Of a DNA stretch of 64,000 nt, positions 1-64,000 are shown one piece after another. Origin of the DNA: Tetradesmus obliquus (taxonomy: Eukaryota; Chlorophyta; Chlorophyceae; Sphaeropleales; Scenedesmaceae). The stretch covers positions 1,054,001 to 1,118,000 of the forward strand of contig CP126199.1 in assembly GCA_030272155.1 (NCBI GenBank), written 5' to 3'. Position 1 is the first letter of the stretch, and every line of letters starts with the position of its first letter. Both the position numbers and the translations under genes were made by a program. The notes beneath the pieces are model-generated. The model saw only the letters and a program-made list of their open reading frames with translations, searched no databases and was not told the DNA's origin.

Positions 1-50
1 TGCCTGACATCGAAGGCAGATGGGCAAAGTAGTGCTTGTACAGGAGGCCA

Positions 51-969
51 CTAGCAGTTTCCCGTGACTACGTCACTCCTATCTAGTAAGGATAGGCGGC
101 ACCCTTGCTTGGTGGTGCTGTCCTCAAGGCAACAACTGCAACACCTGCAATTAAAAGCCACCCATGATCATCCCTACCCCGTGCGCCTTTCGCTTAATGT
201 ATTCGCCTCTTTCATCGCTTGTTAGATTATTGTTGCTTCACTGCCTGCTGTTCCTGCTGTAGCCCGTGATGTTGGCAGTAGCACCCCGCAACAGAACACC
301 GCTGCACCCAGCCCACGGCCTCGATTTCAAGTGCCCAACCTATATTTTTCTGTTGCTATCGCGCCTTCGTTGCGTCCTCTGCACTTTCGAATCGCCCTGG
401 GGTTCAACGGCCAGGCCCTAAGCCAGGCTTCTGACTGACTGACCTTCTTGCAGGAACAGCAGGCAGTGAAGCAAACTATTTGAAAAGCGATGGCTTGAGA
501 CGATTACTTTAAGCGAAAGGCGCCCGGGGTAGGGATGATCATGGGTGGCTTCTAAAATTGCAGGTGTTGCAGTTGCTGCCTTGAGGACAGCACCAGCAAG
601 CACGGGTGCCCCCCATCCTTACTTGGGCCTCCCATCCTTACTAGATACAAGTGACGTAGTCACGGGAAACTGCTAGTCCATTACTAAAAAGCCAGTCTGT
701 TGCGGGGTGCTACTGCAAAGCATCACGGGCAACAGCAGGGATGACTGGCAGTGAAGCAAAGATCCAAAAGGAAACTCGATTGAGTCTGATTCCAGCAGTA
801 ATGCACACGTAGCACGGGTTACGGGATGCCTGCGTGGCTCAGGTTGTACACAGGTGCAGGTGGTTGAAGTGCTGCTCAAGGCCTAGGATAGCACCAGCAA
901 GCACAGGTGCATTGCCATCCTTAGTTGATAGAAGTGGCGTAGCCACGGGAAACTGCTAGTACGGTCCGT

Positions 970-1001
<32 letters not shown>

Positions 1002-1396
1002 CAGAAGCCTGGCTTAGGACCTGGCCGTTGAACCCCAGGGCGATTGGATAATGTGCAGAGGAAGCAAACGAGAGTGCGAGAGCAACAGATAAAAGTTAGT
1101 GTAGACATGTGAAGTCGTTTCGAAGCCGTGGGCTGGGTGCAGCGGTGTTCTGTTGCGGGGTGCTACTGCAAAACATCACGGGCTACAGCAGGAACAGCAG
1201 GCTGTGAAGCAACGATATCTGGGAAGCGATGGCGTGAGAATATTACTTTCAGCGAAAGGCGAACGGGATAGGGATGATCATGGGTGGCTGCTAAGATTGC
1301 AGGTGTTGCAGTTGCTGCCTTGAGGACAGCACCAGCAAGCACGGGTGCCTCCCATCATTACTAGATAGGAGTGACGTAGTCACGGGAAACCGCTAG
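51..1396. mobile_element. Fold-back (inverted-repeat) element, MITE-like
   Basis: The left arm (about 51-440) and right arm (about 1003-1396) are inverted copies of one another over nearly 390 bases. The outermost bases form a near-perfect inverted pair (CAGTTTCCCGTGACTACGTC at the left, its complement with one mismatch at the right). Each is flanked by CTAG, which could be a 4-base target duplication. Two further partial copies in right-arm orientation lie between the arms, ending near 671 and 954 with the same CACGGGAAACTGCTAGT end. No transposase frame is visible, so it would be non-autonomous. A plain inverted duplication of a non-mobile repeat is the alternative. Confidence 0.6.
961..1003. 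repeat. GTCC/GTCA tetranucleotide microsatellite
   Basis: A run of GTCC units passes into GTCA/CAGT units just inside the right arm of the fold-back element. A short GACTGACTGAC remnant sits at the matching place in the left arm near 432-442, so the run predates or belongs to the element. Confidence 0.8.
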
Positions 1397-2524
1397 TTTC
1401 TTTTTAGTAATAGTAATGGATGGATAGGCTCAACCGCTGAGGCGCAGGCTGCCTACCACGTGGTTGCGTGCACGCAACTCTGCTTGCATCATAGCAGGCA
1501 CTGTACATGTTGGCAACTCTGCTTGCAGTGGGCCCAATTCGACACTGCACAAGCCCAAGACCGGGGGCCATCACCCATCTAAAGCAGACCAGTGACACAA
1601 ACATTTTGCTCAGCTGCTGTTGGAAAGGCATCAGATCGTTAGTATGACTTTGCTGGCAGGTCAGGGCTGCTATCTGTGCAAGTGGCGCAAGTGCCGCCGC
1701 AGGCAGATCGCATGCTCTTGCGCACCAGCAGGCGCCAGCATACCGTTGTCACAGCTAGCTGTACGGTTCAGCTCAGAGGACGTGTAAATCCGTTCTTATA
1801 CAGCATGCCGGCAGTCGAGTTGCTGCCGGCTGCCCTACACTGCAGGCCCTCTACAGGCCCAGCATGCTCAAGCAACAGGTAGAACACAGCAACGCCTCAT
1901 AGAGTTCCTGAGCAGAGTTTGCACAGCAGCATTCTGGTCGACTGGTGCCTACACCTTAGGCCTGTTGACCAGCTGACCAGCTGACCCGCTGCATGCAGGG
2001 CCCGGGCCTGCAAGTGGTTACAGGCCACGGTGGCAGCCCTATATGCAGAGAGCTCACCATCTGGGGCAGCATAACAATGCGTAGATTAAGGCTCGTGACA
2101 TTTTCTTGCTTATAGTGCCTTCACGTGCCTTACGCGGAGGTGTTTGCCAGCTGCGAAGTTCGCTGTGTGCTTGCTGTATACAAGGAAGCGTGCGCCTGCA
2201 CTACAGGAAGACACACAGCATACAGTACAGCTTAATCAAAGAACAACGTTTAAAAGCAGTATGATACGTTGAGAAGAGATGGACAGTTCGAGCACCGGGT
2301 GTTACAAGCTGCAGGCCGCTTGAAGGCTGAGTCGGTCAGTCGCAGGGCGCTCGGTGATAGCTAAGCAAAAACAACCGTCAGCTGTGGTTATGTGGATGTC
2401 ATTGTTTGGAAGAACTTCTGCACAAACACAAAGGTAACCCAGTATGGCGATCGCCATCGCCTGAGACCAGCTAGCCAACTTGTAAGACGGCTATAAGTCA
2501 TTCGGAAATCCTGCAATTGCGTGC
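1397..2524. other. Intergenic region upstream of the large secreted gene
   Basis: I see no gene here: only short open frames with poor composition and no phase-consistent splice partners. A short direct repeat of GACCAGCTGACC type lies near 1965-1990. The stretch presumably holds the promoter and 5' leader of the gene starting at 2525, but I recognise no core promoter element. Confidence 0.5.
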
Positions 2525-3577
2525 ATGATGCTGCCGGTGCGGCAGCTGTTCAGCGTGGCGTGCTGCGTCTGGCTGGTTCTCCTGGGCTGCAGGCCTGCTG
2601 CAAGCGACTCAACACCAGCTCGACATTCTGATGGCAGCTGTGATGTTTTTCCCAACTCTCACTGGGATGTGGACGTCTCCTCCCTGCCTGTGCATCCCAG
2701 CTCAGCGTGAGTGCTCACCGTGCTGCGACTGTTCCGAACAGCACACCTGCAGGAACTGCGATGTGATCCGATGCCTTTGCTTCATGCACTATGGGGTTCA
2801 GAGCTGCTGCCTGCTATGTATAGCATTGAATCGTTTGAAGCGATGTACGTCAGTTTGACCTGTGCAGATCGGCATGCTGGTGTGCAGTTGCTGGTCCGGC
2901 ACACGCATGCGGGATGCTGTACAAGCACAAACACGTGCATGAGGTGTAGTTCTTGTAAGGCGTCAAAAATGCCGTTTCTCAGCAGTCTTTGGTCCAGCCA
3001 TGGCGATATAGTCAGCACAGCATGGCTGCACCAACTGCAGTACACGTGTTCTCCTCCCTTGCCCAGTGCGCTGTTGTCTTGCCTATGATGCATCTGGCCA
3101 CCTCTTTGGTGTTCACAAACCCGCACCCCACTCCCACCCTGCCAGCTGTTATAACATGCATTCATGTGTTATGTTGTGTGTTACAACAGGAGCATCATCC
3201 AGAACATCAACGATGACGACCAGGAGCGGGGCATGCACGCTGACTTTGCGGGCCACACGGGAGCTGGTGCCACCACAATCTACTATGGCATACCCTTTAT
3301 GACTGGTAAGCTTGTTTGTAACACTGTTATAACCTGTTGCTGGTTTCGGCTCCACAGGCACCCCAGCAGTACTGCGCAGACGGTGACAGCAGCAGGCAGC
3401 AGCTGCTGTCATGCTTGCAACTTGCCAAATTCAATGCCGAAGTGCTGGTTACAGCTCAGTCTGCCCATTTGTGATATGAACGCCCTCCAGGCAGCAGTAC
3501 CGGCCATTTGCAACAACTTGCTGAAAACAATCAATTTACTAATATACCCTGCAGTTGCCGTATTGCCTGATGTCCGC

Positions 3578-3619
<42 letters not shown>

Positions 3620-3946
3620 AGTGGACAGTTCTGCAAGTGGAGCAAGCTTCTCCCCTGGGCCTACTGACTTCTACATGTACAAGTCGGAGTCTGACACCTC
3701 AGCAGGTATGGTGCAACATGACATTCTGCTGAAACCAGCACCGCATGCTGCTGCTGCACATGCTGCCCAGGCTGGGCAGCACATGCGCATTTGGCTAGTT
3801 TTTCTGCAGTTCATATGAAAATGCATCAAACCATGGGCAAGATACGCCGCTGGGCAAAAACGCTGAACCAACAATGCTATTTCGGCTGTTGCTGCTTGCC
3901 TGGTGTTGCAGCGCTGCTGAACGAAGTGCTGATCAAACAATGCTGG

Positions 3947-3978
<32 letters not shown>

Positions 3979-6572
3979 GTGCTGTTGCTGTTGCTGCTTG
4001 CCTGCTGCTGCAGGTGTGCCACCTGGTAGTGGCAGGTACCCCTTCCCGATCAACGCCCCTGTCGAGGGCGCCTACACCGGCTGCTCTGTTGCCAGCTGCG
4101 GGGGTGACAGGCATGTGCTGGTGGTGGACAATGCCACCTGCACCTTGTACGAGGTGTGGAGGGGGGAGCCCCCTGCACACAATGCAGGTAAGCGCCGTTA
4201 TGTTTACTATACAGCTGTGCATGGCAACTTGTCACGTGCTCATTGGTTAGTCAACTTCTTCTTGTTAAACCACTCACCCTCTCCCTTTCTGCAACCCTGC
4301 AACGGCGCCCTGCATGCAGCTCCCTGGCGTGTCGCCAATGGTGCTGCATTCTCCCTGAGCAACCCTCTGCTGCCCCAACGGCCCTTGGGATGGACCAGCG
4401 CTGATGCAGCAGGCTTGCCAATCTACCCGGGACTAGTAAAAGCTTCAGAGGTTGCGGCGGGGGAAGTGAAGCATGCTATCCGCTTCACGGCGCGCTACGT
4501 GAAGGCTGCATATGAGTACCCGGCTTCCCACCTGGTGACGAACCGTGAGTGGTGTTGGCTGCTGCTGTGTGCATGAGGTGACGTGGCTGCAGCTTTGGGC
4601 TGCATGCGTGTGTTGGCGGTTTTGTGTGTGGATCTGTGCTGCTGCAGCTTGCTGCTATCATGAACGCTTGGTGCCGGCACAACCCTGTTCAGCATAAACA
4701 ACGCCCAGAGAAACGGTGCTGTTCTGGTGGCTTCCATTGCCTGAACCATAGGCATGTGACAGCATGTCAGCACCTCCAGGTGCAATTCCCCTTAGCCCAG
4801 CAAGCCAATGCACGTGTAATTGCAACATGTGTATCATGGCTTTCATTTCTTGCCGCTGTTGTGTCTCCGCTCTGCCACTTGCCATGCAGAGGGCACCACC
4901 CCCAACCGCCCATGGATGGGCATGCGAGCGCGCCTCAGCAGCAGCTTCAACTGCGACAGCACGCTGACAACACCCGAGGTGATTGCATCACCAACTGCTG
5001 ACATGCTGTAGCTGTGCATGCAGCAACTAGCCTCAACTAGCCTTGACAGCCCTTCCCGCGCAAGGCAGAAACATAGCGGAACGCAAAATAATGTAGTGTA
5101 GCAGACGCCGTGCTGCTGCAGCCAGGCCATCTTGAGCAGTATCCAGCAGCAAGCTGCTGCACACTGCAGCATGCACGCATCTGATGCACAGTGGACGATC
5201 TTGCTCGCTATGCCTCGTAACGTGTGATGCCAGTCCTGCAGTTCCATGAGAGCACTGCACTGGTTGGGTTCAGCACACAGCAGTGCCTGCATGTGCATTG
5301 TTATTATTATTATTATTATTTTTTCCACAAACCCAGCTGCCAACTGCCACCATCTCGTGTCTCCTGCTGCATGTGCTGCATGCCCCGCCGCCAGGCCAAA
5401 GTAATCTGCACAGCCATGAAGCGCTACGGAGTGATCCTGGCTGATGTCGGCTCCCCCTGGTGAGTACAGCTGGCTAGTCTGCTGCTGTTTCTTTGGGACG
5501 TGGCTTGCGGCGCGTTTGTGTTTCAGTGTGCGTCACTATGCTTGGGTGCAACGCACGCTGCACCAGCTGGTCCGAGGAAGGTGTCTGCTGTCAGCAGCAT
5601 CACGTACTGGCTCTGGATTCAATCCACAATGGTGGCACATCTCTGTTCCAGCCCCAGCTAACATCTACGCACATCCTGTAAAGTGAACAAAGTGCATGCT
5701 TACGCGTATGCAGCGAGCTCACTTACTAGCTGACATGGCCTGCGCCTGCCAATGCTCACAGGTACCTCATGGGCGAGGCGACTGCTGCCTGGGAGTCCCT
5801 GCTACACATGCTGACACTGCTACATCTAGTTGACATAGTCCCTGCTACATTACATTACATTACATTACAAGCTCCACTCAACGAGGAGTGGGAACCCCAG
5901 TCAGGAGCCAACGAGAGGCTCATAGGGGGAGGAAACATCGAAGAAAAACTCATCATCATCCCAACCGTCAGAAGAGATCGCAGAAAAAAACTCATCAGCA
6001 TCATCAATAACTTGAGCAATAGCCAGACAGGACAGAAGGATACACCTGCTACACCGGATACACCTGCTACACCTACTATTCTGCTGCGCCTGCTACGCCT
6101 GCCCGCAGGTACCTCACGGGCGAGGCATCTGCTGCCTGGGAGTCTCTGCTACACCTGCTACACCTGCTGATACTGCCACATCTAGTCCCTGCTACACCTG
6201 CTGACACTGCTACATCTGCTGCACCTTCTCTGCCTGCCCGCAGGTACCTCACAGGCGAGGCGACTGCTGCCTGGGAGTCTCTGCTGGGCAGCCGGCTTGG
6301 CCAGTTTCACAGTGATATCGTCAAGATGCAGGGAAAATATATGGAGGTTGTCATGCCGCCAGGTAAGGCCTGCCAAGGTTGTGGTATACCTGTTACAAGT
6401 GTTGCAGTGTGTTTCCTGTGGAGGGCGCGCTGTCCTGCTGCAGGTGCCAGGTGTTTCGGCGTGTATGCAAACCTCAGACAAGCTGCTCATATTGCTGCTT
6501 TATGCAAAACAATGCTGTTGTCTGTGCAGCTGCTGCTCTCTCAGGTTGAACACTTATTCGTTATGTTGCTGC

Positions 6573-6611
<39 letters not shown>

Positions 6612-9600
6612 ACCCTGCAGGCCACTGCCTCTGCACGCAGCCCGACTGCAAGAACTCGCAGGGAACGCCAATGTGTGCATCCCCCAAGCTGCCTTCAGAG
6701 TACCCTCCCCCGCCCTCCCCACCTCCCGCATCATCACCCGGGCCTGACCCTGCCCAACCACCTGCAGTGAGGCAACTCGACGGCAGCTGTGCTGTGCTGC
6801 CTGGCAGTCACTTCACGATGGATGTGTCAGGGCTGCCGCTGCATCCTGACAGCAGGTGAGCGTGTGTGAATGGTTTTGGTGCAAGGGTTTTGGCTCATGT
6901 TTGACCGCATGCTCAGCCGCCCACAGTGCGGCAGCCTGACGGCAGCTGTGCTGTGCTGCCTGGCAGTGCCTTCTCAATGAATGTGTCAGCGCTGCCGCTG
7001 CACCCTGACAGCAGGTGAGCGTGTGAGGAGGGTTTTGGTGCAAGGGGTTTGGCTCATGTTTGACCGTGTGCTCAGCCACCTGCACTGCGGCAGCCTGACG
7101 GCAGCTGTGCTGTGCTGCTTTGGCAGTGCCTATGCAATGGATGAGTCAGCGCTGCCGCTGCACCCGGACAGTAGGTTAGCATGTGGAGGGTGGTTTTGGT
7201 GCAAGTTTGACTCCTGTTTGACCGCACTCTGGTCTGCAAACACAACTCATGTTTGACCGCATGCCGGTTTGCCAGCAGCGGTGTGTGCATGTGCAGGTGA
7301 TAAGAAAGCAGGCTGGTTGCATCAGCTAGCAGTGCTTGCTGTAAAATCGGTGGGCTGCATGTTCTGCATGATTTGCAGCAGCAGCGCGTCATGCTAACAC
7401 GTCACCACTCAGTGCAACTGTTGCGGCCACTACAATCACTGCTGCGTCACATCCGTGCTCTGCAAACACCCACCTGCCATGTGTCTTTGCAGCAGCAACA
7501 TCGTGGCGTTCATCAGCGAGGTTCACACAGCCATGGGCGTGCACTGATGTCACTGCTGCTGCACATCCAGCTGCCGCAATCCCTAATCAATTGCTTGCTG
7601 ACGATTTCTGTATGTGCAGCAACATCGTTGCATATATCAGCGAAGGACACACCGCAATGGGCATGCACCCTGACTTTGCTGCTGCACATCCAGCTGCAGC
7701 AAACCCTAATCAGTTGCTTTCATGACGAATTCTGTGTGTGCAGCAACATCGTCGCGTACATCAGCGAGGGAAACACCGCCATGGGCATGCATGCTGACTT
7801 TGCCGGTCATGATGGCCCTGTCAACACCAACACCATCTACTACGGTGAGGGCAGGAGGCTGTAGCGCATGCATGGCTTGACAAGGGCATTCAGCTGTGCG
7901 TATTCAAGGATCGGAGCTAGTGCCTCTTCTAATTAGAGCATTTGGGGATGCATGTACCATCAATCTGCTGCTGCGCTTGCGTGCTGTCCTTCTGCCCACA
8001 CAGCGCTCAGCGCTCGCAAGTGCATATGCAACTGGTCTGGTCGTCAAGCATACTTAATCATAGCAGAGACAGGTCAGCACGGCGACGCAGGTAGCTCCAA
8101 TTGCACATGTGGCGTATTGATTCAAGATCTAGCAATCGGCCCGCTGCTTCGCTGGCATCCCCTTCCTTACTGTGGACTCCCTCCCCTCCAAGCAGCAGGC
8201 CTTCAACACATAACACGTTACTAACACTAGCTGTTGTGTTCTTTTTCCTGTCAGGCATTCCCTTCTCCACTGTCGACTCCCGCCCCTCCAAGCAGCAGGC
8301 TTTCAACACATAACATGTTACTAAAACTAGCTGTTATGTTCTTCTTTTTCCTCACAGGCATTCCCTTCCTGACTGTGGACTCCCGCCCCTCCAAGCAGCA
8401 GGCCTGCAACACATAACATGTTACTAAAACTATGTGTCATGGTCTTCTTTTTTCTCACAGGCATTCCCTTCCTGACTGTGGACTCCCGCCCCTCCAAGCA
8501 GCTGGCCTTCAACACATAACATGTTACTAGCACTAGCTGCTATGTTATTTTTCCTCACAGGCATCCCCTTCCTGACTGTGGACTCCTGCCCCTCCAAGCA
8601 GCTGGCCTTCAACACATAACATGTTACTAGCACTAGCTGCTATGTTATTTTTCCTCACAGGCATTCCCTTCCTGACTGTGGACTCCCGCCCCTCCAAGCA
8701 GCAGGCCTTCAACCCGGGCCCAACCGACTTCTACCTGTACCCCAGCGAGTCAGACCTGACGTCAGGTGCGGCTGCTGCCTGTAAAGGGCAACCGCCCAGC
8801 TTTGTTATGTGATTCGTGTGTGATTTGTGTGTGGTTTTGCCTTAAAGGCAGCTTGAAAGCAGCCAGGTGTGATAATCATTTTACCATCCTAAACATGCAA
8901 TTGCTGGCCCTGCACAAGGCCTGCGCTGTGGGTGCAGCATGCACAATGAGAGATGAGATTGGAATCTTTGAAATGCACCTCGGAAACTTTGAAATTTATT
9001 TCACTGCACAATCCTTCTGTATCACACACTGCAGGTGTGCCAGCTGGCAGCGGCCGCTACCCTTTCCCTGCTGATGCAACCATCGAGGGAGCTTACCCAG
9101 GCTGCACCATGACAGACTGCGATACAGACCGCCATGTGTTGGTGGTGGACAACTTCACATGCACGCTTTATGAGGCTTGGAGATGCCAGGCACCTGCCAA
9201 CGAGCTGGGTGAGTAGCAGCAGCAGCAACGCAGGATGATTCACATTGTGATGTATCGTGTTAGTGGTTGACAATTTCACCTGCACACTGTCTGAGGCATG
9301 GCGGTGCCAGGCACCTGCCAACGAGCTGGGTGAGTAGCAGAAATTTTCTGCAACGAAGGATCTTTTACATTGTGATGTAACGTGTTGGTGGTGGACAACT
9401 TCACCTGCACACTGTCTGAGGCCTAAAGATGCCAGGCCCCTGCCAATGAGCTGGGTGAGTAGCAGCAGCGCAGGCACTTTGTTAGTTCAATAGTTTGACG
9501 TAACGTGTTGGTGGTGGACAACTTCACCTGCACCCTTTATGAGGCTTGGAGGCACCTGCCAACGAGCTGGGTGAGTAGCAGCAGCAGCAGGTGTGCACAG

Positions 9601-12600
9601 GCGTTGCTGCTTGACACGTACTATTGCAATGTATTAAGTGCGCACTCATTTTGGCTGCATCAGGCGCAAGGCGTCGCTCCAGTATGTTGCTGTCTGGGGT
9701 GTGTGCTACTGCCACAAACCCTGCACCAGCATGTGTCAAGCACTCCACGTTTCTGCTGAGCGGGTAGATGCACTCTCAATCAGTACAGTTGGCTGACTGC
9801 CAGTTTGTTCCTGCCTGCCTGCTCTGCTGCTGAATGCTGGTCACACGTCATCAAATCCGGTCAACGCAGCCCCCTGGTCCTGCGCAAACGGCGCAGCCTT
9901 CAACCTGTCAGATCCTCTGCTGCCGCAGCGCCCCATTGGCTGGACCAGCGCTGACGCTGCAGGTACGCTGCATGCGCATTTCTCTTGTCGGCACTTGCCA
10001 GGTTCATTTGCACAGACTCGTGCTCACAGCATCCTTGCTTTGACTTTTACTGCAAGCACCCCTCACGCAGTATTCAGCATCACACAAGACTTAGCTATGC
10101 TGCCGCTGCCGCCGCTGCTGCTGCTGCTGCTGTTGCTGCAGGGCTGCCCATCTACCCCGGCCTTGTCAGAGTTGATGAGGTGGCAGCGGGGGAAGTCAAG
10201 CACGCCATACGCTTCACCAGCAGGCGCATCAGGGACGCCTACGCGTGGCCTGCCTCGCACCTCATCACCGGCCGTGAGCACAAGGCTGCTGCTGCTGCTG
10301 CTGCTGCCGCTCCTGCTGCTGTGATCCATGGGAACCTTTGCAATGAGACGTTTGCTGCCTCTCGTCACTGGTTGGTTGTCGCGCTGCTACAACACATCAA
10401 CATATGCAGCCAAATTTACAGAATTGTGTATGTACATGCCAAGTACCGTGTGCGTGTTGTGTGTGTGCTGTGTTGTGTGTGCTGCAGAGGGCGGTGTGGG
10501 GCCGTACCGGTCTTGGATGGGGCTGCGTGCCCGGCTGTCAGCCGCCTTCAAGTGCAGCAACCTGTACACCAAGGAGGTAAGCAAGCCGAGCACATGCATA
10601 CTTGTCAGTTGTAATGCAAGTATGCGCAGCTGCGGGGACAGGAGAGGCGGTGGCTGGTAATAACAGCCGTCCCCTGCCTGCAGCAGCTTCCACCATATCT
10701 GTGGGCCTAGCCTCCTGCAGGCCATGTGCTGTGCAACCACACACCTTGTGTGTACGGCGGGCTCTGCACGTGTGAGGAGTGCAAACTGAACCGATTCATG
10801 CAGCGCATTCAGCTGCACATGCAGCAGCATACAACTGGCGCAGCAGGCGGCTCTCACACATGCTCGCTTGCACCAACACATAACGCATTACAATCTTCGT
10901 CTGTGAAATCCACTTTCTTCGCATATGCAGGCTCAAGTAATCTGCCGGGCCATGTAGAAGTACGGCCTTACCTTGGCTGATGCGGGGCGGCCGTGGTTCC
11001 TCACACACTCGTGCTCATGTGTGCATCACACTTTGTCTAAACCCCTCACTAAAACCTCCCCACGCAGTCCCAGGTGGTGTGCAGGGCTATGCAGTGGTAT
11101 GGCCTCATCCTGACCAAACATATCACGCTCCAATGCCCTAACCGCCACACGCAGGCTCAAGTAATCTGCCGGGCTATGCAGAAGTACGGCCTCATCTTGG
11201 CTGATGCGGGCCGGCCGTGGTTCCTCACAGGGGAGGCCTCTCCAGGCTGGGAGGCGCTGCTGGGGGCAAACCTGGCTGCTTTCAGAAATGACATCAGCAG
11301 CATCACAGCCGCAAACATGGAGGTGGTGACAGCACCAGGTGAGCTCTTCTTGCTAAACACACCAATAAGTATGCATTTGTGAACTGCTGTGAGTGTGTGG
11401 GGTGGGCTGCATGTGTCGTTGATTTTTAATACAACTCGTGGCCTCAGGCCTCTCCAGGCTGGGAGGCGCTGCTGGGGGCAGACCCGGCTGCTTTCAGAAA
11501 TGACATCAGCAGCATCACAGCCGCAAACATGGAGGTGGTGACACCACCAGGTGAGCTCTTCTTGCTAAACACACCAATAAGTATGCATTTGCGAACTGCT
11601 GTGAGTGTGTGGGGTGGGCTGCACGTGGAGTTGATTTTTGGTTGCAGCCAGTGGCCTTGCGCCTCTCCTGGCTGGGAGGTGCTGCTGGGGGCAGACCTGG
11701 CTGCTTTCAGAAATGACATCAGCAGCATCATAGCGGCTAACATGGAGGTGGTGACGCCACCAGGTGGGCTGCGGGCACGCGGTGATTATGGTAGATAGTT
11801 GTTTATGTATGCTATGTAGTGGCGATGCCATAACATGGCAACAAACGTGTTTGCACAACTCTGATAACATATCTCCCGCCTGCACTTCGAAAATTGCACA
11901 GGTCACTGCCTGTGCACCATTGCCGAGTGCTTGAATGACGATGGCACCGTGCAGTGCCTGCCAGCTGAGGTCCCTGGCACACAGCACAGCACCCCACAAG
12001 GCAATCGGCTAGTGGTGCAGACAGGCCGCAGCATCCCGCGCCTGGATGGCAGCACAAACCCCGCTTACAACGGCACGATTGATGCCGGCATAACAACGCA
12101 GTACAGTGCTGCGTGGAACAACTACCAGGTATGATGGCTGTGCGGACAGCAGCTGTATGTAGGAGCAGTTGCAGCAGTGTTGCGTGGTTGTGCCTTGGTG
12201 CCGCAATAAGACAGCGTGCAGTAGAGACAGGTAGCGTGCATTTTCACCACGGCAACGCTGCAGTTACTGCTATTGCCACTCACTCTACCTGTGAGCCCAA
12301 TATACGGCAAGTCAGCACGCCGCTCCACACACCCTCCGGCACCACAGGCTGCCGTGCGTGTGCCACGATGCCTCATGCAGCATGTTGCCTTTGTTGTGCT
12401 TGTTGCTTGCGCTGCCAACCTATTTTCATTGCTGCGGGGAGTCACCTACTTCTGGGGCACTCCTGAGCTGCCAGTGTCATGTTATGGTGTGCGTGTGGCA
12501 CAAAGCAACATGCATGCTGCTTGTTGGCTTGCTCTGCACCCTCGTTGCTGCAGGGTGTCACCTACTATTGGGGCACTCCTGAGCTGCCAGTGTCAGATGA

Positions 12601-15600
12601 CACCGGCAGTGCACACGAGTCCTTCCGGGTGCTGCTGCGCTTTGAGAAGCTCTTCCAGTTCCTGCCGGCAGCCGCCACAATCAACCAGGCGAGCCTCAAC
12701 CTCACATTTATCAACTGGGGCCCAGGCACATACACCCTGGAGGTGAGCCTGCTGTAGCGTTACATTGACACCCAGCTTATGTAACGTACTCCACTCAGCC
12801 AAGGAGTGGGAACCACAATCAAAAGCTCGTACAAGGAGAGCCGCATATATGGGAGCAGGGGTATCAACCGTAAAGTGACAGCTTCATTGCATCAGCTGCA
12901 TGGCCTGGTCAAGCTGTGTGGTGTGTTGCTGTGAAGCTCGTTGGACTACTCGGTGCCAGAAGTGTGGTGCAAAACGAGCCTCAACCTCACATTCATCAAC
13001 TGGGGTCCAGGCACACACACCCTGGAGGTGAGCCTGCTGTAGTGTTTCACTATGTTATGTTATTACGTTACATTGAAACCCAGCTTTTGTAACGTAATCC
13101 ACTCAGCCAAGGAGTGGGAACCACAATCGGGAGCTTGAACAATGACAGGCTGATATGGGAGCAGGTGTAGCAACTGTACAGTGACAGCTTCATTGCATCA
13201 GCTGCATGGCCTGGTCAAGCTGTGTGGTGTGCTGCTGTGAAGCTCTTTGGGCTGCTGGCGCCAGAAGTGTGATGCAAAGCGAGCCTCAACCTCACATTCA
13301 TCAACTGGGGTCCAGGCACGCACACCCTGGAGGGGAGCCTGCTCTGGGAGCGGTAAAAGTGGCAGTGTCATTGCATCAGCTGCATGGACTGGTCATGCCA
13401 GCATGCAGCGCTTTGGACTATCACGCCACAAGTGTGATCCAAAGCAACGCCCTGACGTGTAATGCGACTCATTTCTCGTGCAATGCGCTGCGGTGCAGGT
13501 GTGTGCCCTGACTAAGCCGTGGGTTGCAACGCCGCCTGCAGTCAGCTACGCAGGTCTAGGCTGGCAGAAGACAGGCGCATGGTGAGCGCCACATCCATTG
13601 ACACCAGCATCCAGCAGCATGCATGTGCTTGTGTGGCTTGTTTTGATTCATTTTTTCCCATCCATTTACTTGTGCCTGGCTGCACACTCAGTGACTAGAT
13701 GAGCTTACGCGCTGCTGCTTTGGCTCACATCCTGATGCAGCATGCACCAGCAATGCAGGCGCTGCCAAGCTGCTTGTTTTTGCACTTTTGTGCACTCGTG
13801 CCTCAGGACTGCTGCTTGGAGCCAGCCAGGCGGCTGGGCTGAAGCTAAACTGACATTATGTTGAGCCGGGATAGTTACATGTGGGTCCTGGCACCTCTCA
13901 GATGGTATGATCCACAACAGGTTGAAAAACCAGGTCTGAGACCAGAGAAACGGAGAGTGAGATAATAGAACATATGTAAATATTCACAATCGTACGTGTG
14001 CACGCCTGTGCCGCAGGGCTGCTGCTTGGAGCCAGCCAGGCGGCTGGGCTGACTGCAGCACTGCTTGGAGCGTGCCAGTGCCCCCAGGCCACCCCCAGTC
14101 AGGCTACATCCAGGTTGCCCTGCCACTGCCTGCCTCTGTGCTGCTGGGCTGGGTGGCGAACAATGGGGCGAACAACTTTGGTGTGCTGATGCGGTGAGCG
14201 GGGCAAGGCGGCGGTGGTGCTGTGCTGCTCTGCCGCAAGGACTTTTGGTGGCCTCACATTGCTTGCTTGTCTTGCCTCTGTACTGCTTGGGTGGGTGGCA
14301 AACAATGCAGCAAGCAACTATGGCGTGCTGATGCGGTGAGTGGAGCAGGCCGCAATGGTATGTTGCTGCTTTGCCGCATGAACTGTTGGTGGTGGATTCA
14401 AAACTGCTTGCATGTCTTGCCTCTGTGCTGCTTGGGTGGGTGGCGAACAATGGGGCGAGCAACTTTGGTGTGCTGATGCGGCGAGTGGGGCAGGCCGCAG
14501 CTGGTCCCATCTGCTGTGCACGTGGACTGTATGTGGCCTCAGATCGCTTGCTTGTCTTGCCTCTGTGCGCTTATGCGGTTAGTGGGGGGATGCAGAGCCA
14601 CATCTGTTTCGCCGCAATGCCAGAATGCCAGGATTGTGTGCTGGGGGGCGCATGCTTGCAGCGCCTGAAGCTTGATAAGTCTTTGGTCGCGTTGGTGTGC
14701 TTAAACGTCTTGTCTCGGAAAAGGCTGTCTTTGATATGCAGGGCGGCAGAGCATCTGCCCTGCCTACCGTCAAGCTTTGCAGTAACCATGATGTTCCACA
14801 TGCCTGCTGGTGTGCTTGCGTTCTTTGTCTTTTGCGCCATGCATCTCCCCCCAATGCAGCTCCAAATCAGGCAACATCAACCTGCGCATGAGCCAGCACA
14901 TGGCAAAGCCCACCACGCGCCCAGCCCTGGACATCTATTACGATGGCGGCGCAGGCCCTATCACATGGTCCCCAGAGCCCGACCCTAGCGCTCCTCCATC
15001 ACCTTCACCCAATGCATTCCAAGACAACTCGCCGCAGCCTCCAGCGCAGCGCCTGCCTGACGGCAGCTGTGCTGTGCTGCCTGGCAGTGCCTACCAGCTG
15101 GATGTATCCAGCTTACCGCTTCACCCATACTCTGCGTGAGTGCTTATGTATTTGATCGGATGTCATGCGCAATCTTCTGTGTACCAATGATGGCCGTGGC
15201 ATTGCTGCTACTGCATCTGTACTCTTCATGAGTGCATGTGCTTTGGTTGGTTGTCATGCGCATTTTGCTGTATGACATTGTCGGCTGTGGCATTGCTGCT
15301 ACTGCATCCGTACTCTGCGTGAGTGCATGCACTTGAGTTTTGGTTGAGCTTGGACGATTAGCCAAGCTGCGGAATGATGCCATGCTGTGTTGCTCGCAGC
15401 AGTGCTTGACTGGCATCATCCAGAACTCCAACTGCAAACTTCACCGCCTCGCCCTGGGTGCATCCTCCCCCCTCTATGCCCCAACAGACCTGCAATGCAC
15501 TTTGCAACGTGTTTGTATGTATGCAACGTGTTTGTATGTGTGCAATTGCAGGGCCCTCATCGCAAGCATCAACGACGGCAACCCCAGCCGCAGCATCCAC

Positions 15601-18600
15601 CCGGATTTTGCCAGCACCACAGACACCGGCGCAGGGCTCATCCCAGATGGCATCCCTTTCATAACAGTTGACATCAACCCTGCAAAGTCGCAGCAGTTCC
15701 CGCCCGGGCCGACGGTGTTCAACATGTACCCGACTGAGAGCGACGTGACTGCTGGTGAGTCACTAGCCGACAGTGGCACATAACTGGTTGTTTGCAAATC
15801 TAGATGTGCATTTGCCAATGCCTCTTGATTGCTTGGGGTTCTAGCCCGGCCACGGCCCTTACATGTACCCGACTGACTGAAAGCGACGTGACTGCTGGCG
15901 AGTTGCTACTAGCTGGCAGTCACACATATAGGCGTTCTTGCAAACCTACATATGCCCTGCCGTCACCCCTCGATCCTCAGGGGTAGTCAGCTGAGTGTGG
16001 ATGCAGATGCGCATACTTTAACATCACTTGCACTTATGTGCTGATCCTCAAACACCTGGTGTGTCTTTGGTTGACCCCCGAACAGGTGTTCCGCGCGGCA
16101 GCGGCCGCTACCCTTTCCCTGCCAATGCACCTATTGAGGGCGCGTACCCAGGCTGTAGCATTGCTGACTGCGACACGGACCGCCACGTGTTGGTGGTGGA
16201 CAACTACACCTGCACCCTTTATGAGGCTTGGAGATGCGAGTGGCCAACCAGTGCAACAGGTGACAACAGCAATAGACATACAATGCGGTGCATGCGCTTT
16301 TGTCCTCACAATCATGTTATGGCAGCAACGATTGCATCAATCAATATAACAGCCACAGAAACAGACCATAACCACACAGGTTGCGTGGGTTGAGCTTGAG
16401 GAGTACAGCAACCACAAAGCAGTATGATGCTAGGTCAGCAATCAGGATCTGCGGCTTGCCGCGCTGCAGTGTTCCTGCAGCATTGCTCTGTTTATGCATT
16501 TGCCGTGCGTTGTTGCCGTTTCTTCTCACAACTGCAACTGTACTGTGCAACCGTGTCCTGCATGCAGCTCCCTGGACTTGTGCTAATGGTGCCGCATTCA
16601 ACCTGAGCAACCCGCTGCTGCCTCAGAGGCCCTTTGGCTGGACCAGCGCCGACGCAGCAGGTGGGCCAGGCACACATACACAGCTGCTGCTGCTGCCCTA
16701 CAGCTGCACTAGTGCTGAACATTGCATGGTGTTTGCACCTGCAAGCTGGACACTAAATTGTACAGTTTGACTCATTGTGGGTGTGTCAACGCTGAAATAA
16801 TCAGCAGGCAGCATTAAATGTGCTGCAAAGTTTGTGCAATGCGTGCTGAGGAGTGTTCAGCACACAGTGCACTTTCCTTGCTGCGCCATACACTCAACAC
16901 CACTCTGTACAATGCTCTGCTGCGGCTGCAGGTTTGCCCATCTATGCTGGCCTAATCAAGGTGGCTGAGATTCAGGCGGGCGCCATCAACCACGCCATTC
17001 GCTTCACAGCGCGCGTCATACAGCCGGCGTTCGCCTGGCCGGCGAGCCACCTTGTCACAGGACGTGAGTGCAATCCTGCTGCTGCTACTGGTGTCCATAC
17101 CAGCGCACACAAATCAAACACGTTCTGCTGTATGATTGAGGTGGTGCTCTCAGAGCAGGCTGACAGGACAGTACGCTTAGCGTGTAAGACTGCTGTGACC
17201 AGGGAACACAACTCTTGCTTCCTCCTTCTGCATAACATCACAAAACCTGCACACACTATGCTGTGTTCGTGCAGACAGCGCCCGGGCCCCTGACACTCCC
17301 TGGATGGGCCTGTCTGCTGATGAGGCTAGTGCACTGAGAGGACAGCAGGCACAGCATGCAAGGCCACCCTGACCAGGGCATCACCACTCTCGCTTGTCCA
17401 TGAAACATGCACACCACTTACACACTATTAATGTCAATGCAGACGGCACCCGGGCCCCTGACACCCCTTGGATGGGCCTGCGGGCCCGCCTGCGCAGCAG
17501 CTACAGCTGCAATGCAGCCCTGCAGACGCCTGCAGCGCGCATCATCTGCTCGGCAATGCAGAAGTATGGCCTCATTCTGTCGGACATTGGCGGTGGCTGG
17601 TACATTACTGGCGAGGCTTCTGCCAGCTGGTCCGATGTTATTCCTGCAAGCCAGATGGCTGCCTTCCAGGCTGACATGGCAAAGATGAGGGGCTCTGATA
17701 TGGAGGTTGTCATGCCGCCAGGTGGGCTGTTATGCGGCATGTCATGTTATGTTATGTTATGGGCATGACTGACAGTTTTGATTTGCTTTGACAGTGCAGG
17801 GTGGCATCAATGTGCAAGCGCAAATCTGCTGCACCAATCAATTAAAGAAGGGGTGCGTGCTTTTCCATAAAGGTCAAACACTGTGACCCATCAAGCGGCA
17901 CTCAAAAGCTGCAGCGATGTGGTCAGCACACTCAGCAGCATGCACATTTCCTGCTGCTGCACTCTCCCGATTCCTGTACAGGTCACTGCCTGTGCTGGAA
18001 TGCACAGTAAGGAAGTGCTGGGCACAAGTACCTGCCTTTACCCAGTGGTGCCAAACACCCCAGGCTGACCCTTCACTCCTGTTGCCGCTGCATTGCTGTG
18101 GTACACATGCAGGTCACTGCCTGTGCTGGAATGCGCAATGCCTAGAAGTGCTGGGCGCAAATACCTGCCCTGACCCTGTGGTACCCGGCACTTTAAGCCC
18201 CCCTGCACCCACTGGCACACGCGTGGTGCTGCAAACTGGCAAGAGTGTTGCGGCACTGGATGGTAGCATGGTGGCGAGCTACAACGGCACAATTGATGCG
18301 GGCATCACCACGCAGTACATTGCCAGCTGGAACAATATGCAGGTGAGGCTGCAGCTGCAGCAGCCAGGAAAGCTAGCAGTCCTGTGCACGCGATCAATCG
18401 ACAGCTCGTTTGCAAGGCAACAACATTTAAGCGTGCCTGCTACAAGTTTTCAGACAAAACGACAAAACGGCAGCAGTTCGTTGCTGCATGGTTTAGCTTC
18501 TGTGCCGGCACTTATCCTGATCTGGAATGTTCCAGCCTGTCATTGTCACAATGATTGCTATGTTATGACAAGGCACGTTGTAACTGAATCAAACTCCCGT

Positions 18601-21600
18601 GTGCTGATGTGGCGTGCAGGGTGTGGGGTACTACTGGCCCACGGCAGCGGACCGCATCATGAAGGAGGCCACCACGGCAGCAGGGGAGACCTTCCGAGTG
18701 GTGATGCGCTTTGACGAGCTCTACAAGTTTGTGCCCTCAGGTGCGCAGACTATTTGCAGTACTGCATCATCATCATACTAGTATGATAAGCTTAGCTCCA
18801 AGTTCATCTAGCTATTTTTGGCTTGACATATGATGGGCCCCGTACCTGCTGCAAGCAGGCTGCACGGCATGCTTGGTCAGGTTGGCTGTAAACAGCAGCT
18901 ACACTCTCACCCGTTTGTTGACGTAACAAAGTGCCATGACAAGACGAACCAGCAGCACACGCAGTGATTCACCAGCAATACGTGCAGTGTTTGTTATGGG
19001 CAACTTTGGGTGCTCTGCAGCCAAAGAGCAGACATTTGAAGTGTTTGTCAGCCAGTCCAGCTAGGCACCTGCCACAATCCACTGCAATACCTGACATGGC
19101 GTGTCTGGGGGTGCTGCAACCTGCAGGAGCCGCCATCACCAGTGCCGCTCTCAACATGACGTTTCTGAACTGGCAAGTCGGCATCACCAGCACTGTCCAG
19201 GTGAGCAGCAGCAGCAGCAGCAGCAGCAGAGCAGGCCGATCAGCAGCAGCAGCACCATGCAGTGAGCAGCAGCAGCAGAGCAGCAGCAGCAGCAGCGCCG
19301 TGCGTAATTCATCAATGCCATGCGCTGTGCTGAATTGAGATGTGCTGAAGGGATCTTCGTTGTTTTGTGTGCTGTTTTGTGTGCAGGTGTGCGTGCTGCA
19401 GAAGCCGTGGGTGGGCAGCCAGCCTGTTGCCAGCTATGCCGGCATCGGGTGGGCCAAGACAGGCGTCACTGACAGTGCAGGGTGAGTGAGGGCAGATTAA
19501 ATGCAAGCTGTGTGCCACCGCCAGCAGCAGAGGTTGCATGTTCACGTCGCACACTGCTCAAGCTTGCAGCGCACTCATCAGCAGTATAATTGTGCTGTCG
19601 GTGTGCAGCTGGTAGGACTGGAAAATGAATCGCGCTCATGTAGCATCGTCTCATGCGCGTTTGCTGCTGCACCGCGGTGGCAAACCCTTTGCAGGTGTCA
19701 ATGGGCAAACACATTTCAGCATGCTGAACTCACTTTTCGTGTGCTCTCTGCTGTCCTATAATTCATGCAGAAATCTCATCAGCAGGACAGCTCCTGGTGC
19801 AGCAAGTGACTGTGGAGCCACATGGACCGTGGATGACACCACTGGCTGCGAGAAACAAAGCCCAACATACTGAACTCACATTCTGCGCTTTTTGCCCGCT
19901 GCTGAACGCTGCAGCAACCTCATCGGCTGGACAGCCCCCGGTGCAGCAAGCGACTGTGGAGCCACATGGACCGTGGATGTTATTCCTGGCTACGAGAAGT
20001 CTGGCATGATCCTGGTGTCACTGCCGCTGCCTGGCTCGGTGATACAGGGCTGGGTGACAAAGCAGAGCACTCAGAACTACGGAGTACTGATCAGGCAAGC
20101 GGTGTACTGGCTGGGCTGTCGATTGCACATGTATCCGTCATAACACAAAACCATGCAGCATTAGCGTGCAGCGCCTCCGATGCCGGCTTGTGCAGCAAGT
20201 TGGTTTGCTATGTTCGCTCGGTGATACAGGGCTGGGTGACAAAGCAGAGCACTCAGAACTACGGAGTACTGATCAGGCAAGCGGTGTACTGGGCTGGGGT
20301 GTCGATTGCACTGTATCTGTCATAACACAAATTCATGCAGCACAGAGCGTGCAACGCCTCTGATGCCGGCTTGTGCAGCAGGTGTGTTGGCTATGCTTGC
20401 TAGGAGGGGAGACGAAGCAGAGCACTCAGAATTATAGAGTACTGACCAGGCAAGCACTGATGGGGTTGGGACTCCCTGTTCAGTTTGGCATGACGCATCA
20501 CAGTCTTTCATATGACAGCCATCATGGCAGCCTGCATGTCAGCCAGCTGGCCCAATACCCAGCATCATGGACTCACACTGTCGACACATGCAGAACACAT
20601 GTTTTGCGTGCTGCTGCAGGTGCTTGAATGGCCAGATCAGCCTGCGCCCCAGCCAGCTGACCCAATACCCAGCAGCCCGCCCCGCTCTAGATGTTTACTA
20701 CCAGCCAGGCACTGGAGGCCTGGAGTCCCCAGCACCCTCCCCTAGCCCCCCTGCTTCTGACCCTCCACCAAGCCCCAGCCCCAGTCCTGCAACAACCTCG
20801 GACAAACCCTCACCCTCACCCTCACCCTCACCCTCGCCTACAAACCCTAAACCCTCACCCTCGGCTGAGACGCCTAAACCCTCGCCCAGCCCCGCGCCGC
20901 AGGGTTCAGGTTTTGCGCGGCTTGTGGTGAAAACCGGGCTGACGCTGAGCAAGGTGGATGGCAGCAGCGTGGTGTATAACAGCACGATGGATGCAGGCAT
21001 CACCACGCAGTACATCGCGGACTGGAACTACATGCAGGTGCGGCTGCCGCCGCTGCTGCTGCTGCTGCTGCTGTGGGAAGCGGGGTGTGGACACACAATG
21101 CCGCTGCCGGCATGCCGGTACCATTTTGATCACACTGCATGTGCACACATGTTCAAGCGACCATCCTTGTGTGCATGTGCCTGACAACCTTGCTCCCTGT
21201 ACGATGAAAATGCCTGCTCCCCACCCACCCTGAACCAACTAAACTCGTCAAACTCAACCTGGATGCTGTGGCACGCAGGGCGTCACATACTACTGGCCAG
21301 CCACCCCTGAAATCACCCTGGGTGATGCCGTGAACAGCGCCAAGGAGAGCTTCCGCGTGCTGCTGCAGTTTGCAAAGCTGCAGCAGCTGCTGCAGCCCAG
21401 TGCTGCAGTGACCTCAGCGCGGCTCAACCTGACGCTGGTCAACTGGCAGAGCAGCAGCCAGACTGTGCAGGTGCGGTGCTGTTGCGGCATGTTGCGGCTT
21501 GTTGGTTGCTGTGCTGCTGCAGCCGTTAGCTGCTGACGCTGGTCAACTGGCAGAGCAGCAGCCAGACTGTGCAGGTGCGGAAGCGGTGTGGCATGGTGCG

Positions 21601-24335
21601 GCATGTCGGGGCATGTGGCGGCAGGTTGCGGCATGTTGCGCCATACCGGCAAGGCATGTTGTGGCATGCTGCGGTATGCGGTGCCATGTGGCAGCATGTT
21701 GCCGCTCATTATCTGCTGTGCTGCTTCAACTGTAGTGGCTGGTTTAATAGTAAATGTTGCTGACGGTTTGCTGCCTGCAATGCGGCACCCTGCTAGCAGC
21801 AATGGCAGCAGCGGATGACACTGCCAGCATCATGCTGCGCTGTGCATGTTGTGGATGTCCAGAAGTGAATGCATTCTGGTGCTTGCTTGGTCGGCACTAC
21901 AAAACGTAATATAGGTGTAGCTCACCTTCAACCCTGTTGCAAAGCAGCATGGTGTTATCACAGCCACATTCAGATCGTTTACATCACATACTTGGATATT
22001 TTTGGCCGAGCATGCTGCTGTGCATTGCTGCTGTGCATTGCTGTCGTGCTGCAGGTGTGTGCCCTTGCCACGCGCTGGGTTGCCACCTCTCCCCCCACAC
22101 GCTACGTGGCCCTGGGCTGGGCCCGCACTGGCATGTTCACCAGCAGCGGCACGTGAGTGTTGCTGTGACACGTGCTTACCCCTGTTTAATTTAGCAGTGC
22201 TACTGTGGTTGCCTCTCAAAGGTAGCAGCCACATACCGCTCTAGCGGCACGTGAGTGCTGCTGCTACGTTTGCAAACACCACATCCGCAGTGTCGGTGCA
22301 TACAATTTGATGGCAGCAGCGTACTGCGTAACATGTTACCCACCAGCAGCAGCAGGCAGATTTGCACACGCATATTGAAAGCAACTTATATGAATTGCGT
22401 GCAGGCCCATCCCTGAGACGTCAGTGCATGCTCGTAACAACTATGTCATCAGGCTTATGTTTTGCAAATGCTTGCAGGCCCATCACCTGGGCGGAGCCGG
22501 GTGCCTGGAAGGACTGCAGCAGCGACCCTGCTGCCATGTGGAGCTTCACAGTGCCCTGCTGCAACGGCACCATATCAACCAACACATACAACTCTAACCT
22601 CTGCAAATGTGTGCAGGCCCATCACTTGCTGCTGCAGGAGTAAGACCTCAAATACGTGCGAGTAAATATCACCTCAAGCCGGCAGGACTTTTTTTTTTGA
22701 AATTCTATATATCACCGGAAGCCTGCCTGGCTTTTTGGGGGCTTTTCAAAAGTATCACCGGCATTGGCACATGCCTTTAAACAACAACATCACATGGTTT
22801 ACGGTTTACGTGTGTGACTTGTGTGCAGGCCCGTCACTTGGGCGGAGCCGGGTGCCTGGAAGGACTGCAGCAGCGACCCTGCTGCCAGCTGGAGCTTCAC
22901 AGTGCCCTGCTGCAACGGCATCATAACAAGCAACATATACAACTCTAACATCTGCAAATGTGTGCAGGCCCATCACTTGCTGCTGCAGGAGTAAGACCTG
23001 AAATACGTGCTAGTAACAACAACATCACATGGTTTACGGTTTACGTGTGCGAATTGTGTGCAGGCCCGTCACTTGGGCGGAGCCGGGTGCCTGGAAGGAC
23101 TGCAGCAGCGACCCTGCTGCCAGCTGGAGCTTCACAGTGCCCTGCTGCAACGGCATCATAACAAGCAACATATACAACTCTAACATCTGCAAATGTGTGC
23201 AGGCCCATCACTTGCTGCTGCAGGAGTAAGACCTGAAATACGTGCTAGTAACAACAACATCACATGGTTTACGGTTTACGTGTGCGAATTGTGTGCAGGC
23301 CCGTCACTTGGGCGGAGCCGGGTGCCTGGAAGGACTGCAGCAGCGACCCTGCTGCCACGTGGAGCTTCACAGTGCCCTGCTGCAACGGTGTGGCCAAGCT
23401 GTCTGTGCCTGTGCCAGCGAGCGTGGTTGCTGGCTGGCTGGCAAACAATGGCAGCGCTAACTACGGCCTTCTCATGAGGTAGGGTTTGCAGCATGTGTGT
23501 TACTGGCCGCCATGATGTAGGATGCACGCTGTGTATAGTATAGATGCTGCATCTGCTCAAAGCATTGTCAGCAGCGCACCAGCCCCACGCTTTCAGGGTT
23601 TAGAAACCCTAAACCCAAACCCTAAACCCTAAACTGCGGCCTGCTGATGAGGTGGGGCTTGATGGAGGCTTGCAGAGGCCTCTTCTGCACGCTCATCACA
23701 TCTCGGCAATGCATGTATGCGGGTTGGAGGCTGGCGAAGCAGCATCTGTTGCCCAACAAAGTTGCTTCAGCTTGCTGCATACAGCCAGAGCAGCAGCATG
23801 CATGACAGTGCAGCAGTGTACCAGGCCTCACCATCCATGGTGCAGCTGCAGCATACTGCTTTCATGCAACACATGTACTGCAGCACTCTCTGTGCACAGC
23901 TCTGCTCTGACGCTGCTGCTGTCTGCTTGCGGCTGCTTACTGCCACAGGGGTGCCAGCACACCCTGTTTCAGCGGCCGATTATCCTGAGCTTTTCGCATC
24001 TTGGGATTGATCAAATGAAAAGGACACACTCAAAACCAAACACCTATATGGATAATTGCTCGTGCTGCCGCAGGGGTGCCAGCACACCCGTCACGATCCG
24101 CCTCAGCCAGCACAGCGACACCAACAGCCGCCCAGCCTTGGACATCACCTACACCAACACACAATCTTCCGCAATGGGCATGAGCCAGACCACCACCACC
24201 ACCAAGAGCAAGACACAGCCCAGCCCTGACCGCAAGCCCCACCACCCTGCTGCCTCACCTAAGCCCAAGCGTAGTCCCCGTGTCTCACCACGCCCGCTGC
24301 GCTCCCCTCATGCCTGGCGCAGCCCCAAGCCCTGA
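2525..24335 (+). CDS. Giant secreted modular protein: three bacterial-type domains plus three DNRLRE-like modules
   Basis: Thirty-six exons join in phase to about 1,935 codons: 2525-2706, 3190-3305, 3622-3705, 4014-4187, 4320-4544, 4890-4978, 5395-5459, 6244-6362, 6621-6855, 7744-7844, 8661-8765, 9035-9208, 9870-9962, 10142-10273, 10488-10576, 11155-11338, 11902-12128, 12554-12742, 13499-13581, 14059-14193, 14860-15135, 15552-15754, 16086-16259, 16568-16660, 16932-17063, 17443-17721, 18113-18342, 18620-18740, 19127-19200, 19387-19481, 19915-20094, 20620-21037, 21279-21470, 22055-22152, 23299-23478, 24074-24335. Residues 1-27 are a signal peptide. A domain with the motifs SGRYPFP, DRHVLVVDN, LYEAWR, GWTSADAAG, HAIRFT, WPASHL, MGLRARL, KYGLILAD and GEAS occurs at about 35-351, 398-722 and 995-1319. 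It matches a conserved secreted family I know from actinobacteria and acidobacteria. DNRLRE-like modules (DAGITTQY, LTFINW, NYGVLIR, RPALDIYY) follow at about 740-975, 1335-1578 and 1648-1890. The C-terminus is a basic Pro/Ser tail. A cell-wall or extracellular role is inferred; the enzymatic function is unknown. Splitting into two genes is possible but no internal stop or start demands it. Confidence 0.8.
5296..5322. repeat. ATT microsatellite in an intron
   Basis: A TTA/TAT trinucleotide run ends in a short T tract and lies about 75 bases before the acceptor of the exon at 5395. Confidence 0.8.
5762..6160 (+). repeat. Two echoes of the exon that starts at 6244
   Basis: Partial copies begin after CAG near 5762 and near 6110, each reading GTACCTCA(T/C)GGGCGAGGC, like the true exon start, then run into intron-like sequence. 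Neither has a usable donor. A SINE-like repeat sits between them. Confidence 0.75.
5846..6040 (-). mobile_element. SINE-like dispersed repeat, copy 1
   Basis: About 195 bases are nearly identical to 32936-33126. Read on the minus strand it ends in a short hairpin (GGAGTGG/CCACTCC type) followed by an (ATGTA)n tail, a layout typical of 3' ends of non-LTR retroelements. It contains no coding frame. Both copies begin and end at the same bases, which argues for a short complete element rather than random 5' truncation of a LINE. It lies in an intron of the large secreted gene. Confidence 0.6.
6856..7174 (+). repeat. Two downstream echoes of the exon ending at 6855
   Basis: Copies of the exon's last 80-90 bases (the DGSCAVLPGS to LPLHPDS segment) with their donor end at about 7014 and 7174, a period of 159-160. 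The last has a weakened donor (GTTAGC). Confidence 0.85.
7496..7743 (+). repeat. Two upstream echoes of the exon at 7744
   Basis: CAG-preceded partial copies of the exon start (CAACATCGT...) begin at about 7496 and 7620, exactly one period (124) apart and one period before the complete exon at 7744. Confidence 0.85.
8153..8660 (+). repeat. Five upstream echoes of the exon at 8661
   Basis: Starts at about 8153, 8255, 8358, 8461 and 8561 repeat at 100-103 bases. Four have an intact pyrimidine tract plus CAG acceptor and the first 50-odd exon bases, then ACACATAACATGTTACTA and the next pyrimidine tract. Only the sixth unit (8661) continues through the exon to a donor. The unit at 8153 has lost its AG. 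Confidence 0.9.
9209..9576 (+). repeat. Three downstream echoes of the exon ending at 9208
   Basis: Copies of the DNFTCT...LYEAW exon end with the same GGTGAGTAGCAG donor end at about 9329, 9454 and 9570 (periods 121, 125, 116). The true exon is the first unit. Confidence 0.88.
10925..11154 (+). repeat. Two upstream echoes of the exon at 11155
   Basis: Partial copies of the AQVICRAM segment start after CAG near 10931 and 11069. The first carries an in-frame stop and the second is diverged. The complete exon begins at 11155. Confidence 0.75.
11339..11763 (+). repeat. Two downstream echoes of the exon ending at 11338
   Basis: About 105-base copies of the exon's 3' half (SPGWEALLGA to EVVT.P) with donor end at about 11550 and 11763, a period of 212-213. 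Reading frame and donor are intact in both copies, which suggests recent duplication. Confidence 0.88.
12743..13340 (+). repeat. Two downstream echoes of the exon ending at 12742
   Basis: Copies of the SLNLTFINWGPGT segment end at about 13027 (donor GTGAGC) and 13332 (donor lost, GGGGAGC). Each unit also carries a diverged relative of the SINE-like core (GGAGTGGGAACC near 12805 and 13105), so units are long (285-305). Confidence 0.8.
14194..14580 (+). repeat. Downstream echoes of the exon ending at 14193
   Basis: Copies of the GWVANNGA..FGVLMR segment end at about 14335 and 14480, with a remnant near 14578 (periods 142-145). Donors are GTGAG, then GCGAG, then GTTAG. Confidence 0.82.
19770..20460 (+). 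repeat. Echoes on both sides of the exon at 19915-20094
   Basis: An upstream partial copy (about 19770-19870) matches the exon's first part (TAPGAASDCGATWTVD). Two downstream copies end at about 20276 and 20449. The exon and both downstream copies share a GC donor (GCAAGC) instead of GT. Confidence 0.82.
22478..23298 (+). repeat. Three upstream echoes of the exon at 23299
   Basis: Copies begin after CAG at about 22478, 22829 and 23064; the last two are exactly 235 apart and 235 from the true exon. Each covers the PVTWAEPGAWKDCSS to TVPCCNG part, then CATCATAACAAG-type intron sequence. A second small echo (GCCCATCACTTGCTGCTGCAG) recurs between them. Confidence 0.88.
23595..23634. repeat. Interstitial plant-type telomere repeats
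   Basis: A GGGTTTAG unit faces several CCCTAAA units (one CCCAAA variant) inside the intron between exons 35 and 36 of the secreted gene. This fits a telomere-repeat insertion at a healed break rather than a chromosome end, since genes continue on both sides. Confidence 0.8.
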
Positions 24336-27300
24336 TTAAAGCCTTTGATGGAGGGTTTTGGGTGGAAGTTTGACTGGTGTTTGGTATAGTGTGTGTTGCG
24401 TGGGGTTTGATGCTACTGCTGGCAGTGTGCCAGGAGCTGCTCTGGTTGGCGGGCTTGGACTGTGAAAAGCAGCAGCACCAGCACCAGCACCAGCAGCAGC
24501 AGCAGCAGCGCTGTGAGCTGAAGCTGCTGCTGGAACTTATTTTGGTACGAGACGGCAGCTGTTCAGCTGTCGGGGGGAAAATTTGGATATTCCTGAGCCT
24601 CTTTGGTGTATATTCTCACCGTGTGCATGAGGCTGGCTTCTGTGGACATCATTGGCCCTGCACCCTGTTGCACTGGTCTCGCGAAGCTGGGCTTTCCATC
24701 CTCCAGCAGATGCACACCCGTTGGGGGACATTCATTATGATTCATGAGCCTGTTTTTATGATCTCACCGTGTGCATGAGGCTGACTGCTGTTGAAAGCAT
24801 TGGCCGTGCATTTCCAGCAGATGGACACCCGTTGGGCCTGCTGGCCTCATTCCATCAGTCGTGACTAATTTTGGTCAGGTTGAGTTGTCATGATCTGCAC
24901 AGGGTCGAGTCACAGGCTGGTCATGCTGTGCCGTAAATTGTGGCATGACCTACAGTCCAAGGTTGTGGGCAGCACTCATGGTTGCTGTGCCGCTCTGTGA
25001 CACCCATGGTTTGTTTTGGTGTGGAAATGTGTTGGCCTTGCAAACTGCTCGCATGCCGCCACCACAACAGTCCCAGGCGCTGCCGCATGCACAGGCAGTG
25101 GTCTTCAGGCTCTTTTGAATTGCACTCGTGCGAATGTTCTCTTGGCAGCATCATATGAATATTGAACAGCCCCTTTCCGCAGCTTATACTCCGCTAAGCA
25201 GTGCTGCGCTGCGCAGCCGCCTGCTGCTGGCAATGCCACGATGCTTCAACACTTCCTAGTTGTTTTGCTTCACACCCATCGACTGAGCTGCCTGCTGCTC
25301 AGAGTTCGAATGCATTTGACTCAGTGCGCTGTCTGCCCACCACCATTTTGATGATGTCTGCTGTGATCCCGGGTCGTGTTTTCTGTTGTTTTCCTTGACA
25401 CCTCTATCGATTGTTTTTTGCCTTGAGCTTGTCCTGGTTGGTGCATTTCATTGCGCTTTTTCCATAGAGTTGAGGAGGATGGCGCTTGTCCAGGTTGGTG
25501 CAGTTGCGCTTTGCTGTCAGCCACTGGCATGTGATGTACGCATGCCATGTTATGGTATAGTCTGCTTTTCCCGGCAGTGCATTCCACATTGCACTGTCAG
25601 TAGCAGCTCCGCTTATCTGCATGTGTTGGAGCTTGCGCCGCCCAGCGCTGTGCGCGCGCGGCCCCAACGTTGTGCCGCAGAGACCATTCGGTGCACGCAA
25701 CACGCTTGCATTGTACTCAAATCTCTGTATGCAGTATGCAGCAGACAGTCAGCCGATCACAGCTTGATCTACCACTTCCCTTTCCTTGTTGTTGGGTGTC
25801 CCGGCATGGTGCCAGCAGGTGCCAGAATCCTTGTTTTGACCGTCCTGCTTCCTTGAATTTGCATACATGCACGAGCAACATGAGCACGGGCACCGTACAC
25901 ATCACATATGCATGCGCATTGTCTTCACAAGCGCATGTCGCACAGGCAGGTTGTGATGTAACTGCACTGCTGCAGCTGCATTCATTCTGCATGAGCAGTA
26001 CTAGTTGTTGCTGCCACTGCTGGCACGCCCCCCTGGTTTGATGCGCTGCTGTCACTTGTCTTCTCACTTGCACTTGCTGTCCTTGTAGCTTCTGCACCAG
26101 TATGCTTTGCAGCATGCTTACATATTTGTGTCTGCTGTCTTTGATACATGCATGGATGCTGCTTCAGCTCGACTGGTGTATGATGGTGACGGTCCTCATT
26201 CTCAATTTCCTTTTACACACTTTAGCGGCAGTGTAGGCCAAGCAGCGGTTCAATTGAGGCCTCGGCGTCCCCTCACTTTGGGGTTTACAATGCACCAGCT
26301 TATGTGTCTGCATGTAGTGCGCATGCATGCTGTCACTGCGGCGGGCCCATGCACAGACTCCCTGACTCCACTGAGTGGGTATGTCTGTCTGCCAGTATGT
26401 ATGTCTGTCTGCCAGCTGGCAGTGCAGTGCATTGCTAGAGCCTCTAGCTTCCTGAGGAAGCAACCAAGCGTGCAAGTGCAACTCCTTTGAAGATGGCCTG
26501 CTGGCCTGTTCTTGGCATGCAGTCACAATATTTGCACACCAGTTTTTTTTGCGTCGCAGGGCTGCTGGTTGGTGCGGCAGCAATGACCGGTGGCTGTATC
26601 ATTACTGCTCTGCCGAGGCATGCCATGTGAGTCACATGAGTCAAGTATCCAGTATGGATCGGCTTGTGACACCATATCATATGGCACGTGCAGTGCACAG
26701 CACTCCCTTGGCATCTCACCTACGTTTCCACCAAATCACTGATCGCTAATCGAGTCACGGTCACTGACACATGCCAGTGGCGTGTGCACTCACGGCATCC
26801 TTTCATGGGTGATCTCATGACATCTGCGGCGCCATCCTGCAGCGGCGTTGCCTGTGGACTTGTAACTGGCTGTTTTCGCAGACCAAAAAATTGCTGTAGG
26901 CCAGGCACTCTGTGCTTGAACATCTTGATACTGTGCTGTGTACTGGAGCTGGTGGCCAGCCTGGCAGGTGGGTTGCTGCCAAGAGTGAAACAGGCAAAGC
27001 CTCAGGGTGGCAAAGCATGGAACAGTAAAGCCAGCCGGTACAGTGTCTGTGACTGCTCTAGTATCTGGTTCACCGCTTCAACACGTGAGGTTCTTGAACC
27101 ACCAAAGGCGGGAGCTCTGGTGACACCTAGGGCCTGTGCCTATCAAATTATAAGCTAACAACACGAAGCCCCCTGGGCTGAGGCTTGTGCTGCCTGGCAA
27201 AGCCATGAGATATTTCGTATGATATTTTGCTCTTATACTAGGGATCAAGGTCTGCTCCGATTCAAATCAATCGAAGGCAGTGAGGGCTCGTTTGATTGCT

Positions 27301-27608
27301 GTGTCTCGCCAGCGAAAGCCTTATCACTTGTATACAACCATTAGAATGTTGAGGTAAAGAGTTTGGCTCGGTATGTCACGCAGTGTCACCCCTGGACCCA
27401 AGCCACACCAGCACAGCACAGTGCTAGCCTCTGCCCATGCCTGCAAGCACCTATGCAGCTGCGTTGTTGGACACAAATGATGCATATGATTATATGTCAA
27501 TGCTTGATGACGCCTGCCTTGACCCGCTGCGCTTCCACTGCTCCTGTGCTACTGTCCCTGCACATAGGCTCCAGCCCTGAGCTGCCTGCAGCAATCTCTG
27601 CTGCTGCC
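24336..27608. other. Gene-poor intergenic stretch
   Basis: No phase-consistent exon chain, no known motif and no RNA gene was found. A CAG/CAC microsatellite lies near 24468-24512 and a GTATGTCTGTCTGCCA doublet near 26379-26415. The open frame that continues upstream of 27609 has Cys/Met-rich composition unlike the downstream protein, so I treat it as leader. Confidence 0.45.
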
Positions 27609-28211
27609 ATGGATCAGCTTGCAGCCCCTTTCCTCGAAGCTGCTCGGCCGACACTTGTTGACCTAGCTGCAGCTGTCATAGCAGCGGCAGCTGCTGCACA
27701 ACAGCAGCCAGACGGACCAGCAGCAGCAGGCGATGTGCCAGCACACACTGCAGCTGCTGCCCTGCAGGGCCTAGCAGCAGCTGGAGCAGCAGCAGAAGCA
27801 CTTGCAGGACTGCCAGCTGCTGCTGTGTTGAAAAACAACGCAGCAGCAGCTGCAGCAGAAGCAGCAGCAGCGCCAGATGACTGCAATGGCTTGCAGGACA
27901 GGGACTCCCAGCTGCCTCTGCAGCTGGCTTCCCCCCCTGCAGCTGCACTTGCACCACCAGCAGCTGCAGCAGCAGCAGCAGCAGCAGCACCACCAGCACC
28001 GCCAGCACAGCAGCTCATGGCAGCCGTGGACCAAGACACAGCAGCAGCAGCAGCAGCAGCAGCACCAGCAGCAGGAGCAGCAGCACGGCAGCATGTGCCC
28101 GTTTTAACCCAAGACACAGCACAGGTACCAGCTGCACTTGCACCACTGCCACCACCACTGCCACCGCCACTCCCACCAGCACAGCTGCACCCAGCAGCTT
28201 TGGGCCAAGAC

Positions 28212-28247
<36 letters not shown>

Positions 28248-28863
28248 GCACGGCAGCATGTGACGGTTGTAGCCCAAGACGCAGCAGCACCAGCACAGCA
28301 GCACCCAGTAGATTTGGGCCAAGATACAGCACAGGCACCAGGTGCTGTCTTTGGTCTGCCGAATGGCAGCAGCAAGGGTGCCAGTATGCTTGCACCGCCA
28401 CCCCAACAGCAGCAGCTGGAGCAGATACCCTCTATCGCCAGCAGCAGCAACAGCAGCAACAGCAGCCACCTCATTGCCTGGCAGGCTAGGTGGAGTGACT
28501 TGCAGGACGCAAAGCAGACGCTGCAGCTGCGCAGGCAGCAGCTGCTAAGAGAGCAGGAGCGCATTATGCAGCAGGAGCAGCTGCTGCAGCAGCAGGAGCG
28601 GGAGCTGATGCAGCAGATGCTGCCGGCAGTGGGGGATAACACGTTAGTAACAGGGCAGCTGCAGCAGCAGCAGGCTACAGGCGCACACCCAGCGTTGCTG
28701 CCACCACCACCTGTGCAACTGGCAGGAGGCCCTCCTGCTGCTGCTGCTGCTGCTGCTGCGCCTGGCCAGCTGTCCTTCCAAGCACCTGGCGGCCTGCTTG
28801 ATGCTCCCGCTGCTGCAGCCAATACAGCTGCAGCAGCAGCACGCGCAGCCGGCACAAATGCAC

Positions 28864-28899
<36 letters not shown>

Positions 28900-29538
28900 T
28901 GGAAGATGACGATGATGATGAGGCGACAATCGCGCAGCTTGTTGACAGCCTGCAGAATGACCCCCTGTGGCCCCGGCTGGCAGCAGCACTGCAGCTGCAC
29001 AGCCTGCTGCCAGGGGCTGACGCAGCACCTGCTGCAGCACATGATCAGCAGCAGCAGCAGCAGCAGCATCAGCAGCCGCCGCCGCCTGGGACAGAAGAAG
29101 ACCCTATAGCAGCACCTGCACCAGCTGCAGCTGCTACTGTGGTTGCTGCACCTGTAGATCCTGCCTTAGCAGCTGTGCCGCCCCCAGCACCAGCAGCAGC
29201 AGCACGCGGGCAGCAGCAGCAGCAGCAATCTCAGCCGGGTGCTGAGGCCCATGGCGAGGCCGGCAAGCCTGACCGAGCTCAGCAGCTGGGGCTGCAGCAG
29301 CAGCAGCAGCAGCACCCTGAGTTGCCGGCACTGCAACATATTCCTGAGCCCCAGCAGGGTCTTGGGGGCCAGCAGCAGCAGCAGCCTGAGAAGGGAGCCA
29401 GCGGTCAGCGGCAGCAGCAGCAGCAGCAGCATGGGCAGCAGCAGCAGCAGCAGTTGCTGCAGCCGCCGCCAGCAGCAAGCCCTGTGCAAGCTAGGCTGGC
29501 TGCGGCTGCTCGGGTGGCCACAGCAGCTGCTGAAGCTG

Positions 29539-29576
<38 letters not shown>

Positions 29577-30562
29577 GCTGCTGTTGCTCGGACACAGCCA
29601 GCAAAGCAGACGAAACAGCGGGAGCCTATCCAGGCGGCTGCAAACCAGCAGAGGCAGTGCCGTGGCACGCCAGAAGATGATCCAGCAGCAGCAGCAGCAG
29701 CAGCTGCTAGAGAAGATGTTGACGCAGGCAAGCGGCAGCGACTAGGGCGCAAAAGGAAACAGGGAGGGTCAGATGCAGCAGCAGCAGCAGCGCCTGGTGA
29801 TGATGTGCCTGCAGCAAAGAGCGCCCGCAAGCTGCCAGCCAGGGAGGCAGCACAGCAGCAGCAGCAGCAACCAGAAGAGTCTGGTACAGCAGTTGCTGCT
29901 GCTGCTGCTGCTGCTGCTGGCAGAATTGCACGTGCTTTGGGCAGGGACATTCAACATGCTGCTGCTTCTGCTGCTGAGACAACGGCAGTGCCTGTAGCTC
30001 GCAGCCGCAGCGGCAGCCGGCGGCAGCAGCAGCAGCAGCAGCAGGCAGTAGACCAAGGTGGCAGCCGTAGTAGGCAAGCAGCAGATCCACAGCCGCAGGC
30101 GCTTCGAGCGGCAGTGTCACCACCGGCAGCAGCAACACCAGCAGCAGCAGCAGTGCTGGCAGCAGCAACAGCAGCAGCAACAGCAATACCGGCAGCCGCC
30201 AACCCCCACACTGATGCGTATGAGTTCCCTTCAGATCCGGACTCTGATGAATATGACTATCAGATGGACCCTGTCGGCATTGCTGACAGCATCCAAGCAG
30301 CAGCAGGTGCTGCAGCTGCTGCTGATGATGATGGCAGGCGTGCGGCTGCAGATGAAGCAGCAGTAGCGAGGCAAGGCACTGCACCAGGCAAGCCAGGCAG
30401 ACAGCAGCTGCAGCAGCAGCAGCAGCAGCAGCAGGAGGCAAAGGATGCCAACGAAGCAGCAGCAGCAGCAGCAGCGGCGGGTGCGGTGGCTGCTGCGGTT
30501 GCTGCAGCGAGGCGCTCCTGTGGGCCTGATGCATGGCAGGGCCTGCACATGGCACTGCAGCA

Positions 30563-30618
<56 letters not shown>

Positions 30619-30632
30619 CTCCTTCAGCAGAG

Positions 30633-30668
<36 letters not shown>

Positions 30669-31034
30669 CCGGCGGCAGCAGCAGCTGCTGCCGTTGACCT
30701 GTCTGCTGATGAGGCGCTTGCTGCGCAGCTGGCGGCTATGTACAACCCTGGGCCTCCGTCCACGCGCCGCAAAAGTCAAAGCACTCTTCCACAGCAGCAG
30801 CAGCAGCAGGCTTGGCCCCGGAGTGGAGTGTCAGGGCAAATACGGCCAGCAGCAGCTGATACAGAAGCAGCTACGCCAGGCAGGCTGGCAGCAGCAGCAG
30901 GAGCGGCACGGCGTAAAGGCATCGCCCGCAGGCTATCTGCTGCTGCGCAGGCTGCTGTTGCTGGCGTTAACCTGGGCAGTGCTGACACAAGTAAGGCACC
31001 AGCAGGGCCAGGTGCAGCAAAGCAAACTGGCGAT

Positions 31035-31075
<41 letters not shown>

Positions 31076-31673
31076 CGGCATCATGGCACACATGAAGTGG
31101 CGGCGCCAGCGCAGCCTGAACGAGCTGTCAGGGCTCTGCGGCAGTCAACCCCCAAAGAAGCAGCAGCGGCAGCAGCCACAATCTACAGAGCAGCAGGACG
31201 CGGAGGATCCAGGCAGCAACACACAGCAGCAGCAGCCGCAGCAGTATGAGGACGATGGTGCTGCTGCTGCTGCCTCCACCTCTTCTGCAGCAGCAGCAGC
31301 AGCAGCATTTGATCTCATGCGGCCGCCAGCAGTTGGGCAGCGCATCGAGTTCTGGTGGGCCGTGCGCGTCAACCCCACCAAAAACAACTTCCAGGCAATC
31401 CGCTGGCAGGGCACGGTTGCCGCACTTCTGCCTCTGGAGCTGCCTGATCCCACCACACCTGCAAAAAAGCTAGCTTTCAAGGTCTCTGCTGGCGTGCCGC
31501 GCACTGTGGCACGCGTGCGCATGACTGATATTGCCGCGCAGCACCATACAAAGTTCCCGCTGGTGAAGCAGGCTGCTAAGGTGACGCTTCCTGCAAAGGT
31601 GATTGAGCTGAGGGCGATGGCTTCGGAGAGCACCTCTAGGAATGGCGCTTGGGGGCCGCCACGAGATCAGTAG
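27609..31673 (+). CDS. Gln/Ala-rich low-complexity protein with a small structured C-terminus
   Basis: A single open frame of about 1,354 codons from an ATG in a strong context (GCCATGG). The frame stays open upstream to 27363 without a better start. Most of it is poly-Gln and poly-Ala from CAG/GCA runs, with a helical Gln/Glu segment (about 28495-28620), a short acidic Asp run (about 28905-28930) and an acidic Asp/Tyr patch (about 30200-30270). The last 110 residues differ: IEFWWAVRV, then RWQGTVAALLP, then VARVRMTDI. The Trp-Gly-Thr-Val strand pattern recalls Tudor/SH3-like folds, but this is only an impression. Long CAG tracts are open in several frames, so openness alone is weak evidence; the ordered C-terminus is the better argument. 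Possibly a nuclear scaffold or transcription factor; function unknown. Confidence 0.55.
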
Positions 31674-32340
31674 CAGCAGCCGCAGCAGCAGCAGTAGCAG
31701 TAGCAGCAGCAGCAGCTGTAGCTGTAGCTGTAGCTGAACACCAGCAGCAGCTGTAGCTGCAGCTGCTGCGGAGGTGACGCTTCCCGCAAAGGTGCTGGGG
31801 CTGAAGGAGGGGGCTTCTGAGAGCACCTCCAGGAACGGTGCTTGGGGGCCGCCACGCGAGCAAGGCGCGCAGTAGCAGCAGCAGCAGCTGCTGTAGCTGA
31901 AAAGCACCAGCAGCTGCAGCTTCCTGCAAAGGTGTTGGAGCTGAAGGCGATGGCGTCTGAGAGCACCTCCAGGAATGGTGCTTGGGGGCCGCCACAGGAA
32001 CAGCAGTAGCAGCAGCAGCAGCTGCTGCTGCTGCTGTAGCTGAACACCAGCAGCAGCTGTAGCTGCAGCTGCTGCGGAGGTGACGCTTCCCGCAAAGGTG
32101 CTGGGGCTGAAGGAGGGGGCTTCTGAGAGCACCTCCAGGAATGGTGCTTGGGGGCCGCCGCTAGAGCAGTAGCAGCAGCAGCAGCAGCAGCAGCAGCTGC
32201 TGGTGTAGCTGAAAAGCATCAGCATCAGCAGCTTCCTGCAAAGGTGATTGAGCTGAGGGCGATGGCCTCGGAGAGCACCTCCAGGAACGCGTACGGTGCT
32301 TGGGGGCCGCCGCGAGGACAGTAGCAGCAGCAGCAGCTGG
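31674..32340 (+). repeat. Four tandem echoes of the 3' end of the Gln/Ala-rich gene
   Basis: Copies of the segment encoding LPAKV.EL.A.ASESTSRN.AWGPP begin near 31775, 31920, 32081 and 32232, spaced about 140-190 bases. Each keeps the reading frame and ends in its own TAG a few codons after GPP. CAG/GTAGCT-rich spacers separate them. Confidence 0.85.
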
Positions 32341-32927
32341 CATAGCGAGCTACGGCCACTGCCAGAAGAAGCAGCAGCTGGAGCTGCTGTGAGGGCTAGG
32401 CCGCGTATGGCGGCAGGGCTGGAGCAGCAGCGTGCTTTGGGCCATGGTATTGCCGTGGGTAGATGGTGACAGAGGTGTTTGCAGGAAGCTGAGGATCCAA
32501 ATTCTAAAGCGTGGCTTGCCGCGCAGCTCTGCTGGTGTGCGGCAGCCACCATGGTTTGCTGGCCGGTTGTTAGGAGGTTGCAGGCAGCACTTGGACATGT
32601 TGCATTCCAGCTTTCAGCTGCTGTTGGTGTTGATGTATCGTCGGTTGTCCTGAGGGTGTGTTTGGCGTGGTTTGCCAAGCCTTGTACAATCACAATAAAC
32701 TGTGTTGCTTGAGTGGTGTGCCGTGGCGCAAAGTCTGGCTGCGCTGGTGGCGTGCTCACGCCGGTCACAACACTGACCTTCTGGAGGTTTCTTGTTACAA
32801 ACTCTTGACATCTGGCGTCAATTCGTATGTCTGCTTGCTATGGCTGATAAATGACTTGGCTGTTTGTCAGAACTTCTGACAGCTTGAAGCTGTGCACCAG
32901 CAACTACAAGTGCCATTCCAGTGGCAG

Positions 32928-32932
32928 TGTAA
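32928..32932 (+). terminator. Candidate TGTAA poly(A) signal
   Basis: TGTAA, the usual green-algal signal, lies about 1.25 kb after the stop of the Gln/Ala-rich gene and just before the SINE-like repeat. The distance is long, so assignment is tentative. Confidence 0.3.
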
Positions 32933-32935
32933 TCA

Positions 32936-33126
32936 GTACATTACATTACATTACATGCTCCACTCAACGAGGAGTGGGAACCCCAGTCAGGAGCCAACGA
33001 GAGGCTCATAGGGGGAGGAAACATCGAAGAACAACTCATCATCATCCCAACCGTCAGAAGAAATCGCAGAAAAAAAATCATCAGCATCATCAATAACTTG
33101 AGCAATAGCCTGACAGGACAGAAGGA
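32936..33126 (-). mobile_element. SINE-like dispersed repeat, copy 2
   Basis: Nearly identical to 5846-6040, including the A-rich segment, the GGAGTGGGAACC hairpin and the (ATGTA)n tail on the minus strand. It lies between two genes. Clear target duplications are not visible. Confidence 0.6.
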
Positions 33127-33332
33127 CCTCAGGATCCTCAGGAGTACGTAATGAATCGCCCTGATCATCATTGGACCTCGCTCTCGCGCAGCAATATCAA
33201 CCACGTTTTGTTGCAGATTTGCTGTCACGTAGTCGCAGCCTGCATAACGGTTCCTGTCGTCCAGTTTAAATTTGCCTGCTGTGCCACAAACCCTGGCACC
33301 CCCCAGTTCGCGCCAAACTCCGTCCAGCCACT

Positions 33333-36300
33333 ATGAATCAACAATTCAAAGGCGTTTGGAATCATCCGGTATCTAGTTGGATACTAGCAGAGGCAGTACA
33401 CCGGATCTCAACCATGCCTGCACTGCCAGGTCGAGTGTGTGCAGTCCCGGTGCCTGATGCAGATGACGAGACGCTGTGCGAAGTCAGCTGCCGTCTAGGT
33501 AACATCTGCGGTGCTGCTGCAGCCCTGCTAGCCTAAGGAAGCAGACCCACAGCAGCAACGGCAGCAGGAGCAGCAGACAGCAGTACCAACTGATGCCACG
33601 TGTCTTTTGGCTGTGCAGTGGGAACCAGAGACGCCAGGAAGACTGGATGCACGGTAAGGCTGCTCTTCGTCGATCATGAACGCTCAAGCAGCTTTGCTGC
33701 ATGGCATCTACGCTGCTGAGCACTGAACAGGGATTCTGCTTTTTTGCTGCCTTCTGCTGCCTTTTTTGGCACTGGATGTGTGTGTAGAAGGGACTTACCC
33801 TGCCAAGTGTTCAGGTTGATGTTGCTGCACTGGATGCGGCCTTTGCGCCCCATGTGCCAGTGGCAGATGTCAGCAAGCCAGCGGCCAATGGTAAGCAGGC
33901 AGCGAGAGCAGCTGTGCCTGGGTGAATTAGCACTTGTGAAAGCAAGGCACACAGCTCAGTGCCATCAGAACACCTGCTTTGACAACGCTAAGCGTGAATT
34001 CTACATGCCCATGAGCAAGAGACATGCGTGAACAGGCCTCGGTGGGTGCTGTTGCAGCTGCTGATGTGTGCGCCCCTTGCTGTTGCAGGCACAGCGGCAG
34101 GAGGCCAGCAGCAGAGCAAGTGAGTGTCCTGCAAGCAGCTGCTGCTGCAGCGCACTCGCGCTCAGGACAGCTGCAGACCATGTATACGTACAGGCGCCAG
34201 GCCCTGACATGCTGATCCTTGAGGCAGTTTGTAGCTGGCCTCTGCAGTGTGCGTTGAGTGCAGCACCTGTGGGATTTACACCATTGGGGTTTGCAGCGGT
34301 ACAACATCAGTGGGTCTTGCGTGGCAGCTGCCTGCTCACAAGCTGTGGGCGGTATTAAGCAGTGCTACTAGACAGTAGGCTCAGCAATACTACTTACTCT
34401 GCTCTGACCTGTCATGTTGTGTGGTGCCCGCAGGAACAGCAGCCCAGCTGTGCAGCTGCTGAAGGCCGGCGCTCAGTTTGTGCTCGAAACGTAGGCATGG
34501 ACGCATGCAGCTGCAGCAGCAGAGCACTGTGTCAAGCCAATGCACGCCGCGCATGCCTGCACTGTTGTGGTGTGCGGATTGGCTGTGTTGCTCAGCCTGT
34601 TTGGGCATGGCGTGCAACCCAATCTGTGCCAACGTTCACTCGTTTACCCCCAGTTCACCCAACGCAGCAGCAGCACAGTGTGCCTACAGCAGCACATAAC
34701 CAACAAGGGTGCCCCGTATGTGACAGCTATGCAACAGCTTCACACAGCAGGCGCTTCACGTGCCGCTGCCATGACGCAGTAACCAACAACAACAGCACCA
34801 ACAGCTGCACTTGTGTCAGAACGAAAAGGGTTGCTGTCTGCTGTGCAGGCTGGGCCTGCCTAGCTTCCTGCAGCCAGCTGTCACGGCACAGAAACTGACA
34901 ACAACAGCAACAACTGCTGCACTCATCCGCTGCTGTCTGCTGTGCAGGCTGGGCTTGCCTAGTTTCCTGCAGCCAGCTGCTGGCCCCTGCCCTCCTAAGC
35001 TACTGGCCTGGCACTGCAACAAGCAGCAGCTTGCAGTCGGGCATTCAGGCAGCGGCGCAGTGCTGCTGTATGATCTGTCTGCAGGAGCAGCAGCAGCAGC
35101 ATCAGGTGATGATGCAGGTGATGGAGTGCTGAGCCAAGCGCAGCAGGTGCTAACACACCAGCTGCAGCAACAGGTGAGAGCAGCGGCAGGGCTGGGTGCT
35201 GCTTGTGCGCTGCTGATGCTTTGGTTGCTGTGACCTGCTTATGTTATTTTGTACTCAGACACCATGAAGCGAAGGGTTGGGTGCCCTGCAGAGTGAGCGA
35301 AGTCACGCCCTGCCGCCCTGCACATTGTCACCGCAGGCACCTTCTTGCTTTGTGTATGTATGTGGGGCCTGCGAGGGCATGGGGCAGTCACCACGAGATT
35401 CGCAGTATCCGCATGCCATGGTATATATGCCATGGTATACATGCCATGGTAAGCTTGAGTTGTGGTGTAACAGAACAACACAATACAGCCGTAAAATTTC
35501 ACCGTACACCGATGTATCCTGTTGCTGCCCTGCTGTCACCGCAGGTGGGCTGCCTGGCATGGCGTCCCGTGCACTGCAGCAGCCTGGCTGTGGGCTGCCT
35601 TGGAGGCGTTGCGCTGTGGAGCCTAGGCAAAGCACCGCTGGCAGCCAGCAGCAGCCAGCACAGGGGCAGGGAGAATGGCGGCGGCGGCGGCGCTGCTGGT
35701 GGTGCTGCGCAGGGCGGCTGGGTAACTTTCCTGCAGTTCAAGCATGGCTGCAGGTGGGTGTCCGTTGGCCTGATGTTTTCAAGCTCAGCATGGCTTGCGC
35801 AGCGCGGCAGCGGGCAGGCTTGCAGCTGAAGACTGGTCGTGCAGCTGCATTTACAGTGATGTTGAGCCTGTAATGCCAAAGACAGCTGGCGTGAGCTGTG
35901 CAACGAGCACATCAGCTGTTGGCAGTCTCCTGCTGTATCTGCTAGCCTTCTCCATGTGTCGCTCGCAACTGTGCTGTGCTCTTCCCCACATTCAAACCAT
36001 GTTACTTTGCTTGTTATTGTGTTACCTCCAGGGTGTCGTCGCTGTCCTGGAGCCCCGACGGCCGGCTGCTGGCTGGCAGCAGCAGCGACTGCAGCCGTGT
36101 GATGGTGTGGGATGTGGCGCTAGGCGTGGGTGCTTCACTGCGGCTGGGCCTGCAGCCCATCACATGCCTGCAGTGGAGCCCAGATGGCGGCTACCTGTTT
36201 GCAGGTGGGCTTGATTGAATAGGCAGCACATGAAGATGGCTGGTCTGTGTTGCGTGTAGTGCTGCAGCATGCGATGTCACAGCCTAGTGGCAAGCCCATC

Positions 36301-37149
36301 TAGCATGTATTTGCTGGGCGAGTCAGCTGTGTGTATAGAACACACACAGCCGTGTGATGGTGTAGGGATGTGGCGCTAGGCGTTGGTGCTTCACTGTGGC
36401 TGGGCCTGCAGCCCATCACATGCCTGCAGTGGAGCCCAGATGGCGGCTACCTGTTTGCAGGTGGGCTTGATTAGATAGGCAGCAGATGAAGGTGGCTGGT
36501 GTGTGTTGCATGTAGAGCTGCAGCATGCGATGTGACAGCCCAGTGGCAAGCCCCTGTAGTACAGTGCATTGATGTTGGCCGGCAAATCAGCGTGTTTGTA
36601 TAGACCACAGCCGTGTGATGGTGTGGGATGTGGTGCTTCACTGCGGCTGGGCCTGCAGCCCATCAAATGCCTGCAGTGGAGCCCAGATGGCGGCTACCTG
36701 TTTGCAGGTGGGCTTGATTGAATAGGCAGCAGATGAAGATGGCTGCTCTGTGTTGCGTGTCGTGCTGCAGCATGCAATGTAACAGCCCAGTGGCAAGCCC
36801 CTGTGTGCATACATATTGGTGGGCAAAGCAGCGTGTGTGTATAGACCACAGCCGCGTGGTGGTGTGGGATGTGGCGCAAGCGTGCGGCTGGGCTTGCAGC
36901 CCATCACATGCCTGCAGTGGAGCCCGGATGGCGGCTACTTGTTTGCAGGTGGGTTTAGGGTTCAGGGGTTTTGGGGTTTGGGTGTAAACCATGTGCTCAT
37001 GACGCACCAATTGCACCAGAGCTTGCATGATGCAGTTGCATGAGGAAGGTGCATGTAGTGTAGTGCAGCGCATGCGCTGTGATGCGGGGGTCGACACCTG
37101 GCTTGGTGGCAGGTGTCCGGCTTGGCGGTGTGATTGAGCTGCTGCTGCC

Positions 37150-37180
<31 letters not shown>

Positions 37181-37274
37181 TGTTGATCGCAGCTGCGCGC
37201 TGCGGGCGCTTCTTCCTGTACGAGACAGCCACGTGGACGCTGCGCTCCTGGGACACACCAGCAGGTGATGCTGC

Positions 37275-37305
<31 letters not shown>

Positions 37306-37960
37306 CTGCATAAAGACGCCACGATGTCTTTACATTAGCTTGTTGCATGTCATGGTGCCGCAGACTTGAAGTGCTGTAGGGGTTGGGACAGCTGCTGCTT
37401 GTAAGCCAACTCAAAACCCCTGCACACACACTCCCTTGTAATCCCTTGTGCCCCCCGCTAACTGCTAACAGCTCCTCCTGCTGCTGTGCTTGCCGTGGTG
37501 CCTCTGCCTCACCGCCCGGCTGCAGGCAGTGCAGTCACAGCAGCAGCATGGGCGCCTGATGCGAGTGCAGTGCTGCTGGCTCTCAGCGGCAGCAGCCAGC
37601 TGGTGGCGCTGTACCTAGTGGGCCAGCCGCCAAACCTGACTGAGCAGCTGCTGCCAGTGACCCTCCCGGGTGTGTCAGATGCGCAGCAGTGAGTAGCTCG
37701 TGTTGCACTGTATCTTTGATGCAGCGCAAAGTTGCTTGCATTGTCTAGAATGGTGGAGCTGGCAGGACGGATGCTGCCAGCTGTCGGTCTGTAAGGAGTG
37801 TCACATGTGCAAGCAGTGACACCTCGCCAGTCACCGCATTGACGGCACTGAAGGTGGGTGCATGCAGAGCAGCAGTGTGTCACAGAAATCGCTCCCCGCC
37901 AACCTCCGCACGCTCACTGCACGTGTTGCTGGCCTCTTGCTGCTGCTGCTGCTGCTGCCT

Positions 37961-37991
<31 letters not shown>

Positions 37992-38397
37992 CTGCTGCTG
38001 CTGCAGGGACCAGCCGGGTGCCTCCTGCATTGCTGACCTGGCGTGGGACCCCCATGGCAGCCGCCTGGCGGTTGCGCTGCAGCAGCCGCATGCAGCAGCA
38101 GGCACAGTGGCACTGTTCAGCACCACACACAAGCCAGTGGTGGAGTGCAGCCTGATCGCCTTTGTGCAGCCAGGAGCAGCAGCAGCAGCAGCTGCTGCTG
38201 CTGAGGGTGAAGTGGGTAGTGGTGATGCTGCGGACGGCAGCGCAGCAGCAGCAGGCGAGAGCATCAGCAGCAGCAGCAGTGTGCGGCTGCATACGGCCTT
38301 TGCGCCGGTTGCTGGAAACGCAAAGGCTGTGCTCAGCGTAGGCCTTGCGCAAGGCGGCAGTTGGCAGCTGCTGCGAAACATCCCCATGTACTTCTGA
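33333..38397 (+). CDS. AAAS: ALADIN, WD40 nucleoporin
   Basis: Eleven exons join in phase to about 559 aa: 33333-33498, 33619-33653, 33788-33890, 34089-34119, 34434-34490, 34948-35173, 35545-35753, 36032-36204, 37193-37264, 37472-37688, 38007-38397. The WD-type blocks follow plant and animal ALADIN in order: LLAWHCNKQQLAVGH, VGCLAWRP...ALWSLG, SLSWSPDGRLLAGSS...VMVWDV, ITCLQWSPDGGYLF, FFLYETATWT, AAWAPDASAVL, EQLLPVTLP, DLAWDPHGSRLAV, ending LLSVGLAQ-type sequence and PMYF. ALADIN is a scaffold nucleoporin anchored through NDC1. Length is close to human (546). The first three exons are supported only by phase and splice signals; the WD part is firm. Ala/Gln/Ser insertions interrupt two loops. 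Confidence 0.85.
34845..34947 (+). repeat. Upstream echo of the ALADIN exon at 34948
   Basis: CTGTGCAG followed by the exon's first 40 bases (LGLPSFLQPA) appears about 100 bases before the complete exon and then diverges into a GACAACAGCAACAA spacer. Confidence 0.8.
36205..36948 (+). repeat. Three downstream echoes of ALADIN exon 36032-36204
   Basis: Copies of the exon's 3' half (VMVWDVA to GGYLFAG) end at about 36460, 36707 and 36948 with the same GTGGG(C/T) donor (periods 256, 247, 241). Each is also preceded by an AG (near 36349, 36610, 36851), so each could be read as a mini-exon. The last two would be 97 bases and shift the frame. Confidence 0.9.
36952..36982. repeat. Short telomere-like GGTTTAGGG tract
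   Basis: A degenerate TTTAGGG/TTTGGGG run directly follows the last ALADIN echo. It is shorter and less regular than the tract near 23600. Confidence 0.5.
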
Positions 38398-39568
38398 GGC
38401 TGCACAGCACATCAAATTCTGTGTGTGTTTGGCAGTTGCAGGCATAGGTTGTGGCGCTGCTGAAGGCATGCATGCGCTTGAAAGCACACGAGACAGAGTG
38501 GGATCACTGGTCAGGCTGTGTGCTGGGAAATTTTCAGTCGATTGTGCTCAGCTGGCTGTAGTGCTGAAGCAACCACCTTGATCGTATGGTAGGTGTGCTT
38601 GAGAAGCACGGCTGTGCCACGCAGCTGCACCGACCTGCTGGCAGGAGCATGCAATTGGTGGAGGTGATGCCTTGCCGTATTGCAAGCTGGTGTTGACCGT
38701 CCGTCAACGTGGCGATGCTGCGATCGCAATAGTGCCCCATTAAGTCTGCGACTGCGAAACGTAAAGTGAGAATTCTACCAAGCAGTGCCGAGTGCTCCGA
38801 AATGCATGTGACTGTCATTGACAAGGTGTCACTCGCCCGCCACGACAGTCGCAAGAGCTTCAAGGCAGAGCAAGCGGCCTGCTAGCTTCCAGTACTAGTT
38901 TTATTAGCGAACAATTTTGCCACCACGTCAGACACGACACAGAGCCGACTGGTTTCTGCAGTCTGCCGTAGCGGAGCTTACAAGGAGCTTCGCCCGCTTC
39001 CTTTACCCGTTTATATACGGGTAGTGATCAGGTGAGATACTTCAAGATGCACCGCGGCAACATACCAGGCCGACTGCACTAGCAGCTACAGCAGCAGCTG
39101 TCAGCCCTGCCACTATGCAGCAGCAGTTCTGCACGTCAGGCACGAGGATACATGCGCACTTTAACAGCGGTTTGCTTGGTTGAAGTTGAACGACGCTGTA
39201 GCAGCAGCTGCAGGGCGAAGAGCAAAGTGGACTTGCAAGCAGTGGTGGCAGCAGCAGCTGTCAGCAGCAGCATGCTGCGCAGTGCCGCCAGCGCTAAACA
39301 CAGCAGCTTTGCAGAGCGCCTTCTGCTTCTCCTGCAAGAAGTTGCATGAGCAGCAGCACCACGCCTGCAACAGCATCACTTTCCTTGCCTCTCAGCACCC
39401 TTCCATCACAGTCACCTGCATACTGCAGCCAGCCCTTCTGCCCTAAATGCAACACCCCACCTGCCACTTGCCACTGACCTGTCAACCTTTTTTCAAACCC
39501 TTTTTGTCACCCTTCTTCAAACCCCGCAGCCAGTGAGGCCCCTCGCTGCCGCTCCCGAGCCAGCAAAC
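38398..39568. other. Intergenic region between ALADIN and SNU13
   Basis: No gene is visible. A small perfect stem (TACCCGT, loop of six, ACGGGTA) lies at 39004-39023, and CAG-rich sequence at about 39085-39320. The last part is the presumed promoter and leader of SNU13. Confidence 0.5.
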
Positions 39569-40260
39569 ATGGCCGAGGCTGTGAACCCAAAGGCCTACCC
39601 CCTGGCCGATGCCACGCTGACCAACACGATCATGGACATCGTGCAGCAGGCTGCTAACTACAAGCAGCTCAAGAAGGGAGCCAACGAGGCCACCAAGACC
39701 CTGAACCGCGGCATCAGCGAGTTTGTGGTCATGGCGGCAGACACGGAGCCGATCGAGATCCTGCTGCACCTGCCGCTGCTGGCAGAGGACAAGAACGTGC
39801 CCTACGTGTTTGTGAGTAGCCTGCCCTTGAGCCTGCCGCTTGTTTGTCGACAGGGAGTTTGCGGAGTTTATGACTGCTGCTGCTGTCTGCCTTGGTGAAC
39901 CGTTGCTGGATTTTTCAGCGGTGTGACATGCTCGACAGCGCTTTGCAGCAGAATTGCGGAAACCTGTGTGTAACAAATAGTCGTTGCACCTGCATTTCAC
40001 GCCAGACACCTAGCAATGCTGATGTTCCTCAGCCGGCAAACAGGCCATCAACAAGATAGTGCTTTCTATCATCAAATCCTGACGTATGTCTGCTGCTGCT
40101 GCTCCTGCTGCTGCTGCAGGTGCCTTCTAAGGCTGCGCTGGGCCGCGCCTGCGGTGTGTCCCGCCCCGTGATCGCTGCGTCAGTGACAACAAACGAGGGC
40201 AGCCAGCTCAAGAGCCAGATCCAGAGCCTCAAGGATGCCATTGAGAAGCTGCTGATCTGA
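39569..40260 (+). CDS. SNU13: SNU13/NHP2L1 (15.5K), L7Ae-family kink-turn protein
   Basis: Two exons, 39569-39811 and 40120-40260, give 127 aa, the family's length. Typical blocks are [73 protein letters not shown] and [13 protein letters not shown]13 binds the kink-turn of U4 snRNA in the U4/U6.U5 tri-snRNP and of box C/D snoRNAs. The GANEATK RNA-contact segment is intact. The intron falls after PYVF and ends in a CTG run plus CAG. Confidence 0.97.
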
Positions 40261-40600
40261 TTTGATTCTGATCAGTAATCTATGGAATCTTTGTTACTGT
40301 CGGGATTTAGGTTGCAGTTGGGATCTGAACTGACGGTATCCTTGCATGCGCACAAGCAGCATTGCAGCTAGCGGCGGCGGCAGCCAAGCATTTGCATCTT
40401 CAACCGTCAGGCCTTGTTGCATAGCATCCTTGCAGGGCATTTGGCGGGAGGAAGGTGGCTGTGCTGCATGTACATACGGGTGGGCCCTGCTGCTGCTGCT
40501 GCTGCTGCTGGTGGTGTGCAAAGCACATTACATCATGCTGTGGTGAGTCAGCATTGCTGCTGACCATTCTCGGCGCCTAGTGGTGTTGCCATAGCTTTTT

Positions 40601-40605
40601 TGTAA
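40601..40605 (+). terminator. Candidate TGTAA poly(A) signal of SNU13
   Basis: TGTAA after a T run (CTTTTTTGTAACC), about 340 bases beyond the SNU13 stop. Confidence 0.5.
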
Positions 40606-40750
40606 CCTAATTTGGTCGTCTTAATTGCTATCTGCAAGCAGAACAGACTGCGTCGTTGTGAGAGGGCAACACGTTCTGCCATGCTGCATTGTGCTACTGC
40701 AATGTGTGTTGCCTGCAGTTCTTTCTACTTCTACCAGTGGCATGGTGATT

Positions 40751-41052
40751 TTCACACCTACACGTTACACCTTACATTTTGCCTGTACTGACGCACTCAT
40801 GAACTAGGAGTTACTGTTATATAATCAGGAACTAACACATGCCTATACTGTCAGGGGAAGAGTAGGTGCTCATACACCAAGGAGGTATCCTCAATGCATA
40901 TTTCACACCTACACGTTACACCTTACATTTTGCCTGTACTGACGCACTCATGAACTAGAAGTTACTGTTATATAATAAGGAACTCACACATGCCTATACT
41001 GTCAGGGGAAGAGTAGGTGCTCACACACCAAGGAGGTATCCTCAATGCATAT
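40751..41052. repeat. Two-copy tandem repeat, 151-base unit
   Basis: Units 40751-40901 and 40902-41052 are almost identical, differing at a handful of bases. They contain TTATATAAT and GGGGAAGAGTAGGTGCTCA. Unlike the exon echoes elsewhere, the unit is not related to any exon in the window. Confidence 0.9.
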
Positions 41053-41360
41053 TACACATCCCATACGATCACTCGCACGTGACGATGGGGAGCGCTGAGC
41101 GCCCGTCGTCTGATAAAGGACGACAAAATTTACAACAGGCCATACATGGTCACTAAGACAGTCAACTTTGAATGACAGTAGTACGAAACGGTAAAGCAGG
41201 CATACACACTCCCCCATTACATGCAATTAACACTACTGCCACTCCTGCTTCTTGCGAGGAAAACTTCAACTTCAATCTGAGCTACGGTGTCAACCAAGTG
41301 GAGTCACTGACAAGGTGTCACTACCCAGGCTACCAAGGACTACAAGAGGATCGAAGACTG

Positions 41361-41410
41361 TCAGTGCCGTTGCCCCCGAAGGGCATCGTGGCTCTTCGGG
41401 ACGGCGCTGA
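41361..41410. other. Long imperfect hairpin
   Basis: TCAGTGCCGT pairs with ACGGCGCTGA (one T/G position) and, inside it, CCCGAAG pairs with CTTCGGG around a 12-base loop, with a 4-base bulge (TGCC) on the left side. It could be an RNA structure or the end of a small inverted-repeat element; I recognise no RNA family. Confidence 0.55.
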
Positions 41411-42046
41411 CCAGGTGTTGTTATGATTGCAGGTAATACTAGACGACATAGGAGCAGGAGCAGGAGCTGCACATGCTAATCTGAGGTTCAGCAGCCATGG
41501 TGGCCTTTCGGGGGACCACTTCTTGCCATGTGAGTGCGCATTATGTTGCATGATGCTTATGCTTGTAATGAATGCAATTCGGCAACTTTCTTTATATGTG
41601 ATGCATGGGATGCAGCAGTGCAAAGCATGTCTGATTCAACGGTCAAAAGCACAGCAGCCAGCATGTGCGGGCTGTCGACACCCTTCTGAATGACGATGGT
41701 GAAGCAGTCGCATTGCTATTGGTGGGGTTAGACTGTCGAGCCCGCGAGTTTCGCAGGCGTGGACAAGTGTCCACCTGACAGGCTGGCCACCCATCACAGT
41801 GGCGACAAACCTCTTGCTGCACACAGGACGGTGCTTGCTTGAAAACTCTGCGTCACATCCTCGTATTACTGGAAACAGTTCTAGACAACGATAGCCCCTG
41901 GCATGCTCGCCAGATGACATTTCGTTAGTTTGTTCGCGGTGTGTCGTACCTGATCCCTCGAGAGCGCACAGCTCAACAGTTAGGCAGTCGCGTTCGACTA
42001 AGTGGTGTTGCATGGCTTCATTACAAGCAGCTGTGCTGCACTCACC

Positions 42047-42896
42047 ATGGTGAAGGGCCATCCGCCCCCCGCGAAAATGCGTAGGGACGTGCTGATCACC
42101 ACTGTGCTTGTTTCAGCGGGTTTCTGTGCCATTTTGTATGTCCAATACATGCTGTATGGGCAGTGCGCGGAGCCACTGGGGATCTCAACAGTAGAGCAGC
42201 TGCAGGAATACCTTCTTCGCTTTTCCTCTGTGCTGGATGGCGCTTCGCCAGAAGCAGCGGCCGCAAAGAGCGCCCATCAAGCATTAGCACATACTTTACG
42301 GAATGCCACGCTGCTACCTTCCAAAGAAGCAGAGATTGCTAGGCTGACTGACAAGCTGACTGGGGTCCACCAGAAGTTCCTTGAAGCTGAAAGTAAGGCA
42401 AAGACAGCCGATGGACAGAAGGTGCAGCTAGAATCTCTCACGAACCATGTCAAGGCGCTGGAAAAGGAAAAGGCAGAGCTGCAGGAGGCAAAGCAGCAGA
42501 AGGAGCAGCTAGAAAAGGAGAAGGCAGAGCTGCTGCAGAAGCAGCAGCAGCTAGAAAAGGACAAGCAGGAGTTAGAGCAGAAGGTGCAGCAAGCTGGCGG
42601 CAGCAGCAGCAGCAGCGGTAACGGGACAGCCAGTGAAGCAGAGCTGAACGCAGCAAAGATGCGGGCGCTTGCTGTGGCTGGCGACATGTGCTACACCACG
42701 CAGGACTATGAGTTTTGGTGGGTCTGACTTGGAGCTGATCCGATGAGTTATCTCCTGTGTCATGCGGTTTGTGCTGATCCGCAGGGCCTGACATTCGTGT
42801 GTCAGCAACAGCAAGGCATTTGATTATGTGCAGTAGTGCTGGCTGGCGTGCTGCGCGTGGCTTGGGGTATGGTGCAATCAGCAGATGTTGATCTTG

Positions 42897-42929
<33 letters not shown>

Positions 42930-44033
42930 AGGTCGGACCCCATCCTCGTGTGGGGCTATGAGCACAGGGCAGTGGACGCTGCAGAGTGCTGCGCATCCTG
43001 CCATGCACAGAGGTATGTGTTTTGGTACAACACAGTGCCAGTTGCTGTGAAGATGAACAGCAACACTGATTGCGCTGGAAGCGAAGGCCTGTGTACAACC
43101 CTTTCGTGCGCAACTGGCACAGCTCCTGGTAGCGCAGCAGCTCTGCAGCAGCGGCACACCACGGTCCTTGCTGCTGCTAGCACTGCTGCTGGAAACAGGA
43201 CGTATGCAAGGCTGCTCCTGCAGCACAGGCTGTGGCTGCAAGCCATTTGCATGTGCAGCACCAAGCCCACCACGCACTCTTGCCGCTGCTGCTGCTGCTG
43301 CTGCTGCTGCTGCGGCTGCTGCTGCTGCCACCGCAGGCGCCTGCTCGAGCGTGGCGGTACATCCGAGGGCCGCAACGGCAGCGCCTGCAACACCTGGGCC
43401 TTTTGCGGGGACCGGGCCAAGTGCAAGGAGCGCTTTGGCGAGTGCTGGCTGAAGCGCAACAAGCAGCTGAACGAGACGCGGCCGCCGGAGCTGCCGAAAG
43501 GCGCGTCCAAGTCTGAGGGGTGGATTTCGGGGGCGGTGTATGACAACGACACACATGTGAGTGTGGCGCAGCGCGGTGGCTGAGGCAGCTGAGGTATTCT
43601 GATGCAGCTGCTGGCAGCATTGTTGCTGTTGGTGGGGTGGCTACTGGCAGGGCAGTGTGCCAGGTGGTGTTGCTGGAGTACATTACCAGCGCAGGTATGC
43701 CCTGCTGGTGCTGCTGTACATGCGGCGCAGCAGAGCACCAGCCATGCAGCTGCCCCGGAAAGCGGCTTCATTCGCATCATGGCGGCATGACCACCTCCCT
43801 CTAGTTTACAGCCTCTGCAGCTGCGCTGTTCTGTGTCGCCCTGCCGCTGCACTGCTGCTGCCTGCCAAAGGCGCAGCACACAGCAGTTATGGTCACAAAC
43901 AGGCGCCCCTCACTGGCCCTGACCCGTCCCTTCTGCTGCTGCTGCTGCCACACAATTGCTGCTGCCGCAGCTGCAGCAGTTTGCCGACCACGAGCTCATC
44001 TTCCACACGCAGCACCTCCCTGACCCGCCCCTT

Positions 44034-44069
<36 letters not shown>

Positions 44070-45282
44070 CATCGCTGCTGCTGCTGCACCCCTGCTGCCG
44101 CAGCTGCAGCAGTTCTCCGGCCACGAGCTCGTTTTCCACACAAAGCACGGCGACATCGCCATGGCCCTCCTCCCAGACCTGGCCCCAAACTCAGTTGCCG
44201 AGCTGCGCCGCGCAGCACTCATGCTGGCGCCTTACAATGGCTACTGCCAGAACTGCCGCATCTATAGGCCAGAAAAGAACTTCCTGGTGCAAGGTGTTAT
44301 TGAGGCGCCCGGAGTGTATCCCGCAGTGCCGCGGCACCCCAGCCCGCCGCAGAAGATGGTCATGGAGAAGGGGCTGGTGTGCTGGGCGGGCGGCAGCGGC
44401 GGGCCACACTGGTGCGTGTTGTTTTGGTGTTACGTGTGTTACTTTTGTGTAGAATTTGTCATGATCGTGATGTAGGGTGCTGTCGGACGCAGAAGATGGT
44501 CATGGAGAAGGGGCTGGTGTGCGGGGCGGGCGGCAGCGGCGGGCCACACTGGTGCGTGTTATTTTGGTGTTACTTGTGTTATTTTTGTGTGTTATAGCCG
44601 TGATCATGATGTTGAGTGCTGTTGGACTCAGAAGATGGTCATGGAAAAAGGACTGGTGTGCTGGGCGGGCGGCAGCGGCGGGCCACACTGGTGAGCGACA
44701 CGTTATTTTTATTTGTGTTGCACATGTCATGGACCTGCTGTTGCGTGCTGTTGGCCGCAGTATAATTAGGTTGCTTAGACGTTCCTGCTGCTGCTGCTGC
44801 TGCCGCTGCTGCACTGCAGGTTTGTCAACATGATCGACCAGTCCGGCTTCAAGGACGACCACTTGTGCTTTGCCAAGGCCAGCAACGCCTCCATGGCAGT
44901 GTTTGACAAGATCCTTGAGCTGCCCATGAAGAACAAGACCAAGCCCAGCGACATGAATGGTGCGGCGCTGCATGATCTGGTGCACGTCATAGTCTGTATG
45001 TAATTGCAATGATAAGACCGTGCTGCTTGTTGTCTCTCAGAACAGCCAACCTTGATACTGGCAATAGCTGATAGCTGCAATGGACATTGCGTGCATGCGG
45101 TGTAGACATCCGTCGGGTTGAAGGTTGCAGCCTGTTATGCTGGTAGCTGCTGCTAACGATGTAAGCAAACCCCATGGTTGCCATTGAGCTGCATTGCTGT
45201 TCTGCCCTGCTTGCGGCTGCATGCTGCAGGCCTTCTTGAGCCCATCTTCTACAACATGACGCTGCGCAAGCCGCAGCGGTAG
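42047..45282 (+). CDS. Membrane-anchored coiled-coil, Cys-rich and cyclophilin-like protein
   Basis: Six exons, 42047-42717, 42932-43012, 43337-43556, 44104-44411, 44820-44959 and 45230-45282, join in phase to about 490 aa. A short basic N-terminus is followed by one membrane segment (about 13-36), giving type II topology. Then come a Lys/Glu/Gln coiled coil (about 105-190) and a Cys-rich PAN/apple-like block (about 205-300) with DPILVWGYEH, ECCASC, CNTWAFCGD and GECWLK. A cyclophilin-like domain (about 325-490) follows: VFHTKHGDIAMALLPDLAP, CRIYRPEKNFLVQG (aligned with the FHRVI...QGG region), GPHWFVN (aligned with GSQFF) and VFDKILELP. The Arg of the active-site strand is kept, but several canonical catalytic positions differ, so isomerase activity is uncertain. 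A lumenal Golgi/ER location is inferred from topology. The ATG sits in ACCATGG. Confidence 0.85.
43971..44103 (+). repeat. Upstream echo of the cyclophilin-domain exon at 44104
   Basis: GCCGCAG plus LQQF.(D/G)HEL.FHT coding sequence begins at 43971, 133 bases before the true exon, then runs into a CTG tract ending in the real acceptor. Confidence 0.85.
44412..44690 (+). repeat. Two downstream echoes of the exon ending at 44411
   Basis: About 63-base copies (KMVMEKGLVC.AGGSGGPH) with donors end at about 44551 and 44690, periods 140 and 139. Frame and donor are intact. Confidence 0.88.
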
Positions 45283-45825
45283 CACCGCGCCAGGCATAAT
45301 TCAATGTGCGAAGTTGTCACCAGCTCAGATGTACGCAGAGGAACACAATTGATGCAGGCGTGCCATGACAGCAGCCATTTATCACAGCCGCAGCTGCAGC
45401 GGTCCGTGCCTGATGCTGGCGTGTGTATGTGGTCACTAGCAGACGTAAGCTTCCATCTTCAAGCGTGATAGGCAAGCTACACACTTGGAAGTGCAGGCTT
45501 CCTTGTTAGTATGGGACTTGCTGCCCTTACGGTGTTCGTGCTTTGTGAGACGTTTTGTGTGTTGCCATCAAACCTATCCCCCATGGGCTGGCCAGCAGCA
45601 GTACAGGGCTGTTCACACGTGTGCCTGTGCACAGGCTGCAGGCTGCTGCAAGGGTGTTGCTTGTGTGCAGTAATGTACATGTACAGCACTAGCGTCGTAT
45701 AATGTGCACGGTTCATTTGTCAAGTTGTACAGGGTTTCTGAGGAATTTGTAGTGCATTTGTATTCCATCAGCAGCCTGTGCAAAAGCAGCTGATGGCCGT
45801 CTGCTGCAACAGACAGTAGCACAAG

Positions 45826-45830
45826 TGTAA
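45826..45830 (+). terminator. Candidate TGTAA poly(A) signal of the cyclophilin-like gene
   Basis: TGTAA about 545 bases after the stop, in the gap shared with the convergent F-box gene. Confidence 0.35.
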
Positions 45831-46048
45831 CACTTGTCTCACGTTAAGACAATCCTTTTACTGGTGTCTGATTGACACAGCGTTCAGACAGAAAACTACA
45901 CTTCAGAAACAAAAAGGCACAATGTGTTGTGAGGCATGATGCGGATGATCCGCACCTGGATGCATCCTCAGCAAGAATTGACATGCACCACAGCCACAGG
46001 CCCTGCGGCACCCCAGCCGGCTACGCGCTGAACCATGCAACATGCCTA

Positions 46049-46053
46049 TTACA
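46049..46053 (-). terminator. Candidate TGTAA poly(A) signal of the F-box gene
   Basis: TTACA on the plus strand (TGTAA on the minus strand) lies about 80 bases beyond the stop at 46133. Confidence 0.45.
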
Positions 46054-46132
46054 TGCCCCAGGCACCACTAGAGCAGGCCCGCATGCAGCACCGCACATAC
46101 AACCACGGACGCAGCATCAGCACAGCTCAGCT

Positions 46133-46278
46133 TCAAGGATCTATGTGGATGAAGCGGCCATCCGTCTCTAATGCAACTGCTGCAGCTGCTGCTGCAGCTG
46201 CTGCTGCAGCTGCTGCTGCAGCTGTGCCGCCCTGCTGCTGCTCCGCCTGCTGCTGCTGCACTTCCTCTTGCTGTCCTC

Positions 46279-46316
<38 letters not shown>

Positions 46317-46948
46317 ACGCAACCGCCGTCAACGCCACCTGCTGCAGCATCTGCTGCTGCTGCTGCTGCCGGCAGCAGCGGACTGCTCAGCACCCGTTCA
46401 AGGTCCGTAGCAATCACCAGCTGGTTTGGCGTAGTCAGCATCACTGTCAGCCTCCCCTCTGTGTCTTCTACCAGCTGCTGCCACGCATCCCTCTCCTGAT
46501 CTGACACAGCAAGCATAACCGTGTTGCTGGATGACACACCAACCTGACCAGCACCACCAGCAACAGCCACAGTAGCGCGCCCGAGCGCCATCGCCCCTTC
46601 CCCAAATGCCTCAGGACCCCTGCCGCTGCTGCCGCTGCCGCTGCTGCTGCCAGCTCCCACTGCTGCTGCAGCTAAGCCCATGTTGCTCGTCTTGTTCGGG
46701 CTCACTGACAGCTTACACACCTCCCCACCACCGGCACCGTCACCTGCACTATTTACAACATGCTGTGCCGCATGTTTCCTTGGCATCATCAGGCTGCGCG
46801 GCAGCTGCCAGGCGTGGATGCAGCAGCTGGGTGTGGGGCGCGTGATGCCGGAGCGCAGCGTGGCTACCAGCAGCATGCCCTGGCTCAGGGAGATGAGAGG
46901 CGTGCCTTGCATGGTGTAGGTGGGGTAGTCCGTCCACAGCCTGTGAAA

Positions 46949-46983
<35 letters not shown>

Positions 46984-49345
46984 CCGGCAGGCAGGCAGGC
47001 AGGCAGAAAGTGTTACAATGAGCATCCGCCTGGCGTAGAGGGGGTAGTCAGGCCGCACCCTGCTTAACAACTTTTCTGCAATGCAAGTTCATTGTTGTGA
47101 CAGGTGGCAGGGCAGGCAGGTAGGCGGGCCAGCAATCAGGCAGGCAGGCAGGATAAGCACGCAGGTTTGAAGTTGCAGACCAGATCCAGCCTTCACTCAG
47201 CCACAGCATACTGCAACTCAATATGACACATCAACGCAACAGCAGTACACATTTTACAACGCACCTTGGCGACACCAGGCGTGTAAGCTGCCAGGTGTGG
47301 GTGTCCCAGATGTGCACCACCACAGTGAAGGGCCGCTCCGACTTGTAAGGGGTGTTGCTGCTGATCGCCCGGCCATGGAAGCAGCTGGCCACCAGCAGCA
47401 GCCCCGGCAGCAGCAGCATGTCAGCAGCAGCATTCACTGGAAGCTCCCGCAGCAGTACCGCCCCCATGGCATCTGGTGCGCTGCTGCTGCCAACAGTGAC
47501 GCTGCCAGCTGGCAGTTGCTGCTGCTGCTGCTGGGTGCCCTGTGCTGCCCTGATAGGCCGTGCGCTGCTGCTGTCGCCACTGCTGCTGCTGCTGCTGCTG
47601 CTGCTGCCGGCAGGTTGTGTCGAGTAGATCTTCACAACGGAGCTGGGCATCGGTGCTGCGCAGTTGGCCAGCGTCACTAGCCCCTGGCTCTCACACACAG
47701 CCACATGAGGCTCCAGCACTGCAGCAGCAGCAGCAGCAGCAGCAGCACAGAGTTGCATTGTACGCATCTTACGCCGCACAACTGGATGCTGCTGTGCATG
47801 CTGTGCAAGGCGTTACACAAGGTACTGAGCACAGCAGGCATGGCAAAGGCTGACACGCTTAAATACACACAACCTCCGCCTGCAGTGCCACAGCCTCACC
47901 ACATATAATCAGTACATCCCTCTGCCTACATCACAGGCCAGAAGCAGAGCCTAATCCATCCCAAACCCACCTGGTGACGGCATGGGCAGTCCAATCGGCA
48001 CCTGGAACAGGCACTGCCGGCCTTTCAGCTGCCACAGCCGCAGCTCAGCACTGCAGGTGGATGCCACCAGGCTGCCGCTGGCATCAAGGCTGGTGATGAA
48101 GGAGGCGTGAGAGCCTAAAATACCGGCAGGCTGGCAGGTGGCGGCGTCCCACAGCTGCAGGTAGTGCAGGCGCAAGATTGAAGGGGGCAATACAAAAAAG
48201 CAGGGTCAGCAAAGGTCAGCAGGCCACATGGCGCCTGGGTTGCAGGCATGGCAGGCGTGGGGCACAGCGAGTCAACTAATCATATGACATTCAAGGTTGA
48301 CAAGCGCTGCGTGCTGCTACTGCTGCTCACCTGTAGTGGACCATCAAATGCAGCCAGCACCACCAGCTCACTGCCCGTACTCGCCAGCAGCGGCTTGTGT
48401 GCCGTGGCAGCGCCCGCCACGTCTGTTATCTCGCTCCGTATGCTGCCGTCGGGCACCTGCACGGACACCATGCGCTGCCTGCTGTTGAAGCTCACGAGGT
48501 TGCCGCTGCTGCTGTTGAAGCAGAGGGCGCTGCCCTTGAGGGAGGCCTGCTGCGGGGCTGGCACGTGCTGCAGGCCGTGCAGGCGCTGGAACTGCTGCCG
48601 GTAGCTGCATGGGTGCAGTTTCAATTGAAGAAAGAGAAGAAATTCCAGTGAGTTAGCGTGCGTACACGGGTTAGGAATAGAAGGGACATAATGAGCTTGC
48701 TTGCAACTGATTTGTGTGCAATTGTGGTGGACGAGCGGCACCAGAAGTGGCGGGAAGCAGGATGCCCTGGGACTTGCTCTGGGGCTGGCACGTGCAGCAG
48801 GCCCTGCATGCGCTGGAACTGCTGCCGGTAGCTGCACATGGACGTGGAGTGTTGGGGTATGCAGAGGAAAGGCAGTGGGTTGGGGTGCGTCAGCGGCGCA
48901 GGACGGCAAGTTACTGCATGCAAATGTGCAGCCGCTTGCTGCCAGTCACAGCGGCCTGCTGCAGCTGCGGCACTGGAGGGGCATATCCATGCAAGTGTCT
49001 TGCGAGCGCTGCTGGCCACCAGGCACACTGCAGGCCACATGGGTGCCCCCACTGACTGACTTAAGTATAAATGATGGTCTGAGAATCGTGCAGGAAGGCT
49101 TACCTGGCAACCCGTTCATACTCCAAGGGCTCAGGCAGCAGTGTGAGGTACACTGAGCGCCAAATGTCATCAGACTCCAGCACCGAGCGCCACAGCTTGC
49201 AAACGGAGGCAGATTGCAGCAGGGTTTGCAAGTCTCCGGCGTGCGAGAAGATGCGAGCAAGCAGCGCATCGTTGTACAGCACTTCTGCTGCTGCTTCAGC
49301 AGCATCGCCCAGGGACAGCACCTCAAGGCCAATGCTCACAGCCAT
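46133..49345 (-). CDS. F-box/WD40-like protein
   Basis: Five exons (in transcript order 49345-49104, 48604-48331, 48154-47971, 47718-47265, 46940-46133) join in phase to about 653 aa. Residues 20-80 form an F-box: LLARIFSHAGDLQTLLQSASVCKLWRS then DDIWRSVYL. A WD-type repeat follows (LQLWDAATCQPAG, SFITSLDASGSLVAS, LRLWQLKG), and weaker blade-like stretches come later (HIWDTHTWQLTRL, CIHAWQLP). Long Ser, Gln and Ala runs fill the loops and the C-terminal region. F-box proteins recruit substrates to SCF ubiquitin ligases through SKP1; the WD part would bind substrate. No specific orthologue was recognised. Transcription starts divergently from the neighbour at 49743. Confidence 0.8.
46948..47150. 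repeat. AGGC microsatellites and a partial echo
   Basis: GGCA/AGGC runs at about 46948-47005 and 47105-47155 lie in the last intron of the F-box gene. Between them, 47027-47062 resembles the start of the next exon (a GGGGTAGTC core on the plus strand), a likely decayed echo. Confidence 0.75.
48740..48840 (-). repeat. Upstream echo of the F-box gene's second exon
   Basis: A copy of the exon's first 80 bases (YRQQFQR..GL.HVPAPEQ) with its acceptor lies about 230 bases upstream in transcript order of the complete exon starting at 48604. Confidence 0.85.
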
Positions 49346-49742
49346 AACAAAAACTCGTCGAAGAGGTTGCTGTAATAACGAAGCGTGCGGAGCAAAACCA
49401 GGGGTCGAGCAACAGCAAGAAAAGAAGCAGGGAAGAACAACCAAGACGAACAAACGAGTGGGGACGGACTTGCAGCTGAGAACCTGCACGATCGACTTGA
49501 TGGTGCCAATGTAGGCTCTGGTACGGGGAAGCCTGCGACAACGGGGCACAATCAAAAGCCCCGGTGTAACTGCCATGGACAAGTCACGGGTCAGGTGTTG
49601 ATCACGGCTTTTTAATACGCCGATCGTATCGTTATACAAATTATTTAGTGTCGGTTCCCCTAGGGTGCTGGGAGCGGTTGTACCGGGGACAGCAGAGATG
49701 GGAGCGGTGTGATCAAACTCCAAACTGTGACGACCATCAAAC
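49346..49742. promoter_or_regulatory. Divergent promoter between F-box gene and At5g58100-like gene
   Basis: Only 397 bases separate the two start codons on opposite strands, so both core promoters and leaders must lie here. No TATA box is obvious. Confidence 0.6.
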
Positions 49743-51665
49743 ATGATAAACAGCAGAAGCAGCAGAAACCTTCTGCTGCTGGTCCTGCTGCTGCTCTCGC
49801 TGTTGTGCACTGGAGCCATTAATGACAGAGTGCTCAAACGCAGCAATGCCAAGAAATGGAAGCGTGTTGCGGAGGTCTCGCGCATAACAGCACGCTCAGG
49901 GGCTAGGCAATACCTCGAGGACTCCAGCTCGGTGGGTTCAGCTGCCGTGGCCACCCCACCAGCCTGTCTACTGCTGCTGCTGCCTGCTGCTGCCAGCCAA
50001 ACACCATACCCAACCAGTTACAGTACATCCTAGCAGCTGTCAACCCAGCCACACCATTCAAATACAAACATATCCTATCTTATAACCCTGCACTCACTTG
50101 CAGGAGCTGGTGGTGCCGATTGAAGTGGACATAATCCTCGTGGGCTTCTCAGGCGATGGCGGGTATGGCTACAAGCTGCAGCCAGACCGGCTGCTCAACC
50201 TGCTGGCTACGCACCTGCAGTGGTACTGCCCCTACAGCTGGGAGACAGAGGAGGAGCTGGGCGTGTGCATGCACGTAAACTTCCAAGTTGTCAGCAAAGA
50301 GGAGGACCCAGAGGTGAGGGGTATGTGGCATGTTTGTGCAGGCTTGCAGCAGCAGCAGCAGCAGCAGCATGCACGTGGACTTTCGAGTTGTCAGCAACGA
50401 GGAAGACCCAGAGGTGAGCAGGATATGGCACGTGAACTTGTGTTTATGCAGATGTGCAGCAGCAGCGGCAGCGGCGGCAGCAGCAGCAGCAGCGGCAGCA
50501 GTGTGCACGTGAACTTCCAGGTGGTCAGCAACAAAAGACCCGGAGATGAGCAGGGTATGGCTTGTTGCGCAGCAGGCTTGCAGCAGCTTGCAGCCCCAGC
50601 AGCAGCAGCAGCATGCACCTGATCTCAGATGGTCAGCAACGAAGAGCAGGTTGATGCCGGGGTTTGTTGCAGCAGCAGCAGCAGCAGCAGCAGCGGCAAC
50701 ACCCAGCAGTGGCAGCAGTAGCTGTGGCAGCAGCAGCAGCAGCAGCAGCTGTGCAGCAGCAACAGCAGCAGCAGCGCAAGCATAGTGAGCTGCAGTAATG
50801 TAGATCTGGGTGCGACACTACTGGGCAGAGTGAGTCTGCAACAGCTGACATGCCAGATCACTGAGTCAGGGCCCAGCAGCAGCAGCAGCAGCAGCAGCAT
50901 AGAAGGCAGCAACATATGCCAGCTGCCATCAATTCTGAAGGACATCACACGCGCCACGTTGGCGAATGGCTGGCAAAGCAGCAGCGCCAGTAGCATGGAT
51001 GGGCGCAAGCAGAGCACGAATGGCAGCGCGGCTGCTGCAAGGATACAACTGTGAAGTACGATGACTGTGAAATGCACGCACTGTCTCATCACGCCAGCCA
51101 GCATCAACAGCACACACTGTGCAAATGCATGCTCCTTGTGCGCGCCTGCAGCACGCACAGCAACTCCAACTGCTTATCACCTGCATCGCTGCTGCTGCTG
51201 CTGCTGTTATTGCTGCTGCTGCTGCAGGTTGGCACGCTGCTGCACAGGCTGGAGGCTCACCTCAAGGCCAACATGAAGCAGTCGCATGCAGCGTATGACG
51301 AGACCATCGGTGAGCAGCAGCAGCAGAGCAGCAGATCCCGATGCGGCAGCACAGCATCGCTGAGCAGTTTGTGGATTGTGTGTGTGTGGGGGGGGGGGGG
51401 GGCTCAGTCACATCTAAGCCCAGCCAACGCTCTCCAGCAACGCACAGCCAGCAAACAAGTGATGGCAGCTGTGGCTGCAGCAGCAGCAGCAGCAGCAGCG
51501 TGGGCTGGGTTCCTTCGGTGCTGGCATTGGCACCTGACAAAGATGGGCAGCATGGCACTACCACACATTGTTGCCGGCATGCAGCTGGTGGCCTGCATCA
51601 ATGCAGGGCAGGTGCACTGCTAAGTAGACCTCCAATGCTGCTGCTGCTGTCCACTGCTGTCTGCC

Positions 51666-51700
<35 letters not shown>

Positions 51701-53896
51701 GTCAGCCACCGGGCAGCGCAAGTACTTCACTGTGGAGGCCTCCGAGGTGGAGCCGCTGCTCAACGAATTCATGGAGCACCTGTACGAGGTGGGCTGTTAC
51801 TTTTTCTGTTATATTGTTGTTACGTAGAAGCTACAAATTGTTCATGCTACAAATAACGGGTGGCTGGTGGCAAGTGAGCATCAGTTGGTGTGCGTTGCGT
51901 GTTTTTGTACTCCAAGTGCTATGTGTTGGTGTTGAATCATAATTCAGTATCCCACTGGCAGCATCAACCGGCTTATTATCGACCCTGCGCATGCGCCATG
52001 CGCCGCTGCTGACTGGTCGCTGCTGCTGATCACTGCTGCACGCGCTGTGCAGACACAAGGTGGCGACACCGCGAATGACGGCACAGCACAGGATGCTGGC
52101 CTAGGGGGGGCCACAGGCACTGGCAGTGTGGTGGTCGGCAGCAGTAAGAAGGGCCGCGCAGGCCGGCCTGATGTATGGCACAGGCACAATGCCATCTTTG
52201 TGGTCAACCCCAGCAAGGTGGGAGTGCAGCTGTCTGCAGTGTTAGTTGTAACATGTCACTCTGTTGTAACATGTTACATGTGTTTCTGCGTGCAGGATGC
52301 TGCCAGGCGTGCTGTATTGCTGCTTCGACGCAATTGGTGCAGCTAGTAGCTGGCGCCAGATCATGTGAGCCCATCATCATCCATCTGAGCTGTTGTGGTC
52401 ATGCTGCTGCTGCTGCTGCTGAGCAGGTGCGCATCAATCCTGAAACTGCAGCCGAGGTGGCGGCTGCGCACCACCCTCCGGACTTCATCCGCATGTGGCA
52501 GGAGTGAGTGGCATGCCCGCAATCTGTTGATCTTTGCAGCGGCTTACATCTGCAGGGGCTCCTGTAGAACGTGACTGCGAAACACCCACCTGTGTAGCTA
52601 TGCTGCATGATGTGCATCGTGTGCTTCTACCAGACAAGTGCTTGCGGCAGGGGCGTGATGCAGCACTGCTGTTGTGCTTTCAATGTGAGTGGCCTGCATG
52701 AGGTCCTGCTGCTGGCATCTGTGTTGCTGATTTGCTGTGTTGCTGTGGTGTGTGTATGTGTGGTGCAGGGGCAAGTATGAAGATGCCAAGCTCTCTGATG
52801 AGGAGGCGGGATACATCTACAGGTGATTGATCATCAACTTCAAAATCTGCTTTTATGAACCTGACACATATTCCTTATATTCTGAAGAGGAGACGGGTTA
52901 CGTTGACACCTGAAGCGCTGGCAAGGCTGCATTTGAAGGACCCTGCAAGGGGTGTTGCAAGCAAACCCGCTCTGCCAGAATATCACATTGTTGTCGTCGT
53001 CCTTTTCCAGTTGCTGTTTTACAGTTAGTGGCATGCGGTGGCACAGCTGCAAACCACCACGCTCACCTCTTATTAAACACCGCGCGGCACCTTGTGGTTG
53101 GATCTGAAAATGTCCCATCTCAACCATATCACCTGTTACTGTGCTGCTGCGCAGGTATCAGTACAATGGTGTCGGAGAAACCGCCATCTGGCACAGCAGC
53201 AAGAACTACATGGTGGTCGACCTGTCTGCTGGGCCCTCCACGTATGGGCCTCTGGTCAGCCAAGGGGGCGCTGTCACGCCGCAGGCGCTGCCATCGATAA
53301 AGGTGCGCTGGCTGTGTGCTTGCCCGAACGACAACTGGCAACTAAATGGATTAGCCAGCTACAGCAATACGATGACTTATTAGGCTGCAGTGGGTGGGTA
53401 GATCCAGCTGCGGGGCTAGGCAGACGCAGGTGGCAGCAGTGGCGGCGTGCAAGATGCCTGCCTAGATGGTGGATTTGGCTGCGGGGCCCTCCACGTATGG
53501 GCCCCTGGTCAGCCAGGGGGGCGCTGTCACGCCGCAGGCGCTGCCATCAATAAAGGTGTGGTGTGGTGCCGCAAGCAACTTTTGGCTACCAGTGCATTGG
53601 CGATCAGCTGGCCATCGGTTGTGCCAGCAGACCATATCAGCTACGCAGACACAGGCGGCAGCAAAGCAAGCAGCCTGCAATTTGCCTGCCAAGGAGCAGA
53701 GTCGGGCCTGTCACCCTCCAATCCATCTGCGTGGTGCACGCAAAGAGCTCATGCCATGTATTGCTGCTGCTGGTGCTGCTGCTGCTGACGGCATGCATGT
53801 CTATGCCCGTTATCGCACCTTGCAGGACACATACCAGCAGCTGCTGGACCAGCTCAAGGCAGTGCCCAACCAGCAGACTCTTCAGATAACCCTCTG

Positions 53897-53944
<48 letters not shown>

Positions 53945-54050
53945 CCATGCGTGTGTACACACCATCTACCTCTTGCAGGACACGTACCAGCAGCTGCTGG
54001 ATCAGCTCAAGGCAGTGCGCAACCAGCAGACTGTTCAGATAACCCTCTGC

Positions 54051-54097
<47 letters not shown>

Positions 54098-57000
54098 CCA
54101 TGCGTGTGTACACACCATCTACCTCTTGCAGGAGACGTACCAGCAGCTGCTGGACCAGCTGAAAGCTGTGCCCAACCAGCAGACTGTGCGCGAGTTTGCG
54201 CGCCAGACAGCAGAGCACGGCCTGGTGACGTTGTTAGCTGGCAGGCTGGCTGTGCTGCTGGCGGCTGGCACTAAGGCCGCATTTGTGCCTGACATGGCGA
54301 GCCAGCACATCGAGCAGGCCAAGACAGTGCTGGTGAGATGAATTGAGATGTGTGCCGGATGTGTTGCTGTCACATGTTATGTTGTTACTTTGCTGGCGGC
54401 TGGCACCAAGGCTGCTTTCGTGCCTGACATAGCCAGCCAGCACATTGAGCAGGCCAAGACAGTGCTGGTGAGCTTGTGTTGTGCTGCTGCTTGTTATTGT
54501 GTTATGTTGTGTTGTTACTTCTGCCAGCTGGCGTCAAGGCCGCGTTTGTGCCTGACATGGCGAGCCAGCATATCGAGCAGGCCAAGACAGTGCTGGTGAG
54601 CTTGTGTTGTGCTTGAGGTGTGGTGGAGATATTTCTGTGTAGTCGGTTCAAGGTGCGGTTTTGTGCGCATCCTGTCGAGCCAGCACATCCAGCATGCAAA
54701 GACAGTGCTGGTGAGATGTGTTTGGAGTTGTGGTCCTATTTTGAAGTTGAACGGTCAGCAGCCGCAGCTGCTTGTAACAATGCATCCCAGCATCACTTTG
54801 CCGGCTCTGCTGCACTGTAAGCAACTAAGCTTGACAACCTCCCAATCTTGCCATCTCTTTTGCCGCTGCAGGTGCCGCTGGTGGTGCTGAGTGACCACCC
54901 GGTGACAGCAGACGAGTCCATCGCACAAACACAAGACAACTACTGGAACATAAACGTAACTCTTGCTGCTGCTGCTGCTGCTGCTGCCGCCGCCGCTGCA
55001 GGTGCCACTAGTGGTGCTCAGTGACCACCCAGTGACAGCAGACGAGTCCATCGCGCAAACCCAGGACAACTACTGGGGCATAAACGTAACACACGTCGAA
55101 GCAGCACTAGCTCACCTCCTCAGCGAGGGCCAGGAAGGAGTCGTTATAACAACCTTCCATGAGCTTCATAAGCACAAGCAGCTGGCGGCTGCGCTACACA
55201 AAGCCACGCGTAGCCACAGCGAGAGTGTCGTGGATGTGGCTGCAGCGCGGGACTACAAGGGCACTGACATGGGCATTCACAGCCACAGCCACACCTTTAT
55301 TGACCCGGACGTGCTGATGCAGGAGATCGAGATGAGCGCCGACATGCTCACACACGGCCTCGTCAGTGAGTAGCTCGGCTACTGTTACCTGTTTGTTTTT
55401 GGATGATTTTTTATAGCACTACTTATATGGCAGCTACAGTAGAGGCTGTTTGGCGGCAGTTATGCTTGCCAGGGACTGGAAATGGAGTTTGACGGCGGCA
55501 GCAGCGTCCAAATGGCACGGTCCACACATGCATGGTGCCAGTCACTGAACATGACTGCTGTGGCTGCTGCCGCTGCTTCTGCTGCTGCTGCTGATGATGA
55601 TGATGATGCTGCCGCCGCTGCTGCTGCTGCTGCTGCTGCTGCCGCAGCTGTGGCCCACACCATGGGCAAGGAGGCTGAGCACCACATCGCGCAGCTGCGG
55701 CACGAGGGCACGCGCGTGGTGCCTGTGTTTGTGCTGGCGCTGCAGAACCACCCTGAGGACGTGGTGCTGTCCAACAGGTGCGGCTGCACATGAATAAGCA
55801 TAGACGCACACGTCCAGCACATGGTAAGCAGCTGGCATATGGTGTAGGTTCGGCATGCGCCATGCGACACAGGGGGCGTGGTGCTGTCCAACAGGTGCGG
55901 CTCACGTGCATGCACATATGAGCATGTGCTCAGCAGCTGGCCTGTGTTGCAAGGTGGATTCTGGCAACTGGCACCTTTAAAAGTGCGCAGCTGGTCAGCT
56001 GGTGGTGGCATCAACGGCTCGAAGTTCAGGCTGCGGCGCATCAGCCAAGAGCTGTTGTGTGTTTTTGACACAGGTATCACAGTTGATTGCATGCAAGCAG
56101 GCGTTTATTGCAACTTTCTAGATGTTTTCATGCTTGACTGCTGCTGCTGCTGCTGCCGGCACTTGCAGGGAGCTGATGGCTGCTGACCATGACAACGTGG
56201 TGGTGCTGCAGCTGCGACATGGCAGCAAGTGAGTGCCCAGTGATATTGTGTCCAGGCCGACATGCAGTGCTAACTTGTGTGGACACACGCAAGATCGCAT
56301 GCAGTTGCATTGGTCTTGTATGGCCTGCATCACTGTTTTGATGCATTGTGCTGTAATGCATGCTCATGTCTGTCGTCACAGTGCTGCGTCCCGGCAGGTG
56401 TGGCACGCACATACGTCCCATTGTATGCGAATACAACATGTGTGCATGTGCATGTGTGACACTGCAGGTGGGGTGGACCTGACGAGTTCTTCACGGGGCA
56501 CATGGCCAATGGGCGGCGCGTGGTGCTGGACGGCGCCAAGAGCACACGCCACGTCATCGCAGGACTGGCCCAAGCGCTGACAGGTGCGGTGGATTGGAGT
56601 TGATGTCACAGGGTTCAGGAAAGCACAGTTGCTGCTGTTGCACACGCCATGTCATTGCGGGACTGGCGCAAGCACTAACAGGTGCGGCTGGCGGCAGCAG
56701 TGATCAGGCAGTGGTGGTGCAGTCATGGTCAGGCAGCTGGACTGCTGGGCAACCATCTCTAGCCTGCATCATGCACACATGGACGCTGCATGTTGCACGG
56801 GAACGATGTTAGCTGCCTGACTACTATCAGTCAACGCGTCTGACTGCTGTAGCTGTCCTTGGGTTCAGGCCCACATCTTCTCATCGCAGTCAACTGACAT
56901 GTTACGTGTGTTACATTTGTTGTTATTTCTGCAGGCGTGACGCCGCCCTACCAGCACTTTGAGTCCTCGCTGGACAAGCTGGAGGTGGACTGGCGCTGGG

Positions 57001-58966
57001 CGGCAGGCGCGACGCCTTTCGGGCCCTACAGCAACTACGAGGGAGTCAGCGAGATCATGCAGGTCAGCAAAGTGATTATAACAACTATATATCTGATTGA
57101 TCTAGCCAGGGGCCAGCGAGATCATGCAGGTTGGATTGGTATGCACTGCCAGATGTCATCGTGGTCAGATCAGCTCAGCAAAGGTGCCTGCGTTTGGGCC
57201 CTACAGCGACTGCGAGGGAATCAGCATAGATCATGCAGGCCAGAAACAGATGAATGTATGTGCTGCCTGTTACGATTGTGGTCAGATCAGCAGGCGCAGA
57301 GTGTCTGAGGCACAAGCTGCAAGCTGCTGGCTGTCGCATCTGCACTCCTGGTCCACACGGCCTTTTAAAAGGATCACCGCGTGTACACAGCTCAACATCT
57401 TGGCGGCTATGCTTGCCGTTCAGTTGTGCGAGTAGTGGTCATGCCAGCCATCAGATTCAAAGTGCAACATACTTTTGCGAATGCTCCTGCTGCCTCTTCC
57501 CTGTTTCTGCAGAATGCGGCGCGGCGCAACGTGCTGCTGGCGCACGTGGGTGCTGCGCTGCGGCAGCTGCAGCAGCAGCTGGACGCGCTGGACGCGTTTG
57601 TTGCTCACCACTTCAAGGGGCCCTGGGCGGGAGCAGGGCTGGGAGACTCCGGGCGGCACTGGCTGGACACCGTGGCCAGGTGAGAGATGTGCCCTCACTC
57701 AGCAGGACATTTGGTGGGTGGCACGGGTGGCTAGCCGCGCGCGGTTGACCTGCAAGTCTCCGACCGGCAGTGGTTAGACACTGTGGCAAGGGTGAGCAGC
57801 AAGCTTTGTAATCTGTGAATGTTGCTCACCACTTCAAGGGGCCCTGGGCGGGACCGGGGCTAGGGGACTCGGGGCGGCACTGGCTTGACACAGTGGCCAG
57901 GTGAGGGGGGTGGTTCATGGTATGCAGACGTGTGTCGAGGCTGCTTGAGTTCGTGGCCACCTGAAGCTCTGCATTGCTGTGTCGCAGCATGGCCACATCA
58001 AACACTTGCTGCCATGCCCACACACCTCTGCCCTGCGGTGATGGCTTCAACCTGCTGTTGGTGTGCTTCACCTGTGCCATCTTTTGCTGCAGCATGCACC
58101 ACAGCTACAACAGCTGATGATACCACCATGCAACTTCCTCCCTGCACTGTGGCTTTGACCTGCTGTCAATGTGCTTCACTTGTTGCCATCTTTTGCTGCA
58201 GCACGCGGCACGGCTACAACAGCACGCTGAGCAAGGAGGTGGTGTACCAGCTGGAGTCATCACTGTCCAACATCAGCACCATGGTGGAAGAGCTGGCCAT
58301 GGACATGTTCACGGTGAGCTGCTGGGTTTTTTGTTTGTTCACAGTGAACTTCACATTGTTGATTTACAGGTGACATTCATGACGCAAATTGTGAGGTTCA
58401 CGGCACCGGTGGAGGAGCTGGCTATTGACATGTTCACGGTGAGCTGCTTTTTTATTTTAGTGTCCACAGCGAGGTTCTTGTGATAGTGTCCTCTTACAGG
58501 ATGACTGGTAACTTGCAGCTGGCGAGGAGCACAGCAGTTCGCATGTAAACAGCTGGCCATGGACTAAAATCAGGTAAGCCGCACCAGATTGTTCTGACGG
58601 TTCTTATCGCGCTGCTGCTGCTGCTGCTGCCGCCGCTTTGTTTGTTCACAGCACGACTTCAAGGCTGCGGACGACATCGTAGGCAACCGGCTGCTGCCAG
58701 CCGTCGCAGCACTGTGCACGGAGCTCGACCAGCAGCTAGACGCAGCAGAGGAGGTCATGCAGTGCTGCCACATGGGCAGCACAAACATGATTAGTCAGGC
58801 GCTGCTGACAATGCTGGCATGTGCTGGAGGGGCAGGCGTGTTCTTCACACTTGTTGGCATTGCGCTGTGTGCTCGGATGGCAAGGAGAAAGGCTGTTAAG
58901 CTGACTGGGCTTCCCACATACGGGCTGCCCATGTATTCAGGCAAGCTGGGCACGTGGTCGTTATAA
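49743..58966 (+). CDS. Single-pass membrane protein of the At5g58100/At3g28720 family
   Basis: Seventeen exons join in phase to about 901 aa: 49743-49931, 50104-50313, 51228-51309, 51706-51788, 51948-52217, 52427-52503, 52769-52822, 53155-53302, 54132-54332, 55002-55365, 55648-55777, 56169-56228, 56468-56583, 56935-57062, 57513-57679, 58202-58313, 58652-58966. A signal peptide (about 1-25) is followed by a long lumenal region with VPIEVDIILVGFSGDGGYG, VVDLSAGPSTYGPL, VPLVVLSD, RVVPVFVLAL, ATPFGPYSNYEG and NAARRNVLLAH. One membrane segment (about 848-871) precedes a basic stop-transfer CARMARRK. From memory, the DLSAGP.TYG and TPFGP motifs and the roughly 940-residue length match the plant At5g58100 (exine-related)/At3g28720 family. 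The molecular role is unknown; secretory pathway location is inferred. Confidence 0.8.
50314..50660 (+). repeat. Downstream echoes of the exon ending at 50313
   Basis: Diverging copies of the C.HVNFQVVS.EEDPE end with donor-like GTGAGC/ATGAGC occur ending near 50413 and 50549, with a remnant near 50640. CAG runs separate them. Confidence 0.8.
51388..51402 (+). repeat. Run of 15 G after a GT repeat
   Basis: GTGTGTGTG followed by 15 consecutive G in an intron; such a tract can form a G-quadruplex and is prone to length change. Confidence 0.85.
53465..53555 (+). repeat. Downstream echo of the exon ending at 53302
   Basis: A copy of the VDL.AGPSTYGPLVSQGG to LPSIK segment with donor GTGTGG lies about 253 bases after the true exon end. 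Confidence 0.88.
53826..54131 (+). repeat. Two upstream echoes of the exon at 54132 with CTG tracts
   Basis: Copies begin after CAG at about 53826 and 53979, exactly 153 apart and 153 from the true exon. Each carries DTYQQLLDQLKAV.NQQT coding sequence, then a 40-50 base CTG tract and the next acceptor. Confidence 0.9.
54333..54710 (+). repeat. Three downstream echoes of the exon ending at 54332
   Basis: Copies of the AAGTKAAFVPD.ASQHIEQAKTVL segment with GTGAG donors end at about 54467, 54595 and 54710 (periods 135, 128, 115), increasingly diverged. Confidence 0.9.
54872..55001 (+). repeat. Upstream echo of the exon at 55002
   Basis: A near-identical 89-base copy of the exon start (VPLVVLSDHPVTADESIAQ) begins at 54872, period 130, and ends in a CTG/CCG tract that forms the next acceptor. 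Confidence 0.9.
56640..56681 (+). repeat. Downstream echo of the exon ending at 56583
   Basis: A 41-base copy (THRVIAGLAQALT-type, with the codon order TRHVIAGLAQALTG) plus GTGCGG donor ends at 56681, one 98-base period after the true exon. Confidence 0.8.
57100..57242 (+). repeat. Two downstream echoes of the exon ending at 57062
   Basis: Short copies around GCCAGCGAGATCATGCAG (ending near 57129) and a longer diverged FGPYS..EGIS segment (about 57194-57239) follow the true exon. Confidence 0.7.
57755..57900 (+). repeat. Downstream echo of the exon ending at 57679
   Basis: A copy of VAHHFKGPWAG.GLGDSGRHWLDTVA with donor GTGAGG ends at 57900. A smaller one ends near 57790. Confidence 0.85.
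58397..58570 (+). repeat. Downstream echoes of the exon ending at 58313
   Basis: A copy of VEELA.DMFT with donor GTGAGC ends near 58439. A fragment (GCTGGCCATGGAC) with GTAAGC donor lies near 58551-58573. Confidence 0.75.
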
Positions 58967-59209
58967 CACTGTTAGAACATGTCATGTGACAGAGTGTGCG
59001 TTGTAGTTGTTTTGTGCGTTGGCTGGTGGCCATTGCTGCCAGTAATGGGGCTTGTTGAGCTTTGACAGCAGCAGCAGCAGCAGGCAGCAGCAGCAGCTGG
59101 TTGCATAAAGCATCTCTGCTGGTGCCAGACTGCCACATGCCTTCCTGCTAGCTGCCATGAAGGCATGGCTGAGGCGTGTGCTGCCAGCTGCATCATGGCG
59201 CACAGTTTG

Positions 59210-59214
59210 TGTAA
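59210..59214 (+). terminator. Candidate TGTAA poly(A) signal
   Basis: TGTAA about 245 bases after the stop of the At5g58100-like gene. Confidence 0.45.
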
Positions 59215-59550
59215 CTCACCGAAGCGTTGCCCTGGGGCTGCGCCTGCTGCGTGCTGAGCACGGACCTTCAATAGTGAATATTATCAATGCTGCATACACT
59301 GGACCTTGCAGTGCCGTGCTGTTCCCGCCCTCCCGGCGGCAGCAGCAGTTTATGACACCTGCAATCACGGTTGAAACTCTAAACATTTACGGTGGCCGCC
59401 ACCGGCAGTGCCACGTGGCAGCAGCGCCAACAGCAGCCGCTTGCCGCTTCTGCAAGCAGTAGTACCGCTTGTAGTGCTCATGGGGCCCGCCATGCCACAG
59501 CAAGCCCTGACCCCTTCGCAACAACACCAGTGCTGGAAGCTTCGATGAAG

Positions 59551-59555
59551 TTACA
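59551..59555 (-). terminator. Candidate TGTAA poly(A) signal of IBA57
   Basis: TTACA on the plus strand, about 140 bases past the IBA57 stop. Confidence 0.45.
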
Positions 59556-59693
59556 CCACGAGAACCAGAGCCAACAACTGGGCTCCTGCACACAAATGGC
59601 GTTGTGCAGCCCACGCATGCCGCATTCTATCTAGTTCCAGGCTTTGCTAGCTTGCAGGAACCCGCCAGCACCACCACTATCATCAGCTGACAA

Positions 59694-61613
59694 TCAGCTG
59701 CTGGTGCTGCTGCTGCTGCCTGCTGGTGGGCCTGCCTCCTCATTGCCCCACTCCCCAGGCCACCACTCCGGCCGCTGCGGCACCACCTGCTGCACTGTCC
59801 CGCCTTCAAGCTGCACTTGCAGCTGCTGACCCTGGCCAGCTGCTGCTGCTGCTGCTGCTGCCAGCGCAGGAGCCAGCTTTATGTAGGCTATGCCCATGTC
59901 TCCACAGTGGTTGGTGAGAGTGCCGATCTGGCTACTCCTGCTGCTGCTGCTCGGCGTGCTGCCGGCGGCTGCTGCTGCTGCTGCTGCCGATGATACTATG
60001 GGCAGCGGGCACGGCAGGCCTGTTGCAGCACAGGAAGACAAACGGCAGCATAGAAGTGACGCGAATGACAGAGAGGGCGAGTACATGTAACAGCCGGTTG
60101 CAGCAGCAGGCACTGGGATGCTATGCGCTGACAGGCAGCACTTGCGTTGCCGCTGCCGCCGCCGCCGCCGCCGCCGCAGCAGCAGCAGCAGCAGCAGCGT
60201 AACTCACGCGCTGATGCATTCAGGCCTGGAAGCGCCACCGGTAGCAGCCCCTCGCGGATGGCGCCCCGCAAGTGCCTGCAGCTGTTGGTGAGTACACTAA
60301 GCAGCATACACCCTGCTGTGGCTTGATTGGTGATATGGTGATGACCATTTTGTACTCACGTGTGGAGGCATCCAGTCCAGGCAGCGCCACCGGCATGAGC
60401 CGCTTGCGAATGATGCCCCTGAAGTGTGTGTAGCTGTTGCGTTCCTGGCCGATGTAGCAGCCCTTGCTGTAGCTGATGCCTGCCAGCGCATCCAGATTAC
60501 ATTCCAGTGGGGCCACCTCGCCTGTAAGCAACAGAAGTGCAGGGCAAAGGGGCACGAAGTCTGTGAGAGCTTGTATATGTGTCTAGCTGTAGCTGATGCC
60601 TGCCAGCACATAGTGGTTGCACTCCAGCGGCGCCACCTCGCCCAGAAAGGTCAGGAAGGCAGCAGATAGCACACGTTTTAGAGCATGCAGTTGTAACGTG
60701 TGCTGCAGCTGATGCCTGTAAGTGCGTCGAGGTTGCACTCCAGCGGCGCCACCTCGCCTGCAGGGGGAAAAAGGCAGCAGACAACTTGCGATTGAGAGCA
60801 TGCAGTTGTAACATTGGCTGTAGCTGATGCCTGGCAGCGCATCGAGGTTGCACTCCAGCGGCGCCACCTCGCTTAGAGGGAAAAAGGATTGTTGGGCAAA
60901 GGGCAACAAGTCCGTGGGAGCATGCTACATAACTTTGCTGCTGCTGAAGATGCCTGCCAGCGCATCGAGGTTGCACTCCAGGGGCGCTGCCTTGCCTAGA
61001 GGAGCAAAACAGGCTAGACAGCAAGCACAGGCCAGCAGGGAGCTGGCGGCAGCGCTGAACGCATTCGGCTACAGAGCAAGCACGGGCTCTCAATGACTTG
61101 CGCGCCCCCATAGCTCAGAGACATAGACAAAACAAATCAGGCCATTCACCTGTAAGTATGTCTGTGTCCCCTTCTGCTATGAAACAGGAAAGTTACATGT
61201 GGGTCCTGGCACTTGACAACTTAACACATGCATGAGAGGGTTTTCACCTGTGGGTATGTCTGTGTCCCCTTCTGCTATGCCCAGCATGTAGCGCCAGCGC
61301 TGGAAGTGATCCTCGCTGACAATGGACATGCCGGCAGCCTGCTGCTTCCTGCTGCTGCTGCCCGCTGCTGCGGGTGGCGGCGGCAGCTGCTGCGCATCAA
61401 AGATGCCACGAAGGCCGAGCTGCGGCAGGCGCGGGTCTTGTCGCCACTGGCCTGCGGCAGGAAAAGCAGCCGGTGATAAAAGACACTTGAAATAAGGACA
61501 AGCAGAGTGTGTGTGCCGTGGTGTTGGCTGCGTGAGAGAGGCAGGCAGGCAAGCAAGCAAGTCTGCAATGAAGCCAGCAACCAAGCCAGCAAGCCAGCAA
61601 GCCAGCAAGCAAA

Positions 61614-61658
<45 letters not shown>

Positions 61659-62933
61659 CGCATGCAAGCAAGCAAGCAAGCAAAGCATACACAAACGCAA
61701 GCAGCTGACGCTCACCTGCTCCGCCTGCCTGCAGCTGCCCCTCAAACGCTGCCCACACGCTGTACTGCCGGTTGGCATCAGCCAGCTGTAGCTTGCGCCG
61801 CAGCTTGTACTTGCTCAGCCACTGCAGAGCACTCTGCAGGCCAGCAGCATCCACATCAAGCAGCAGCTCGGGGCTGTCACCTGCAGCAGCAGCAGCAGCA
61901 GCAGTAGCTATAGCGGAAGTGTGGGGAACCGGAGGCAGCAGCACTGCTGTGACTGTTCAACGTTCCAAGTGATGAGTTCGTGCTGCAACTGTGATGGCAG
62001 ACTGCTGTGCCTGGCTGAAAAACTGCTTGGCATGGCAGCTGCATCAAACCCAGAGGCTATTGCACCCTGCCAAACACTTATGGCTGCACTGCTGGAGGGA
62101 ATGGCTGCTGCTGCAGCGTTGCTGCGGCTGCTGCAACGTCAGCAACACCGCAAGTCACACACCTGGCGCTCTGTACGCAAACAGGTCGTGTAGGTACTTG
62201 CCCTTTGCTGTCAGCAGCATGGTATAGACAGGCCCAGCACCTACAGAGGTGGCAGCAGCACAAAACAAAACCACAATTCTCCTACAACTGCAACACAAAG
62301 CTGCTGTGCCTGCAACATCAGCTGCAAAGCAGAACACAACACTGCAGCAGGCGCAGCACCATAGACGACACATGTGACGGACGGCAGCTGCAGGGCAGCA
62401 GCAGCAGCAGCAGCAGCAGCAATAGCAAAATAAGCAGTTGAGGCATCCTGAAGTAGTGTGCTGACTGTCTTACCTGGCTGCTCCAGTGGGCGCACATCAT
62501 TGGTGGTCATCCCCTGAAAAGGATGACACAGCAGGGAGCAGAACAGAGCATGTGGGCACAGCCGAGGGACGGTTGCACAGCGCTTTGCAGATTCTTCAGC
62601 ACAATGCTTTATTGCTTGCTATTAGATTTGATCAGAATTGACAGCAGCGCATAGTTCAGCACGGTGCTTCATGCTGCCTCAACTGCCTGTCATGCGGTTG
62701 CTGTTGCTGTTGCTGCTGCTCACCTGCAGAAACTGCACACATTCCTCTCCCGCCAGGCTGATCACGCCACGAGAGGCAAGTCGTGCTACATGGTACGTGC
62801 GTTGCCCAGCTGCTTGCGATGAAGCGGCTAGGGCTGCAGATGTGACAGCAAGGCCTGCTGCTGCTTGCAGCAGCGAGGAAGAGCTACTACAGCACGCCGG
62901 TGACAGCAGGCTCCGAAACGTCACGGCCAACAT
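59694..62933 (-). CDS. IBA57: IBA57, mitochondrial Fe-S assembly factor (YgfZ/GcvT-like)
   Basis: Seven exons (in transcript order 62933-62724, 62513-62474, 62240-62163, 61880-61716, 61451-61248, 60521-60360, 60019-59694) join in phase to about 394 aa. The Ser/Ala/Arg-bearing N-terminus (about 1-50) looks like a mitochondrial transit peptide. Family blocks in order: [99 protein letters not shown], the signature KGCYIGQE with [11 protein letters not shown], and a C-terminal [11 protein letters not shown]57 acts with ISCA1/ISCA2 in [4Fe-4S] cluster maturation in mitochondria. Short Ala/Ser runs are inserted before the C-terminal part, where the exact start of the last exon is less certain. Confidence 0.9.
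60130..60300 (-). repeat. Downstream echo of the IBA57 signature exon and a GCC/GCA run
   Basis: 60230-60283 copies the exon's 3' end ([14 protein letters not shown]) with a GTGAGT donor at its end, about 130 bases after the true exon end in transcript order. A GCC then GCA trinucleotide run follows at about 60145-60200. Confidence 0.8.
60590..61005 (-). repeat. Four upstream echoes of the IBA57 signature exon
   Basis: Copies of the exon's first 50-60 bases ([17 protein letters not shown]) lie at about 60590-60645, 60708-60757, 60820-60875 and 60945-60998, period about 115. In transcript order they precede the complete exon at 60521. Acceptors vary: a good CAG at 60757, AAG/TAG in two, none in the nearest. 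Confidence 0.9.
61540..61690. repeat. AAGC/CAAG tetranucleotide microsatellite
   Basis: More than 100 bases of AGCA/CAAG units in an IBA57 intron, with CCAGCAAG variants at one side. Confidence 0.9.
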
Positions 62934-63589
62934 GACACCGCCACTGATCTATTTGCCTCAACAGAACAGAGTATTGCAGTGATGACAACACAAGAAACTG
63001 CAAAGACCAATGTGGTCAAGCGATGCCTGAAGCCGCCTGACTGCAGTTGAACATCAATCGAGCCGTTCAATAGAATTTTTTGTAGTCGTCCATACTCGTC
63101 TGGTGGTCATAGTTCCTGCTCCTCATGGCAACAGTGCTTGGCTAGGGCTTTGCTGGGACCCGTAGTGCTGTTGCTGCCAGAGATGTGCAGCATTACACCT
63201 GAGCCAGTGCAACAACTGAAGTCATACATTTCAACGCCACTAAGACGTTTTATGGCTGGTATGCGGCTGATCTCTAGAGTGTTGATGTCTGTACACATGT
63301 CCAAGGTCGCCAGAGATCTGTGCATCACCAGCCAAAGGCAATTTCACGGCAGAAGGTGCTGCTTCTGCACCAGACACATCATCTTAGCGCAGCACCCAGA
63401 TGAGGTGCTGCACCTGGTGTGCTTAAGAGCCAACAGCCCAGGGGCAAAGTAAAAGGCGTAAAAGCAGGCCCATGCGGTCAATTGTCTAGTCACAATCCAG
63501 CCGCTTGTCATGATGACGTGTTGTGGCATGCTTCACCACTGCTGCACCAGACAAAAGGCATTCAAATTTACATCTGCACTTAGCATGCC
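62934..63589. other. Region between IBA57 start and the right-end gene
   Basis: Presumed IBA57 promoter plus 3' UTR of the next minus-strand gene. I see no coding sequence. Confidence 0.45.
63568..63572 (-). terminator. Candidate TGTAA poly(A) signal
   Basis: TTACA on the plus strand, about 18 bases after the stop of the right-end frame; close for a 3' UTR but possible. Confidence 0.3.
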
Positions 63590-64000
63590 TCAGACTGGCT
63601 CCTCTTCTACAGTAGCCGGCACTTCCAGCAGCAGAGCACTGCCAGCGTCCAGCAGCGACGCTGGCAAGTTTGCATGTGTGTCAACCAGCTGAGCAGGCGC
63701 AGCTGCCTTTGCGGCTTGGCTGCGGAGCTTGGTGCTATGCAGCATGCTGCTGGTGGCTGCTGCAGGAGCTGCAGCTGAGATGCCGCCAGTGCTGGCAGCA
63801 GCAGCAGCAGCTGCTCCACCTGCCACAATGGCTGGTGGTGGCTGCACATCAAAATGCACATATGACGCATCATCCAGTGCGCCAGCTTGCTGCACTGGCG
63901 CTGCTGCCTGTGCGGCTTGCTGCCCTGCAACACCTCCTGCTGGCTTTATTGCCTCGTGGACATCAGCTAACTGCGTCCGGCCTCCTGCAGCAGATGCACT
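63590..64000 (-). CDS. 3' end of an unidentified Ala-rich protein (runs off the window)
   Basis: An open minus-strand frame enters from the right edge and ends with ...EVPATVEEEPV and a stop at 63590. It shows QLADVHEAIKP, GALDDASYVHFDVQPPPA, Ala runs, and LVDTHANLPASLLDAGSALLLEVP. Acidic and hydrophobic spacing is protein-like, but no family is recognised and the frame may contain an undetected intron. Confidence 0.4.
   Translation of the reverse strand, partial: SASAAGGRTQLADVHEAIKPAGGVAGQQAAQAAAPVQQAGALDDASYVHFDVQPPPAIVAGGAAAAAAASTGGISAAAPAAATSSMLHSTKLRSQAAKAAAPAQLVDTHANLPASLLDAGSALLLEVPATVEEEPV

Follow-up and report, generated by a model that had tools for sequence, protein, structure and literature searches.

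Local copies of exon edges and their splice sites in introns of Tetradesmus obliquus

Minisatellites consist of tandem units whose copy number varies between loci and which are homogenised by unequal exchange (concerted evolution). A tandem duplication over an intron-exon boundary has been published for a potato gene in which the new intron and the extra exon segment are used, as confirmed by RNA. Introners form dispersed families, some of them with target duplications of 3-9 bp, as described in PMC9860276. Among the matches listed in our literature search, which was thin on subscription journals, there was no published account of a genome-wide pattern of duplications crossing splice junctions. 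In the DNA described here, many introns carry at least one extra copy of the edge of the adjacent exon together with its splice site (an echo), and the enrichment of these copies at splice sites is far above chance. The majority of the echoes look like harmless-seeming decoys that originated by local duplication.

The sample comprised 314 kb, namely the window (the whole stretch of DNA under study, 64 kb long) and six other stretches of the same nuclear genome, including 200 kb of contig C1. Gene models came from our own unsupervised gene finder and contain some errors (for instance at 9144, 11182 and 60479). A repeat scan of the 314 kb identified 83 clusters of local direct repeats. In the window alone, 71 local direct-repeat pairs form 38 clusters, which take up 23.3% of the bases; no such pair was found in five order-3 Markov sequences modelled on the window. 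Local inverted pairs numbered two in the window and none in the other stretches. Clusters are about four times denser in the window than in the C1 stretch (5.9 vs 1.45 per 10 kb). All eight arrays named in an earlier sequence-only reading of the window were found, at about the right coordinates and with the geometry given there (Table 1); one of them, at 60590-61005, belongs to an IBA57/CAF17-like gene on the minus strand, so its echoes lie upstream in the gene sense. Confinement of the arrays to the window, which that reading had named as a refutation, does not apply, since clusters also occur in the other stretches.

Table 1. Exon-edge copies in the window (positions of the 64-kb stretch)
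Feature	Position	Strand	Remarks
Acceptor-type echoes	5740..6285	+	Upstream of predicted exon 6244; interrupted by 193-bp dispersed element at 5848-6040
Three 159-bp units across exon edge	6751..7226	+	Outermost predicted acceptor AG->AA
Acceptor-type, 124-bp units	7492..7803	+	Exon at 7744
Acceptor-type, five echoes, ~100-bp units	8154..8713	+	Exon 8661; first echo without acceptor (AG->TG)
Donor-type, three echoes, ~121-bp units	9136..9591	+	Intact exon end 9208; in-frame TAA in one echo (9382, by reading); gene model misplaces exon end (9144) and adds false exon 9552-9570
Acceptor-type echo, 94%, in-frame TAG	10927..11229	+	Exon start 11155 by reading (model: 11182)
Second, more diverged echo in 10927..11229 array	11053-11112	+	
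Donor-type array, 212-bp units	11234..11770	+	Intact exon end 11338
Acceptor-type echo, 83%	12397..12595	+	Exon at 12554
Donor-type echoes, ~285-bp units	12689..13445	+	Exon end 12742; outer donor GT->GG
Acceptor-type echo, 91%	13789..14052	+	
Donor-type array, 142-bp units	14131..14572	+	Exon end 14193
Donor-type echo, 75%	15722..15955	+	Exon end 15754
Acceptor-type echo, 73%	17160..17480	+	Match spans almost full unit
Acceptor-type echo, 83%	17979..18185	+	
Acceptor-type echo, 85%	19766..19998	+	Exon 19915; intron flank diverged, still recognisable
Donor-type array, 182-bp units	20034..20455	+	Exon end 20101
Two-copy exon-edge duplication, copies 104 bp apart	21429..21609	+	Both predicted coding
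Acceptor-type array, 235-bp units	22473..23388	+	Exon 23299; ~120-bp dispersed element in first spacer
Donor-type array, ~255-bp units	36092..36956	+	Exon end 36204; Aladin-like gene
Donor-type array, 140-bp units	44348..44719	+	Exon end 44411; cyclophilin-like gene
Acceptor-type echo, 92%	48548..48836	-	Minus-strand gene
Donor-type copy, 91%, coding-like	53214..53558	+	DUF7906 gene; 6 of 8 mismatches at codon position 3
Acceptor-type array (by reading), 156-bp units	53762..54187	+	Gene model: open frame through units
Donor-type array, ~135-bp units	54255..54734	+	Exon end 54332
Exon-start echo, 91%, coding-like	54862..55090	+	9 mismatches, 7 at position 3
Donor-type echo, 90%	55757..55911	+	
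Donor-type echo	57018..57246	+	Outer donor GT->GC
Donor-type copy, 92%, coding-like	57599..57905	+	7 mismatches, 6 at position 3
Acceptor-type echo, 84%	58031..58223	+	
Donor-type echo, 81%	58276..58472	+	By alignment
Donor-type copy, 76%	60202..60439	-	Minus-strand gene
Acceptor-type array (by reading), ~120-bp units	60463..61014	-	Upstream (gene sense) of IBA57/CAF17-like exon; model start wrong
Donor-type echo, 95%, 37 bp	61145..61279	-	

An exon edge is covered by 66 of the 83 clusters, compared with 25 expected under random placement, a 2.6-fold excess, and introns and intergenic DNA contain far fewer arrays than the same expectation. Full-unit arrays follow suit, with 32 of 39 at exon edges (11.0 expected; maximum of 23 in 2000 simulation runs). 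Predicted splice junctions, 958 in the 314 kb, are hit by 67 clusters; in the window there are 32 such clusters and 218 junctions. The view that most multi-exon genes bear arrays holds for the window, where all eight models that have two or more introns contain clusters, but is too broad elsewhere (12/30 such models in the C1 stretch; 27/50 overall). Introns that touch a cluster are not longer in the models (median 203 vs 260), probably because the gene models split such introns. These figures bear on plain duplication, an alternative in which random tandem duplications are frequent, decay afterwards, and are merely tolerated where they span a splice site. Because introns and intergenic DNA are depleted in arrays, a general excess of duplication, to which the density had earlier been attributed, does not account for the pattern.

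Short-match clusters, defined by a best match shorter than 0.8 of the offset, number 37 and mostly consist of two copies. In 36 of them acceptor-type echoes precede the exon and donor-type echoes follow it, in the same orientation; the single exception appears to be two full exons. Plain duplication fits this order, as it does the almost exclusively direct orientation of local pairs. With simple repeats filtered, 80 of the 819 probes for unspliced junctions had a second local copy, vs 2 of 430 spliced ones, and both of the latter lie in mis-modelled arrays and are model errors. The template of the echoes is unspliced DNA, and templating by cDNA or mRNA was rejected, as no credible copies over exon-exon junctions were found. 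Order and probe counts both bear out the earlier proposal of local duplication across the splice junction. The accompanying statement that one complete exon always remains describes no separate rule: it follows geometrically whenever the duplicated segment includes a junction.

An assembly artefact or a dispersed mobile element is hardly credible as the source of the arrays. Two short dispersed elements do lie within arrays, but the copies within each array mostly differ at many positions, the arrays are present on six contigs, and a check of two conserved exons showed each to be single-copy in the protein. Three arrays were searched against the whole genome, and no full second copy was found elsewhere: two arrays matched their own locus only, giving no sign of a shared dispersed unit, and the third matched its own locus and had further matches to an insert of ~120 bp outside the repeated unit. 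A mobile-element or introner origin was rejected because the searched units are specific to their own gene. Two candidate marks of array history were also discarded. Integer copy number failed as a mark of fresh duplication, as length/offset values are mixed among non-edge arrays as well (0.32 to 3.27), and mismatch clustering, taken as a mark of gene conversion, reached significance not just in edge arrays but in 7 of the 13 non-edge ones, in a set that included two self-aligned arrays.

If simple duplication with random breakpoints were at work, as the sequence-only reading supposed, young pairs should match over the whole unit, and they mostly do not. Among 29 pairs with at least 90% identity, the intron extension is no more than 15 nt in 22 and at least 40 nt in 2 (two assignments differ in the junction for five clusters, and the alternative gives 21 instead of 22 within 15 nt); at 95% identity or more, 9 of 9 pairs end within 15 nt of the junction. 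Older matches that run far into the intron do exist, in favour of plain duplication, with intron matches of at least 40 nt in 8 of the 13 pairs that are 70-80% identical. The higher the identity, the shorter the intron extension tends to be (rho -0.49, n=67). Detection bias could be behind part of this relation, since short matches are detectable only if near-identical, but it leaves the scarcity of young full-unit pairs unaccounted for. With young copies mostly limited to the exon and placement concentrated at its edges, plain duplication followed by decay is an unlikely explanation.

Homology in the intron flanks is weak, with a mean z of 1.14 (se 0.24, n=17) for acceptors and 0.73 (se 0.23, n=19) for donors, the exon-side controls being -0.10 and 0.18, respectively. 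It is weaker in young pairs of at least 88% identity (z 0.70, se 0.30, n=11; 0.59, se 0.29, n=12). The 16 outer acceptor flanks tested resemble intron ends (pyrimidines 0.63 vs 0.49 at random intronic YAG) and keep pyrimidine tracts and branch-like motifs. It is on the weak flank homology that the interpretation as old duplications rests: the intron parts of the units look like faint old homologues, and the exon parts look younger. Copying tied to splicing or transcription, through R-loops or RNA- or cDNA-guided repair, could supply an adjacent intron with exon edges that end at the junction, and exon-limited matches are indeed sharp even at 97-100% identity, as in a PDH E1-alpha-like gene and at C1:116728. 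Nevertheless, the spliced probes yielded no credible exon-exon copies, echoes contain unspliced splice signals, and the weak homology reaches into the intron, so that we consider this route very improbable.

Judging from their divergence, most echoes appear to evolve roughly as neutral DNA. Splice dinucleotides are intact in 141 of 168 echoes (67/78 donors, 74/90 acceptors), or in 98 of 125 after exclusion of echoes that our gene models use as sites, and 14 of 67 clusters have a broken outermost decoy site. Retention of the dinucleotides is near neutral decay, with no clear sign of selection against decoy splice sites, which agrees with the tolerance of such sites suggested earlier. The 1472 echo codons not predicted to be coding have changed by 7.6% at positions 1-2 and 15.6% at position 3, and contain 6 stops vs 7-11 expected. 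For the 28 full-unit arrays scored, mismatch rates at the first, second and third codon positions are 6.5, 6.5 and 13.6%, and non-coding columns reach 14.2%. Scoring of short-match echoes covered 33 of the 37 loci, four having too few coding sites; 23 look neutral (position 3 accounts for 52 of 97 mismatches) and ten are coding-like (40 of 50). Over all 33 loci the ratio of position 3 to positions 1 and 2 is 3.34 (95% CI 2.43-4.71), above the purely neutral limit of ~2 because of the ten coding-like loci, which may represent real extra exons and would be the candidates for the alternative mini-exons suggested by the sequence-only reading. In the single case for which a paralogue could be used, visual inspection placed most changes private to one echo at third positions as well.

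The copies might be functional, either as extra exons or as poison splice sites that cause a frame shift and mRNA decay. Besides the ten coding-like echoes and the signals retained at the tested outer acceptors, such a role would suit the offsets of short-match clusters, which are divisible by three in 5 of 37 cases (p=0.009, in a test picked after inspection of the data); no avoidance of multiples of three is seen in full-unit (12/33) or non-edge arrays (5/13). Against it stand the neutral appearance of most scored loci, the near-neutral retention of dinucleotides and the stops within some echoes, including those at 10927 and 9382 identified by reading. Keeping the echoes lowers the Pfam score of Aladin (67.3 to 60.8) and slightly that of cyclophilin (36.8 to 35.6), though that of DUF7906 rises (63.6 to 74.4). 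By eye, an acceptor as well as a donor was present in a few copies (C1:69627, L024:210) and was not evident in most of the alignments examined. Overall, a function for the copies seems unlikely.

We give about even chances to an account in which each array is anchored on an exon, being an old junction-spanning duplication whose similarity is maintained by exchange with the constrained exon and which is hard to delete. A local duplication, typically of 100-160 bp, over one splice junction would place an exon piece and a splice signal in the adjacent intron as well, a step that the sequences support. The gene would survive because the splice site adjoining the intact exon gives the correct mRNA, and the remaining sites would be decoys. 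The intron part of the unit and the decoy exon part would then drift neutrally, as the sequences also support, and the exon would hold one copy constant, so that exchange, slippage or gene conversion could continue on the exon part once the intron part is unrecognisable, as the identity pattern suggests. Echoes would thereby be refreshed and occasionally re-amplified into arrays with exon sequence at both ends. After decay of the outer original site, deletion of the array would take away the sole good site, and splice-site arrays would therefore outlast intron-internal and intergenic ones, in keeping with the excess of clusters at exon edges and with the outermost decoy sites that are broken. 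This trap is needed in the model, as equal exchange within introns would preserve intron-only arrays too. A neutral ratchet, in which the outer site decays, the inner copy becomes indispensable and unremovable decoy edges build up, a minority being recruited as coding exons or frame-shifting poison sites, is a tentative and somewhat unlikely extension. If true, it would provide a general route of intron growth and new-exon birth, with the conserved exon as recombination anchor.

Automatic gene models, our own included, mistake echoes for exons, which is a warning for annotation. If the pattern is genome-wide, it would be a natural experiment, with very many genes bearing near-identical splice sites at known distances, and the choice between splice sites (exon definition vs intron scanning) would be directly measurable. 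The ratchet could then be tested by counting, the question being whether the arrays that never contract are those with a broken outer site.

Like introners, the echoes involve intronic sequence multiplied over a genome; unlike those dispersed families (PMC9860276), they are local and specific to their gene, and the searches made turned up no shared unit. Intron gain of the type described by Rogers, by duplication of exonic sequence bearing AGGT (PMC4974935), likewise duplicates exon sequence beside splice signals and preserves the protein through splice choice, but differs in that the units here already hold intron sequence and a splice site and make a new intron unnecessary. Tandemly duplicated mutually exclusive exons are also local exon copies, and the ten coding-constrained loci resemble them, whereas most inspected echoes are one-sided fragments with a single evident splice site. 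Minisatellites share the tandem arrangement (echo units are ~90-260 bp), the variation of copy number between loci and the homogenisation, but each echo array is anchored on a single edge of an exon under constraint, and several arrays have exon sequence at both ends. The closest likeness is the potato gene, where tandem duplication across an intron-exon boundary also copied the splice signals of the parent. That case concerns one gene, whereas the 314 kb sampled here hold 67 such clusters, in which the majority of echoes are apparently unused and the exon parts seem younger than the intron parts; if this extends genome-wide, junction-crossing tandem duplication would be a common process, seen at many loci of various ages.

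Gene models for the 314 kb compared (the window, of 56% G+C, located at C9:1054001-1118000; 200 kb of contig C1; and five 10-kb stretches from contigs C3, C6, C9, C12 and C15), all taken from an assembly of 104.66 Mb in 17 contigs, were produced with our own self-trained, unsupervised two-strand HMM gene finder. It predicted 536 exons and 479 introns, with a median internal exon of 110 bp and a median intron of 251 bp; the Tetradesmus obliquus genome has been described as 107.7 Mb with 57% G+C, a mean intron of 462 bp and 7.8 introns per gene (PMC5966456). Pfam matches support these models: Aladin propeller, L7Ae, cyclophilin, DUF7906 and CAF17 C-terminal domains were recovered, and two of the seven queries gave no match. 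PDB alignments run unbroken across a PDH E1-alpha-like exon flanked by echoes (extra partial copies of an exon edge with its splice site, inside the neighbouring intron) and across an IBA57-like exon adjoining the window array 60463-61014, so each of these exons is present once in its protein. In the PDH E1-alpha-like gene, three junctions carry echoes, and one exon has them on both sides.

Local repeats were identified by blastn self-comparison (offset 40-600 bp, length at least 35 bp). In the window, 71 direct pairs form 38 clusters that take up 23.3% of the sequence; 29 clusters were found in the 200 kb of C1 and 1, 5, 2, 3 and 4 in the five 10-kb stretches, in agreement with the sequence-only reading, which had expected such arrays to be widespread. 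Local inverted pairs numbered two in the window and none in the other stretches, and no local direct pairs were detected in five sequences drawn from a Markov model of the window. Regrouping with offsets up to 900 bp yielded 83 clusters, with a best-pair offset of 100-160 bp in 53 and below 80 bp in none. Among 294 non-overlapping Tandem Repeats Finder arrays, one had a period of 80-90 and none a period of 50-80; this empty range sets the echo units apart from simple repeats as a separate size class.

Placement was tested on 83 clusters with offsets up to 600 bp, against units of the same offset placed randomly outside arrays. Exon edges held 66 clusters (25 expected), as opposed to 7 in introns (27 expected), 6 in intergenic DNA (19) and 4 within exons (11.5), a null that relies on our HMM models, which are liable to take echoes for exons. 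The excess persisted at 88% identity or more (25 of 34; 10.7 expected) and in full-unit arrays, whose match covers the whole unit (32 of 39; 11.0 expected, maximum 23 in 2000 simulations). Neutral duplications should be most frequent in introns and intergenic DNA, so this excess needs explaining. In 36 of 37 short-match clusters (best match below 0.8 of the offset), donor copies follow the exon and acceptor copies precede it; the sole exception, positions 210-708 of stretch L024, resembles two whole exons. This order is the product expected of junction-crossing duplication, whereas free copying would leave it unfixed. Among unmasked probes, a second local copy was found for 80 of 819 unspliced junctions versus 2 of 430 spliced ones, both within arrays wrongly split by the HMM models. 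The echoes are thus copied from unspliced DNA, and the local duplication across splice junctions proposed earlier is supported.

The plain form of that proposal accounts for the order of the copies but not for the young pairs, most of which lack a full-unit match. Pair identity declines with match length into the intron (rho -0.49, p=2e-5, n=67): matches stop at most 15 nt into the intron in 9 of 9 pairs at 95% identity or more, 13 of 20 at 90-95% and 4 of 13 at 70-80%, where 8 of 13 extend at least 40 nt. At C1:116728-116893, the echo is identical over 51 bp, with an intron match of just four bases. Detection favours short matches when near-identical, but despite this bias young full-unit pairs, the easiest class to detect, are nearly absent. 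Alternative junctions for five ambiguous clusters (window 21429, 54862 and 58276; C1 99156 and 162130) change the pairs at 90% or more that stop within 15 nt from 22/29 to 21/29. Weak homology persists in the intron flanks (z 1.14 with se 0.24, and 0.73 with se 0.23; for pairs of at least 88% identity, 0.70 with se 0.30, and 0.59 with se 0.29), the same test found nothing comparable on the exon side, and an intron-end composition is still evident in the 16 outer acceptor flanks tested. Exon-limited identity together with weak intron-flank homology suggests an old duplication whose exon part would have undergone later copying. Arrays such as window 8154-8713 carry exon sequence at both ends, as expected if re-amplification ran through exon homology.

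Codon positions could be scored in 28 of 33 full-unit arrays (one was excluded for self-alignment; the rest had fewer than 24 coding sites). Mismatches amount to 6.5, 6.5 and 13.6% at positions 1, 2 and 3 and 14.2% in non-coding columns, a ratio of position 3 to positions 1-2 of 2.09 (CI 1.50-2.88). The 1472 echo codons not predicted to be coding show 7.6% change at positions 1-2 and 15.6% at position 3, and contain 6 stops, where 10.8 would be expected if echoes change at 7.6% and 7.1 if they change at 5%. The pattern is roughly that of an echo drifting freely beside an exon under constraint. The splice dinucleotide is still present in 67 of the 78 donor echoes and 74 of the 90 acceptor echoes; once echoes that the HMM itself uses as sites are set aside, the counts become 30 of 41 for donors and 68 of 84 for acceptors. 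This retention is close to neutral decay. We infer that exon and echo would trade sequence by exchange, slippage or conversion, the exon being the partner that stays constant, and that a deletion trap would hold some arrays in place: among 67 clusters the outermost site is intact in 51, unalignable in 2 and broken in 14, where deletion to one copy would cost the functional site.

Functional echoes would be an alternative. Among the 33 of 37 short-match clusters with enough coding sites, ten have an echo called coding by the HMM and show 40 of 50 mismatches at position 3, versus a neutral 52 of 97 at the other 23 (Fisher p=0.002), a split made by the HMM label and therefore not fully independent; these ten echoes may be used exons. 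Short-match offsets also shun multiples of three (5/37, p=0.009, post hoc), although neither full-unit arrays (12/33) nor clusters outside edges (5/13) do so. Counter to exchange and trapping, the position 3 to positions 1-2 ratio reaches 3.34 across short-match loci, one echo has third-position changes (judged by eye), mismatch clustering fails to separate the array classes, and the DUF7906 Pfam score rises when echoes are retained.

The window contains several other elements. The two copies of a 193-bp element with a TACAT-type repeat at one end are 97% identical; of 508 genome-wide candidates, 40 were scored, including the element itself, the other 39 at 95-98%, and it looks like a young SINE-like element. 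An insert of ~120 bp in the first spacer of array 22473-23388 has 11 more genomic matches (74-90%) and is a small dispersed element. In predicted intergenic DNA, a nest of inverted and direct repeats, 200-400 bp long, is probably what remains of a transposon. One predicted gene, strongly glutamine/alanine-rich (CAG repeats), has its own 193-333 bp repeats around the motif KVLGLKEGASESTSRN; another, of more than 40 exons, is made of repeated modules, and a 392-residue query stitched from it had no Pfam match.

Locations of the echoes and other elements described
Feature	Location	Basis
PDH E1-alpha-like exon echoes, both sides	C1:10942-11009 and C1:10591-10645	alignment
PDH E1-alpha-like gene	C1, L003-L004, 9638-11009	
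193-bp element	window 5848-6040 and 32934-33126	
~120-bp insert	window 22663-22784	
Nested repeats	window 50-1397	
Interstitial plant-type telomere repeat run (AAACCCT), short	window 23604-23634	
Glutamine/alanine-rich predicted gene	window 27507-32454	
Repeats within that gene	window 31572-32339	
Predicted gene of repeated modules	window 2528-24335	

A word search of the genome paper on S. obliquus AS-6-11 (PMC7590803) found neither "tandem" nor "intron" in its main text, and the literature matches listed included no genome-wide account of junction-crossing duplications. Introners, as outlined in PMC9860276, arise by a dispersed process, unlike the echo arrays; the closest published case among the sources cited here is a potato gene in which a tandem duplication crosses an intron-exon boundary (PMC4974935).
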